From positions 843,277-907,276 of the forward strand of contig JAJEKB010021345.1 of assembly GCA_022393335.1 (NCBI GenBank): a stretch of 64,000 nt of DNA. The letters run 5' to 3'. Positions 1 through 64,000 of this stretch are shown piece after piece. Position numbers and translations under genes: made by a program. Below the pieces are notes generated by a model. That model ran no database searches, was not told the origin of the DNA, and saw nothing but the letters and a program-made list of their open reading frames with translations. Position 1 is the first letter of the stretch; each line of letters begins with the position of its first letter. Origin of the DNA: Macrotrachela quadricornifera (Eukaryota; Rotifera; Eurotatoria; Philodinida; Philodinidae).

Positions 1-431
1 GCTTCATTCTCTTGGAATATGAAGTTTTTATAATTTCTTTTTTTTTCCAAAAAACTTGATAGAAGAAGTTCTTCAACACATCAAAGTAACTTCGTTGATC
101 GATTGTTCATTCTTTCAAAGAAAATGGTCGAACAATATACTTGGTTGACATTCTATACCATACAGTAACTTTTGGTGAACTCATGGGAGCTTTTACAGTC
201 ATATAAGGATTATTTGGTCTGCATATACGACAATTATTTTTATTAAAAAATTCTATAATGTGAAATGGTGCTTCGCCCGAAAAAAGAGTTGAGGAGACCA
301 TCATTGTTTTCATCCACAAGGATTTGTTGAAACATTTCAGCCATTTCCATCCGGAAATATGTGTCCTTCTCATACGTCTGTTGTGTTGCATCCATTTTAT
401 ATAGACTGTTGACTGTTTTATTTGACGACAT
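1..431 (-). pseudogene. Tc1/mariner (IS630-type) transposase remnant
   Basis: On the minus strand, two overlapping frames together give the catalytic-core pattern of mariner-family DDE transposases. There is an acidic stretch, then FSGEAPFHI (family form FSDEAHF), then NKNNCRIC, then a P(M)SSPKVTVWY block, and finally FQENEA near position 10 where the family has FQQDGA. A frameshift near 290 separates the upstream part (243-431) from the downstream part (1-391), and an in-frame stop lies near 107. The first catalytic Asp reads Gly and the second is not conserved, so the copy is dead. The window edge cuts it. Class is clear from motif order; the subfamily is not assigned. Confidence 0.7.
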
Positions 432-1407
432 TCAGCAATTCTTTTTATTCAGTTGTTGTTAATGGCGATCTTCCTGATCGTTTACGATCATCTAAAGAAC
501 TGATTTCAATAAATTTATTATAAATAGTTTTAATGATCTCTCTATAGAAGTATACAGCAGATTTTTGCTTTCAAAATATCATATGACTGACGATGAATAT
601 TTCAACTTACCTATCCCAAATACAATTTAGATTCTTAACTATAAATCAACCGGCTTTTAGTTTTCTTTTTTAAAATGCACACATCTTGACTAGTCCATTA
701 TACATTGTGAAACAAAGCATTATCCTCTATACGCAATTTCCTACTGATGGATGTCAACATTTATCATGCAGTTCAAGCATTATTCTTATTTCTCGAAGAC
801 AGTTTTTGCAAACGGTCATTGATAATTTCCAAGTGATATGACCGTATGTTAAATAAATTATTGAATATCCAAGAGCGCCGACTAATGAATTGTTGCAGTT
901 GATAATATAAGTTAACAAAAATTATTCACCTCTTCTTTCATCAAAATTTCTTTTGCACCTTTCGTACAAGAATGTACAGTCGTTTTCTACGTTTCTTTCT
1001 TCTCACAGGTGAGAATAATCCCATAACCATACAGTACACTATTATTTTTATCACAGAAAAAAATCTATTCATAATTGTCCATACACACTACAAACGAAAG
1101 AGCATCTAGTACAGGTGAAAAACCTCCCCACATCTGTCTTTAAATAACATGTATAGAAACATATGTATTGGGAAAAATCTCTGCATAATTGTCCTTATAT
1201 AAAGTACGTTAAAGAAATGTCCATTATGGGAAATAAATTATAAAAACAATCATACTTTTTCTTTTTTTAGGAGCAAAAGTTTACAGTAGCCAGCATGTAT
1301 AAAAACCAGTGCAAAAGTCGTAAAGGAATAATATCATACTTTAACGTATTGAAAGTTATAGTATTGTCTTTCTAACCAAACAACGATTCAATCTTAACAG
1401 CGACATC
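432..1407. other. Non-coding upstream region of the eight-cysteine peptide gene
   Basis: I see no supported gene. AT-rich sequence separates the mariner remnant from the secreted peptide gene. The last 100 bases contain a TATA-like stretch (around 1297-1302, ataaaa), but no promoter can be called with confidence. Confidence 0.4.
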
Positions 1408-3489
1408 ATGCAAACTTCCACAGTTCTCCTCTTTTTCATTGCCGTTATTCTCCTTGGTGCTGTTGTTCAACCTGGCACAGCAAGGTCATTAAAAAACAAT
1501 GAGTTTGAATCACATCACTTAGCTCGCCGTGCTACATATCCAGGGTGTAGCGGTGCCATTGCTGCTTGTTGCTCGTTCTCACTTGGATGGACAGGTACGT
1601 CTTCTTACTGTCATTTAGTGTCAGCCACATTTCTGCTCAATTCAAGCTGCACATTCACTATATATATACTCACAACTGAAAAGATAGAGTCTAGAAACGT
1701 CAATTGAATTCAAATTTTCTGTGTATAGATCGATGACAAAGCTTTTCAAGAGATTGTAAACCTTTTCGAAGCTCTTCAGTTACATTTTTGCTGGAATTTT
1801 TTTGACAAATTTTTCAACTAATTTTCAGAGATCTTTCGTACTTATTTTCTTGACTGGAAGGATATGATTTAGAATCGCAAATAAAACCAAAAAGTCCATT
1901 CGTCTAAAACATGTTCCATGAACTGAAAAGTTAAGATCTGCAATTCGTAGAAAAAACCGAAGTTGTCTGTCTGTGAATGTCTATCTGTAACTCATTTTAA
2001 AAATCATGTGTCCTGGATGCAGTGTTATGAGTCAAAATGAGCACTCAAATACGAGTTTTTAAAAGCTATCAGACATTCTTCCAGACAATTTGAGTTACCG
2101 ATAAATTTCTATCTATGGCATACCAGGTTCACCGATTTAGACTACAGGATTTTTGATGCATTATACACGAGGCATAACAAAAACACGATTCGAGACAGTA
2201 AATATTTGCTAAACTAAAAGACTAGATTCTAAAATTGCGAATTAAAACGAAAATTGTCCATTTATCTATCTGTCTCTTCGTAACTGCTTATAAAAAGCAT
2301 TGCTCGCGTTACTATTCAATGTTACGAATCGATGTAAATACCAAAACGATGCTTTTTCTCGTTCATGATATATTATGACTGGACGATTTTTAATCTAACA
2401 CATAAAACGCAAGGCAACAAGAAAATTCGAGAAAGCTAAGTTCGAGCAACACGGAATCACTAATCTATGACAAATAATGCTAGATATTATGAGATTGTAT
2501 ATTTTTCTAAACAATTAAACAGAATTGAGACAATTAAAGCAGAGATTTTTTTAATTCATCAACATGATGCTAAACAACTTGGGATATGAGAAGTTTTGAG
2601 ACAACGAAGTTTCTAATTCACTATAAATCCTAATAGTATTATTTTTTTCGAATATCTCATAAATTTTCAGAGTATTGGAGATTGTGTATTTTTCAACTTT
2701 TAAATATTTGTATTTCACTTTTTCAGACTTTTACTTATGGATTGTAAAAAAATCCTATAAATACCTGTGCTAATAGTTCACCAAATCTTATGTCTCCACA
2801 ATAGAATGACAAGATTAGTGAAGGGAAATGACAAAGTCTTTGTCATCTCATTGATCCATTATAAATTTATTTATAATGCGAATAGCTTTTTCTTATTTTA
2901 CATCAAGATGTTCTTATACGCTAAACGAAAACATTGAAAATTTAGAAATATGATTTTGAATTTCAATGGTTAGCAGTCAATATTTTGTAGAATCAGACAA
3001 TTTCTTGGCAACCTGTACTCAAGAACGAAAAGAATATAGATATAAGGTGACTTATCAATAAATGAAAATCAATAATGAGTAAGCAAATATTCAAGAAAAT
3101 TTTTTAAATGTGTTTCTGTACAGATTACAATATAAATCTGCAAAGTATAGTGAATATGTCATATCGAAATATATCATCGTAATGCACATGATATATTTCG
3201 CAGTAGATATGTGACTTGATTCTCATTGCCATATAATATATTGTATGTGGGATACTTTTTTTGTACGCAAAATATTCTGTGGAATCTATTTACAAATTTT
3301 CATATTTTTTTTTCTTTTATAGCTACAAATTGCGAATATGCTGCTTCAAGAAACAATGATTGTGGCGATAAAACAGCATTTTGTTGCCCAGTACGTCATT
3401 TTTTGCTGTATAAAAGTTTATTTTGAATGAGATTATTTTCGTTTTAGGCAATCGGCGGTGTCATTGGCGTAGGCTGCACAGTGGCTTAG
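1408..3489 (+). CDS. Secreted eight-cysteine peptide with hydrophobin-like spacing (3 exons)
   Basis: Exons at 1408-1594, 3323-3390 and 3448-3489 join in phase (297 nt, 98 aa plus stop) across GT-AG introns. Residues 1-25 form a signal peptide (hydrophobic core LLFFIAVILLGAVV, cleavage after GTA or ARS). An acidic/basic propeptide follows and ends in LARR, a possible dibasic cleavage site. The mature part has eight cysteines ordered C-x6-CC-x11-C-x9-C-x6-CC-x10-C-x3. That is the C-CC-C-C-CC-C order of fungal hydrophobins, and the spacings fall within the general hydrophobin range. The segments around the last cysteines are Gly/Val/Ile rich. Intron 1 (1.7 kb) is unusually long here; intron 2 is 57 bp. 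Gene structure is well supported. The hydrophobin relation rests on cysteine order, and convergence is possible, since eight-Cys peptides are common in animals. Confidence 0.75.
1939..2345 (+). repeat. Diverged direct repeat in intron 1
   Basis: Two diverged copies, about 1939-2055 and 2231-2345, share an order of short blocks: a 'gcaattcg/gcgaatta' block, then gtctgtctgt-like runs, then gtaact, then 'gtgttatgagtc/atgttacgaatc'. This is probably an old transposon-derived duplication and it partly explains the long first intron. Confidence 0.35.
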
Positions 3490-5420
3490 CATCAATGTGT
3501 AAGCCCATCGAATATGTTGATAATGTACAACAAAAACGAACAATAAACTGTAAAATTCATATTTATTTAGTCATCTCATTTTATTCTTTATGCTATTCAA
3601 GCTAGATGTATCGTTTTATTTTGATATTTTCTTTCGTCTCATTCACTTTTAGTTTTCTCTTCTTTTATTTTGTAAATATTTTATGAAATTTCTATACTAT
3701 AATAAATATATTCAGTTTATCATCATTTAACTTCGCAAAGCCATTTTTTTATTCTTTCATATAAACTCAATCCTTCGGCAATCAAAAGAAAAAAGTGAAA
3801 ACTCTTCACAATGACTAGTCTAAAGTATCCACACTACACAATAGATGTGGTCTAAAACATCCAGCATATTTATCATGACTAATCGTCTCTATAAAAATAT
3901 GTCCTGGAACTATCCCTAGACTACAATCCACAATATGTTAACACTCAACTTTTCTTTCTTCACCAACGATTTGCAGTTTGTATACATATTTACAAATTTT
4001 TCTTTGAATTGTACTATTATCTAATTGACAAGTGCTGTCAACATACTGTTTAAAAAGTCATCTGTTTTATTTATAGAAGTTTTTAATTGTTTTATTTGCC
4101 TTTTTTGTAAAATTAAAACAGATAAAAAACATAGATTAAATTTAACAAATAGCAGATCAAAGTTCTTATAAAGAGATAGTAACTGTGAGCGTCAAAATTT
4201 TACATCCTCTTCTATTCTCTCCTGTATATTCAGTAAGAATGGCTCGTACAGAGGACAAGTAGAGTATAAATTTACTCTGCAAATAAAAAATTTCATAGTG
4301 ATGGCATTATTGTTGCCATTTGTTCTTTTTATATAATCTTGTACAAACCTTGCCATAGTCAAAGCTATATCTTGAAAAGAAAGAAATATATTGAAAAAGT
4401 TAAAATTGAGAAATTTTATTCATTATTCAGTATGAAATCTTTATATAAAAAATAAAAACCTGTTAATTAGTATTTGTGAAGTCAGTTGTCTTTTGTTATA
4501 AAAAATGTGTGTGATTGTCGTCGATACTTTAACTGAAGAACTATTCGTTGAATCTCTTCTTATAATTTTTTTTCTTTCCTTAATATACACAAAATATAAT
4601 CAATGTCATCCCCTTCATGCTAATATAATCTCTTGACCAAACAGAGTAAATAAAAAATAAACTTATACATTAAATTTTTTTAAAATTTAAAACATAGTTA
4701 TTTCTTTTCTTTGTAATCGAAATATTAAGAAGATTTCGTGGTTTAACAGATCTATTTATATACTGTATATTACTTGCAGCATTAAGTGTATTTTGAAGTG
4801 AAATTAATTGTATGACTATAAATATTATTTTTGAAGATATTCATAAACGATTCTTAACTAAATATTCAATGGCTAATCAGTATCAATAAATTATCTGAAG
4901 AATTTTATGTAAATTTTATGTATCTGAATAATTTATCGATAATTATTGGTTATTTAGCAATACTTACGGCATTCGTATTGTGTCTTCTATGAAAACTAAC
5001 ATAATAAAAATTCATTTCCTTTAAGCTTTTGATTACAAATCACTCATGTATGGTATATGAAGTTTTGCAGATATCACTGTCATTACAATATCATTGAGAC
5101 TGGTTCGAAAAGTTTCCTTTTTTTTCTTATCTGGATAATATTATTACGTCATCGTCGCGAATAACTATGTGGATATTTGTGCTCTCTCTTGCCTTATAAC
5201 ATGTCTGCTTCTCACATTCTACTTTTTGCAATATATTCTAGTGTACTGGTTTTTTCCCTTTTCAATACATTCTCTCATATATATAAAACTGTACATTCTA
5301 AACAAGAAGCTATTTATATCTTTCGGTATATATTATTAGAAAATCGAAATAAACTTTCGTTATTCTATACATATCTTTCCATAACAAAAATTTATTATTC
5401 ATACTTATTACGTAAGTTTT
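3490..5420. other. Intergenic, no gene seen
   Basis: This stretch holds the 3' end of the eight-cysteine gene (AATAAA at about 3542) and then AT-rich sequence. No conserved protein fragment is visible until the piggyBac remnant begins. Confidence 0.4.
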
Positions 5421-6550
5421 CGCGAAAGGTAGCAACGTTTACATATGGCGATTCTCATGAAATCCAGATAGATAGTGGATCTAGAGATGATTCCGAAATG
5501 GACATTGATCACGTTTATTCGTCAGACGTGGATAGTGACGAATCAAACGACGGAAAAGCACACAAAGAATAATCTGTAAATCGAAATTGGAGTAAAGCTA
5601 TTTTTGAGCTACATCTCTTCCACTTCGACAAACAAAATTGTTGTTTTGTCAAAAAGTAGCGGTGTCAACAGCGATACTCCTCTTGATTTTTTTGAATTAA
5701 TATTTGACGAAAAAATGATTAATATCATCTTGGAACAAACAAACACACAGGTATCACGACTTTTCTACCGATGATGGAACATATCATACAACTTAACATC
5801 AGATCAAATGGGTACCGACAAATTCCTTGGAAATGTACACTTTTGTAGCGACCTTTACGCTAATGTCCATAACTGCAAAAAATAATATCGTCGACTACTG
5901 GTCAACTGATCCAATGATTGTAACATCTATGTTAATTCGGACAACTATTTCCTAGAGATAGATTTATGATGCTTTTGAAATACTTTCATTTTAGCAATAA
6001 ATCAAATCAAGTAGACGGTGATAGATTGCATAAAATCAAACCAGTGATAAATGAACTACGAAAGAAATTCAAATTACTTTTTGTTCCTTACAAAAACTTA
6101 TGCATAGATGAAAGTTTCGTTCTTGTGAAAGGTTGTTTGGCCTTCAAACAGTTTATATCTACTAAACGTTATCGATTCGGTGTCAAAGTATTTGTTATCT
6201 GCGGCTGTCAAATAGGAGTAGTTTTGGATTTCATTGTATACACGGGTTCTTCTACGGAAGTTGAGCTCGATAAAAATATAAGAAAATCCAGTTCCACAGT
6301 AATGATTTTCATGAAGCCGTATTTGAACAAGGGACATTTATTTTTCTCGATAAATGGTATACTAGCCTTCTTCTATTCGAAAAATTACATAAACTCAAAA
6401 CTGATGTATGTGGAACTATAGGCAAAAATCATCTTGATCCAGCGATGTTTAGTCAACTGACGAAAGGTGATTTTGCCTATAACAATACTAACATTCTTAT
6501 GGCTTTGAAATGGCAAGATAAGCGAGAAGTCTTTATGTTCTCTTTCTCGT
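5420..6550 (+). pseudogene. piggyBac-family transposase, decayed
   Basis: The frames carry the piggyBac (DDE_Tnp_1_7) order. An acidic N-terminal region (DSGSRDDSEMDIDHVYSSD, about 5470-5530) comes first, then PLDFFELIFDEKMI near 5680. Next are RLHKIKPVINEL near 6020 and the first catalytic block CIDESFVL near 6105, then KRYRFGVKVFV and a DFIVYTG block. A frameshift near 6335 leads into the second catalytic block LDKWYTSLLLF, then CGTIGKNHLDP and KWQDKREVFM. Several stops lie between 5760 and 5960. The third catalytic region and C-terminal cysteine-rich domain are absent; the match stops near 6545, where a different repeat begins. The family is clear and the copy is inactive. Confidence 0.75.
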
Positions 6551-6887
6551 AGAGAAGAGTCTTAGAAACATAAATTGTTTGTTTGTTTGTTTGCTTGCTT
6601 GTATGCCCGCACAAGGTCAAAAAAACATTCTATCAATATTTTCTAGAAAACTTGTCCAAAGGGTAATCGGGGTCGAGGAACTCGAATCTGATGTTAGTTT
6701 TTTGAAATTTTTTTTCGGATTCATTTTTTTACACAAAGGATCACTTTTTTTGCAAAAAAAATCTTTTTTATAAGGGTTGACCGAAGGGTAATCAGGGTCG
6801 AGAAACTTAAATCTGACTTCGGTTTTTTTAATTTTATCAATGAATAGCATGACGGTAGTTTGGAAACACGATTTCTACGAGAAAGAG
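6540..6887. repeat. Short inverted-repeat element with internal direct duplication
   Basis: Ends carry a 14-bp inverted match (ctctttctcgtaga at about 6541-6554 against its complement at about 6871-6886). Inside are two diverged direct copies of about 56 bp (6656-6712 and 6780-6835), each starting with a 'cc(a/g)aagggtaatc(g/a)gggtcgag' motif. A tttg/cttg run follows the left end. It abuts the broken 3' end of the piggyBac remnant, so it was probably inserted there. No target duplication was identified. Confidence 0.4.
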
Positions 6888-7032
6888 CTGAGCGAGTCTT
6901 TGGACGAGCTTTACTTGTATATATATGAATAAAATTGATCTATTCTTTATATAATTAATCAAAATTAATTAAAGAAAAATCATATTTAAGTAAATGTTTT
7001 ATCTTTTTATTAAAATAAAGAACAACATTTTT

Positions 7033-7394
7033 TTAATACATAAAAATATATGTTAAATATTTGTTTTCATCACGTTGCTTTTTTTGTAAATAATCGACGA
7101 TGTTATATAATAATTTTTCTTCTGTATTAAGCATATTTAGTTCCTTTTCATATTTCTTTTTCTCATCATCATTATCTGCATATTCCATTTTTTCTTGATT
7201 TGTTTTTATTTCGTTCTTTAAATATATCGATAACTTTAATAAAAAATCGTTCTTAAATTAAAAAAAAAAGATTTGATTATTTATATTTAATAAATTTGTT
7301 TGTTTACCTTCATTCCTGATTGAATAAATGATATAAGTGATGCTAAAAATCGTCGATAATTATTTTCCATTTTTATATCAGCCACTAAGTTCAC
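7033..7394 (-). CDS. Small two-exon gene, unrecognised (5' end uncertain)
   Basis: Minus-strand exons 7308-7394 and 7033-7251 join in phase 0 across a 56-bp GT-AG intron. The first exon has an AG acceptor just upstream (7395-7396), so more 5' sequence may exist; otherwise an internal ATG at 7368-7370 gives about 93 aa. The protein is charged: MENNYRRFLASLISFIQSGM, then a Lys/Glu/Asp-rich helical region with DNDDEKKKYEKELNML, ending QRDENKY. No cysteines, signal peptide or membrane segment are visible. No upstream exon was found before the repeat-rich sequence at 7.5-8.5 kb, so the gene could be truncated. I do not recognise it. Confidence 0.45.
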
Positions 7395-7910
7395 CTAAAT
7401 AAATGAAAACTGATTTTATTTTATTATTTGATTATAGAATAAAATGTTAAAATGATATAAAAGAAAGAAAAAATGCGTGTACAAATCAAAGAGAGAGAGA
7501 GTGAGAGAATAGCTGTATGTGTATGTATACGACAGGTACATAAATAGAAAATAATGTGTATATATGTGAACGAGCGAGGGAAGGGAATACTATTTTATTT
7601 TTTTCAATAAAACAATCTTCTAGAAGAAATTTATTTTATTTTAATTTACCCATTATTGTATATATCCAGGATGATCGTATGATATTTCATATAATACATG
7701 ATGATATATAATAGTAATATGATGAATGAGGTGAAGATGATCTAATTGAATATGATTTGGTTACTTGTATTTCATCAATTTAATATAATAAATTTAAATT
7801 TTTATTATCAAAATTTGTATTTAATAATTGATGAAAACCAAAAAAATATAATAAAATAGCAGCTTTTTCTTGAAAAACCATTAAATATGATGTTGAAATT
7901 CAGAGTCTAG
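7395..7910. other. Intergenic, low complexity
   Basis: Contains GA-rich and TG-rich runs (about 7490-7580). The block ttgtatatatccaggatga at 7658-7676 recurs at about 15148-15167 next to a hAT remnant, so it is probably a transposon edge. Confidence 0.35.
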
Positions 7911-7916
7911 GATCTT

Positions 7917-8323
7917 TTTGATTTCAGATTGAATTCGAAAAGAAAAAAATTTCATCCCATCTCTTCCCACATCCAATGAGACTAACGGGACTATGGCACT
8001 TCATACGAATACACGGACTTTTATGGAACTATGGGCCTACATAGATCTATAGCACTACATCGAACTTCATGCGACTATTGGGCTTTATGAACAACACGGA
8101 ACTTCATGGGACTATGGGACTTTATGGAACTATGGGACACTATGGGTCTATGAGACTTTATGGGACTTCATGGGACTATGGAACTTCAGGAAACTCTATG
8201 GACCTTTCATGAAGTCCCATAGTCCCCTAAAGTCCCATAGTACCAAAAATCCCATTGTCCCTGCAATTCAATTTTAAATTGCGTTGAATTTTTTGTTTTT
8301 TGAATTCAATCTGAAATTAAATG
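7917..8323. mobile_element. Non-autonomous inverted-repeat element with an internal short tandem array
   Basis: Terminal inverted repeats of about 35 bp (7917-7950 and 8286-8323; shared core atttcagattgaattc) enclose about 280 bp. That interior is a degenerate tandem array of a 12-13 bp motif resembling ttatgggactatgg. Near 8208-8245 the array flips to the complementary orientation (cccatagtcccc). The element does not code for protein. The superfamily cannot be assigned because no clear target duplication is visible. Confidence 0.5.
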
Positions 8324-8490
8324 GACTATTGTATGGAAATTCAATATAATTTTGTTTTAAAAAGTAAAACTGCAAAGACAAAATAATAGCGGCATAGCCG
8401 CTTCTGTTGTAGTAGCCATAACACCGCCACCATGTACCTAGAACCAAATCTTTCTTCGACCTCGAAATGAAATATATAAATTATTCATAT

Positions 8491-8949
8491 AGGCCTTGTC
8501 TACGCTAGAGAAATAATGTGGATTTAATTTCGAATTAAATCGGCGTGCGTCTACATCTGTTAATTAATGCACCAATAAACAGTCAGATTGTGTCACTCTC
8601 ATGAAATCGAAATGCATAAATACAATCCACTTTTACGGAACAAAAAATAGCATTTTGTCTTGGTCTTCGCAGAAAATTACCTCATTTTTTAATCTTTATT
8701 ATTCCTAACATTTATGTCCTATTTTGACCTAGCATATTCCTTTTTTTAATTTATAAATGATTTCTTTATTATTTTTTTATGCAATTTTATCGAGGCACAC
8801 TTCATCTTTTATTATGAGTGTCGACAATATGAATTCGATTGGTGCATTAAATTTAATTCGCCTCTCGAAAGTGCATTAAAAGTGAATTAAATTTTCGACC
8901 ATTGAAGTTCCTTAATTCGGTTTTAAATTTTCTAGTGTAGACAAGGCCT
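8491..8949. mobile_element. 459-bp TIR element (MITE-like) ending at the left arm boundary
   Basis: Perfect 13-bp ends aggccttgtctac (8491-8503) and its complement (8937-8949) continue as imperfect inverted repeats inward, including a gcaccaat block near 8568 matched by attggtgc near 8839. No coding capacity and no clear target duplication. Homology between the two large inverted arms begins directly after its right end (8949/8950), and the element is absent from the matching position near 60,178. Confidence 0.6.
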
Positions 8950-8995
8950 TTTCTCTTTCTTTTGTGATCATTTCATCTCTATTGTAAAGACATTT

Positions 8996-9613
8996 ATGTC
9001 ATCATATAAACTTTATTATTTTAATAATCGTGGTTGTGGTGAAGTATGTCGTTTAATACTTGCAGCAGCTGGACAAAAGTATGAAGATATTTGTTATGAA
9101 GATAATGAATGGTTATTACATAAAAGTGAAATGCCATTAGGTGAACTACCTGTACTTCAATTTAATGGTACAAAACTACCACAATCAAAAGCTATCGCTC
9201 GTTTTCTTGCTAAACAATTTCAATTAGCTGGTAGAAATAGTTTTGAACAAGCTAAAGTCGATGTTGTCGTTGATACAATTGAAGATTTAATAACAAAATT
9301 AATACCAGCTTTTGATGAGCAAGATAATAACAAAAGAGAAGAACTTAGTAAAACATTTTTTAATGAAGAACTTCCTACACATTTACAAAATCTTGATATT
9401 TTACTTAAAGAATTTGGTAATGGTGGGTCATTTTTCGTTGAAAATCATTTAACATGGGCAGATTTATATTTTTATAATTTTTTTGAAACTATTCTTGAAA
9501 TTAATCAAAATTGTTTAGATAATTATCCAACATTAAAACAAAATCGAAATCAAGTTGAAAAACATCCGAAAATTCAAGAATATCTTAAAAATCGACCTAA
9601 AACATCTATTTAA
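8996..9613 (+). CDS. Sigma-class glutathione S-transferase (left copy)
   Basis: Intronless, 205 aa, the usual length for sigma GSTs (insect GSTS and vertebrate haematopoietic prostaglandin D synthase type). The N-terminal thioredoxin-like domain (about residues 1-78) has [10 protein letters not shown] with catalytic Tyr8, Trp39, [10 protein letters not shown] (cis-Pro and GSH-backbone loop) and the GSH-binding [11 protein letters not shown]. The all-helical C-terminal domain has [14 protein letters not shown], the conserved N-capping/hydrophobic-staple region. It conjugates glutathione to electrophiles or isomerises prostaglandin-like substrates in the cytosol. Residue 14 is Cys where sigma GSTs, and the sister copy at 59.5 kb, have Arg, a residue implicated in glutathione thiol activation. 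Residue 33 is also Cys versus Arg. Both changes are cgt to tgt. The reading frame is otherwise intact. Confidence 0.93.
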   Translation: MSSYKLYYFNNRGCGEVCRLILAAAGQKYEDICYEDNEWLLHKSEMPLGELPVLQFNGTKLPQSKAIARFLAKQFQLAGRNSFEQAKVDVVVDTIEDLITKLIPAFDEQDNNKREELSKTFFNEELPTHLQNLDILLKEFGNGGSFFVENHLTWADLYFYNFFETILEINQNCLDNYPTLKQNRNQVEKHPKIQEYLKNRPKTSI

Positions 9614-11206
9614 ATAAACATTATTCACGAACTTTTATAAACAAATGTTTTTTGTTTTTCTTTTCACATTTTTCAAATAGATTGAATTAAAATATTCATC
9701 TAATAAGTCTAGTTTCTATCTTAGTATATTTTATGTTAAATTTTAAATATTTGTAAATTTATTTATCCATTACTTTAATCTATTTATTCAATCAATTACG
9801 ACAATATGAAAAAAATCACTTAACATATTCATTCGATATAGATACATTTTTATACTTATAATAATCTCTAAGGACATCTTGATTACCTAATATCTTCTAT
9901 CAATGATAAATGTTCCAAATACCAGATGGTTTTGTTCAATTGAAGAAAACTAAAATTGATGAAAAAAGTTTCGATAGAAACAAAGACAAACTTTTAGACT
10001 CTGACTCTTGCTGTTGTATTAAACATACACATTATAATATAGAAGTTAGATATATGATAGTTCTCAATCAAAGAATAGAACTGATTTCACTACTCAGTTC
10101 TTTTGAAAACAACTAGAACTGTATAAATAGATATGATCTTTTAAATTAAAAAAAGCTGTTAGTACAATATCAGTGAGATTGAAATGTTATATATGAACAA
10201 ACATTTCACAATGTATCTGTCTTTTACAATCTTTGGGAAGGGATTCGAAATTTCAATCTCTATAATTCAATACTCTTTTTAGATCATGTTCTAAAAAACA
10301 GTTCACCGTAATGATTAAAACGAAAAAAAAAGTACAGGTAAATAATTGGACTATTGTTGACAACAATTTGATAATTTTATTTTGTGTATAATATGCCCAA
10401 TGAAAACATGATAAGTAGAAAGTCATATACAAATTCAATTGTTAAAATGATATTATAATACTAATCTTTTCTTTTTTTCTTTCCTTCCTCTTATATTTTT
10501 ATGAATAATGTCCAATAATAACAGAACGATAAAATGTAACCTAGTTGGGATTAAATGACCTTTATTTTTGTATGCTTATTAACTAGTGATTAATAATAGT
10601 GAATCAAAAAAAGAAAGATAAAAATCTATTCTTTAGTATTTGTCAATAATGGATGAATAAACATTATAATCTATTTATTCAAAAAAGAAATAATGTCTAA
10701 AAAAAGTAATGTTAAATATTTGTCAAAAAGAAAGAGAATGACCTAAAAGTGACGTCAAATCCATTTAACTATGTTATTAATTAAATTAATGATTCATTTA
10801 AATAAAAATAATACTTAAATTATCTGATAAAATCTATATTGAAATTTTTTTTAGTATATATTTATATGGACAAAAACTATTCTTCTCAATTACATTTCAT
10901 CAATAATCTCTCTTTACATATATTATCTATTATATAGATATATATGTGATCTATAGATTCTATATACAATTAAATATCAGTATGTTTTAATATCATTTTT
11001 CTAATCCTATAAAATAAAGTAAGTAATATTTGAATGTTCTATTTTTTTGTACATATTCTTTAGAATTGATGAAGTTTTTTCATTGAATAATTTTAATTAA
11101 ATTTCAGATGTGATAAATAGAAGAAAACATTTCTTCATAACTATTTTTCTTGTTTTCATAAAATCAACTCAAAAGATTTTGACTACATTATTACTTAAGA
11201 AATACA
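9614..11206. other. Arm intergenic region between GST and UNC93
   Basis: AT-rich DNA shared with 57,917-59,511 of the right arm. Two short frames are open in both arms: 9910-10116 plus (68 aa; five amino-acid differences from its counterpart at 59,009-59,215) and 10253-10438 minus (61 aa; two differences). Differences in the first are largely amino-acid changing, so coding is doubtful. No promoter can be placed with confidence. Confidence 0.5.
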
Positions 11207-13295
11207 ATGACACAATTAATTTCTGTTGTTGAATCTACTGAAATAAATTCAGTAGTTCCTGAAAAGTAAATTATTTTAATTTTTTAATAATAAACAATAT
11301 AAAAAAAATGTTTTTTTTTTAAAATATATTTAGTAAAATTGAAATAACATCAGAAAATGTTTCAATTGATATGAGTAAAAAACGAATATGGAAAAATGTA
11401 TTTATACTTGGTATTGCATGGACTCTTCTATATACAGCTTATAATGGTAATTTTATTTCAAATTAATTAATTATTCTAAATTTTAAATAAATAAATTCTC
11501 TTTAATATATTTTATTTTAAGCTGTATCAAGTCTTCAATCAAGTTTAAATGTTGATGATAATGTTGGTCTAAATTCGATGTCAATGATATATGGATTTAT
11601 GATCTTATCATCTATTTTATTACCACATCCAATGGTAAATATTGATTTAATTTAAATAAATAAATAAATTTTCGATAAATAAATTTAGATAAATTTATTT
11701 GGTATGAAATGGACAATAGTTATATGTCAATTTGGTTATCTTGCATTTATCGCTTCAAATTTATATCCAAAATCAATTCTTATGTATCCATCATCAATTT
11801 TAGCTGGACTTGTTGCTGCACCATTATGGGCATCAAAAGGTGCTTATTTAACTGAAATTAGTCAAATTTATTCAAAAATTAAACAACAACAAACATCAGA
11901 TAAATATATTATTAGATTTTTTGGAGTATTTTTTGCTATTTATGAAACAAGTATATTATAAATAATATAATATATATTTAAAATAAAAATAATTTTATTT
12001 ATTTTAGGTCATATTTGGGGAAATCTTATTAGTTTTTTTATTTTAAGAAATAATAAATTATTTAATCAAAAAAATAATATCGAATATTTTAATAATACAA
12101 ATCAAAATAATTTAACAAAACAATCTTATCAATGTGGTGCTCAATTTTTAGAAAATGAATATCAGATTAATGATGAAAATATTGTACCAAAAAATATTGT
12201 AATATTTTATTAGTTTTTATATATAAAACATAATTAAATACATTTAGGTCTATACTCTTTGTTATATTTATATTGGTATTGCAATTTTAAGTATTATTAT
12301 TATTATTATTTTACTTGATCAACGTCAAAATAAAAATAAATTAAAAAGTAAAATTTAATATAAAATCAAATCAAATCAAATATTATTTATATATATTTAA
12401 TTTAGATAATTTTGGAATAATGTTTAAAAATACATGTTCTCTTTTTATTTCAACAATTAAACATTTAAAACATATTAATCAAATATTACTTATTCCACTT
12501 ACTATTTGGTTAGGATTACAACAAGGATATCTTAGTGCTCAATTCACGAAGGTTTGTATCAACATTTTTTTTTTATTAAATTATTCTTTTAAAGAATTTT
12601 ACAAAATATTCAACAAATATCATTTCTAAATTTGATTAATTTATTTTGTATAGGGTTTTATAACTTGTTCATCTGGTATTGAATATGTTGGTCTTATTCT
12701 TATTGTTGAAGGTATTTTTGATGCTGGAACAAGTTTTCTAATTGGTTATATTGTTAAATATATTAATCGAGTTTATTGTTTATTATTTGTTACATTTCTT
12801 AATTATGCATTAATATTTACAATGCTCTTTTGGATTCCAACATTTGAACAAATTTGGGTATTATTTATTATTGCAGGTTTATGGGGAATGTCTGATGGTG
12901 TTTGGCAAACACAAAGTAACTTTTAAATTTATTTTTCAAAATAAAAAAATTTTGTTTAATTTAATAGAAAATTTTCTATTACTGAAAAAATAAAATAATC
13001 TTTTTTATTTTTTTCTTTTATAGTTGCTGCAACATATGGAATACTTTTTAATGAACATGAAGCAGCATTTTCGAATTTTCGTTTATGGGAATCATTAGGT
13101 TTTTTCATAGCTTATTTATATGCACCTCGTATTCGTATTCGATATTCACTTATTATTTTAATTTGTGTACTTACTTTAGCTATTGTATTTTATTGTATTA
13201 TTGAAATATTAGAATGTCGACGAAAGAAACTTATCAAATCAGATCAATCATCATCACTTCAACGTATTGAATCTAATATTATAACAGTTTTTTAA
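11207..13295 (+). CDS. UNC93-like major-facilitator membrane protein, 9 exons (left copy)
   Basis: Exons 11207-11265, 11334-11446, 11522-11634, 11689-11950, 12008-12198, 12248-12347, 12406-12551, 12654-12915 and 13024-13295 join in phase to 1,518 nt (505 aa) across short GT-AG introns. The protein is polytopic (about 11-12 membrane helices). UNC93 hallmarks include SSLNVDDNVGLNSMSMIYGF after helix 1, GMKWTIVICQFGYLAF, the NLYPKSILMYPSSILAG region, PLWASKGAYLTE and WGMSDGVWQTQ. The family comprises C. elegans UNC-93 (regulator of a two-pore potassium channel) and vertebrate UNC93A/B (UNC93B traffics Toll-like receptors). Which role applies here is not visible. Exon 6 contains an (att)n run coding six isoleucines. 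The right-arm copy has identical exon lengths. Confidence 0.92.
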
Positions 13296-13417
13296 AATTA
13301 TTTCATTAATGGAAAATTAATTAGGAAATCTTTCCAAATATGATTTTGTTTATCTAAATGATATTGATGAGAAATTTGTTTTCATTTTGTTCATATGTAA
13401 TTATCTTGGCTTTTATT

Positions 13418-13654
13418 TTAATAAATATAATCATCATCTTCAGATTTTATCTTTTTCTTTGTTTTATCATTTATTTTCAATGAAAATCTAATGAGAAAAA
13501 GAAGCATGTACAAACAAAGATTCTTTTTTGATTCAATGAAAAGGAGAGTTTCGTATAAAAACCATTTCCGATAATCACAAAAAAATGGTTTTTTACTAAA
13601 AGTTTCCTGTTGAACACTTTCCATAACTATTAACTGAATATTTTTAACAATCAT
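13418..13654 (-). CDS. 78-aa hypothetical frame conserved in both arms
   Basis: The frame reads MIVKNIQLIVMESVQQETF..., with a Lys/Asp/Glu-rich end. Its product is identical to the frame at 55481-55717 on the opposite arm. It could be a small gene, an exon, or simply a slowly diverged stretch of non-coding DNA. There is no recognised domain, and the middle hydrophobic run (LCLYMLLFLIRF) could be a single membrane segment. I do not recognise it. Confidence 0.25.
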   Translation of the reverse strand: MIVKNIQLIVMESVQQETFSKKPFFCDYRKWFLYETLLFIESKKNLCLYMLLFLIRFSLKINDKTKKKIKSEDDDYIY

Positions 13655-13854
13655 TCAACACTTGAGGATTTGATTAATACATAGTTCGATGCAACTTGAT
13701 GAGCCGAATCCGAAAATATATCTCATATCTCGAAATAATTATTTTTTCCAATATGAAGAACCTGATAAAAAAGCATGAAAAGCCTATAATTCAGAAGAAC
13801 TGATATTCTTAATGAAAAGTACCTATATCTTATTTACAAAATTTCCTAGAGTAT

Positions 13855-13985
13855 TTGAAGATTTCCTTTCTTCATCGAAATGATAAATTAATTCTAATAA
13901 TGCAGTTGCTGAACAACCAGTCCTTGGGTATACACTTGAAAAATACCGTTTACTTTCACAATATCTGCAATCAAACCAATGATAC
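13855..13985 (-). pseudogene. Decayed exon fragment, sister of 55151-55312
   Basis: Minus-strand translation gives YHWFDCRYCESK...TGCSATALLELIYHFDEERK, closely matching the frame in the right arm. Four residues differ in the middle. The AG acceptor present before the right copy (cctag) reads ctctgg here. It looks like the last exon of a gene whose other exons are missing. Protein family not recognised. Confidence 0.35.
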
Positions 13986-14929
13986 CAGAGATAAAAAAAG
14001 AAAATTTTAATTTAATACTCACTATTTAGTTTTTAGTTCTTTTTTTATAGATTAAAAGTAGTCAAAAATTGCATACACATAGCTTCGACATTTTCTTAGA
14101 ATGACTTTGAAAAACTCCAATTGATTCATGACGGCTTTTAACTGTGATTTCTACTGATAAAACAATAGATAGTAATATCTTTTAAAGATAATTGTAAACA
14201 AGATGTGTGTACTTTGCCTTAAAAATATCAACTTTTTAATATAAAGTGAAATAATTATTTCTAAATATATGATATAAATTTGGATTCAACTTATCGACAT
14301 GTATTGATCTATAGATGAAAATTACAAAAACGTTACTCGAATTTTGAATGATCATCACCATACATACATGACAAACTAAAGATAATTAATTTAGATCAAT
14401 TGCAAAGAACTGTGTCATTATCTTTTGCTTTGATCATGTTAAATATCATATTTTATTTTAAAATGATATTACATATGATTACAATTAAAGTGGTACTTAC
14501 ATTCAAAAAATTTTGGTCAATAAAATATAGGGAAGAAAACTATATACCGATATGTAACTTATAAAAATCTGAATCGAACTCGTAAAATAAAAGTCTTTCA
14601 TAAACTTATTTTGAGTATTATTCGCCAAAAGTTCAGTTCATGTTTCCTATTTCTTGATGATTCGTATTTAGATTTGTGAAGAGTCCATCCGCTCTTTCTA
14701 GGTCCTACGATTAGGGAGCAAGCGGGGGTATTTCCATCTACTAATTTTCTTTTTGCGTATTGGCTTTCTGCCTGAGAATTTTATGAACAGGGTGGTTTTA
14801 TCTTTTGGTAAGCACAATGAGCTATAAACACACAAACTTGTTGTATTTTCTGATAGAAAATAGTTTTCTCTGAATACTCACAATGAGAACTGCTTGCTGC
14901 ATTACAGACGGACTATTTTCTCCCGATGT

Positions 14930-15140
14930 GTGTCATTTTCTCCTGAAATGTGCACTATTTTCTCTTTCATTATGTACTATTCCTATTGTATCTAATGAAT
15001 GCGAAAGAAGTTTTAGTCTATTAAAGCGAATTAACGCCACCCTCACGAAATAATCCCTCATCCACAGCGTAAGAAACCGCTGTAAAGTTTAGTGTTTTAA
15101 AATCCGATGTCACTGATGATGATTTAGATGGCATCGTGCA
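14930..15140 (+). pseudogene. hAT transposase C-terminal dimerisation remnant
   Basis: Plus-strand translation near 14980-15080 gives IPIVSNECERSFSLLKRINA followed by TLTK, then a stop and further frame. This matches the (A/V)SN(A)xCERSFSxLxRI signature of the hAT dimerisation domain. Stops within about 15 codons on the 3' side show it is dead. The following ttgtatatatccaggatga block (15148-15167) also occurs at 7658 and may mark the element edge. Confidence 0.6.
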
Positions 15141-15278
15141 ACATTTTTGTATATATCCAGGATGAGCAAAAGCGCATAATATCAAGAATACACAATCACG
15201 AAAATAATGGTGATGATAGTACTAATGATGGATAATAGTTAGAGCCGAATGGTCTTATAAAAGGACAACAAAATATTT

Positions 15279-16124
15279 GATCAGTAAGGTAGACTAAATG
15301 ATCAATATAAAGATCGAATAATCACTACTTAAATTACCAGTAAATAATAATAAAATGATCCGTTTATTATACACAATCAGCAGTGAAAAAACACAATTTA
15401 TGTTGTATAAGTTAATCAATATGAATCGCTTGCATATTGAATAACTTGTACCATTTCTCTCTTTTTTGCATCTATGACAGTTAAATTGGAGTATATTCTC
15501 AATCCTCTCGTGTTTTTCTTCTCTCCTGTCATTCTATGCTCATTCATTTACTTTCTCTTTTTATTCGATAATCAGATCAATGATTTCAGTGTCCAACATT
15601 GGTGATTTTGATGCAAGAACTGGCCTGAAAGTTAGTTTCTAACCGAAAAAATTGTTGGATCTTGAACGAAAGAATACATGACCGTACCAACCCGCCGGCA
15701 ATAGTTACTTCATATTGATTTTCTTGGTAAACGGAAGACACAGACAACCGGATCAAAACATCCTATTCCTGCGCTCAAACTTCAATGATTTTTTTTCGAG
15801 TTTTTTTCGGCTAGAATCTGTGACTTTCTGACCAGTTTTTGCATCAAAATCACCCAAGTTGAACACTGAAATCATGGATCTGATTATCAAATAAAAAGAG
15901 AAAGTAAATGAATGAGCATAGAATGACAAAAGAGAATAAAAACACAAGAGAAAATTAAGAATATACCGTAATCTAACTATCCTAAATGCAAAAAAAAGGA
16001 GAAGTGGTACAAGTTATTTAATATGTAAGCGATTCATATTGAGTAACTTATACAACATAAATTGTTTTTTTTCACTGCTGATTGTATATAATAAATTGAT
16101 CATTTAATCTATTTTACTAATCAC
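15279..16124. mobile_element. Foldback/hairpin element with about 380-bp arms
   Basis: The segment 15279-15670 is inverted at about 15765-16124 with a short unpaired centre. Both arms share ordered blocks such as taaatgatcaat, tgttgtataagtta and cattctatgctcattcatttac. It is almost entirely palindromic, so it would form a long hairpin. Both arms could encode a GDFDA(K/R)TG peptide, which may be an accident. No target duplication is clear. Confidence 0.65.
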
Positions 16125-16249
16125 TTAAACTTATGCCTTTGTTAATGATCAACCACACATAACTGAAAAGCTTTCGTTAAACAATACAGCAATGAAAATG
16201 TATCATTCGAAGTTAGAAGTCGAAAATCGACGAATAATTTTGTATTGAT

Positions 16250-16750
16250 ATGAACTTGAGAGAGGTGATTGCCGGTGAAGCGAATCTTCTTCCGAAAGGT
16301 TGTAATTTGTCCGTACGCAAATCAAACACAGAGTTTTCGGATAAGCACCATGGATATCTTCAAAAAGAATTTCATGAAGGCGTTTCCGATATGAAACATT
16401 GGAAACCGAAAGAAGGGGTGTTAGATATGAAGACTCTGAAAGAAAATGGTAAGTTTTATTTTTTGGCTAGCGAAATTTTAAAGGAAAATCAAGTTCGATC
16501 ATTTTTCTGCCGATTGTAATGAAACAGAGGTAACTGCCATGTAGCAGACACCAACTGATAATACAATCATAAAAGACAAAGTTCTCAAAAATACTCGTAA
16601 TGGTAATGATGACGAAGATGTTGACTGAAAACTCGAAGCATTAGAGCAAGATTTTCAAGATACCGAGATTGCTGTCGAAGAGGTCAATATACTAGAAAGT
16701 TTTGTATAGGTGCTAAAACGGCTCTTGCGTTTTCTCTTTCGATGAATTCC
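16250..16750 (+). pseudogene. Fragment of a repeat-borne metazoan protein family (SFFxRL type)
   Basis: An open frame at 16250-16519 (89 aa) has LPKGCNLSVRKSNTEFSDKH, then YLQKEFHEGV, then KPKEGVLDMKTLKENGKFYF, then ASEILKENQVRSFFCRL. I recognise this order (G-(W/C)-x-L ... YL...F..G ... P..V..(M)(R/K) ... G...F ... E.L...Q(I/V).SFF.RL) from uncharacterised proteins scattered through animal genomes, often repeat-associated. The name and function are not known to me. After the RL, two stops (taa, tga) occur, then more frame with stops (NRGNCHVADTN and an acidic LEALEQDFQDTEIAVEEVN), so it is decaying. Confidence 0.45.
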
Positions 16751-19332
16751 TCATCTGCAATTTCCTCTACGGAGTCAAAGAAAAATAAATAACATATAAA
16801 ATGGACACAGGTATATCGAGTCCTATTCGCATTGACATAAAGAAATGGGTAAGGGTTTTACAAATAGTGCCCATTGAAAAAAAATAATATTGTTAAGATG
16901 AGTGTAGCCTTTCCGAGTGACACTCACGAACAATATGGGGATACAGTTTTTCCGAGTAATGTTCATCTTCTTCAAGCAGGATGGACTCTACGTGCCGAAA
17001 AGGAATAACACGGAAAAGATATTCCTTAATCGTGGCCAACAATCCTGCCACTTTTATCATGTAAGTATGTATTTATTGTAATAGCCCTAGCACTATCAAT
17101 GAAGTCTGAATAGACATAATCAAAGTTGTGAAATGTTTTCATTACTCATTTCACTACGAGATAAGAAGTTAATACTACCTGAACGACCTTGGCTTCATAC
17201 AATTGTAACAACTACCTATTTTCTACATTATATAAATCGCATATTCATTGAAATACTTCGCACTCACATGAAAGAATACTGTAGATAGCTTACAATTCAA
17301 TAAAAATTTTTTTCATCGAAAAAAATAATTAAAATAATTTTTTCTCGCAAATGACGCCTAGTTGGTGGACATTGTAAGGCCTTTCTTCTGTACATCATTC
17401 AAAGATATTTTTAAACCTTTTTTATCATTTTATAGAGGAGAAAAAGTTGTACAACCTATGTAAAATTCAGTCTAAGATCTCATAGAATGACTGAATGACA
17501 GTCGATATACTGAAAAAACTTCACCTAGTTTTCACTCGAAAAATGACGAGTCATGAATAATATTTCCTAAATAACAATTGATCTGCCCGTGAAAATCTAA
17601 TATCTAAATAGGTAATTTTGTTCAGCTTTCAATGGTCTACCTTTTTTGTATATTACACGAAAAATTTCATTAATTTTATGTTATCAAAAAAATCTCAACT
17701 TTATATAGATGATTTTTGACAACATTTTTCAAATGGCCTCAAAACTTCTCGACGGTAAAATTGAGCTAATTTTTCACCAGCTCATCCAAATGTGTTAAAA
17801 ATTAAAATTTAGAGTTTTTCAATGATGCTGAATAAGATGAGAATCTGAAATCAAAAATCTAAAATTTATCGAGTACTTCGATTTTTTGATGCACTCATGG
17901 ACGCTCTCTTAAGAGAAAACAAAATGACTAAAATACTAGACATTACACATAAAAAAAATTTCCAATAACACTGCGACATACCGCGGTTTCTATGTGACAC
18001 ACCGCGGTGCAGATATTCATAACTGCAGTTTCATATAAAGCGCAGTGCAGAAATTGATAACCGTGGTATAATTTACCGCGATGAACTTATTCGTAGACGC
18101 AGGTTTTGAAATGCGTAAAGACTAAAAAGATGTCGTGCTCTCGTAGAATAACTCACTTGAGCATCGTGATTCAGCTCTGCGGAGCAAGTGATCTCTAAAA
18201 AACTGTCGTAAGTTGCGGCTAACGAAAATTACGATTTCAGGTGGTTTTTTAGATGTACATAAGAGGCCTGACTCCCGCTATCACGTAAAACCGCCTCAAA
18301 CCGCTGTTTCAGGCAGTTTTTTCAGAAAATTTTTTTCTTGGGTAATCCTATACGGAATGAATGCATAGAACATTTTTTGGATCTTGTTTTACAAATTTTA
18401 ATAAGAAGCAAAGTCTTAACCTATAATGTTACAATTAGGTCAGAGCGATTGAAACGATTTTGCGCTATCTGCAGGTTAAAAAAAATCACCTAACGATGTT
18501 ATATTAAATATTTAAAAATTAGATTTTCATATTAATGGAAAAAATAGCTGAAATTCTATTTTTCCTCCAACGAAGTAAATGTAGAATCGAAAAATAGTGC
18601 ATAGAAAAACATTTTGTAGATAGATTTACTCACAAGATTTTAAGAAATAAATTTCATCAATCGATAAAGGAGAGATTCATCTAGGCATTTTGTGAAGGAA
18701 ATTTTCAAAAAAATGAAAAAATAAAGTTATACGGAATATACGTGAGCTCATTAATGTTTTGTTTACATTTTGTCTTGACTTACTCTGTTATTGAAAAGAA
18801 TAATTTAGAAAACTGTCTCTTCAGTTTAGTTCTTTGGTAAACCATTGAAAATTTCCTTTCCTTCATTCTTTTGTATATCATGATAATATTTTCACACAGC
18901 AAACAAGAAAATTTAACTAATTTAAAAGAGTGTTGTATTCATTTATCTTTATTATGTTAAAATAGTCTTTCTTTATAATAATAGTACTAATTTTAATGAG
19001 AAGCGATTTGAACAGATTATGTTGAGTATTATCGATATTTTCAGATGTGTTGCATCGATTAAACCTAACAAAGTAGCTCGTGACCTGAAACGAAATGTTT
19101 GTTAGTCGAAACATTGCAAGACTTCTATTCATTAATAAATGTGCAAATGAGAGACACTCATATTTGCGTCTCTTCCAGACGGAGAAAATTTAATTAGTTT
19201 TACTTTTTTTTTTTGTATTCTACCTTTTGATGAATTTCATGAAAGATTATAATAAATCTATCAATCTTCAATGACTACGCATTTTTACTTTTGTTCGTTT
19301 TCTGTGTCACACAACATTATATTTAATAATCA
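16751..19332. other. Repeat-rich intergenic region
   Basis: No gene supported. A locally GC-richer patch at about 17,965-18,110 has repeated accgcgg(t) motifs spaced by about 25-30 bp. At 18,200-18,320 there are further ccgc/ggtttt motifs in both orientations. A 71-codon minus frame at 18,917-19,132 has no supporting feature. Confidence 0.4.
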
Positions 19333-22211
19333 ATGATATTCATCCAACTTATTGTTCTACATTTTATTTTCGCTATTGTTGTCAATGGATCTCATTTTCT
19401 TGGTGGTACTATCACATGGCGTCCAGTAAATGAATCAGCTACCGGAACACCTGTCGCTATTCTTGTTACTCAAACTTATTCATGGACTTATTCATTGATG
19501 CCATGTACTGCTAATATGATTGCCACTAATCAGTTTGTTCCCTCTTATTCAGGTTCACTTTTATCTTTAAGACTTACATGTATAACTAATTGTGGTGCTG
19601 GTTCCACTGGTTATTCTGCTATCGATGTGATTCCTCGTTGCACCGATTTCTCTGCTCCTGTTGGAACTACTGTCGGACAACGTACAGACATTGTTTATTT
19701 AGCAGTAGGTGACGATTTTTCAGCAGCATTTCAATCTAGTGCGTGGCGTCCTCTGGCTAGTGGTTCAAGTGCTAGTTGGTCTATTTCAACACGTATCAAT
19801 ACAAAACGAAGAACTGATAATGGTCTATATAATAATGCACCTGTAGCAACTATGATGTCTCCAATCAATATTCCTGTCAATATACCAACTGTTATTCATG
19901 TTCCTATTGCTGATGCTGATGGAGATACTCTTCGATGTCGATGGTCAACATCATCTAATGGAGTTAATGAATGTGGTGGAGTATGTCCACCGAGTTCACT
20001 TCCACCAAATACAGTCATTTATCCTAATTGTACAATTATCATCACTGGTCAACAAATTAGCAATTGGTTTGGTGTTACACTCATGGTTATATTTATTTTA
20101 TTTTTGTTTTTTTTCAATATTACTAAATATTTACTTGTTTTCATATAGGTAGAAGATTTTATTAATTCAACAAGTACAACTCCATTAAGTTCAGTACCTG
20201 TTCAATTTCTTGTTCAAGTTGTTTCTTCACCATCTTGTACTACTCCACCTGAAATAATTGGAGTACTTCCTGAACAATCATGTACTTCTATGATTGTTGG
20301 CCAAACATTTACATCACAAATAATTGCAATAAATAAATGTGGTCCTAGTGTAACTATTGATGATATTGCTACACTTTCATTTTCTGGTATGGTTAAAAGT
20401 AATATAACAAAATTAAATTCAACAATGTACTATAAAACAATAACATGGACACCAACAACTGATCAAGTTGGTTATCAAGTGATGTGTGCAATGGCTTTTG
20501 ATAGGTATACCAATATAATGAAAAATTTCTTTGAAAAATAAGATAAATTATTGTATTTTAGTCAAGATGCTCAATCAGCACAATATTGTTTTAAATTTTA
20601 TGTATCAAAATCTGGTGTATGTTCTTGTCCTGGTGATCCATGTATTACAACAACATCAACAACGTCAACTACATCAACTACAACAACAACAACAACATCA
20701 ACGACAACAACATCCACAACATCAACAACAACATCATCATCAACATCTACAACAACGACAGCAACAACCTCAACATCAACAACATCCACAACAACAACGA
20801 CAACAACATCTTCAACAACATCAACGACATCAACATCAACATCGACAACATCAACAACATCTACGTAAGTCACTAATTCATCTTCTAAATCTCATAGATA
20901 AAAGAATTATTTTTGTTTCATATTTATTTAAGATCATCAACAAGTACTACGTAAGTTTTTTGTTCATAATTTTGAGAATAAAAAATTGATATATGTATAC
21001 TTTTGCATAGATCAACATCGACATCAACAACTACAGCAACAACTACAACTCAACAACGTTTGTTTATATTATTACTGATTGTAAAATAATAAGATTGAAT
21101 GTTTTTCTTTTTTTTTTGAATTCTAGCTGGTCCAATTAATTGGCCATTGACTGGAAGTATTATTGGTTTATTTTGTCTTGCTGCTTTGACTTTATGTTGT
21201 TGTCTTTGTTGGCGTTATCTTTGGTTTGTTTATTTTTTGTCAAATAATGAACTGTTGTTCTTTATTACTGTTTGTCTTTTTAGTCTTCTTGGCGCTCGTA
21301 AATATGCATGTGAACAAGCTGATGTTAAATTGTATCATATCGAACCATGTATAAATTCTGATTGTCCCTGGATCAAGGAAGAATGTTTGTTAAATAATTT
21401 TTTTAAATATATAAAGAATTTTCTTAAAACTATTTTAGATAAAAAAAATATTATCCCGAATAACTTAGAAATGTGTACAATAGAAAATGCTGATCTAAAC
21501 AAATCATTTGCTGGTGTATCTGTGTCTATAGTAAAACGAGAAAATACAAAACATGATAAAGAAAGACTATGTAATAAAGTTCCTAATTATAAACTAAATG
21601 AAGAAGAAAATGATATTTATCTATCCAAATTTCAAAACAATGAAAATACAAAATTATCGCCTATAAAATCATCAGAAATGGACAGCATTTCTATTGTTCT
21701 TGATACACCTAAATTAACGCAAGAAATCCGTGCAAGACATAAAAGTAAGAAGATTAAAAATGATATTGAAATAACTCGATTGCATTCAAAACCAACTATG
21801 ATGACATATAGTTCTTCGGTTAATGATCCTCCTCCATCAATTGTTGGTAATACGATTTATTTAGATAAGAATGATGAAATTAGTCCAATAAGAGATGGAT
21901 TAAATACCAGTAAAATGAATCATTTAGGATCAAATCATCAATCGACGTCATTGAATCAAATTAAACTACCTCCAATTCCATTAAAATCAATGAAAGAAAA
22001 TCATGTCACTAATGATAATGAGGCATCACCATCATCAGTTCGTATTGAACGTATAAAAACAGAAAAGAAAAAAGTAAAATCAAATAAAATAACCTTTATC
22101 GATCCTATTCCTGAAGAAACTCCAAATGTTAAAACCGAAAATCGTTATAATCTAACACACATTGAACATGTACCTCGAGAAACTACTGCCAAATCACAAA
22201 CAAATAAATAA
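19333..22211 (+). CDS. Type I membrane protein with cysteine-rich ectodomain and mucin-like Thr stalk (7 exons)
   Basis: Exons 19333-20085, 20149-20504, 20562-20864, 20933-20950, 21011-21057, 21127-21223 and 21284-22211 join in phase (2,502 nt, 833 aa). Order: signal peptide (FIQLIVLHFIFAIVVNG), a large ectodomain beginning SHFLGGTITWRPVN with paired cysteines, and a second ectodomain part (VEDFINST...SVPVQFLVQV). A Thr/Ser stalk of about 110 residues follows, encoded by aca/tca/acg triplets across exons 3-5, then one membrane helix (SIIGLFCLAALTLCCCLCW) and a cytosolic tail of about 300 residues rich in Lys/Asn/Ser. Such architecture suits a surface receptor or adhesion protein with an O-glycosylated stalk. 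I recognise the ectodomain style from invertebrate repeat-stalk proteins but not a named family. Exon 4 is only 18 nt. The 60-bp last intron is in frame without a stop, so its retention would still give protein. Confidence 0.75.
20642..20864 (+). repeat. Threonine-codon triplet tract
   Basis: A near-pure run of aca/acg/tca/tct triplets codes the Thr/Ser stalk. All six frames are open over it, which generates spurious poly-Asn, poly-Gln/His and poly-Val/Asp frames. The 18-nt and 47-nt exons downstream carry the same codon pattern. Confidence 0.85.
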
Positions 22212-25010
22212 ACTATGTATCAATTTTAATAAATATAGTAAATTAGATTAAGTTATTTTTCAAAATAATTGTTTCAATAATGGAGAAAAATTCTTTTTTA
22301 AATTTATAAATACAATATGTAAATAATATACGCACAAATCTATAAATTGTGTCTAACAATGTCAATGAAAGTTTAATGTGACTTTGCTTGTTTGATTAAA
22401 CGATGAGACATTCAATACTAATACTTATAAAAAGATACTTATCAATAACAATAGTAAAATCGTAAACATGAATCCTTACGAATTATTTTTTTTATTAATT
22501 TTGCAAGTATGATTAGTTTCTTGTTTCGAGATGTATAAGGTTTCATAACAACCGATAAAAATTTTTAATTTTTATTACTTTCAGATATATACATAACATT
22601 CAATACGATATTTTTTTTCCATTAGATTCTATTTGAAGTCTAAGAAAAATTCATATAAACTTCATATAAGTACTTTGTTTTTCATCGATTTTTACAAATA
22701 AACAGATATATGTATGTAGAACGAGCTAAAACCATGTTTTTATGAAACAAATAAAAAAACTCATCTGTAAAAGAAAGAGAAAGATTATCTTTAGTATTAT
22801 TTCTGAAAATTTCTAAAATGAATTAAACGTTGTAATTATTTTTTTTATTTTCAAAATACATACAAGACTTGCTCAAGTGACGAATAAGTGCGCAAAAAAT
22901 CCGTTTTTGATATGTCATATTTTTGAACATAAAAACAGCTTATTTGAAATTGAAATTTCATGTGCAAAACTGAACAGTTAATCTCCTCCATTCATTAACT
23001 GATCAAATTCATCATGTTTTTGCTTAATATAAAAGAATTCAAGAAAAGGGACAAAAAGATACATGACGATGTTATTTGTAAATTGTGATGACTATGTAAA
23101 ATTTCATTTATGTCATAGGGAAATATAGGCACACCAAATGGCTCGCAATTAGTCATTGTCATATGAAGATGGTATAGATATTTTCGTTTTTGGGAAATTT
23201 CAATCGAAATTATATCATATAAAAGATGTTAAATATAAATTCTCACATAATATAAACAAATTCATGGTATAAAATGTCTCATTAGTGACTTACAAACGAA
23301 AGAGAAGGTAGAAAGCATTTTTTTGAGCTAATTTTAGATAATGTAAGCTCTTTTTTTCCTTTCGATTTTATTTTTATTGTGCACAAAACGAATATATGAA
23401 TTTTCTCTGCTAGAAATAATATGTCACATAGGCAAACAAATAATATATGAAACACGATGAAGTTACCTACATTGTAAATGATGAAATTTCTTAATTACAA
23501 GATATTTTTTAGATCAGATATTTGTCGTATTACTTTTGTTTATCAATGAATATAAAACAAACATATGATTTAACACTAATAAGTTAGAATATTTCGACAT
23601 TTTGTTGAATTAAAAGTAGAATAGCATCCAACTTTATATGAATTAGTTACTGATTACTCAGTACGAATTAAAAGAGTTATATCAAACATTTGTTGACATA
23701 ATTCAGCATGAGGGTGATTTAAGAAGTTCAAGAAAATCCAAATGACTCTTCATACACTTCTTCAAAACATATTTCTTTAATTAATCTGTATTTATTATGA
23801 GTCGAGATTCACATGTAGAAAATAATAATTATGAATAATCTCAATAGATTGGTTATAGAAATAGTTTTGATAAATTAATTAAAGTTACAAAAATCCATCA
23901 TATTACCTTGGTCCAATCGTTCCCTGATTCATTCCTAATTTTATTTGAATGCGCCTATTATAGTGGCATCATGTAGAGGATAATTACTAATCATTACACC
24001 GCCATATCTCTGTCTTTCTCTTATGCTCGTTGATCTTTTATATTCCATCGATATACATCTCCTATATACGTTTGGTTTCATTATTTCCTTCACTACGTGC
24101 TCTTATCTCTTGTCCATTAAGAACTATACGACTGATCTTCATCGTGTATATAATATTCGTTTTTTCTCTAATAATTGATTAACAATCATGGTTAAATTTA
24201 TATATAGCAAGTGTTCGAAGCCTGTGTTGAATTTCGAAAGGATATCAATACATAAAAAAAGAAGGAAAAACAAGATAATAAACGAATATTGATGTCGAGA
24301 TTAGCGTTGTTCGAGTTTTCTTTCAATATGTTCAAAAGATTTAACAATTAGTCATCCTACATCTGCTATAAGTTATGGCAAAGCTGCTAAAACAAAGCTG
24401 GTCACGAAATAGAATAATCAATATAGCAGTAGCTTCAATATAATCTTGTCTCTCTTAACAACATAAGCTCTTGACTGATAGACAATTAGGAGCAAGTTAA
24501 GAGTGACTAAAAACCGAGAAAGGAACGAAACAGAAATAATTCACAATGAGATCAATAGGGAATGAATTGGTTATAAACTTCCTGATCCATGTAGTAGATA
24601 ATCAATTCCATGTATTAATCATATTTGTTAATTATTCTAATCAAATTATATTCATTAAATATTATGGTCAAGCATGAAATATTCTTAATCGATTTCTTGA
24701 GAATATTTAAAAAATTTTTCAAAGTGGTCATATTTATATCTGGATTAATTTTAATTTTATTTAAAATAAAAGTACTTAAAATATATTATTGACAAAAAAA
24801 TTTTCTCATTTTCAAGAAGTACAGTATCGAATAGAATACAAAAAAATTTTAAGAAAAATTTCGTATTCATTCAATTAAAATATTGCGTTTAGAATAGTTG
24901 TTGTCATATATTCAATAGACTTGATGATTAATATTACATAAAGAAAAACAAAATTCATATTATTTTTTATAATTGAATATGAAGATTTAATTTCTTATGA
25001 TAAATTTGCA
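22212..25010. other. 2.8 kb intergenic, no gene seen
   Basis: AT-rich throughout. No protein fragment, RNA gene or clear repeat is recognisable. It separates two divergently ended transcription units: the plus-strand mucin-like gene and the minus-strand gene that ends at 25,011. Confidence 0.45.
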
Positions 25011-28000
25011 CTAAATAGATGAGGATAATTTTTCCCATAAAGTTCGAAGTAAAACTTGTGCACGTTGAAAATCATTGATAGGATCAATTTTATCTGATAT
25101 ATGAGGATTATCAAGAGATACAATAATAAGATGTTTATGCCATGTTTTATCTTGATCTTTTAAGAAAAATTCTTCAATTTTTTGACGAAATATATTACCT
25201 TGTTGTAATGGATCAAAACTACCAAAATGAAAATGAGAAAGCATATTTTCATATTGATTTTGTAAACCATGTAAAGCTGCAGGAATTTCCATAGGAAAAT
25301 AAAAACTCTAATTAAATAAAAATACATTAAATATTAATTCAAATAAAATAAATTAATTATTAACTTTATGTTCAATTAAATTTGTTAATTTATATACAGT
25401 TAATGGACTATATGATCTTTGAAAAATACCACCGACAGTTACTATTAAATTGTGATTAGTGAAGTTTTTATCTCTAGAAATAATAAATTTATTATCTTAT
25501 TTTTCTAAATATAAATTACGTTGATTTCCAAATTGATAATTTTAATCCAATTTCTTTTTGTTCATTTTCATTTAATGATAATCCACAAGATATAAGTCTA
25601 TTTGTATTTTTAATTGTCCATGGAATAATAAAAACCCATTTTGGAATAAATATTGATGGATTATTATATAAATTAATTAAATTTTCTTTTTGAAGTTGTC
25701 TATCAATTAATTCAACTCTTAATTGATGATCTTCAAATAAATAATTAAAAAAAAAAATATTTTTTTTTTATTATTTTTATTAATATTACCTAATAGAGGT
25801 ATAAGTAATTTTGCATAATTAAAATAGAATGCAGCTGCACAACCTGCACCAATACTTGTACATTGCTTTAAAAGAATATTTTTCGATCTTATATATATAT
25901 AATTAAATCAAAATTCTTACTATTGATGATTTTTCTAAAAAATAATTTGTATCTTGAAAATTATCTGTATAATTTTTTAATAAAATATTCATATCTATAA
26001 TTAATATAAAAATAAAAAAAAAACGAAATAGTTTTTAAATAAGAAAATTTTTCTTACTATTTAAATAATAAATTATTTCTTGAATATCATTATCATTTAA
26101 ATATATAGATCGTAAATTAAAATCAAAAGTAAGATAAGGTACAGAACGAATAAATCGACAAGGAAAATATCGAATAGCATCATTAATTAAAATAAAAATA
26201 TCTCTTAAAACACCATACTAAAATTAATAATTAAATAAATATATTTCAAAAGAAAAAAATATATATATATATATTACTTTATTTATTTTATATTGTATAG
26301 CATTAATTATTAAACGATTTATTTTATCATGTCTTTTTCCAGTACAAATAAAAATAATTTGTTTTTGTGTTTCAATAAAATCAAGATTATTTTCAACATA
26401 TTCAATTATATAACCTTTTATTTCAAGTTTTTCTCTAATATTTCTAGAATAGAAATTTTTTTTTCAAAGGAAAATTTTATTTATTTATTTTACTTAATAA
26501 ATATCATAATTAATTGATTTTCTTTTGCTTTATCAGTATAAAATAATAGAATATGATGAGTTTGATCATATGAAAGAATTTTTGTTTCAATCTAAATATT
26601 AAAAACAATTGAAAATTTTTATTTTATTTTATAAAAATATTTTTTTTTATTACAGAGAATAAAGGTATATTATTATCTAATATTTGATAGGATTGATCAA
26701 TATTTTCTTTAATTTGATACCATAATGGTTTAAAATCAGCATCTATAATTAATAAGAAATAAATAATTATTTAATAAATAATAAAATAAAGATTTTATAC
26801 AATCAAAATTTTTATCATCATTATATTCAATTAATTTAATTGATTCAAATAAGTTATTAACTTGAATAAGTCTGTTAAGCATATTACAAAAACGTAAATA
26901 TTCATCATGTTTTTGAGTTTTTGATATTTGACCAGATTTTTCTAATTGATCAAGTATTGATAATATATATGGATATTCTGCACTAAATAAATACTATAAC
27001 TAAATATATATCAAATTCTTTTTTTTATTAGAATTTCTTTTTATTACTCGAATAATTTCGTTATTATTGTTTATTTCATCAACATAGTAATATGTTCTAC
27101 GAAGATAACGATTATAATGATGCATTGGACGTGATCGAAGTACCTCACTTGTATATTAAAATAATAAAAAGATTATTTTTTAAATAAAACTTACCCATTT
27201 GCATAAGCTAATTTTATTCTATCATGAATATTTGGATCAATAATTGTTCCTTTAAGTATAATCTCATCAGATTCACTTGGTCCATCGATATCAGATGGAC
27301 CGAAGTTACATGAAGAAGACATTATTATATAATAAACAGGTACAACGAATAATTTATCAATTTTTCTACCGTCTTTAGTAAAATTATTATTTGGGTCACT
27401 TATATATAGATCATAACAATCTTTTGTCGTTTTTTTCATTGTACTTACACCTAAAAGAAGGTAAACATATTCAAAATAAATATGATTATATTATGGATGT
27501 GCGTATATTCAATAGTTGTGTTTTGTATTGCAGTTTTCATTCACTTTATTCACTGTATTTAAAAAACCATATATAATCTCAAAGTGCAGCGTGAAAAGCT
27601 CTTAGATTACACAGGATAGCTTTTATTATAGTTAATTCGTGAATTTTCAGCGCGGGACTCTTGATGTAGATAAGAGCGTGATTGCAGGTGCCGGTTGGAT
27701 ATTCACCTGAACTCACACTCATATCTACGTTTATTATCTCGCCCACGCTAAGACTTTTGCGATGCGATTTTTTATGATGGATGCTCGCATGCGGAACATT
27801 TTGTGCTAAAAATTCTAGTTCATTTTTATAGTAAAACTGTAAGAAAAGTAGTCTTATGAAAATTTTAGAATTTTCCACGCTACATCTTTTGCTTATACAT
27901 TTAATTTATTAAGTGAATGAAAACTGAAATGCAAAACGTGGCCATTCAGTATAACGCACTCGTTATTTCATACATACCAGGATGTCCCTCATTACTACAT

Positions 28001-29319
28001 GGTAAATCAGATATTGGTAAAAACTGACATTTCTTTGTTGAATCATCTCGTTTTACAAATGTATTGATTCTTTGTTCATTCTCTCTTTAAAAAAAATCCT
28101 CTTCATTTTATATTCAAAAAACAAAAAAAAAATTATCTGAATACCTTTGAATAGGTAAATATAATTGATATTCTTCATTCCATCTTCTTACATCATCTTT
28201 TAATTGAATTTCATGTAAAACATTAAGATCAAATTTATCTTGCCATATAAAAATATTTTCAATAGAAAAACCAAAATCCTGAACACCAATTAAAGAATAA
28301 GTAACAATTGTTTGATTATCATCATATAATTGATAATTTGTTGAATCAAATATAAATTCAAGAAGATTTGATTGTATTGATTTAGTATTATTTGATAAAA
28401 TTGTTGAAGGATTTTTTTCCAAAAATATTTCTTCTATTAATGTATTTAATTTAACAAAAATTTTTAATGGAAATAAATCACGCTGAATATTTTTTTTAAA
28501 AATAAATTTAAAAAAAATATTATTAGCTAAATAGATACGAAAATAAAAACAGCATAGAAAATTTCAATTGATTTTCTTACTTGAACTAATTTGTCTATTA
28601 AGATAAGAAAAATAATAATTAAAAACAAGACCACTACTAATACTATCAACATGAAGTAATAACGGATAAAAATTATTTAATTTATTTTCTATAATATTTT
28701 TTGATTTTTTTCCTTGAAGATAATCAAATATTCTTTGACAAGTTATATTTAAATTAGTATCAAATTGAAAAAATATACTATTAATATAACTACGTTTTAA
28801 TAAAGCTTGTTGATAAGGTTCAATATCATTATCTAAACATACAAATACGAATGTATGATTTTCCTAGCAAAAAAAAAATAAATTTTATTTTTAAATAAAA
28901 ATAATTTTTTTTTCAAAAAAATCTACCGGCATTGATTTGAAAGTTTTATTAAAATTAATGACATCATCAATTATTTGACTACAAAAAATTTCTATTGTCC
29001 ATTTACAACCTAAGAAAAAAAAAGAAAAATTTTAATATAAAAACAACAAAAAAAAAAAAAGAAATTTATTTACGTCGATTTTGTCTTAAAGGATAATCTT
29101 GTGAATGTTCAGCAAATCTTTTTATTAATTCATCTCGAAAATCTCTAAATAAAATTATCAAATATATTTAAAAAAAAATATTTAATATTACCTGTTAATT
29201 TTTTTTAATTCATTCGATATATTCGAATTAAGAAAAATTAAATCAATAATACAAATATTAAAATTTTTCCCATTAATTATAGACATACCATAATGAAAAA
29301 TATCATCATTTGATTGCAT
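25011..29319 (-). CDS. Large multi-exon protein, unrecognised
   Basis: Start ATG at 29319. Traced exons are 29192-29319, 29074-29144, 28927-29009, 28581-28863, 28145-28526, 27978-28084, 27195-27450 and 27048-27147, then one ending at 26993. All join in phase across GT-AG introns, mostly about 50-70 bp. Coding continues through further exons to the stop at 25011, roughly a thousand residues in total. Recognisable stretches include MPENHTFVFVCLDNDIEPYQ, SSCNFGPSDIDGPSESDE, EVLRSRPMHHYNRYLRRTYY and, last, HFHFGSFDPLQQGNIFRQ. No signal peptide or convincing membrane helix at the start, so probably intracellular. The intron at 27451-27977 is about ten times the usual size and carries an insertion. 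I do not recognise a family; continuous phase over nine exons argues that it is a working gene. Confidence 0.65.
27575..27898. mobile_element. Short GC-richer insertion in an intron, TIR-like ends
   Basis: The long intron contains a block with visibly higher GC. Ends resemble each other in inverted form: tgcagcgtgaaaa near 27586 and its counterpart tgtagcgtggaaaa (complement of 27875-27888). A 99-codon minus frame lies inside, with no recognised product. Probably a MITE; no target duplication found. Confidence 0.35.
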
Positions 29320-29808
29320 TATTTATCTTTAAGTTAGAAAATAGATCATTATTGATTGATTATAAATAATCTACAAACTATTTTTAGTTATATAAACTAA
29401 CGTACAATAAAATTCTACTTCAGAGAAAAAAAACCCAAAACGTATTTGTATAGTACATAAATACATTACAACATTTTTTTCTCATTTGTTTCTTTTTTTT
29501 ACCTATCGTGACCGAAAAAGAAAAGATGTGTACACTGATGACTATTAGTCATAAGATTTTTATAGAACATTAAAAAAAAAAAGAAGCAAAATGATTAATT
29601 TAACGTTTCTATTTCTTTCCTTTACCTTTCGTAATATGACACAGATAGATTCTTACAAGATAACCTTATTGATTGTAATCGCATCTTAGTTCTTATTTAT
29701 ATAAAATTTTTCAATACGAATTACAATATTTAAAAATATATTCAAATACTCGTCTTTTTACATTAGATTTTGTTTATGAATAAAATATTATTTTTTTGGA
29801 TTAGTTTA
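29320..29808. other. Intergenic between two minus-strand genes
   Basis: About 490 bp, AT-rich. It holds the 5' flank of the large unrecognised gene and the 3' flank of the ankyrin/Mab-21 gene. No further feature seen. Confidence 0.5.
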
Positions 29809-31956
29809 TTATATATTCATACTAAATGCACGTTGTCGAGGAATATTTTTCTGTATAATTGGTTCAATAGCTGTAAATGTATGTCGACGTTTAGATTTTT
29901 GATGAATTTCTTTAACTTTTTGTTTAAATTCTGAAAGAAGTATATGAGAATATTTTATTTCAAATGAACGTAAATTTTTATAATCATCATTATCAATAAC
30001 ATTATAATTTTTAATATAATATGATTGAATTAAACCATTACGTAAATGTTTATGTAAATGTTTTAAAATTCTTAGAACTCTATGAATTAAATTTCCTTTA
30101 ATCCATTGTTCTTTTTGTGGATATTTTATAATTTGATAAAGAAATTCATTTTTTAACATATATGATGTTATTAAATCATCTGATGTATAAGATATTTTAT
30201 TAACTTTACAATTAAATGGATTTGTTTGACGTAAAATTTTTAATGTTAAATAACCATTTATTTGTTCAGGTAATAATTTTTGAAAATAAATTAATTCAGC
30301 ATATGATGTTGATATACGCCAAAGATATGTTTCAGTTAGTTTTGGACTTCGTGCAATAATATTAAATTGAAATTTTTCCAATGGACATGGAATATTTGCT
30401 TTTTTCGGCCAACTATATATTGTTAAACATGGTACAACATCTATTTTAATAGATAAATATGGATATTGAATACCATACCATTCAGCATGTATAGCTGTAC
30501 CACAACGTTTATCACCACTTGTCCATTCAAATTTTAAATGTTGAAATTTAAATGTTATATTTTTACATATAACATGAGCACGTGCTGAAGTTAATAGTTG
30601 ATAAAATTGTTTACGAATTTTTTCAGATGATATACATTGTGTTATTGGTTCAATATAATAAGATAAATTTTTTTGTGCTTCTTCTGTTAATTTAGGATAT
30701 AATCGTCCATAACCAGATGGATCAAAATCATTTTCAATAAATGTACATAAACGTTCAAATTCATTTAAATTAATCATATAATCAAATTCATCTGGTAAAC
30801 CTACACGTGTACGTTCATAAAATGATCCACTACGAATAATATTATTACGAAAAAGTGGATTTAATTTTTCAACATACGATACTAATTCATTAACATATGC
30901 TTCAATTTCATTACACATTAATTCTTCTTCTATTGTATAATTTAAAACATATTTTGATAATAAATTATTTAAATAAAATTTTGTTAATGTTTCATTTATT
31001 TCAGATTTTTCATCTTTTTTTAATAAATAATTTTGATATGTCCATCCAAAAGAATTTGGTTGATGAATATTAACACCTTTTTTAATAAGATATTGAGCAA
31101 ATTTTATTTTTTTATTAAATATAGCTATATGAAGACATGTATTACCAAATACATCTTTTTCATTTAAATTAATTATTTTTTCATTTTTTTTAAGATAATG
31201 AAAAAATATTCGAGCTGATTTCATATTTCCTCGTTTTGCTAAAAAATGTAAATGATTCCAACCATATATATCTGATTGATATAATAAATAATCAATATTT
31301 GTTTTAAGAAATATTCGAATACATCGAACACGATTATATAATAAAGCTGTATGAAGAGGAGAACGTAAATCTTTTTGTGATTGACGTGGATTAGCACCAT
31401 TTTTAAGAAGACATTTAACAATACGATGATGTCCATTACGAGCAGCTACAAAAAGAGGTGTTGCACCACTATTTTTTGCAGAATGTACACAAGCTTTAGA
31501 TGAAATTAAATGATAAACACATTTTACATGACCTTCATAAGATGCTTGATATAAAGCAGTAGTTCCATCATGAGCTTTTTGATTAACATCAGCACCTTCA
31601 TTTAAAAGAATCAATACAATTTCATCATATCCTTCTCGAGCTGCAATCCATAATGGAGATGCTTGATTTAAATCAAGAATATTATGACGAGCACCATGTT
31701 CAAGTAGAATTTGACTAATTTTAATAAAACCTCGTTCACATGCATAATATAATGGAGTTTTTTCAGCATGATCAACAAGATCAATTGGAACACCACTTGC
31801 AATAGCATATTGAACACTATACTCACAATTTTTAAGTACTGCTTCATGTAAATCAGTAAGACTATTTGCACGTCGATATTTTTTCCGACGATCATATACA
31901 TCATTTGAAATATCTTTAGAAATTTTAAAAATGTATTTTAATCGATATGATTTTAA
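29809..31956 (-). CDS. Ankyrin-repeat + Mab-21 (cGAS-like) nucleotidyltransferase; 5' exon not found
   Basis: A single open exon of 716 codons ends at 29809. An AG acceptor at 31957-31958 and no in-frame ATG over the ankyrin part imply a missing upstream exon. N-terminal half: about 6-7 ankyrin repeats (for example TPLYYACERGFIKISQILLE, then SPLWIAAREGYDEIV, TALYQASYEGHVKCV, TPLFVAARNGHHRIVKCLL, TCLHIAIFNKKIKFAQYL). C-terminal half: a Mab-21 domain with GSFYERTRVGLPDEFDYMIN (about 30770-30830), holding the GS motif and ExD pair, and KIDVVPCL (about 30430-30455) with the third acidic residue. Those three acids bind the two metal ions in cGAS and animal cGAS-like receptors, so catalysis looks possible. 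The cGAS zinc thumb is not seen. Likely role (inference): a sensor making a nucleotide second messenger, with ankyrins as the ligand or partner module. Confidence 0.85.
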   Translation of the reverse strand, partial: LKSYRLKYIFKISKDISNDVYDRRKKYRRANSLTDLHEAVLKNCEYSVQYAIASGVPIDLVDHAEKTPLYYACERGFIKISQILLEHGARHNILDLNQASPLWIAAREGYDEIVLILLNEGADVNQKAHDGTTALYQASYEGHVKCVYHLISSKACVHSAKNSGATPLFVAARNGHHRIVKCLLKNGANPRQSQKDLRSPLHTALLYNRVRCIRIFLKTNIDYLLYQSDIYGWNHLHFLAKRGNMKSARIFFHYLKKNEKIINLNEKDVFGNTCLHIAIFNKKIKFAQYLIKKGVNIHQPNSFGWTYQNYLLKKDEKSEINETLTKFYLNNLLSKYVLNYTIEEELMCNEIEAYVNELVSYVEKLNPLFRNNIIRSGSFYERTRVGLPDEFDYMINLNEFERLCTFIENDFDPSGYGRLYPKLTEEAQKNLSYYIEPITQCISSEKIRKQFYQLLTSARAHVICKNITFKFQHLKFEWTSGDKRCGTAIHAEWYGIQYPYLSIKIDVVPCLTIYSWPKKANIPCPLEKFQFNIIARSPKLTETYLWRISTSYAELIYFQKLLPEQINGYLTLKILRQTNPFNCKVNKISYTSDDLITSYMLKNEFLYQIIKYPQKEQWIKGNLIHRVLRILKHLHKHLRNGLIQSYYIKNYNVIDNDDYKNLRSFEIKYSHILLSEFKQKVKEIHQKSKRRHTFTAIEPIIQKNIPRQRAFSMNI

Positions 31957-32392
31957 CTAAATTTTATTCATTTAAAAAAGAAAATTTTTCTAACTTATTT
32001 GCTTATTATGTTATATGAGGAACAGACCTTTAAATTTGATTGTTTTGATTTATTTTTTTCTTTTAGATTGAGAATATATCTAGCAAATACCTATATCATT
32101 CATATGAAATATCTGAAGAATTTTAGATAAAGATAACCTATACATGATATTCTCATTTTTATATTAACGAAATAATTTACATCAAGAATTTAAAGGCTGG
32201 TATTTATTTGAGCAATAATTATAACACTATTTAGCAATAATTTTTGAGCGGTAAAAAAATTAGTTTTGAGTAGTTTTATATCATTAAATGGACAATAAAT
32301 TTTTTTCGGTAAATAATAGCAGTAAAAAGAGAGGACATAGAACAATATTTATATTCAGAATTTGAAATAAAGAAAAAAATGAGAAATAAACT
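31957..32392. other. Region upstream of the ankyrin/Mab-21 exon
   Basis: The missing first exon should lie here on the minus strand or beyond the foldback element. Candidate short starts exist (for example an ATG near 32,150 on minus followed by a GT), but none can be chosen over the others. Confidence 0.35.
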
Positions 32393-32401
32393 ATATCATT
32401 G

Positions 32402-33285
32402 CGTGGCACGACGTTTCCGCGCACGACATTTCCGCGCCGACACTTCCGCGCCGACATTTCCGCGCCGACACTTCCGCGCCNNNNNNNNNNCGCCGACACT
32501 TCCGCGCCGACATTTCCGCGCCGACACTTCCGCGCCGGCATTTCCGCGCCGGCATTTCCGCGCCTACACTTCGGCGCAAATGAATTTTTTTTCTTCTGTT
32601 TATGTTGAGCTAATGCTAGAGGAATCACCTGGATTTCTACAAGAATCATCTGGGATATTACGGAAATCATCTATGATGCTACAGGGATTATCTATGATAC
32701 TGGAGAGATCGCCTAGGATGCTAGAGAATATCACCTGAAATGCTAAAGGATTGCCTGAGCCGCCACTATATGCATCACCCATGACACGAAACACACCCAT
32801 TGGTGATGCTTGTAGAATCTCAGATGACCCCTCCAGCAACTCAGGTGATCCGTCTTGCACCCCACGCGATGCGTCTAGTATCTCGGGCGGTGATTCTAGT
32901 ATCCAGAGCAGTGCCTCTAGTATCTCGGGCAATGTATGCAGCATTCTAGATGATTTTTGCAGCATCTCAGGTGGTTCCTGTAGTGTCCCAAGTGAGCTTA
33001 CCAGCAGTTCAAGTGATCCATCTAGCATCCCAGGTGACGCCTCTAGCATCTCAAATGATTTCTGTAGCAATCCAGGTGATCCTTTTAGCATCTCAGATGA
33101 TCCCATCAATATCATAGGTGACCTCTCTAGTATCCCCGATGATTCCTCCAGCATTAACCCAACATAAACAGAAGAGAAAAAATTCATTTGCGCGGAAGTG
33201 TCGCGCGAGGTTGTGTTGCTGCGAGGAAGTGTCGTGCGCGGAAACATCGGCGCGGAAATGTCGTACGCGGAAATGTCGGTGAACC
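32402..33285. mobile_element. Foldback element with stacked tandem repeats, 9-bp target duplication
   Basis: Ends are inverted (about 37 bp with a few mismatches; both continue into cg(c/t)acgacatttccgcgcc-like sequence). Just outside lies the direct 9-mer atatcattg at 32393-32401 and 33286-33294. Outer zones are arrays of a GC-rich 15-bp unit (ttccgcgccgacact type). Inner zones are 21-bp units (cctctagcatcccaggtgac type), which lie in opposite orientation on either side of about 32,750. Between the two families both sides carry a matching cgcaaatgaa...cttctgtttatgttg block (32,574-32,610 and 33,153-33,190). Drosophila Foldback elements (Mutator-related) also combine tandem-repeat inverted ends with 9-bp duplications. 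The open frames here are repeat artefacts. Confidence 0.75.
32481..32490. other. Assembly gap (10 N)
   Basis: Ten N bases lie inside the left 15-bp repeat array. True array length is therefore unknown, and collapse of the array by the assembler is likely. Confidence 0.98.
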
Positions 33286-33288
33286 ATA

Positions 33289-33467
33289 TCATTGTGCAAA
33301 TAATGCTTTCTTTATTTTACATGGTTGGTTGTATAAATGATCATCTTTAATTGCATACATAGCAACACATTCATTTTTAATATGATATAAAACATGAATA
33401 CTAGCTGAACATTGTTTCCTACATCGTTTCACCTGCTTACATTTGAATGAGTTATGCTCCATATACG
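33289..33467 (-). pseudogene. FLYWCH-like zinc-finger fragment
   Basis: Minus-strand translation gives MEHNSFKCKQVKRCRKQCSA, then SIHVLYHIKNECVAMYAIKD and DHLYNQP. The spacing resembles a FLYWCH finger (C-x5-10-C ... small hydrophobic strands ... D-H-x-(Y/H)-N). A stop falls inside the 9-bp repeat that borders the foldback element. FLYWCH fingers accompany Mutator-like transposases in animals, so this could be transposon debris. No flanking exon found. Confidence 0.3.
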
Positions 33468-35907
33468 TTAATTTTTTTTGTTAATAGCATCTTCTCTATT
33501 ATTTAGGGTGGTTCAGAAGGCCCTCAACATCAAGAGTATCTTATAAGAAGCGTTGATAAATTGTTAATGATATTAGATATACGTTTCATAAAAATTTCCG
33601 CTCTCTACATCAATAAAAAGTATCTATGTGCATATTGAATTCCATTTTCTTCTGTTTTTTTTCAGTCTTGAACATCTTCACTATTATTGGAAGGCTCTAG
33701 TCTCATATCATTGTCACTTTCGTCATCATAAATATACTGTGCTATGCGTTGTGATTGACCCATTTGTGTAATATGTACATTTGTTAACAGATAAATCGAT
33801 CTTACTGATAGCACATAAATTTCTGTTTTATATTGTAAATGGTCACAATATAAATCAAGAACAGATGGAAAAGAAAAATCCAAGAGGATTTGAAAATGGA
33901 CATAAAACACGAAGTACAAATCTCAGATAAACAAAAAGAGACGAAAACAGTTAGGAAATTTCAGTTATATTGCCGTTGCTATGTAACATTTACCTTTAGT
34001 TTAAATAAATTACTGTCTAGTCAATTTAATTATTGCTCAATTGCTAAAATTATTGCTCATTCATATCATTTTATTGCTCAAATAAATTTTTGTTTATTTT
34101 TATCTAATTGTATACTTACATATGTTAGAAATTTGATGACGTATACGAATATATGTTCTTATTGAAATATGATACAATTCAACAATATTTGTACAAATAT
34201 AAATGATGAAGAAAATAAGGAAATAAAATATGTTCATTTCCAAAACAAAAAATAATTCAAATTTTTGTAAATAAATACAAAAGACGAAATAATTTATAAA
34301 TATGTTTGATATTTTAATAAATGATCATTGAAAATGTCAATGTTTTCCTTATATAATAAAATCCTCTTACTCAATTTTTACCTATCCTTGTAAAAAGAAA
34401 CCAGTTCCTTTTTCTATTTTTGTTGTTTTGTCAACCATACACAGATAAAAACTAATCATCTATGTCATTATGTTTATTGTTTTCATTCGTCATTAATCGA
34501 AATTTATCGAATAAAGATTTTAATATTCAACTTTAATAAATACAATATATTAATGATTAGTTACATTAATAGAACAATTAAATGAAATCTTTTATGTCAT
34601 ATTACATCATCTATTCAACATTTTATATAAAAAGAAATTTTAATGCGTAGAAAAAAAGACCTAGTTCTTTTAACCATACCTGGATACAATACAAAATGTC
34701 AAAAATCGGTGAAAATATTATTTGGTATATTACGTCGTTATCATGTTTTTTCTTTATCGAAAGCGCATTGTTTATAAGGGAAATATGATATGAAATTATA
34801 TAGGAAAAAGAAGCAATAGTAATACCAACATTAAATATTAAAAAAACCAATAATAGAATATAGTAAAAGGGTAAAAAATTTGTTTTTTTTTATTTCTAAT
34901 TATACCAAAATATTCAAATAGAATATATATAAATATTTGTATATTTTAACTTTAAAAATATAGGACACCATTAATACGACATCTTTCAACAAAAATAACT
35001 ATGTCTTTATTAGTAATTTAGAATATATTTTGCTTTCTATTTGACGTATATATATTCCGATGAGAAATTAAGCTATAATATGTAACCTATCTTCATATTA
35101 TTCTGCTTATGTATAATTTAACAAAATAAATTATTTTCTTTATTTAGATTAATACCATTGGTAAATATCATTATGAAAAAAAATTATTTTTATTACGAAA
35201 GAAATGAAATAAAAAAATTCATTTCTCTTTTCATTTAGAAAAGGCCTATATAATTAGATTTTTTCTTCGAATAAACTACAAAAAAAAGAAACATTCAATA
35301 AATGAAAGTCTGTTATACATAATTATATATCGAATGAAAAAAAAGATTCATTCATAATATTTTTATTCTATCGAATGTATAATTGATTATGGAATTTAAT
35401 CATTAATCTATGATATGAAAAATTTAGCATAAAATATTTGTTCAATTTTACATCAGTTAGATATCATAATTGTGATATAAAAACGAACTCTTTGAAAATC
35501 TCTATAGCCTTTATAATTTTTTTCTATTCGAGCTTTAATTTATTATAATCTATGACTTTGTAAGAAAAAAAAGAATAACATGGTCTACAATCGTATAGAG
35601 TTAAATTTATTCGAAAATAACATTCGAAGAAATTCTCAATGACAAAAAAGATAAAAAGCCTATTTTATTTCATAGAGATGTCAGTTTTAATTTATTTAAT
35701 AACATTGATTTGGTAGAAAATTGAACAAATATTTTTTTTTGTGCTATAACTTATTTCAGAAAATATGATTTAAATACATTTAAATTGGAAGAAGAAAAAC
35801 AAAAAACTGATGTATGAAGTTTTGTTTTATATATATATATTTAACTTGAAGAATAATAAACAAAAAAAAACGAAAAAAGAAAACTAAAAGAAAAAAAAAA
35901 CAGACGA
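33468..35907. other. 2.4 kb intergenic, no clear gene
   Basis: AT-rich. Minus frame 33662-33919 (85 aa, acidic end YDDESDNDMRLEPSNNSED) and plus frame 33890-34165 are open, but neither shows a known motif or flanking splice signals that I can extend. The rest is low complexity. Confidence 0.4.
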
Positions 35908-38900
35908 TTAATTTGTCGTCCATATTTCATCAACATGTAATTCTAACATTTCAAGACCAGGTAAACTTTGAACTTGTTTAATATAATACAAAAGATCACT
36001 TGTTAAAAGACCATGTTGAGGTCCACCATCATTAGCAATTCTTAATTGACGTAAACGTTTTGATAATAATTGTTTAAATATTGAATTAAGACGTGTAAAA
36101 AGTAAAACAAGATCACTAGGTGAGACAATACGTGCAATTGCATTATAAAATGCAGCTATATGTCGTGTTACAAGTGTACGAAAACAATCACTTGGCATTG
36201 GTGCACGAACTTCATATGATGAAAGTGTATCATCAAATGTTATTTCAATAATTGATATTAATTTTCCATGAATTTCATCAATATGTTCAGAATATAATTT
36301 AGTTAATTGTTCAAATTGTTTTGTTGATGATATAGATGATATTGTTGGGGAAAATTCAGATGAAATCTTTTAAGAAAAAATATAAAACATTTATTTATTT
36401 CAAATATCAAATGTCTTATAAAGTATTGAATTAGTAATAGTTTTGAAATTCTCTGCATTATTTTTTGATTAAAAAAAAAAAGGTGTTTGAACTATTATCC
36501 ATATCGAAATATAAGAAGGGTGGATAGTTTTAGAATAACTTTTGTTAGAAATTAGCTGAAGCTCTGCAGTTTTCACCATTCGAAAGAGGAAATGAAATTG
36601 CATCGAACACTCCGTGAGAGAAATAGCATATATTCAGGTCAGATAAAAGTTCCCATCGCCAAATTAACAAGTTTAAAATATTAATTGCGCTTGGCTTGCC
36701 TAGAGGGAAATATTTAAATTTTAAGGTTTGGTATAAAATGAATCAGGAAAGGTTTTCTCCACTATTATAAGGGAAAAACATAGTGTTGTTTGGGCTATAT
36801 GTAAGAGGAATCCCACAAACCCTATAATCGCCCCGAACAACACTATAATAGTGAAGAAAACCTTTCCTGATTCATTTTATACCAAAACTTAAAAATCAAA
36901 TAATCTCCCTCTAGGTAAACCAAGGACAGTTAATATTTTAAACTTGTCAATTTGGCGATGAGAGCTTTCATCTGATCCAAGTATATGCTATTTTTCTCAC
37001 GGACAGTTCAAGTACCAACATTGTTAGGAGAGTTCCCAAGATCTCTAGTCCACAATGGAGGAATCTCAGTAAAGCACCTATGACTCAGCATTAATGGGAT
37101 TTACTAAAGTGAGATTTGCATAGTTTGTAACCTTTCGAGTGACCATTCTAATGCACTCTGTTAAATTAAATTGACAAAACTTTCACAGGACTGAATATTT
37201 TATTTTCGAAAAATTTGGCTGAAAATCTTGGAAATTCTAGTTCGATGCAGTTTTATCTTCTTTGAATGGTGAAAATCGCTCGTCTTCAGCTAATTCCTAT
37301 CAAAATTCTTAAAAATTCTTTATAAGACATTTGATAAAAATTTTTTTAGTCTTCTAAAAACCTGTAATTGATGAAAACGTGATTTAATTTTTGGTAAAAT
37401 CATTTTAATAAATTGTAAAGATCTACATGTAATAGCAAGAATTTTAGCTGATATTGTTTTTATTTTTCCTAATTTAACTGCTCCAGCACCTAATACTAAT
37501 TGACATGTTTTAGAATTAAATAAATTAAGTAATTCAATAAGACGATGTTCAATATCATTTATTGATGAAGATAATAATTTCGCACATGAACAATAATCAA
37601 GAACTAATATAAATAAATGAAGTACACTATACGATAAAACAAATTGTTCATTATCAATAGTTAATATTTCACATATATTAGTATTTATTGTTGATGTTGT
37701 ATTAAATAATTCATCAACAGAATTTTGAATTGAAGGTGGAAATGTAATCTTTAAAAATAAAAATAAATAAAAATTAAAAAATAAATAAATAAATTTTACT
37801 GGTTTCCATGGTTCATTATCTAATGTATCAGCAACACGTCGTTTTCTTTCATCATGAAAATACGTTAAAAATTTACTTTTTTGTGATTGTAAAAATGTTT
37901 TTAATGGTCGTGAATTATATTTTTTATCATAATTATTTATAATGAATATAAATTTTTCAATTAATTTAACCATTTCAGCATAATCATCAAGTGATAAACG
38001 TTCAAATTGTACTTGATAACGTGAACATTCTTGTGTTAAAACATTAATAAGACGATCTTGAATTTTATCATATATATTATGTAATAATAATGTTATTGAT
38101 GGAATATTATTTTGTTGATGTTTTATAAGTGAATCTTCAATTAATTGTGAAAGATTTTGAAGACGATTAAGACCTTGTTCACATGATTTTAATATTAAAT
38201 TAATTGATTGATACCATAATAAAAATGAATTTGAATTTGAATTTATTGATGATGGAGAAATAAATCGATTATTTATAGAAGATTCTTCATTTAATGATGA
38301 TTGTTCACTTTAAATATAAAAATAAAATAAAATTAATTTTTATTAATCATAAGAATTTGTTTTTTCTACATTTTTCTTAAATCAAAAATTTACATACAAA
38401 AAAATCTGATTGAGTTAGAGCTTTAACAGTAAAAAGAAATAGATTTTTTTTCATATAAATTTGTTAGAATTTCGTATAATACACATTCAATGTTGAGAAC
38501 GTGTCTTTCTATATGAAAAAATCATTTTCTGTTTTTTATTTTAAATAATTTAATTTTCTAAAGAAGATAAATTATAAATTACCTATTATTTTTATTTATT
38601 ATTTTATTAGATTTTTCTAATTGATTATCTTTCATATTTGATGATACTGTTCGATCAATAATATCTAACATATATTGTTCAAATGTTGATCGAATTTCTT
38701 CAAGATATTTTTCATCTTTAACACGAATTAATCCAATAAGAATTGTTACAAATTTTTCTTCTTCAATATAATCATTTGATACTAATGAATCTAAAATAAA
38801 TTTTAAAAAAATTTATTTTTAATATATATATATATATAAATTAAAAAAATCAAACCTTGTTGTATTAATAATTGACTATTTAAAGATTGTCCAAATTCTT

Positions 38901-40348
38901 GTCTCATAAGATTAATAGTTAATAAATAAAGTTCATTTAATTGTGCATCATAAAATCTTAAACAAATTAAATCATTTAATTGTGTTGATAAAATTTCTCT
39001 TGTTACATCAATTAAATCTAATGCTGATAAATAATCACTTGTTGTTAATAATGATCGAACTTGTGAATGTGTTTGTTTAACAATTGATAATGATTCTAAA
39101 CGTTTAAGAATTTGTCTTTGATTTTGTCTTTGACGTATTAAACGATAAAGACGAAGTAATCTTAATAATGATTGATTATCATAATTTGATAATTCAGAAC
39201 GAAGTGATTCAATTGCATGACGTGTTGTACTTAAAAATGATTGAATTTCATCATGAGAACGAACAGCATCATGAAAACAATGAGATTTTGTTGATAATGC
39301 ACGTGTTATTAATAATTCAACTTCATCTAAATAATGAGTATATTTATCTTGTAATAAACGTGTTGTTGAACTTATTGAATGTTTTGGTGATGAACTAGTT
39401 GATACATTATTACTAAATTAAATTAAATTTAAATAAGTTTATCTATTAGTATTAATTAAAATCATTCTCTAAAGATAGATTATATTGAAATTAAACTTAT
39501 ATGAGATAAAATTAAAAGATGGATATTAACTAAAACTATAAAGAAGCATATGAAATTTTTCAATTGTAATTATCATATATCCTAACAAATAGATACAATA
39601 TTTTGATAGATATTCGAGCTATAATATTTAATATGATTTAGTTGAATATTTTTTCATAAGTCAAATTCATTGAATAAATGTCTTTAAGATATAAAATAAA
39701 CAAACCTAATATTTCCATTTGTTGTTGATTTATTATGATTTATAGAAGATGATGATTGTCTTCTATTATTTGATTCGGATTTTTCACTACTTGTTGATGT
39801 TGTTCGAGATTTTTGTTGTTCAACATTTATTGGAGATAATGAACGATTTGATGGAATAATACCTGGAAAAACAAGATTAAATGTTGATGTATCACTTAGA
39901 GTAAATTGTGATGAAAGAAATAAATTTGGAATGTTAATAGTTGTATTTGGTTTTTGTAATATATTTGAATCATTTGATAATTGTTGTTTTAATCGTGGTC
40001 GACCATATTTTTCACTTTTACGTAAACTATTAAAATATGTTTCAAAATCATTAAGATTATAATCACCAAGACGTGTTAACGGATCAGGTAAACGATCAAT
40101 AAATGAATTACCTTTAAATAAAAAAATAATAATAAAAGAAAAAGAAAGAAAAACAAACCCCAAGTTTTAGTAAAAAATGTTGAGATTTCTGCACGTGTTT
40201 TTTTTGGATCATTTAAGACACATGCTAAATTTGATTGAAAAACAGTGGAAGTTGTTAGTGTTGAAGAATCATTATCTGTTAATTTTTTTCGATTATTTGC
40301 TGTTGTTGTTGTTGATGCCAATAAATGGCTCATGTTTAAAATAACCAT
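35908..40348 (-). CDS. VPS54: VPS54, subunit of the GARP tethering complex
   Basis: The multi-exon minus gene starts at 40348 (or the second Met, MSHLLAS, at about 40333). Conserved stretches in order: VLNDPKKTRAEISTFFTKTW near the N terminus, RLPDPLTRLGDYNLNDFETY, and the coiled-coil region with LITRALSTKSHCFHDAVRSH and LLTTSDYLSALDLIDVTREI. Then come YFHDERKRRVADTLDNEPWK, LLNLFNSKTCQLVLGAGAVK (a VPS54 hallmark) with LKTISAK-type continuation, and the C-terminal NDGGPQHGLLTSDLLYYIKQ ending in EMLELHVDEIW. VPS54 with VPS51-53 tethers endosome-derived vesicles at the trans-Golgi network. Long Ser/Asn/Thr linkers lie after the N-terminal block. The last intron (about 36,369-37,362) carries a hairpin element. 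Exons between 38.3 and 39.4 kb were followed by homology, not all junctions were checked. Confidence 0.9.
36528..37316. mobile_element. Nested inverted-repeat (hairpin) element in the last VPS54 intron
   Basis: Outer inverted repeats (about 36528-36605 and 37235-37316; shared attagctgaag, ttttcaccattc and gcatcgaac blocks) flank an inner pair (about 36626-36792 and 36836-37004). The inner pair shares aggaaaggttttc/gaaaacctttcctg, attcattttatacc and taatattttaaacttg blocks. The unpaired centre is about 45 bp. It has no coding capacity and inflates this intron to about 1 kb against the usual 50-70 bp. Confidence 0.7.
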
Positions 40349-40498
40349 GACATTTATTAAGAATAAAAGAGAAATTATCTAAAGTATAAGTAGATAATTA
40401 TTGAATTTACATTAAATTTTTTCTTTTATAAAAAGAAACAGACAAAAAAAAACGACAGAATGAATATATATATATATATAAATAAATTTTTTTTTTTT

Positions 40499-43219
40499 CT
40501 AATTATTATTTTGTTGTTCATTTGATTGTGTTGATTCATTAGGAATTATTTTTGGTTTAGGAACTTTTGATAAAATATCTTTTATTTGTTTACCATCATT
40601 TGGTGGATCAGCATCATATGTTGTCATTAATTCATAATATTTAAGTAAAAGTTTAACAACTTCATAAATTCTTTCAACATCAATTTGTGCATCAATCATA
40701 TATTGTTTAAGTATTGCCATTTTATCACGATATGTTGCAGCAAGTAAAAGACAAGCAAGTGCTATTTCATATGGTGGATATAAAAGTGGTGCATCACTTT
40801 TTAATGAATCATTTATTATACGCCATGATGATTCAAATAATTGTTGATCAATTAGAAATTCACGTGTATACATATCTAATGAACGATATGGATGATATAT
40901 TATTAAACAACAATCCATTATTTCAAGTAAATAAAATTCACATTCAAGTATATGTTTTATTTGATATGGATATTCTGCAGGACCATCTAAAATTTTTAAA
41001 ATAAATATTTTTCGTTTTTTTTATTAATATAAGTATCAGTTGTGTAGCGAGGAAAAATTATTGTTAGTAGGTGATAGCAAGCGACAATTGTAAAATCTAG
41101 TGGGCAGTCGTTTTTTAAAACCTTATTTGTATTATAGAATATGTTAATGAAAAAAAATTAAATTAATCATTCGGTATTAATAGATAAATTCATCTGTTTT
41201 CTTTTTAGAATATTTAAGAAATGTATTCTTCTATTCTATATACTGGATAGTCTGAAAAATTACCAGGCAGTCGTTCAATGGACAGGGTCACCATCGAAAG
41301 TTATTCGATATGAAAGGTTGTCTCGTAACTTTTGTATTATTCTGTATTCGAATATTTTTTTGTCAAAAAATCATCAATCAATATTAATAGAACAAGCAAT
41401 AGTATAAATGAGCATAAATAAGCAAGGATAATAGATATAATACTTAGTTTGTTTTCTTACGTCGGACAATGGTAAATATTATTTCACATATATCTCTAAC
41501 AAATTTTCAACGGGAGAAGTTTTGCTGTATTGTTCAAATGTTCAGTTATATGCATATCCTGTAAACTACATATTATCATCTTATTACTAGTATTTTCAAT
41601 GTCTGAAATGAATTTTTAAAACACTGTTTTTTTACACACTCAATCGATTTATATTTAGATTTTCTATGTAATTTATTCACGTTTTGATTTCTAATATTGT
41701 AAGAATTATGTTACAACATACATTGTGAAAACTTTTAATTTAGATTGCTTCACTCGTCTCTACACAATACGGTTTATGTTCGTAAAAAGATATATCATTC
41801 AATAATTATTAGTGTAATCAATTTTTTAAATGGGAAATATCGTACATTAATTTTTGTAAATTATTTGATTAGATCTCATCAAGAGAAAATATGTTGAGAA
41901 AAAAACACTCCTCGAATCTTAAAATATACACAAATATTAACATTTTTTTGATCATGGACAATTGATCACATTTAAAAACAATTAGGTGGCAATTGTCAAA
42001 TTACCAGTCTTCTTGGTACACTACTGATAAATATTTTACAAAAAGAAAAGATATATTAAGACTAATTATTTCAATTATATCATCTTTTATAGACAAATTA
42101 GATTTAATCTTTATTATTATTATTATTATTATTAGTGTAAATTATATTTATAAATAATAAATAAATATTCTATTTTATTTCTAAGATATTAATTGTAATT
42201 CTATGATAGATTTTCGCTAAAGTAAAACTTGTCTTCTCTTCCTATATTTGAAAGATAAAAAATCAAATTAAATAGAAACAAATATTTGTATTTATAGCAA
42301 ATAAGTTATTTTCTTTTCTTACACTTCAGATTTTTAGATAAATAAAAAGGTAAAATTGATATTGACATGATAAATAAATAAAAATAAACGATAATTATAA
42401 GAATGATAAACTTTTAGACTAGAAGTGTCGGGTAATTATAGATAAGTTAATTAATTAAAATTGATATTAATTAATATCAATTAGTCACATATTATTTTCT
42501 ATCTCAGATTTCAGTCAAACGGAGATCTTAGTTTATCAAAAATGATCAATGAAGAGAACTGTTTTAATAAATAACTTCTTCTGAAAATGTCCTATTATAC
42601 ATCTAAAATTAAAAACTTTTTCGTAATTCTATACTAAATCAGTTAGATTTCTTTTCATTTCATATAAAATTTATTAGTCTTCCTATTTTTGAAATTATAG
42701 TGTTATCCTTTTTGGAAAAATGTTTTTTTCTATCTTAAATAAAATAAAATACTTACTAAGTAAATGTACATATTTTTTATAAGTTGTTGCAGCTGCATTA
42801 CAAACTCTTTGATGATTAAGTGTAGAAAATTCTTCAACTTTAGCTGCAAGAAATAAACATGTAGGACAAAGTAACCATGGATCAATACTTTTTAAAGAAT
42901 ATCTTGCATAAAATCTTTTTAAATAAATAATTGCTGTTGCTATAACTTGTTGACGAACTTTATATTGTTCACCAATATGTTGAATTATATTGGAATAAAA
43001 AATAAGAATTTTTAAATAATCATCTTCTGTTACTGGAGATGAATTATTATTAGTAGTATTATTATTGGTATTGGCATTATTATTATTAGTAGTAGTAGTA
43101 GTATTTGTATTATTATTTGAAGTCCATGATGATATATCTCGAAGACGAACAGACATTAATTCTTGACGATCAAATAACCATTGTTCAAATTGTGAACTTT
43201 TCCAATAAGATGAAGCCAT
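40499..43219 (-). CDS. CCNC: Cyclin C, Mediator kinase-module subunit
   Basis: Two exons, 42757-43219 and 40499-40986, join in phase (951 nt, 316 aa). The match to animal cyclin C is strong: start MASSYWKSSQFEQWLFDRQE, VRQQVIATAIIYLKRFYARY with SLKSIDPWLLCPTC and FLAAKVEEF in cyclin fold 1. In fold 2 there are HILECEFYLLEIMDCCLIIY, HPYRSL and LLYPPYEIALACL, and the tail is ILSKVPKPK. Cyclin C pairs with CDK8/19 in the Mediator kinase module and regulates RNA polymerase II transcription. Oddities: about 25 residues of Asn/Thr repeat (from aat/act triplets) sit between the N-terminal helix and cyclin fold 1, a place where typical cyclin C is short. The single intron is 1.77 kb, about 1 kb of which is a transposon-like insertion. 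Confidence 0.95.
41036..42027. mobile_element. TIR element in the cyclin C intron, TA-flanked
   Basis: Ends tcagttgtgtagcgagga (41036-41053) and the complement of its counterpart (ends ...gtacactactga at 42027) match in about 14 of 18 positions, starting TCAGT. Each end is flanked by TA (41034-41035 and 42028-42029), as in Tc1/mariner insertions. No transposase is visible inside the 992 bp, so it is a non-autonomous copy. An (att)n run follows outside at about 42,112-42,135. Confidence 0.5.
42112..42135 (+). repeat. (att)n microsatellite
   Basis: Eight consecutive att/tta units in the cyclin C intron. Confidence 0.9.
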
Positions 43220-43325
43220 TTATTCTTTATCTAAAATAAAAAAAATATACGTCGAATATATCACAAATCGAGTTTAATTTAACATTAATAAAAAAGAAAA
43301 AAGAAAACAAACACAAAATAAATAT

Positions 43326-45578
43326 TTATTTATATCCTTTATCGGCAAGTTCTTGACGAACACGGTATAAATATGTTGGATCTGGATAACCAAAACTAAA
43401 AAAAAAAATAAATTAAAAATAATTATTTATTTATTTTTTTTTCTTTACCGATCAGGACCTCCAGTAAGATTTGTTTTATGATGAATATCATTCCATGTTA
43501 TAACATTATCTTGACCAGTTGTTGCTGATCGTCCAATTGTAAATATATGTTGATCATTAAAAGCTTTTTGTAATAGCACCAAAATTTGTTTTCCTTCTTT
43601 TGTATTTGGTAAATAAGCTTTACGTGTTGTACCAGAATAAGGTTTACCGGGATTTGGATTAAGATTACCTTGAGTACCAGATGGAAATGAATAAATTATT
43701 TCAATTGTTGGACCTTCATGTCCAAATTGTTCATTTTGAAATCCAGATAATATTGTTGGAAGATAATGTAATGTCATTTTACCATTTGGTGGTTGAGGTC
43801 CTTAAAAAATGAATTTCTAATAAATGTTAGTTATTTAATAATATTAATAATGAAATTATATTTCAAAATTTATTTATTTTTTAATGTATTTGAAAGAATA
43901 ATAAGTTATGTACTTTCTTAAATTTTCCAGCCGATTCAATCGATTTTTCCAAGTTAATTATCAAGATATTTTGATGATATTCGGTCAACATTTGTGTTTA
44001 CTATCTGATAGGAGAGGAAAAATATAACATTATTAGAAAAATTGAGCTAAAGTTATAAGTAAGAACCGACTGGATTAAGCTAAAAATTTTAAAGAAGATA
44101 TATCTCGCTACCTTCTACAGAATATAAAAAAAACGATTCTAAAGGGTACTTCAAATAACAAGACATGTGCTTTCGAGAAACAAATTCAATAAAAATTTGT
44201 TGTTATTTTTAACGAAATAGCTCTAGGTTACCATAGGATTGCACCAATGCATGTTAAAGAAATATGTAAAGATTCACAATTATAACCGATATTTTGTTCT
44301 TTAGAATTCTATAAATTTTGAAAATTAAATTTATAAATTAGAACTGATGAAAAAATAAAAAATCGAATATTTTTAATATAATTTTACCTTTACTAATTCC
44401 GTAAACATATCCACAAGATGGACAAGATTGTTTTCCATTAGATTGAAACCATGTTTCAATACATTGTTTATGAAAATGATGATTACATACTTCTAATGTA
44501 TGATATGTTGGTCCTAAACGTTCTAGACATACCATACAATCACCAAGTTCTTCATTTTTAACAGGTTTATTTTGATTGTTTTTTGATTGTGGATGAACTA
44601 TATTTATAAAAAAAAGATCTTATTATTTTCTTTTTATTGCATATTGATATATACTCAAAGAATAAAATCGTCTACGCATTTTTTTGTTTTATTACAATAC
44701 GAAAAGTTTTCTTATGTTTTATGTAAAAAAAAATACGAGAAAGAACGAATGAAAAGTAACATATTTGATGATTCACGGAATAATCTTTACAAAGAAAGAA
44801 GAAAAAAAAGAAAAAGATTGTTTTTTTCCTTTTTATTTTTTGATATAAATTTTCAAAATACGAAAAAAAAACCTAACCTGAATCAAATTGTGCTTCATTT
44901 GATATTTCCATTAATAATGAATCTTTATTATTTAATAATTGATTAGATTGTACAAATGTTGATTGTTGATTTTCTTCAAATTTACTTTCCCATGTATGAC
45001 ATGCATATAGAATATGTTGTAAATTTGCTGGAAGATCACGATAATTAGCAGTATTCCAAAAATTTGATTGACGAAATTGACATAAAATACAACCCTGTTG
45101 AGAACATTGAGAACAATGATTATGATTGTCAGTACATGCAAATGTACGATCACTTGCTTTTATTCCACTACAACAGACTAATATCACTACAATTATCAAT
45201 CTTCTCATTTTATTTATTATATAGTATTAATTAAACGAAATATTTCTAAGAATTTTCTTTCTAATTTTAAATTATTATTAGATTTTATATTAAATTCTTC
45301 GTTATTATATATTCTCTCTTTAAAATTCTTAATAAATTTTTCATAATCAATATATATTTATTTTTATTACCTGGACATATTTTATTATCATTTACAAATC
45401 GTGCTGAATTTGTATACCAACATACTGGACAATTCGATTGACATGCTTTATCATTAACTATACATTTATTACAAATTTTATGTTGACAATTAGATATTTG
45501 TCGATAAGGAATTATTGATTGATTACACCATTGACAATTTTGATTCACTGGATTATAAGATGAAGAAGTATAATTCAT
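43326..45578 (-). CDS. Deltex-type E3 ubiquitin ligase with two RING-like fingers
   Basis: Exons 45371-45578, 44878-45177, 44388-44597, 43449-43800 and 43326-43395 join in phase to 1,140 nt (379 aa). N-terminal finger: CQWC...CQHKICNKC...CPVC. A middle Cys/His-rich stretch follows (CTDNHNHCSQCSQQGCILC). The second finger is a C3H2C3-like RING (CMVC...CNHHFHKQCIETW...CPSC). The C-terminal Deltex domain has LPTILSGF, NPNPGKPYSGTTRKAYLPNT, LLQKAFNDQHIFTIGRSATT, ITWNDIHHKTN and GYPDPTYL. Deltex RING-DTC proteins are ubiquitin E3 ligases, some acting in Notch signalling and ADP-ribose-linked ubiquitination. An AG acceptor precedes the ATG, so 5' non-coding or coding exons may exist near 45.7-45.8 kb. 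Confidence 0.85.
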
Positions 45579-47520
45579 CTAAAATATATTTTCATATATA
45601 TTTGAAAAATATTTTTAACTATATATTTAAAATAAAATAAATTCTTAAAGACTAAAAAAAAGAATAAAAAATATTCTTAATTAATAAAAATACCTGAGAA
45701 TTTAAAATGTATTCGTTTTGATTCTTAAAGAAAAAAAACGAAAACAATTAAATAAATAAGAAACAAAATAAGATGTAGATTATTTTCTTACTTGATTTAT
45801 TATCTATTTGATAAACATGAACAACAGGCTTTTTTGTTCAAAAACATGTCTGTTTTTTTTTTCATTATAAATAAAATGCATATAATTTTTGTAGATTAAT
45901 TTCATTTAATAATTCAATCTATATACAATATAAATTTTCCTTAATTTGTTTTTGGAAAAAATTTCAATAAGATTAATCCAATATAATAGATAAAATAATT
46001 GTATGTTTATAACCATTTTAATAATATGTTCACAGTTAGATAATATTTTATTTAATATAACGACAAAAAATGAACCATTGTGCTTCGTTTTAGTTTCGTT
46101 TTTTTTGTCAATACAAATCATCTGGAAAAATAAAAAAAAAAAAGAATGTCTCATGCTATCGTTTTCTCTTTTGGTATTCTATGGAATCAATAATAAATAT
46201 AATTAACACCATCTATCGATTATTTTATTTATAATCATAGGACAATTATATATATATTTATGGTTGATTATTTTCAAAAAAAGAAAACAATATATTTCAT
46301 TGAAAAAATCATTTATTCTTATTCAATTTTGATTTACAAAATTTTTATTATTAAATTTCTTTAATACTGTTCCGATAAATCAACCATTCTTCGTAAATAT
46401 ATGAGTTTGTTTTGTACAATTAGGTCCTGTGGAAGTAGGAAGTATAGAGATGTGTATACTCTTTACCCCCAATAAATAGAAATTTCGAAACTCTTAGTCA
46501 TGAAAAAAGGAACTAGAATAGATTAATTTCATAATTCAATATACATAGAACGGAATCCAATGTGGAAAATATATCTCAAATTCATGTTGATCTTTCAAGA
46601 TATATATAACAGATGAAATCGTAGCTGTTTCTTCAATTATTCTTCTACCATAAGGCGAATTATCAGAATTAATAATCTCAAAAGAAAAAAAAATCATTAT
46701 ATCACTCTCTTATAAAATGAGATATAACACAGAATGACATATGACTTAAGTAATGTAGAACTAATAATGAAAATGAACATAGATGATAATACTATATATT
46801 CTTAGAAACATAAATTTGTTAAAATACATTCATATTGAGTTATTATTTTAGTTTTCTTTTCTGTTTAATCTGTAATTTTAATCACCAATTATGAAACAAC
46901 TAATAATAGAAAGTATAAAGACTAGCTTATTTAAACGTTTCTTTTTCTGAGAAAACATTCCCATATGTTCGTGTAAATTCAAATAAAAAATTTTTTATTT
47001 CTAAAATTTAGATTTATAACCTTGTATAAATCACATTTCTGATAGTCTAAAAAACTAACTATATTAGTACGTTTAATAAAATATTAAAATCTACATTTCA
47101 TTCAAATAATGATTTAACAAATGAAGAAAGTATTTCTATGTTTTCTGTTCTTTATTATTCAGTATTGGAATTGCTGTTAATTTTTGAAATTTTATATGAC
47201 TGAAAAAGAAAATTCATAGTTTTATAGAACGAAAAATTCTGTATTAAATAAACATGTTCATTATTTTTAATTATTCACAAATATATCGAAAACAGAATAT
47301 AAAAGCTTTCTTAATTTTTTACTACACAATTTGTGGCAAAAATATATTTTTTCTTTTTAAGTTTTATTATTATTCGATTTTGTAATTTAAGATTTTCATA
47401 TCTATATACCTGTCACAAATATATCATAAAGACAGCAATGATCTAAATGGCATATAAGATAATATAGCAGTAATATCTATAATAGACTTGATAAATCCAA
47501 TTTAAAATAATTCTCATCAT
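45579..47520. other. Intergenic, possible 5' exons of the Deltex gene
   Basis: Small exon-like segments with splice signals (minus, about 45,690-45,725 and 45,795-45,830) may belong to the 5' end of the Deltex gene. Beyond 45.9 kb nothing is recognisable. The frames at 45,906-46,206 are low-complexity AT-rich sequence. Confidence 0.35.
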
Positions 47521-48057
47521 CACTCTCTCTATATATAAAGAAGAATATTTGTCTGTTTGTTTGCTATGCATTTCAATAAGATACGAGCAAATGCAATAAA
47601 ATTTTGCAGAGAATACCCTTTCGACCAGAGGAAGGTCATAGGGTATGTTTCGATCAAAATTTCCACCTGACGGGGGTGTTTGCTTCCTCCTATTGTTGGA
47701 TTTACTACAGTAAATGCCTTTTCTAGAGAATTTGTGCGTATAATTGTTTCCTCAATAATTCAAGAATGGAAGTATATAAAAACATGTGCTTTTTGCTATG
47801 GCGCAGATGCCATTTGAGGATAATCGAAAAAAAACGAATAGAATGTATAAGATGAAATGTAATCGTATGAATGGAAATATTCATCGAATAAAGAAAGTTG
47901 CTTGTCTTTGCTCCTGATTCGAAAACTAAAAACATTGTGTATCAATCTGCTTTATAATAAAAATTGTTTCTCTATACTGATAGCATTTTTTAAAATCTTT
48001 TACTATATCCAGAATACAATATTAAATTTCACGAGCAATGCCGGATACTTCTGCTAG
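47521..48057 (+). mobile_element. Non-autonomous Helitron candidate
   Basis: The left end tctctctatatataaagaag with a tttgtctgtttgtttgct run is followed by about 0.5 kb ending in cacgagcaatgccggata...ctgctag then t (48030-48058). The CTAG|T terminus preceded by a short GC-rich 'gcaatgccgg' block is the typical Helitron 3' end, and the left end begins with TC after an A. No Rep/helicase is present. Evidence is motif-level only. Confidence 0.45.
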
Positions 48058-49272
48058 TATTTAATATAGATAAAAAGAAAACAATATATTTTAGTATGTG
48101 TAATATATGAGAATATTGTATATTTTTTTTGTAGAATTGATGAAATAAAATGAAAGGTATTATCGAGAATATTTGATACGTATATTTTGTTCGTCGTCAT
48201 TTTTTGATTACCTCATAAAAATTTCCCAACAAATAATTATTTAATGGTGAAGGTAATGAAGCGTAGCATTTGGGGTTTTGATTGTCCTTGAAGATTTGTG
48301 AAAATAAAATACCTTGAAATCACCATAAACAATGCATGTTTTATATACGAATCAATAGTTCATAACTCGTTTAATTAAATTCGACATCAAAAGATGAGAA
48401 TAATGTTTAAATATTAGGATCAAACATTGAAAAATGCATTTTCATTTGGCTAAATCTCTTTCTATATTTGTACAATGAAATCTTTTGCTACTTGTACAAC
48501 TTTCTTTAATTTATCTTATAAATTTTATCAGAATCAAACTGATCTATCTAGAGCAATATACTTTTCAAACTGAAAAATCTTCTCGTACAAAATGAGTGAA
48601 AAATCTAGATTTCATTTTCTTTTAAAAAAAAACTTCTGGCACGCATTTTATCCTACATGTCGATGTAAAAATCTTTTAATAATAAAAGATAATCAAGAAA
48701 AAAAAACGTCGCATCATTGAATAATAGAATAAAATAAACTATTTAGATTTTTTTTATAAAACCTCATTCTTATTCTGAAGTTTTACCGAAAAGATGAACT
48801 TTTCAAAATTATTTAAATAAGAAAAACGTAGTTGCATTTCATTCATATATATAAATATATCACGGAATATTTTAGAATAAATTATAAAATAATTTTACGC
48901 AGTTCATGCATTTGTATATATCAATATGCGTTTCAGTTTTTTTTGTTGCAAATTTATTCTATATTTATACGTATTTTATTTTAGATATTATTGTTATTTT
49001 GTATGGTAAACAAAGCCTATCCGTCGGTTTATTTTTTCCGTTCTTATCTAACTTTTCAAGGTAAGATACTATAAATAATAGTTATTTTCATAATATATAT
49101 ACAATCACCAATATTGATTAAAATGAATGAATGAATGGTTGTTTTCAAACCTCAAAAGGATATTATTGGCAAGTGTTTTTCTACGTTTTTTCTTTTTTTT
49201 ACTCTGTATATATTGTTACATGCTATTCAGGTCCTCATTTATTGAAACTGACTATAACGATAATACTCCACC
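48058..49272. other. Intergenic upstream of the 120-aa gene
   Basis: No gene seen. An AG at 49229-49230 after a T-rich tract, about 40 bp before the next ATG, could be the acceptor of a 5' non-coding exon. Confidence 0.35.
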
Positions 49273-49635
49273 ATGCCTAATTGCATTGGTCGTGTAGCTC
49301 CTCGAAAAGTATATGGATGTACGATTAAAAATGATTCGGAAAAGAATATCAAAATTCGAATTTCATATGAACGAGTACCAGATGAAGAAAAAAAAATTCA
49401 CCATGAAATTATTCAAATGAACATACCAGCAAATGGAACGTTTCGAGTAGATGAACGTCCTATTGAGAAGGGTTCGTATCATATTCGACAAACTATTGAA
49501 AGTATTCAAGCTATTCGACCTGATGGACACAAGCAACAAATAAAAGCGCCCTTTGAAGGTGTTGTAGGACGCGAACTTGATTGGCTTTTTGTTGTTCATG
49601 ACAGTAAAATCGAATCAGTTCAACGAAATAGCTAA
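49273..49635 (+). CDS. Single-exon 120-aa protein, unrecognised
   Basis: The ATG has a good context (ccaccatgc). The product is basic and strand-rich: MPNCIGRVAPRKVYGCTIKN, then IRISYERVPDEEKKIHHEII, NIPANGTFRVDERPIEKGSY and GVVGRELDWLFVVHDSKIES. It has no signal peptide, membrane segment or repeats. Alternating hydrophobic/charged residues suggest a small beta-sandwich. An AATAAA lies at about 49,802. Codon composition differs clearly from the surrounding AT-rich DNA, which supports coding. I do not recognise a family. Confidence 0.7.
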   Translation: MPNCIGRVAPRKVYGCTIKNDSEKNIKIRISYERVPDEEKKIHHEIIQMNIPANGTFRVDERPIEKGSYHIRQTIESIQAIRPDGHKQQIKAPFEGVVGRELDWLFVVHDSKIESVQRNS

Positions 49636-50400
49636 TTGTATAAAAAAAACATGCCATATTTTATTTACAAAATTAAAAAACGAACAAATATTTTGATGTA
49701 GTTTAGTTTATTTTATATATATTAGAAATAGATATTATAATTTTTTCTTCGTGAACCTGCATGTAATCTTTATATGTATGTATAATTTATTTGTAATTTT
49801 TTAATAAAATTTTAATTATATGAAGATGGTTTGTACTGTTATGAAACTATTCTGTTATATATTTATTTCTCATCTCAAGATAAAAAAATGCCTTTTTTTT
49901 AAAAATACGGTACAATGATAATTTAGATCATGATTATACATTGTTAAAGGTTTGGAAGTGCAACTATGAATTATCTTTTAATGAATAGATTTTAATGAAG
50001 ACGCTTTTCTATTTCAAAAGACAAGATATTGTTTTCATTTGAAAGTTTGGAAAATCTGGCAAATATTCAAGTAAAAAATCAACAGTTTGTCGTTAATAAA
50101 GCATTTGTTCTCAATTTTAAAACAGAAATTATTGAATGTAAGAAAATAAATCTTATTGGATATAAAGTCAAATATTAATGTAGTTTGTCAATATCTACTT
50201 TATAATATCATTTTCTTCCTTTGTTATCAGATCAGGCTGAAATTGCTATCAAATAAATGTGTATTGTAACTTCATGCTTCCGTACCCACGGTCTAAATTT
50301 GATCAATTGTCACAGTCGAGAGTTTTGAGATCGAAAAATATTAAAAGAAGTCGAATAAAGGAACGCACTATTGTGAAACACATCGGCAAAGTTAACAGCA
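49636..50400. other. Intergenic, nothing recognised
   Basis: AT-rich 3' flank of the 120-aa gene; no gene or repeat identified before the hairpin at 50.4 kb. Confidence 0.4.
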
Positions 50401-50552
50401 GATTCAACTTTTTTCAACGAATATTCACACATTAACCTGTGTTTAAGCAATTGATAAATTGGATAGAACTCATTCAGTTGTATAAGATATATTAATGAGC
50501 TGCTTGTACACAGATTAATGTGGAAATATTTATTGAAAAAAGTTGAATCTAT
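50400..50552. repeat. Short hairpin, 43-bp arms
   Basis: The block agattcaacttttttcaa... at 50400-50442 is repeated in reverse complement at 50510-50552 with about six mismatches, enclosing about 67 bp. It may be a small foldback repeat; a hairpin RNA is possible but unsupported. Confidence 0.6.
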
Positions 50553-50599
50553 TTCTAACTTCATCAATATATCTTTCTTGATTTTTTACTTGCTGATTA

Positions 50600-50773
50600 A
50601 TGCCCGAATCTTCTGTTAATTTTTACTCGGTTCTTGCTAGTCTTTCTGTTTGTCTTGCATCTGTTTTTAGTAAATTAACATTTAGTGAATTAAAATTTTT
50701 ATCAATCTTAACAATATTTTATATAATTCTTTTCATTTTTTCCAATGTATTTATTTGGCGTTGTTATTCATAA
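50600..50773 (+). CDS. 57-aa frame with a membrane segment, possibly part of a larger decayed gene
   Basis: The frame reads MPESSVNFYSVLASLSVCLA, then FSKLTFSELKFLSILTIFYI and ILFIFSNVFIWRCYS. Beyond the stop the frame resumes with ALSLSSTSIQPTILTKASNF, which suggests a longer ancestral protein. One or two hydrophobic helices. Not recognised. Confidence 0.3.
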   Translation: MPESSVNFYSVLASLSVCLASVFSKLTFSELKFLSILTIFYIILFIFSNVFIWRCYS

Positions 50774-50864
50774 GCATTAAGTTTATCATCAACAAGTATT
50801 CAACCAACAATTTTAACTAAAGCAAGTAATTTTCTTTTAAATAAAAAAAAAAAGAATCATTCAA

Positions 50865-51560
50865 ATGAATAAAAACAATGTAGAAGACAAACTTAACAAA
50901 AAAAAAGTCAGTTTAAAGATATTGATTCAATTTGATAAATATTTAAAAATAATAGAATTAATTTATCTCTATATATTGGATTATGATTTATTGGTAAGGC
51001 AAACATTAAATATAATATGCATAATAGTATATTTAATACCAAATAAACGGCAAGTTGACCTCTTGTACGACAATGACGCATTTTTATTTGAGATAAAATA
51101 CATAATTGATTTACATTATAAATTGTTCAAAGAACCAAATATTATCATAAGACATAATGGAATACTAGTAAATAATATTAAAATATTATTTAATGGAATG
51201 TTACATTCGTATTCATATTCAATATCATGTAAATTATTTAAAACAAGAGCATTAATACAGAAAAGTAAACAACAAATAATTAATATTGATCGCCGAGTTA
51301 TAATCAAATTATTAAATTGATGTAATTTAATATTTGATGAACTTCCATAAAATCAATCAATCGATGCTAAGCCAATAGAATAAGGTGATAAAAATAAACA
51401 CACACATTAACTATAGATTGAAGAATTTTGTATAAAATAATAGAAACATTTTTACTATCCATTGAAAAGTCATTTGCTAACAATAAATATGATTCATCAG
51501 TAATATTTTATTTAGATGTTAAATTACTTACATATTTTTTTTAAACTTAAATTGCGAATA
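50865..51560 (-). pseudogene. Decayed rhodopsin-like (7TM) receptor
   Basis: Minus-strand frames broken by stops carry receptor-like blocks in order. First is a TM4-like ITRRSILIICCLLFCINALV and a short loop with one cysteine, then a TM5-like PLNNILILFTSIPLCLMIIF. A basic loop with MRHCRTRGQLAVYLVLNILL follows, then a TM6-like LCILYLMFALPI and a Tyr-containing end. This layout resembles the FMRFamide/neuropeptide-type receptors expanded in bdelloids. Stops after 'LNNL' and elsewhere indicate decay. A 151-codon plus frame over the same DNA is a shadow. Confidence 0.4.
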
Positions 51561-52900
51561 ACTATTTTATGAGATAATATTATTTATAATAATAATGATA
51601 TTCAAAAACAAAATAAATATCATTTTTTCATTATAATCATATATTAGTTTTATATACTGCCATTAAAAATTCTTCATTATTTCAAACTTAAAAGAGAACC
51701 GTTCGAAATGATTAATCGCTTTTGAGATGTTATTTTTTTTTTATATGAATTAAACTTGGTAAGATTAGATGGAGGCTACAAATATACGTGTCTATTGCCT
51801 CCTATTTGAGATTTGTGATTTTTTTAAATAACTTTTCGATCTTCAACTATAGAAACATGAAAAGATTGAATTACAAAATATAGAAATGATATTTTGTCTA
51901 GAGATAAATCTTATGGTTATTAAGAAGTCTTGAAACTTGTAGTACTAATGAATGTTTCTTTTCAAGAGATATCAGCTCCTCAGTGTTTAATTATTTCTGC
52001 CAGTTCTCTCGTTTTATCAATCTTGTTTAGATTATTTATCTAATTTCAATTTTGATAAAGACATATTTTGTGATAATCATAAGAGAAATCAATTAAATAT
52101 ATTTCAATATCATACAAACAGAAGAAAAATCTTTTCATTATTTTTTTATTAAAATTTTAACTAAAACAAATCTAGTAGAACTTTTCAATATTTTATTTTG
52201 AACCACCTACGAGAATAAAAATAATTCAAAAAAGCTAATTTTATTGAAAATGTAACTTTTGTGACGATTTTTTAAGACTTTCTCGATAACTTTTTGAATT
52301 TTTTATCACAAAAAATTGATACTCAAGAAATTTTTAATACATACAGTTTTGTAGAGCTCGACGAATTCTATCGAACCATGTAAACATATTCAAGAAAAAC
52401 ATTTTATTTCATTTTTGAATTATTAACATTCTACTTTTTCATCGCAAAAAAAGTATGAAATTTTTGAAAATTTCTTAAGTTCGATATTAAAAAATTTTCA
52501 TAATCCTTACTATTCAGCATCAATGAACTTCATTTTTCACAAGTTTTCATTTGATATAAAATTCATTATGTCTCCTACTTAAAATTGTAGTGGTACTCCC
52601 CTAGCAAAATATTTTTTCCCACCCTGTACAATGGTTATAAATTATTATTGTTTCTCCTTATTTCATACAATCATATTTAATACCAAGAAATTTTCCAAAA
52701 AAATATTTGTTGAATAAATAGAATATGTTATCGTAAAAGTTTAGATTTTTTTTAATTAAAACCATGATATTCTATAAACTTTATTTTTTTTTTTAAATTT
52801 TAGTCTTGAAGATAAAAACAAAAAAAAATGATTTTTATTATTTATTTTGATATAAAGATAGAAATAAAAAAAAATTTTTGAATATTTAATTATTTTGTTC
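51561..52900. other. Intergenic, low complexity
   Basis: No coding feature. A small inverted pair (ggaggc ... gcctcc, 51,770-51,801) brackets about 20 bp; otherwise AT-rich. Confidence 0.4.
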
Positions 52901-53864
52901 TTAATATTTATTAGAATTAGGAATCAAAAAATATGTCGCACTAATAAGTTTTAATTTAATAAATGTAACATAATTAATTAATTGAAACTGTTCAATATTC
53001 GTATAACATATTGTTTTAGCTTTAATCATCATTCCAGTATAATTAGTTGCATAAAGTAAAAAAATTTTTTGTTCATTATTTATATGACCTGTTATTAGTG
53101 ATTCAGGATAACAAATATCATATTGATCATCTAATGAGAATGATGAAATATATCGAATCCAATGAAGATGAACTTTTTCTATAAAATGTGGTAAATATAT
53201 TGGATCAACTAATATAAGAATAAATGATAAATAATTTAGTTTTGATAAATATCCATAATTAATTTCAATAAATGGAAGATTTATTAAATCTATTCCATAA
53301 ATATTTTCACCAGGATTTATTCGATTTTTAGAATTATTTGATAGATAGATATTTATTAAAAATGAATGATTAAGACCACATTTCAATTGATTTAATACAA
53401 ATTCACGATCAATATTATCTATTGATTTATTAAATGGACATTCTATTAAAAAAGAATAATCTTAAAAGAAATGATTTTTTTATTTTTATATTCATATTAT
53501 ACAAACTATTAAAAGAAGAATAATTATATGAATTAATAAATTTAATTCGATTATTTTCTTCTCTTTTTTTATTTAGACTTTCATTATTTCTTTCTCCAAT
53601 AATAATAAAAATAATAAAGCCACTTATTAAAAGAATTATACATAATATTAATGGACCATAAAATAATAATTCATTATAAGAACAAATTTTTTTATTTAAG
53701 AAAATTTTTTTTTCATTTTTTTCTTTCTTATTATCATCTAATGAATTTGATTTTAATTTATAAAAATTTATTGATAATTGAGAATCAATACTATCTTTTG
53801 ATAATGAAGATTCATTACTTATTATACTCACTCTTTTAAAGTCAGTTTTATCATTAAAAAACAT
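52901..53864 (-). CDS. Type II membrane protein, two exons, unrecognised
   Basis: Exons 53507-53864 and 52901-53442 join in phase (900 nt, 299 aa) across a 64-bp intron. The N-terminal 65 residues are cytosolic and charged (SNESSLSKDSIDSQ, DNKKEKNEKK). One membrane anchor follows (YGPLILCIILLISGFIIFII), then an ectodomain of about 200 residues. The ectodomain has several cysteines (ECPFNKS, KCGLNHSF, DICYPES, TICYTN) and N-glycosylation motifs (NHS, NYT). The layout fits Golgi glycosyltransferases or surface proteins, but no DxD or other catalytic motif is evident. Not recognised. Confidence 0.6.
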
Positions 53865-54508
53865 AAAACAATAAAATATTATTTAAATTAGATTTTTATT
53901 ATAAATGCGCTTTTTTTTTTAATTAAAAAGAAAATGATACTCACTGGAACTTCAACATCAATTAATTTAGTTATTTAAAATAAATTTATCTGTCATTAGT
54001 TATTAAGAAAAAATACTCAAAGATTCCATTTCAGAAACAAAAAACGTACCTAAATCACGCATACACATTCTTACGAATGACAGTTTGCGATAAAAAATGG
54101 AGAGATGTAAAAATTTAATTGTCTCTATCCTCGTGTTTACATAGTTCTCTTTAAATACGTGATCGCATAAGACGATAAATCAAATTCCCTCACAATTTCC
54201 AACGAAGATATATATTTTGATGGAGAATTGGACGATGAATCTTTTTCATGCGGAATTCAAACTATTTATAAAATGATTCGATGCAGATTACTGCACCATA
54301 TTTTTACTGCATCTTAACGGTTGTATATTAATAGTAAGTACGTTAAAAAGTTGGTGCATCAGGCTGTACATAGTCTCATTTGAAAAAGCAGATGATTCTT
54401 CACAAATTTAAATATGAATCATTGAGAAATAGGAAATATGAATTGAAGTTATGGTTAATAAAAAGTATTTTCTATTGAGCTTTCATATATATCGTGAAGA
54501 TTAATATT
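53865..54508. other. Spacer end before the right arm
   Basis: No gene. Somewhat less AT-rich than its surroundings. Unlike the equivalent flank at 14.62-14.9 kb, so the arm homology ends sharply at about 54,509. Confidence 0.4.
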
Positions 54509-55150
54509 AGCGAATGATACTCAAAATAAGTTTATGAAAGACTTTTATTCTACTAGTTCGATTCAGATTTTTATAAGTTACATATCGGTATATAGTTTTC
54601 TTCTCTTTATTTTATTGACCAAAATTTTACGAATGAAAGTACCACTTTAATTGTAATCATATGTAATATCATTTTAAAATCAATTATGCTATTTAATATG
54701 ATCAAAGTAAAAGATAATGACACAGTTCTTTGCAATTGATCTAAATTAATTATCTTTAGTTTGTCATGTATGTATGGTGACGATCATTCAAAATTCGAGC
54801 AGCATTTTTGAAATTTTCATCTATAGATCAATACATGTCGATAAGTTGAATTCAAATGTATATCATATATTTAGAAATAATTATTTCACTTTATAATAAA
54901 AAGTTGATATTTTTAAGGAAAAGTATACACATCTTGTTTACAATTATCTTTAAAAGATATTACTATCTATTGTTTTATCAGTAGAAATCACAGTTAAAAG
55001 TTGTCATGAATCCATTGGAGTTTTTCAAAGTCATTCTAAAACAATCTCGAAGCTATCTGTATGCAATTTTTGACTACTTTTAATCTATAAAAATCGAACT
55101 GAAAACTAAATAGTGAGTATTAAATTAAAATTTTCTTTTTTCATCCCTAG

Positions 55151-55312
55151 TATCATTGGTTTGATTGCAGATATTGTGAAAGTAAATGGTATTTTTCAAA
55201 TGTACACTCAAGGACTGGTTGTTCAGCAACTGCATTATTAGAATTAATTTATCATTTCGATGAAGAAAGGAAATCTTCAAATACTCTAGGAAATTTTGTA
55301 AATAAGATATAG
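55151..55312 (+). pseudogene. Last-exon-like fragment, 53 codons
   Basis: After an AG (55149-55150), the frame reads YHWFDCRYCESKWYFSNVHS, then RTGCSATALLELIYHFDEER and KSSNTLGNFVNKI, followed by a stop. A GTGAGT occurs 40 bp upstream, but the DNA before it has stops in all frames, so the remaining gene is missing. Family not recognised; cysteine-rich start. Confidence 0.35.
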
Positions 55313-55480
55313 GTGCTTTTCATTAAGAATATCAGTTCTTCTGAATTATAGGCTTTTCATGTTTTTTTATCAGGTTCTTCATATTGGAAAAAATAATTAT
55401 TTCGAGATATGAGATATATTTTCGGATTCGGCTCATCAAGTTGCATCGAACTATGTATTAATCAAATCCTCAAGTGTTGA

Positions 55481-55717
55481 ATGATTGTTAAAAATATTCA
55501 GTTAATAGTTATGGAAAGTGTTCAACAGGAAACTTTTAGTAAAAAACCATTTTTTTGTGATTATCGGAAATGGTTTTTATACGAAACTCTCCTTTTCATT
55601 GAATCAAAAAAGAATCTTTGTTTGTACATGCTTCTTTTTCTCATTAGATTTTCATTGAAAATAAATGATAAAACAAAGAAAAAGATAAAATCTGAAGATG
55701 ATGATTATATTTATTAA
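55481..55717 (+). CDS. 78-aa hypothetical frame, identical to 13418-13654
   Basis: The product is identical to the left-arm frame. Lies between the 3' end of the UNC93 copy and the exon-like fragment. Coding status uncertain. Confidence 0.25.
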   Translation: MIVKNIQLIVMESVQQETFSKKPFFCDYRKWFLYETLLFIESKKNLCLYMLLFLIRFSLKINDKTKKKIKSEDDDYIY

Positions 55718-55839
55718 AATAAAAGCCAAGATAATTACATATGAACAAAATGAAAACAAATTTCTCATTAATATCATTTAGATAAACAAAATCATATTTG
55801 GAAAGATTTTCTAATTAATTTTCCATTAATGAAATAATT

Positions 55840-57916
55840 TTAAAAAACTGTTATAATATTAGATTCAATACGTTGAAGTGATGATGATTGATCTGATTTG
55901 ATAAGTTTCTTTCGTCGACGTTCCAATATTTCAATAATACAATAGAATACAATAGCTAAAGTAAGTACACAAATTAAAATAATAAGTGAATATCGAATAC
56001 GAATACGAGGTGCATATAAATAAGCTATGAAAAAACCTAATGATTCCCATAAACGAAAATTCGAAAATGCTGCTTCATGTTCATTAAAAAGTATTCCATA
56101 TGTTGCAGCAACTATAAAAGAAAAAAATAAAAAAGAATATTTTGTTTTTTCAGTAATAGAAAATTTTCTATTAAGTTAAATTAAACTTTTTTATTTTGAA
56201 AAATAAATTTAAAAGTTACTTTGTGTTTGCCAAACACCATCAGACATTCCCCATAAACCTGCAATAATAAATAATACCCAAATTTGTTCAAATGTTGGAA
56301 TCCAAAAGAGCATTGTAAATATTAATGCATAATTAAGAAATGTAACAAATAATAAACAATAAACTCGATTAATATATTTAACAATATAACCAATTAGAAA
56401 ACTTGTTCCAGCATCAAAAATACCTTCAACAATAAGAATAAGACCAACATATTCAATACCAGATGAACAAGTTATAAAACCCTATACAAAATAAATTAAT
56501 CAAATTTAGAAATGATATTTGTTGAATATTTTGTAAAATTCTTTAAAAGAATAATTTAATAAAAAAAAATGTTGATACAAACCTTCGTGAATTGAGCACT
56601 AAGATATCCTTGTTGTAATCCTAACCAAATAGTAAGTGGAATAAGTAATATTTGATTAATATGTTTTAAATGTTTAATTGTTGAAATAAAAAGAGAACAT
56701 GTATTTTTAAACATTATTCCAAAATTATCTAAATTAAATATATATAAATAATATTTTTATTTTATTTGATTTTATATTAAATTTTACTTTTTAATTTATT
56801 TTTATTTTGACGTTGATCAAGTAAAATAATAATAATAATAATACTTAAAATTGCAATACCAATATAAATATAACAAAGAGTATAGACCTAAACAAATAAA
56901 ATTATGTTTTATAAATAAAAACTAATAAAATTTTACAATATTTTTTGGTACAATATTTTCATCATTAATCTGATATTCATTTTCTAAAAATTGAGCACCA
57001 CATTGATAAGATTGTTTTGTTAAATTATTTTGATTTGTATTATTAAAATATTCGATATTATTTTTTTGATTAAATAATTTATTATTTCTTAAAATAAAAA
57101 AACTAATAAGATTTCCCCAAATATGACCTAAATAAATAAAATTATTTTTATTTTAAATATATATTATATTATTCATAATATACTTGTTTCATATATAGCA
57201 AAAAATATTCCAAAAAATCTAATAATATATTTATCTGATGTTTGTTGTTGTTTAATTTTTGAATAAATTTGACTAATTTCAGTTAAATAAGCACCTTTTG
57301 ATGCCCATAATGGTGCAGCAACAAGTCCAGCTAAAATTGATGATGGATACATAAGAATTGATTTTGGATATAAATTTGAAGCAATAAATGCAAGATAACC
57401 AAATTGACATATAACTATTGTCCATTTCATACCAAATAAATTTATCTAAATTTATTTATCGAAAATTTATTTATTTATTTATTTATTTAAATTAAATCAA
57501 AATTTACCATTGGATGTGGTAATAAAATAGATGATAAGATCATAAATCCATATATCATTGACATCGAATTTAGACCAACATTATCATCAACATTTAAACT
57601 TGATTGAAGACTTGATACAGCTTAAAATAAAATATATTATAAAGAATTTATTTATTTAAATTTTAGAATAATTAATTAATTTGAAATAAAACTACCATTG
57701 TAAGCTGTATATAGAAGAGTCCATGCAATACCAAGTATAAATACATTTTTCCATATTCGTTTTTTACTCATATCAATTGAAACATTTTCTGCTGTTATTT
57801 CCATTTTACTAAATATATTTTTATGTTGTTTATTATTGAAAAATTAAACTAATTTACTTTTCAGGAACTACTGAATCTATTTCAGTAGATTCAACAACAG
57901 AAATTAATTGTGTCAT
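55840..57916 (-). CDS. UNC93-like membrane protein, 9 exons (right copy)
   Basis: Exons 57858-57916, 57696-57808, 57508-57620, 57184-57445, 56937-57127, 56788-56887, 56583-56728, 56220-56481 and 55840-56111 match the left copy length for length and join in phase (505 aa). All GT-AG sites are kept. Observed protein changes are few and mostly conservative (Ile/Met at the start of exon 2, Val/Ile at the end of exon 4, Cys/Arg in the C-terminal tail ILE(C/R)RRKK). Both copies therefore appear functional. For the role see the left copy. Confidence 0.92.
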
Positions 57917-59511
57917 TGTATTTCTTAAGTAATAATGTAGTCAAAATCTTTTGAGTTGGTTTTATGAAAACAAGAAAAATAGTTATGAAGAAATGTTTTC
58001 GTCTATTTATCACATCTGAAATTTAATTAAAATTATTCAATGAAAAAATTTCATCAATTCTAAAGAGTATGTGCAAAAAAATAGAACATTCAAATATTAC
58101 TTACTTTATTTTATAGGATTAGAAAAATGATATAAAAAAATACTGATATTTAATTGTATATAGAATCTATAGATCACATATATATCTATATAATAGACAA
58201 TATATGTGAAGAGAGATTATTGATGAAGTGTAATTGAGGAGAATAGTTTTTGTCCATATAAATATATATACTAGAAAAAATTTCAATATAGATTTTATCA
58301 GATAATTTAAGTATTATTTTTATTTAAATGAATCATTAGTTTAATTAATAACATAGTTAAATGGATTTGACGTCACTTTTAGGTCATTCTCTTTCTTTTT
58401 GACAAATATTTAACATTACTTTTTTTAGACATTATTTCTTTTTTGAATAAATAGATTATAATGTTTATTCATCCATTATTGACAAATACTAAAGAATAGA
58501 TTTTTATCTTTCTTTTTTTGATTCACTATTATTAATCACTAGTTAATAAGCATACAAAAATAAAGGTCATTTAATCCCAACTAGGTTATATTTTATCGTT
58601 CTGTTATTATTGTACATTATTCATAAAAATATAAGAGGAAGGAAAGAAAAAAGAAAAGATTAGTATTATAATATCATTTTAACAATTGAATTTGTATATG
58701 ACTTTCTACTTATCATGTTTTCATTGGGCATATCATACACAAAATAAAATTATCAAATTGTTGTCAACAATAGTCCAATTATTTACCTGTACTTTTTTTT
58801 TCGTTTTAATCATTACGATGAACTGTTTTTTAGAACATGATCTAAAAAGAGTATTGAATTATAGAGATTGAAATTTCGAATCCCTTCCCAAAGATTGTAA
58901 AAGACAGATACATTGTGAAATGTTTGTTCATATTTAACATTTCAATCTCACTGATATTGTACTAACAGCTTTTTTTAAATTTAAAAGATCATATCTATTT
59001 GTACAGTTCTAGTTGTTTTCAGAAGAACTGAGTAGTGAAATCAGTTCCATTCTTTGATTGAGAACTATCATATATCTAACTTCTATATTATAAAGTGTAT
59101 GTTTAATACAATAGCAAGAGTCAGAGTCTAAAAGTTTGTCTTTGTTTCTATCGAAAGTTTTTTCATCAATTTTAGTTTTTTTCAATTGAACAAAACCATC
59201 TGGTATTTGGAACATTCATCATTAATAGAAAATCTTAGATAGTCAAGATGTTCTTAGAGATTATTATAAGTAAAAATAATACATCTATATCGAATGAATA
59301 TGTTAAGTGATTTTTTTCATATTGTCTTAATTCGTTCAATAAATAGATTAAAGTATCGATAAATAAATTTACAAATATTTAAAATTTAACATAAAATCTA
59401 CTAAGATAGAAACTAGACTTATTAGATGAATGTTTTAATTCAATATATTTGAAAAATGTGAAAAGAAAAACAAAAAACATTTGTTTATAAAAGTTCGTGA
59501 ATAATGTTTAT
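57917..59511. other. Arm intergenic region (right)
   Basis: Collinear with 9614-11206. Contains the counterparts of the two small frames (58686-58871 plus and 59009-59215 minus). No independent feature. Confidence 0.5.
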
Positions 59512-60129
59512 TTAAATAGATGTTTTAGGTCGATTTTTAAGATACTCTTGAATTTTCGGATGTTTTTCAACTTGATTTCGATTTTGTTTTAATGTTGGAT
59601 AATTATCTAAACAATTTTGATTAATTCCAAGAATACTTTCAAAAAAATTATAAAAATATAAATCTGCCCATGTTAAATGATTTTCAACGAAAAATGACCC
59701 ACCATTACCAAATTCTTTAAGTAAAATATCAAGATTTTGTAAATGTTTAGAAAGTTCTTCATTAAAAAATGTTTTACTAAGTTCTTCTCTTTTGTTATTA
59801 TCTTGTTCATCAAAAAGTGGTATTAATTTTGTAATTAAATCTTCAATTGTATCAACGACAACATCGACTTTAGCTTGTTCAAAACTATTTCTACCAGCTA
59901 ATTGAAATTGTTTAGCAAGAAAACGAGCAATAGCTTTTGATTGTGGTAATTTTGTACCATTAAATTGAAGTACAGGTAATTCACCTAATGGCATTTCACT
60001 TTTATGTAATAACCATTCATTATCTTCATAACGAATATCTTCATATTTTTGTCCAGCTGCTGCAAATATTAAACGACATACTTCACCACGACCACGATTA
60101 TTAAAATAATAAAGTTTATATGTTGACAT
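59512..60129 (-). CDS. Sigma-class glutathione S-transferase (right copy)
   Basis: 205 aa, intronless. Nine residues differ from the left copy: T3, R14, F22, R33, L105, S127, K128, S165 and G168. This copy keeps the family-standard NNRGRGE with Arg14, together with Tyr8, Trp39 and the [11 protein letters not shown] glutathione-binding segment, so it has the complete set of expected active-site residues. Same neighbours as the left copy. Cytosolic detoxification or prostanoid-type isomerase role by family. Confidence 0.94.
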
Positions 60130-61756
60130 AAATGTCTTTACAATAGAGATAAAATGATCATAAAAAAAAGAGAAAATGTTATATCTAGGAATGTGATATA
60201 AAGAGAAAGCGTGGCATATGTATTATTATTTATTTGTTTTTCTTTTACCTCGTTATCATTAGATGAATAAATACCTCGAAGAAGGAGAAAAAGAAAAGAA
60301 AAATTACTTTTAGTATACATTTGTCTTTCATAAAAAATCTACTCTTTTGCATATTAATAATAGATATGTATTTTATCAATTAGATGAGAAATAACTGATT
60401 GATTATCTATGAATCTATTGAATTAAATCTATAAATTAATCTCTTATCAATTATAGGATAAACTAAATTCATAAATACACGGATAAAAGTTTCTTCATGA
60501 AAATGCTTAATATTGTTACAAGCAAGGACATACAGATGGTTTTTTAGAAACTCCTTGCGTGTGCATGCAATACAATATTAGAATGACCGAAAAATATAGT
60601 TTATAAGATGAAATTCTTTACCATCCAATCATTTATTGACTTTAGAAATGTAATGAAAACTAATTGATATAATGATCATTTAATAACTTTGAAACATACA
60701 TATACATGTATGCTAATAATTATCAAGAATTTGAAAAAGTAAGCAATTTTTTCAGCTAATATCAGGTAATTATATCAGAGCAATTCTATTTCGATGAAAA
60801 ATAAATAATTTAAGGTTTATAAAAGACGAAGTTCTTCTACGAAACTACATCTATACTACAAAATAACAAAAAATTTTGCATGTCAATTCAGAATCGCTTC
60901 ACTGTTAGTTTCCGTGAAGAGAAATTTTTTCATCAACATGCACAATTTCGAGACGATCTGGTTATCTTACAGATAGTCACGGGTGATACTTGTTTAGCTG
61001 AAGAGAGTCATATCTTACATGAATGTGAGAGATTAATGCATCTATGTATCAGTAAACATCAGAGTCATGCATGACCTCTTATGTTTTACGAAAAAACTTA
61101 AAAATCTGTACTTGTATGCAAAAACTGCAATATTTTAAATATTTTGAAAGTAAATGCATAGTTTTTAAAAGACTTATTGTAACTATACGTGTCAGCTAAA
61201 CTTGGGCGTGTGACTGTGTAAGGATGTCTAGGTAAAAAGAGTATGTTTCGGTCCTTCTCTGGACGTCCAATTTGCAAAGATGTTTTAGAAAGAAGGCATT
61301 TGCTCAAAAATACTTTTTTTTCTATGAGACAACTGATACATCTTCCATAGACAATATAATTCTTTATAGTACATATTCAAAAATTCTGCTTAAGACTTTC
61401 AATTTGAAAGGATTTTCGGCTTTTCTTTTGTTATGAATCCATCGTTACAATTCCTAAAGTATATATCACTTATTTCTCCATTTTATATTATATGGAATCG
61501 TATCGATGTCAATTCGTTTCCTCAGCTACTGAAAATGATCTATGCTTATAAAAAGCAACTTATCCATTATATTTGTGATGTGAGGATGATTATTCAATAC
61601 GTTATCCAAGTATTCGTATTCATATTCGAGAGAAAGGAGAAAATTATTCTTGAACATCATGGTGAATTTACGTACGTATATCATTAATACTATTTAATAG
61701 TAAAAAAAATAATTTTTATTTGATTATTTTGTTCTTGAAGCTGATTTAATAAGAAC
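60130..61756. other. Intergenic, doubtful frames
   Basis: Open frames at 60,880-61,074 (plus, 64 aa, with HQHAQFRDD and HILHECERLMHLCI) and 61,433-61,687 (plus, 84 aa) have no flanking splice or start evidence and no recognised family. They may be decayed transposon protein. No other feature. Confidence 0.35.
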
Positions 61757-62005
61757 AGGGACACATGAGAATGTAAATCGGGTCACCAATGAATTATCGA
61801 AATAAATAGATCATTTTGTGTAGAATTTTACGGCGATTCTTTCTAGACTAAATTCAATCGATTTTGAAAACGAGTAGATGAATTCTGAGCTCATCTGGTT
61901 TCGCCCTATTTTAAGTATATCTGAAAGGAATATAGGTTCAACATAACATTTCCCTATCCAATTGAAATTGGTTTCATCTGAAAGAGCATCGAATTCTGCG
62001 CAATA
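61757..62005 (+). pseudogene. Pseudogene fragment, inverted partner of 62851-63094
   Basis: Plus-strand translation gives NELSK, then FENE, MNSELIWFRPILSISERN and LVSSERASNSA, with stops. It matches the minus-strand translation at 62.85-63.1 kb. Family unknown. The two copies face each other as a 250-bp inverted repeat with an 845-bp spacer. Confidence 0.5.
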
Positions 62006-62666
62006 CTGCATGGGAACTATGCAGAAATAGTACGCATAAGGAAAAATTACAAAGGCTATATAGTGTAATTATAGATATATTAGGTATGTTATAAACGTTC
62101 AGAATTCTCAAGTGCTTAGATAATCTCTTGATGATAAACTCTCGTCATCAGAATCTAGTGTAGTTTTTCATGCGCCACGTGCTGCGATAGTTTTCTTCTC
62201 TTATTTTATTGGCCAAAATTTTCTAAAGCCTAGTACTGTCCACAATACATATCTGTACATAAGACACCTGGATGATTGATAAGTTTGAGTACACCAATGT
62301 TTTATATCTTTCGGTTGTATGTATAATCATACACTACTTATGAAAATGCGCATACGCTTTTGACAGTTGTCATAAGTATATGTAGAAGCAGAGGCAAAAG
62401 AAAAAGAAAAAGGAAACATCATGAATGGTATCAAGCTCAGTAAACTAAGCATAAGAGAAGATTCAAATGGTAATTTCTATTAAGCGATATTTACCTGATT
62501 TAGCACAAAGAAAACGTTGTTCTAACATTTCAAAAATTTTTTTCAGTGGAATTTATCTTCATTCTAAAATATGATTAATGAATCTGGATCAAGTCTAAGA
62601 AATCGCATAATTGGACATCCTTCGAAAATATAAACATCATATTTCGTTCAAACATAATCGTACGTA

Positions 62667-63258
62667 TCATGATAATCTTAAATAGTCTTTGTCCTTAGAA
62701 CGCTTTGGCCAATGAAATTTCAACATCACCACAACACCAACATGTAACATCTGAAAAACTCCATCAAATTGTGATAACGAGAGTCTACCATCAAGAAATT
62801 TTCTAAACATCTGTACTAAATTTCTGGATAATTCATGTATAGTTTCTTTTGCAGGATTTGATGCTCTTTCAAATGAGACAAATTCCAATTGGATGAGAAA
62901 ATCTTATGTTGAACCTTTTTCCTTCGACTATACTTAAAATAGGGCGAAATGAGATAAACTCAGAATTCATCTACTGCTGTTCAAAATCGATTAAATTTGG
63001 CTTAGAATGAATCACCATAAAATTCTATATACAATGATGTATTTCTTTCGGTAATTCATTGGTGGGCCGATTTATATTGTTATGTGCCCCAGTCATTTTA
63101 GATAAAATTCCTTCACATTTAAAAGATTCATATTTTAAAATCAAAATTAATAAGAATTTACCGATACTTATACAAGCAATCAGCATGCTAGCTCTTAGCT
63201 GATATAAACGCTCGTCTTTCTCATGATATTGAAGCAGATCGAAAAGAGAAATATTCAT
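62667..63258 (-). pseudogene. Decayed gene of unknown family, longer copy
   Basis: Minus-strand frames, broken by a frameshift near 62,890 and stops, read in order MNISLFDLLQYHEKDERLYQ, SKMTGAHNNINRPTNELPKE, MNSEFISFRPILSI and FVSFERASNPAKETIHELSR, then LVQMFRKFLDGRLSLSQFDG. It was probably a several-hundred-residue protein, of host-gene or transposon origin unknown. Its middle part is duplicated in inverted orientation at 61757-62005. Confidence 0.4.
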
Positions 63259-63715
63259 GGTATTTTTTCTCGATGGTTTTCTTAATTTTTTCTTTATAAT
63301 AAATAACTTATACTAGAAAAACTGTTTCATCTTGCTCAAAATATCTCTATACTTCTTGGTACTTTTCGACAGTTCAGAACTCTGTCTTTTCCTCTTGCTT
63401 TATCGTAACACATTATAGCACGTTATGATCTGTTGTAGACATAATGAATGTATACAATAGGCATATATATTAATATAGTGAAGCTGGAGAAGATATGCAA
63501 GTTCGATATTTTATTTTCGAATGAGCTGTGCTGACAGGCTTTTTTCTTTTTCTCTTCTTCATATTCATATTTCCTTTATGAAAATCAAAACTTAAATAGA
63601 GTTCAATCTTGTCTAGTTGTATAAGCAATATATTTTAAAGAAGAATATGACATACGAAAATAAATAACTTTTGCAACTAATAAATGTGAGTTCAAACGAT
63701 ACAGTAAACAAAAAT
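63259..63715. other. Intergenic before the 3'-truncated gene
   Basis: AT-rich; nothing recognised. Confidence 0.4.
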
Positions 63716-64000
63716 CTATATTGATGTAACTTGAAATTTGACATTTTTTCCTTTCGTTTGCAATTTCTTCTCGATTTTTTCTATCGCCTCGTGTATGGAT
63801 CCACTGTCTTGTAATATACCTCCGATTACTTGTAATGTTACTTTCTCTAATTGCTTACACTCTTTTAAGTTTATCCATCTATATTCACCTAACAGTGATG
63901 TGAGATCATTTTGATTGATAACAATATAAAAACGTTGAATATTTTTCATAATTTTGATCCATTGAATTACTGTATCCCAAAATTTGAATGAGATATACTG
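63716..64000 (-). CDS. C-terminal part of a gene entering from beyond the window
   Basis: Open to the window edge on minus: QYISFKFWDTVIQWIKI, MKNIQRFYIVINQNDLTSLL, GEYRWINLKECKQLEKVTLQ and VIGGILQDSGSIHEAIEKIE, then a Lys-rich end. The pattern of a Trp- and Leu-rich strand ('L-x2-C-x2-L-x2-V-x-L') followed by a terminal helix resembles the final leucine-rich repeat of F-box/LRR-type proteins that are numerous in bdelloids. The start and any F-box lie outside the window. Confidence 0.45.
   Translation of the reverse strand, partial: QYISFKFWDTVIQWIKIMKNIQRFYIVINQNDLTSLLGEYRWINLKECKQLEKVTLQVIGGILQDSGSIHEAIEKIEKKLQTKGKNVKFQVTSI

Follow-up and report, generated by a model that had tools for sequence, protein, structure and literature searches.

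Introduction

Palindromes lying on a single scaffold were reportedly taken as evidence of bdelloid chromosomes unable to pair, and a chromosome-level assembly of Adineta vaga is said to have been published later. A segmental duplication is a low-copy block of at least 1 kb, with copies at least 90% identical, that is not itself a transposon. The palindromes of the 2013 A. vaga assembly, as described in PMC5916493, had blocks of allelic genes as arms, and the MCScanX setting given there was a block of at least five homologous genes.

Here we describe a pair of inverted blocks in a stretch of 64,000 nucleotides from Macrotrachela quadricornifera (the window). The titles and abstract openings of the papers listed on bdelloid palindromes and duplications contained no earlier report of this locus. 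The pair is very probably a true segmental inverted duplication, in which arm 2 (54382-60176) would be the likely original and arm 1 (8949-14698) a reverse-oriented copy lying between two transposable elements 40 kb off.

Structure and gene content of the arms

Self-BLAST of the window gave a minus-strand match of bit score 9452 between 8949-14628 and 60176-54507. In a global alignment, the arms shared 5657 paired columns with 142 mismatches and 10 indels (97.5% identity, a divergence of 2.5%). Past an indel, the arm-end tail (14618-14698 / 54461-54382) still matched at 83%. The 5.7-kb blocks are mirror-oriented and separated by a 40-kb spacer. Among the matches listed in a genome search (40 of 92 candidates scored), arm 2 was the sole other full-length match to arm 1. 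The first-pass annotation had described an inverted duplication at 8950-14623 and 54509-60178 with a GST and a UNC93 gene per arm, reverse collinear not only in exons but also in introns and between genes. Self-BLAST and alignment bear out this description, with coordinates correct to within about 5 bases.

8949..14628, + strand: arm 1, the probable added copy, with a diverged tail on to 14698 (self-BLAST, alignment and flank comparison)
54507..60176, - strand: arm 2, the likely original locus, with a diverged tail on to 54382 (inner edge crossed by C945, outer edge by C1118)
8996..9613, + strand: arm 1 GST (HPGDS/sigma type), encoded by one exon, 205 aa, with Cys at positions 14 and 33 (PF02798, PF14497)
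59512..60129, - strand: arm 2 GST (HPGDS/sigma type), 205 aa, with Arg at positions 14 and 33
11207..13295, + strand: arm 1 UNC93-like gene, 9 exons, 505 aa (PF05978)
55840..57916, - strand: arm 2 UNC93-like gene, 9 exons, 505 aa

Two genes were found per arm, GST and UNC93, and both are intact in both arms. The UNC93 proteins differ by 5 aa, and GT/AG sites are retained at every intron. UNC93 divergence between the arms was 0.66% in exons and 4.4% in introns. A single-base difference had been claimed for a 258-nt stretch of UNC93 exon 4; that exon (11689-11950, 262 nt) in fact carries 3 mismatches, and it is exon 8, also 262 nt long, that has 0.

The 9 differences over 205 GST residues counted previously were reproduced. 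The arm 1 GST is without Arg14 and Arg33, both positions being Cys. Arg14 is presumably the glutathione-activating residue, reported essential in hPGDS. The arm 1 GST, having lost Arg14 and Arg33, may be drifting or gaining another role. The asymmetry in amino-acid change between the arms (5 vs 2) was not significant (p = 0.45). The best relative of the GST in A. vaga was 65% identical, versus 83% in Rotaria sp. Silwood1, among the 120 hits listed, which sets the species apart from A. vaga; no relative at least 90% identical to GST or UNC93 was among the matches listed.

A probable second haplotype across the edges of arm 2

Scaffold C945 (205230-242342) follows window 21299-55669 in the same order and orientation, with some interruptions, at 2.9% mismatches (925/32037 columns in eight main segments). 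It crosses the inner edge of arm 2 and carries its own version of that edge. The outer edge of arm 2 is spanned by C1118 (8600-10118 vs window 61596-60083, 94.3% identity). C945 and C1118 probably belong to the same, other haplotype. Both differ from the two arms, to which they are 92-94% identical. The identity of arm 1 to C945 was 92.0% over 1166 columns and that to C1118 93.8% over 97 columns, which shows that arm 1 is not the allele sought. About 56 bp are common to arm 2 and C945 and absent from arm 1. Since both edges of arm 2 are shared with C945/C1118, arm 2 is likely the original locus.

The arm flanks were compared in six pairings (E <= 1e-3). At this threshold the outer flanks of the two arms shared no sequence. 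Between the inner flanks, sequence shared beyond the 83% tail was limited to a 29-bp piece of the arm end and two short matches of low identity at unrelated positions. One 45-bp match connected the inner right flank with the outer right one. Because the flanks are unrelated and C945/C1118 form a third distinct sequence, the two arms are, on sequence comparison, paralogues and not alleles. The earlier reading, that the arms form an allelic-type pair with consequences for chromosome pairing, is not supported, C945 being a separate second-haplotype scaffold with its own arm 2 inner edge.

The first 5 kb of C945 (44-5000) matches C4658:446324-451284. This piece lies 205 kb from the window-matching part in C945 versus 418 kb in C4658, indicating either that the N runs of C945 are wrongly sized or that the structures differ.

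Patchy divergence between the arms

Divergence between the arms was unevenly distributed. At 13466-13911 there were 32 sites at which C945 alone differed versus 2 arm-arm sites, and at 13912-14628 there were 35 versus 40. Arm-arm divergence is therefore patchier than local allelic divergence explains (Fisher p = 1.2e-6), which suggests arm-to-arm gene conversion that may have kept patches nearly identical.

We also examined the divergence between arm 2 and C945, which was raised (89/1159 vs 925/32037, p = 2e-15). Overwriting of arm 2 by arm 1 was considered as the source and dropped, as divergence from C945 was similar, about 7%, immediately beyond the arm (21/287 at 54113-54399, 18 tail bases included). 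For the same reason, the direction of any conversion is not readable.

A true duplication without gene conversion, its patches produced by selection and mutation hot spots, would rival the conversion step only and is compatible with the duplication itself. We consider it possible, if doubtful. The lower divergence of UNC93 exons than of introns is in keeping with it, as is the noncoding patchiness test, which gave p = 0.058 once clustered differences were merged. The strong contrast with local allelic divergence argues against it, as does the inner tail, where 69 sites were compared: arm 1 alone differed at 9, C945 alone at 2, and all three differed at 1.

Ends of arm 1

On each side, the boundary of arm 1 falls within one or two bases of the end of a dispersed repeat.

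8492..8948, + strand: 457-bp dispersed element that has inverted ends GGCCTTGTCTAC and abuts arm 1 on its right
14699..15263, + strand: dispersed repeat, its end abutting arm 1 on the inner side, accurate to one or two bases

Three other copies of the 457-bp element were listed, 91-96% identical to it; the copy in C5050 is flanked by TAT on both sides. No target-site duplication was seen beside the element on the arm side. None of the 46 non-self matches listed for the inner repeat started before window 14695, and its longest matches were 75-76% identical. A target duplication of this repeat was not found in the one stretch searched. Capture of the genes inside a single transposon was rejected because the neighbours of arm 1 are two different repeats and the stretches searched contained no target-site duplication.

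C945 reads N at the place corresponding to arm 1, and the arm 1 junctions are those given by the assembly. C4125 was considered as an empty site or allele of this place. It matches window 1-7225 in pieces and window 20729-21366 in a different order, and stops at 11309, giving no answer on the place of arm 1.

These ends bear on whether arm 1, as a real third copy, belongs elsewhere and was stitched to C4658 through its terminal dispersed repeats, repeat ends being a usual place for chimeric joins. In addition, no second sequence was found to back the two junctions: no high-identity allele was listed for 14640-15290 (38 of 38 candidates scored) or for 7230-8490 (40 of 134 scored). We nevertheless judge misplacement unlikely. 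Neither edge of arm 1 has an N, an error would be needed at both ends, and the repeat copies should be distinguishable, those of the 457-bp element being 4-9% different and the longest inner-repeat matches reaching the identity given above.

Under a true segmental duplication, arm 1 would have been inserted when a break at transposon ends was repaired from the nearby arm 2, a route in keeping with the lack of a target duplication on the arm side of the 457-bp element, and subsequent gene conversion between the arms would keep patches nearly identical. A fuller version is put forward tentatively, and we would not expect it to hold in every part: a transposon-flanked break was filled by copying the neighbouring gene pair in inverted orientation, and the arms may now work as an intrachromosomal conversion pair in which UNC93 stays uniform and the copied GST, with Arg14 lost, is escaping.

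Spacer and assembly gap

The spacer contains the sole N run of the window, which was absent from the first-pass annotation and made this join the least secure part of the scaffold.

32481..32490, unstranded: 10-N assembly gap, at which C945 is continuous
32402..33285, unstranded: element containing the gap, each of its ends carrying a 14-mer-like array
29809..31956, - strand: ankyrin-Mab-21 gene, left of the gap
35908..40166, - strand: Vps54 gene, right of the gap
40499..43219, - strand: cyclin gene (PF16899, PF00134)

The gap-holding element is bounded by direct repeats of the 9-mer ATATCATTG (left copy 32393-32401, right copy 33286-33294); a common word of at least 9 has a 1.3% chance in random 30x30 pairs. 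C945 has the same element, with a one-base difference in the left 9-mer.

C945:210845-219503 aligns through the gap region (window 24579-33210) without N, and the scaffold join across the gap is thus correct as judged from this alignment. The longest contig with a Mab-21 match and that with a Vps54 match were equal in size in four sets (A. steineri 420820, A. ricciae 211793, ena 101032, lgn 6513), which further supports the join.

That scaffolding across this gap misjoined two alleles of one locus head to head is highly improbable: the gap does sit between the arms, and their 2.5% divergence is near the flank allelic level of 2.9%, but the flanks differ, C945 confirms the join, and the sequence crossing the arm 2 edges elsewhere is unlike both arms. 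A real allelic palindrome of the first A. vaga assembly type, impossible in a meiotic chromosome set, is just as hard to sustain. The reverse collinear order within a single scaffold, at an identity like that of alleles, speaks for it, but each arm has only two genes, and there is a homologous scaffold, C945, that matches both the window and C4658.

Comparison with known systems

We agree with the first-pass annotation that the reality of such arms matters. A palindrome at allele-like identity can arise on a correctly joined scaffold beside its homologue, with no bearing on pairing. Other reported palindromes could be assessed by the same tests: unrelated flanks, a third sequence across the edges of one arm, and a homologue through the gap. 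The locus also offers two GST genes of which the original is likely known, the copy lacking a residue reported essential in hPGDS.

Like the palindromes of the 2013 A. vaga assembly, the arms are reverse collinear copies on one scaffold with a few percent divergence. The A. vaga arms are allelic; here, the separate sequence across the arm 2 edges, unlike both arms, points to paralogues, and each block has two homologous genes, fewer than five. Nor would the arms be alleles assembled as paralogues, as in a haplotypic (false) duplication, and the matching ends and target-site duplication of a single-element capture were not found in the stretches searched. Y-chromosome palindromes with arm-to-arm conversion (PMC7953838) similarly have inverted arms with near-identical patches. 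The present arms differ in their size (5.7 kb), 97.5% identity and 40-kb spacer, in that conversion is inferred only, and in having no known link to a sex chromosome.

The closest likeness is to an ordinary inverted segmental duplication: the copies exceed 1 kb and 90% identity, carry intron-bearing genes, have unrelated flanks, are not themselves a transposon and are low in number (two full-length matches listed, 40 of 92 candidates scored). There is no essential difference; here both ends of the copy lie at the ends of dispersed repeats. We read the pair as such a duplication, not as an allelic palindrome of the A. vaga type, and as no argument against chromosome pairing.

Structure and gene content of the arms

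The genome searched comprised 450,031,034 bases in 5695 contigs, with the window at C4658:843277-907276. Comparison of the window with itself revealed a single long inverted pair, 8949-14628 against 60176-54507, in agreement with the first-pass annotation, which had placed inverted arms carrying GST and UNC93 at 8950-14623 and 54509-60178. End-to-end alignment of the arms gave 5657 paired columns with 142 mismatches, of which 89 were transitions, together with 10 indels that reached 19 bases at most. Past the inner ends, after an indel, an 81-bp tail (14618-14698 / 54461-54382) matched at 83%. The features of the pair were as follows:

8949-14628, plus strand: arm 1
54507-60176, minus strand: arm 2
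One in each arm: GST, intact, single exon, 205 aa
One in each arm: UNC93-like gene, intact, nine exons, 505 aa, GT/AG sites kept

The two GSTs showed 9 amino acid differences (dN 0.020, dS 0.061), the same count as in the first reading, and the two UNC93 proteins showed 5 (dN 0.004, dS 0.016). A 258-nt stretch of UNC93 exon 4 had been said to differ at a single base, a figure that our comparison did not reproduce: 3 differences were counted over the 262 nt of that exon. Pfam was consistent with the assignment of both GSTs and the arm 1 UNC93.

Among the 120 listed of 272 matches, the arm 1 GST had identities of 83% with Rotaria sp. Silwood1, 81% with Silwood2 and 80% with R. sordida, against 65% for the top A. 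vaga protein. The closest proteins to UNC93 among the matches listed were from Adineta (51-54% identity), and a Vps54 piece from the spacer was 90% identical to Rotaria. These identities make a bdelloid other than A. vaga the most likely source of the window. In two other contigs, C834 and C2099, GST genes occurred in runs, with at least six matches per contig and 70-77% identity to the GST of the arms.

Relation between the arms

Flanks were compared in six pairings at E <= 1e-3. At this threshold the outer flanks of the arms had no common sequence. Between the inner flanks, similarity was limited to the tail, a 29-bp piece from the arm end and two short stretches in unrelated positions; a single 45-bp match linked the two right-hand flanks, inner and outer. 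The inner edge of arm 2 was crossed by another contig, C945 (window 54113-55669, 92.4%), which is N from 242343 onward, and its outer edge by C1118, a contig of 10,118 bases (window 61596-60083, 94.3%) that stops inside GST; we infer that the two represent the same haplotype. Over the common part, arm 1 had an identity of 92.0% with C945 across 1166 columns and of 93.8% with C1118 across 97 columns. Three distinct sequences coexist, and arm 1 is therefore not the missing allele. The flank comparison and a third sequence differing from both arms rule out the arms as two alleles; of the two relationships first proposed for them, allelic-type or recent copies, the allelic one is not supported.

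Both edges of arm 2 have a second version and none was found for those of arm 1, and about 56 bp common to arm 2 and C945 are absent from arm 1; arm 2 is therefore likely the original locus.

C945 differed from the window at 925 of 32037 columns (2.9%) in eight main segments and was taken to be the other haplotype of the region. Its first 5 kb matched C4658:446324-451284, on the contig that holds the window, at 94%; C1628 was matched too. This match lies 205 kb from the window-matching part in C945 vs 418 kb in C4658, so either the N runs of C945 are wrongly sized or the two contigs differ in structure. In C4125 (11.3 kb), fragments of window 1-7225 came after window 20729-21366, which departs from the order in the window; this contig may be a rearranged haplotype or a paralogue.

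Continuity of the spacer

The only N run in the window, 10 N at 32481-32490, lies between the arms, within a tandem array of 14-mers. The array occupies one end of an element, a similar array occupies the opposite end, and copies of a 9-bp direct repeat border the element, one on either side of the gap. A shared word of at least 9 occurred in 1.3% of 19961 random 30x30 pairs, and the repeat by itself is thus modest support for the join. Decisive evidence that the join is real came from C945, which parallels window 21299-55669 in the same orientation with some interruptions: it is continuous without N across the gap position and carries the same element, its left 9-mer copy differing by one base.

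The interior of the element (32600-33316) contained minisatellite-like repeats, with long open frames kept on both strands. Window G+C was 25.8%, lower than the 29-35.5% whole-genome bdelloid values within Table 1 of PMC7943196. Left of the gap, 29809-31956 encoded an ankyrin-repeat protein that also had a Mab-21 nucleotidyltransferase domain; the part used as query was 71% identical to A. steineri and at most 64% to Rotaria among the relatives listed. For matches to this protein and to Vps54, right of the gap, the longest contigs were identically sized in four sets (smallest named, 6513 bases) and in none of the Rotaria sets among those listed. With size taken as a contig tag, this suggests that the two genes are neighbours in other bdelloids, a further line of support for the join.

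Origin of arm 1

A 457-bp element with inverted ends (8492-8948) directly precedes arm 1. Among the matches listed, three other genome copies had the same span within 3 bases; the copy on contig C5050 had TAT on both sides, and the ends of the remaining two were less clear. No TAT-type repeat was seen on the arm side of the window's element. At the inner end of arm 1, a dispersed repeat begins at about 14699-14700: among 46 listed non-self matches to 14640-15290, four of which were aligned, none began before 14695 and 23 began within 14695-14706. Both copy ends are therefore ends of unrelated dispersed repeats. This coincidence also favors the strongest rival explanation, that arm 1 is a chimeric join at repeats. 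In our preferred reading, a break at transposon ends would have been repaired with arm 2 as template, giving rise to arm 1.

Other repeats were present outside arm 1. A DDE_Tnp_1_7 (piggyBac-type) transposase remnant spanned 5021-6543; its open piece (5936-6418) matched PF13843, and the stretch was found at several genome places. A short dispersed repeat (6538-6920) had at least 20 copies at 89-93% identity. A foldback element of GGGACTATGGGACTT-like repeats (7903-8335), with the same limits in many genome matches, was bordered by the 8-bp direct repeat GAAATTCA at 7895 and 8336.

Uneven divergence between the arms

Arm-arm difference was 1.5% in 10130-13911 vs 3.8% and 5.7% on either side (noncoding, 2.05% vs 5.0% and 5.7%). 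Under random placement this unevenness gave p = 0.002 for the whole arm and p = 0.001 for noncoding DNA, the latter rising to p = 0.058 after differences within 10 bp were merged. A three-way comparison of arm 1, arm 2 and C945 provided a better control. In 13466-13911, C945 alone varied at 32 sites, arm 1 alone at 2 and arm 2 alone at 0; in 13912-14628 the counts were 35, 18 and 22 (p = 1.2e-6), a contrast for which a local mutation rate does not account. The most likely explanation is gene conversion, but the site patterns give no direction for it, because divergence between arm 2 and C945 is about equally high directly outside the arm (21/287).

Residue changes in the GST copies

Compared with the 120 listed relatives, arm 1 had a residue other than the most frequent one at five of the nine differing positions (3, 14, 22, 33 and 128) and arm 2 at two (127 and 165), an asymmetry with p = 0.45; positions 105 and 168 were assigned to neither arm. 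The arm 1 GST had Cys at both 14 and 33, where Arg was found in 105/120 and 120/120 relatives, respectively. Arg lies opposite Cys14 in the aligned HPGDS chain 1pd2, and the C1118 GST encodes Arg14. Arg14 was absent in 15/120 relatives, none with Cys, so such a loss is not unprecedented.

Comparison with reported bdelloid palindromes

In its treatment of collinear gene blocks, PMC5916493 gives 23 palindromes for the 2013 A. vaga assembly and none for A. ricciae. Divergence between homologues there spans values of at most 0.033% in R. macrura up to a median of 4.55% in A. ricciae. The account in PMC7749112 gives one palindrome for another A. vaga assembly, and that in PMC7953838, also based on collinear gene blocks, gives none for three other bdelloids; PMC5916493 and PMC7953838 both warn of scaffolding errors. 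Whereas A. vaga-type palindromes are recognized by allelic arms and at least five genes, the window's arms are not allelic and carry GST and the UNC93-like gene. The pair is best read as an ordinary inverted segmental duplication, and it can serve as a worked control for palindrome claims.
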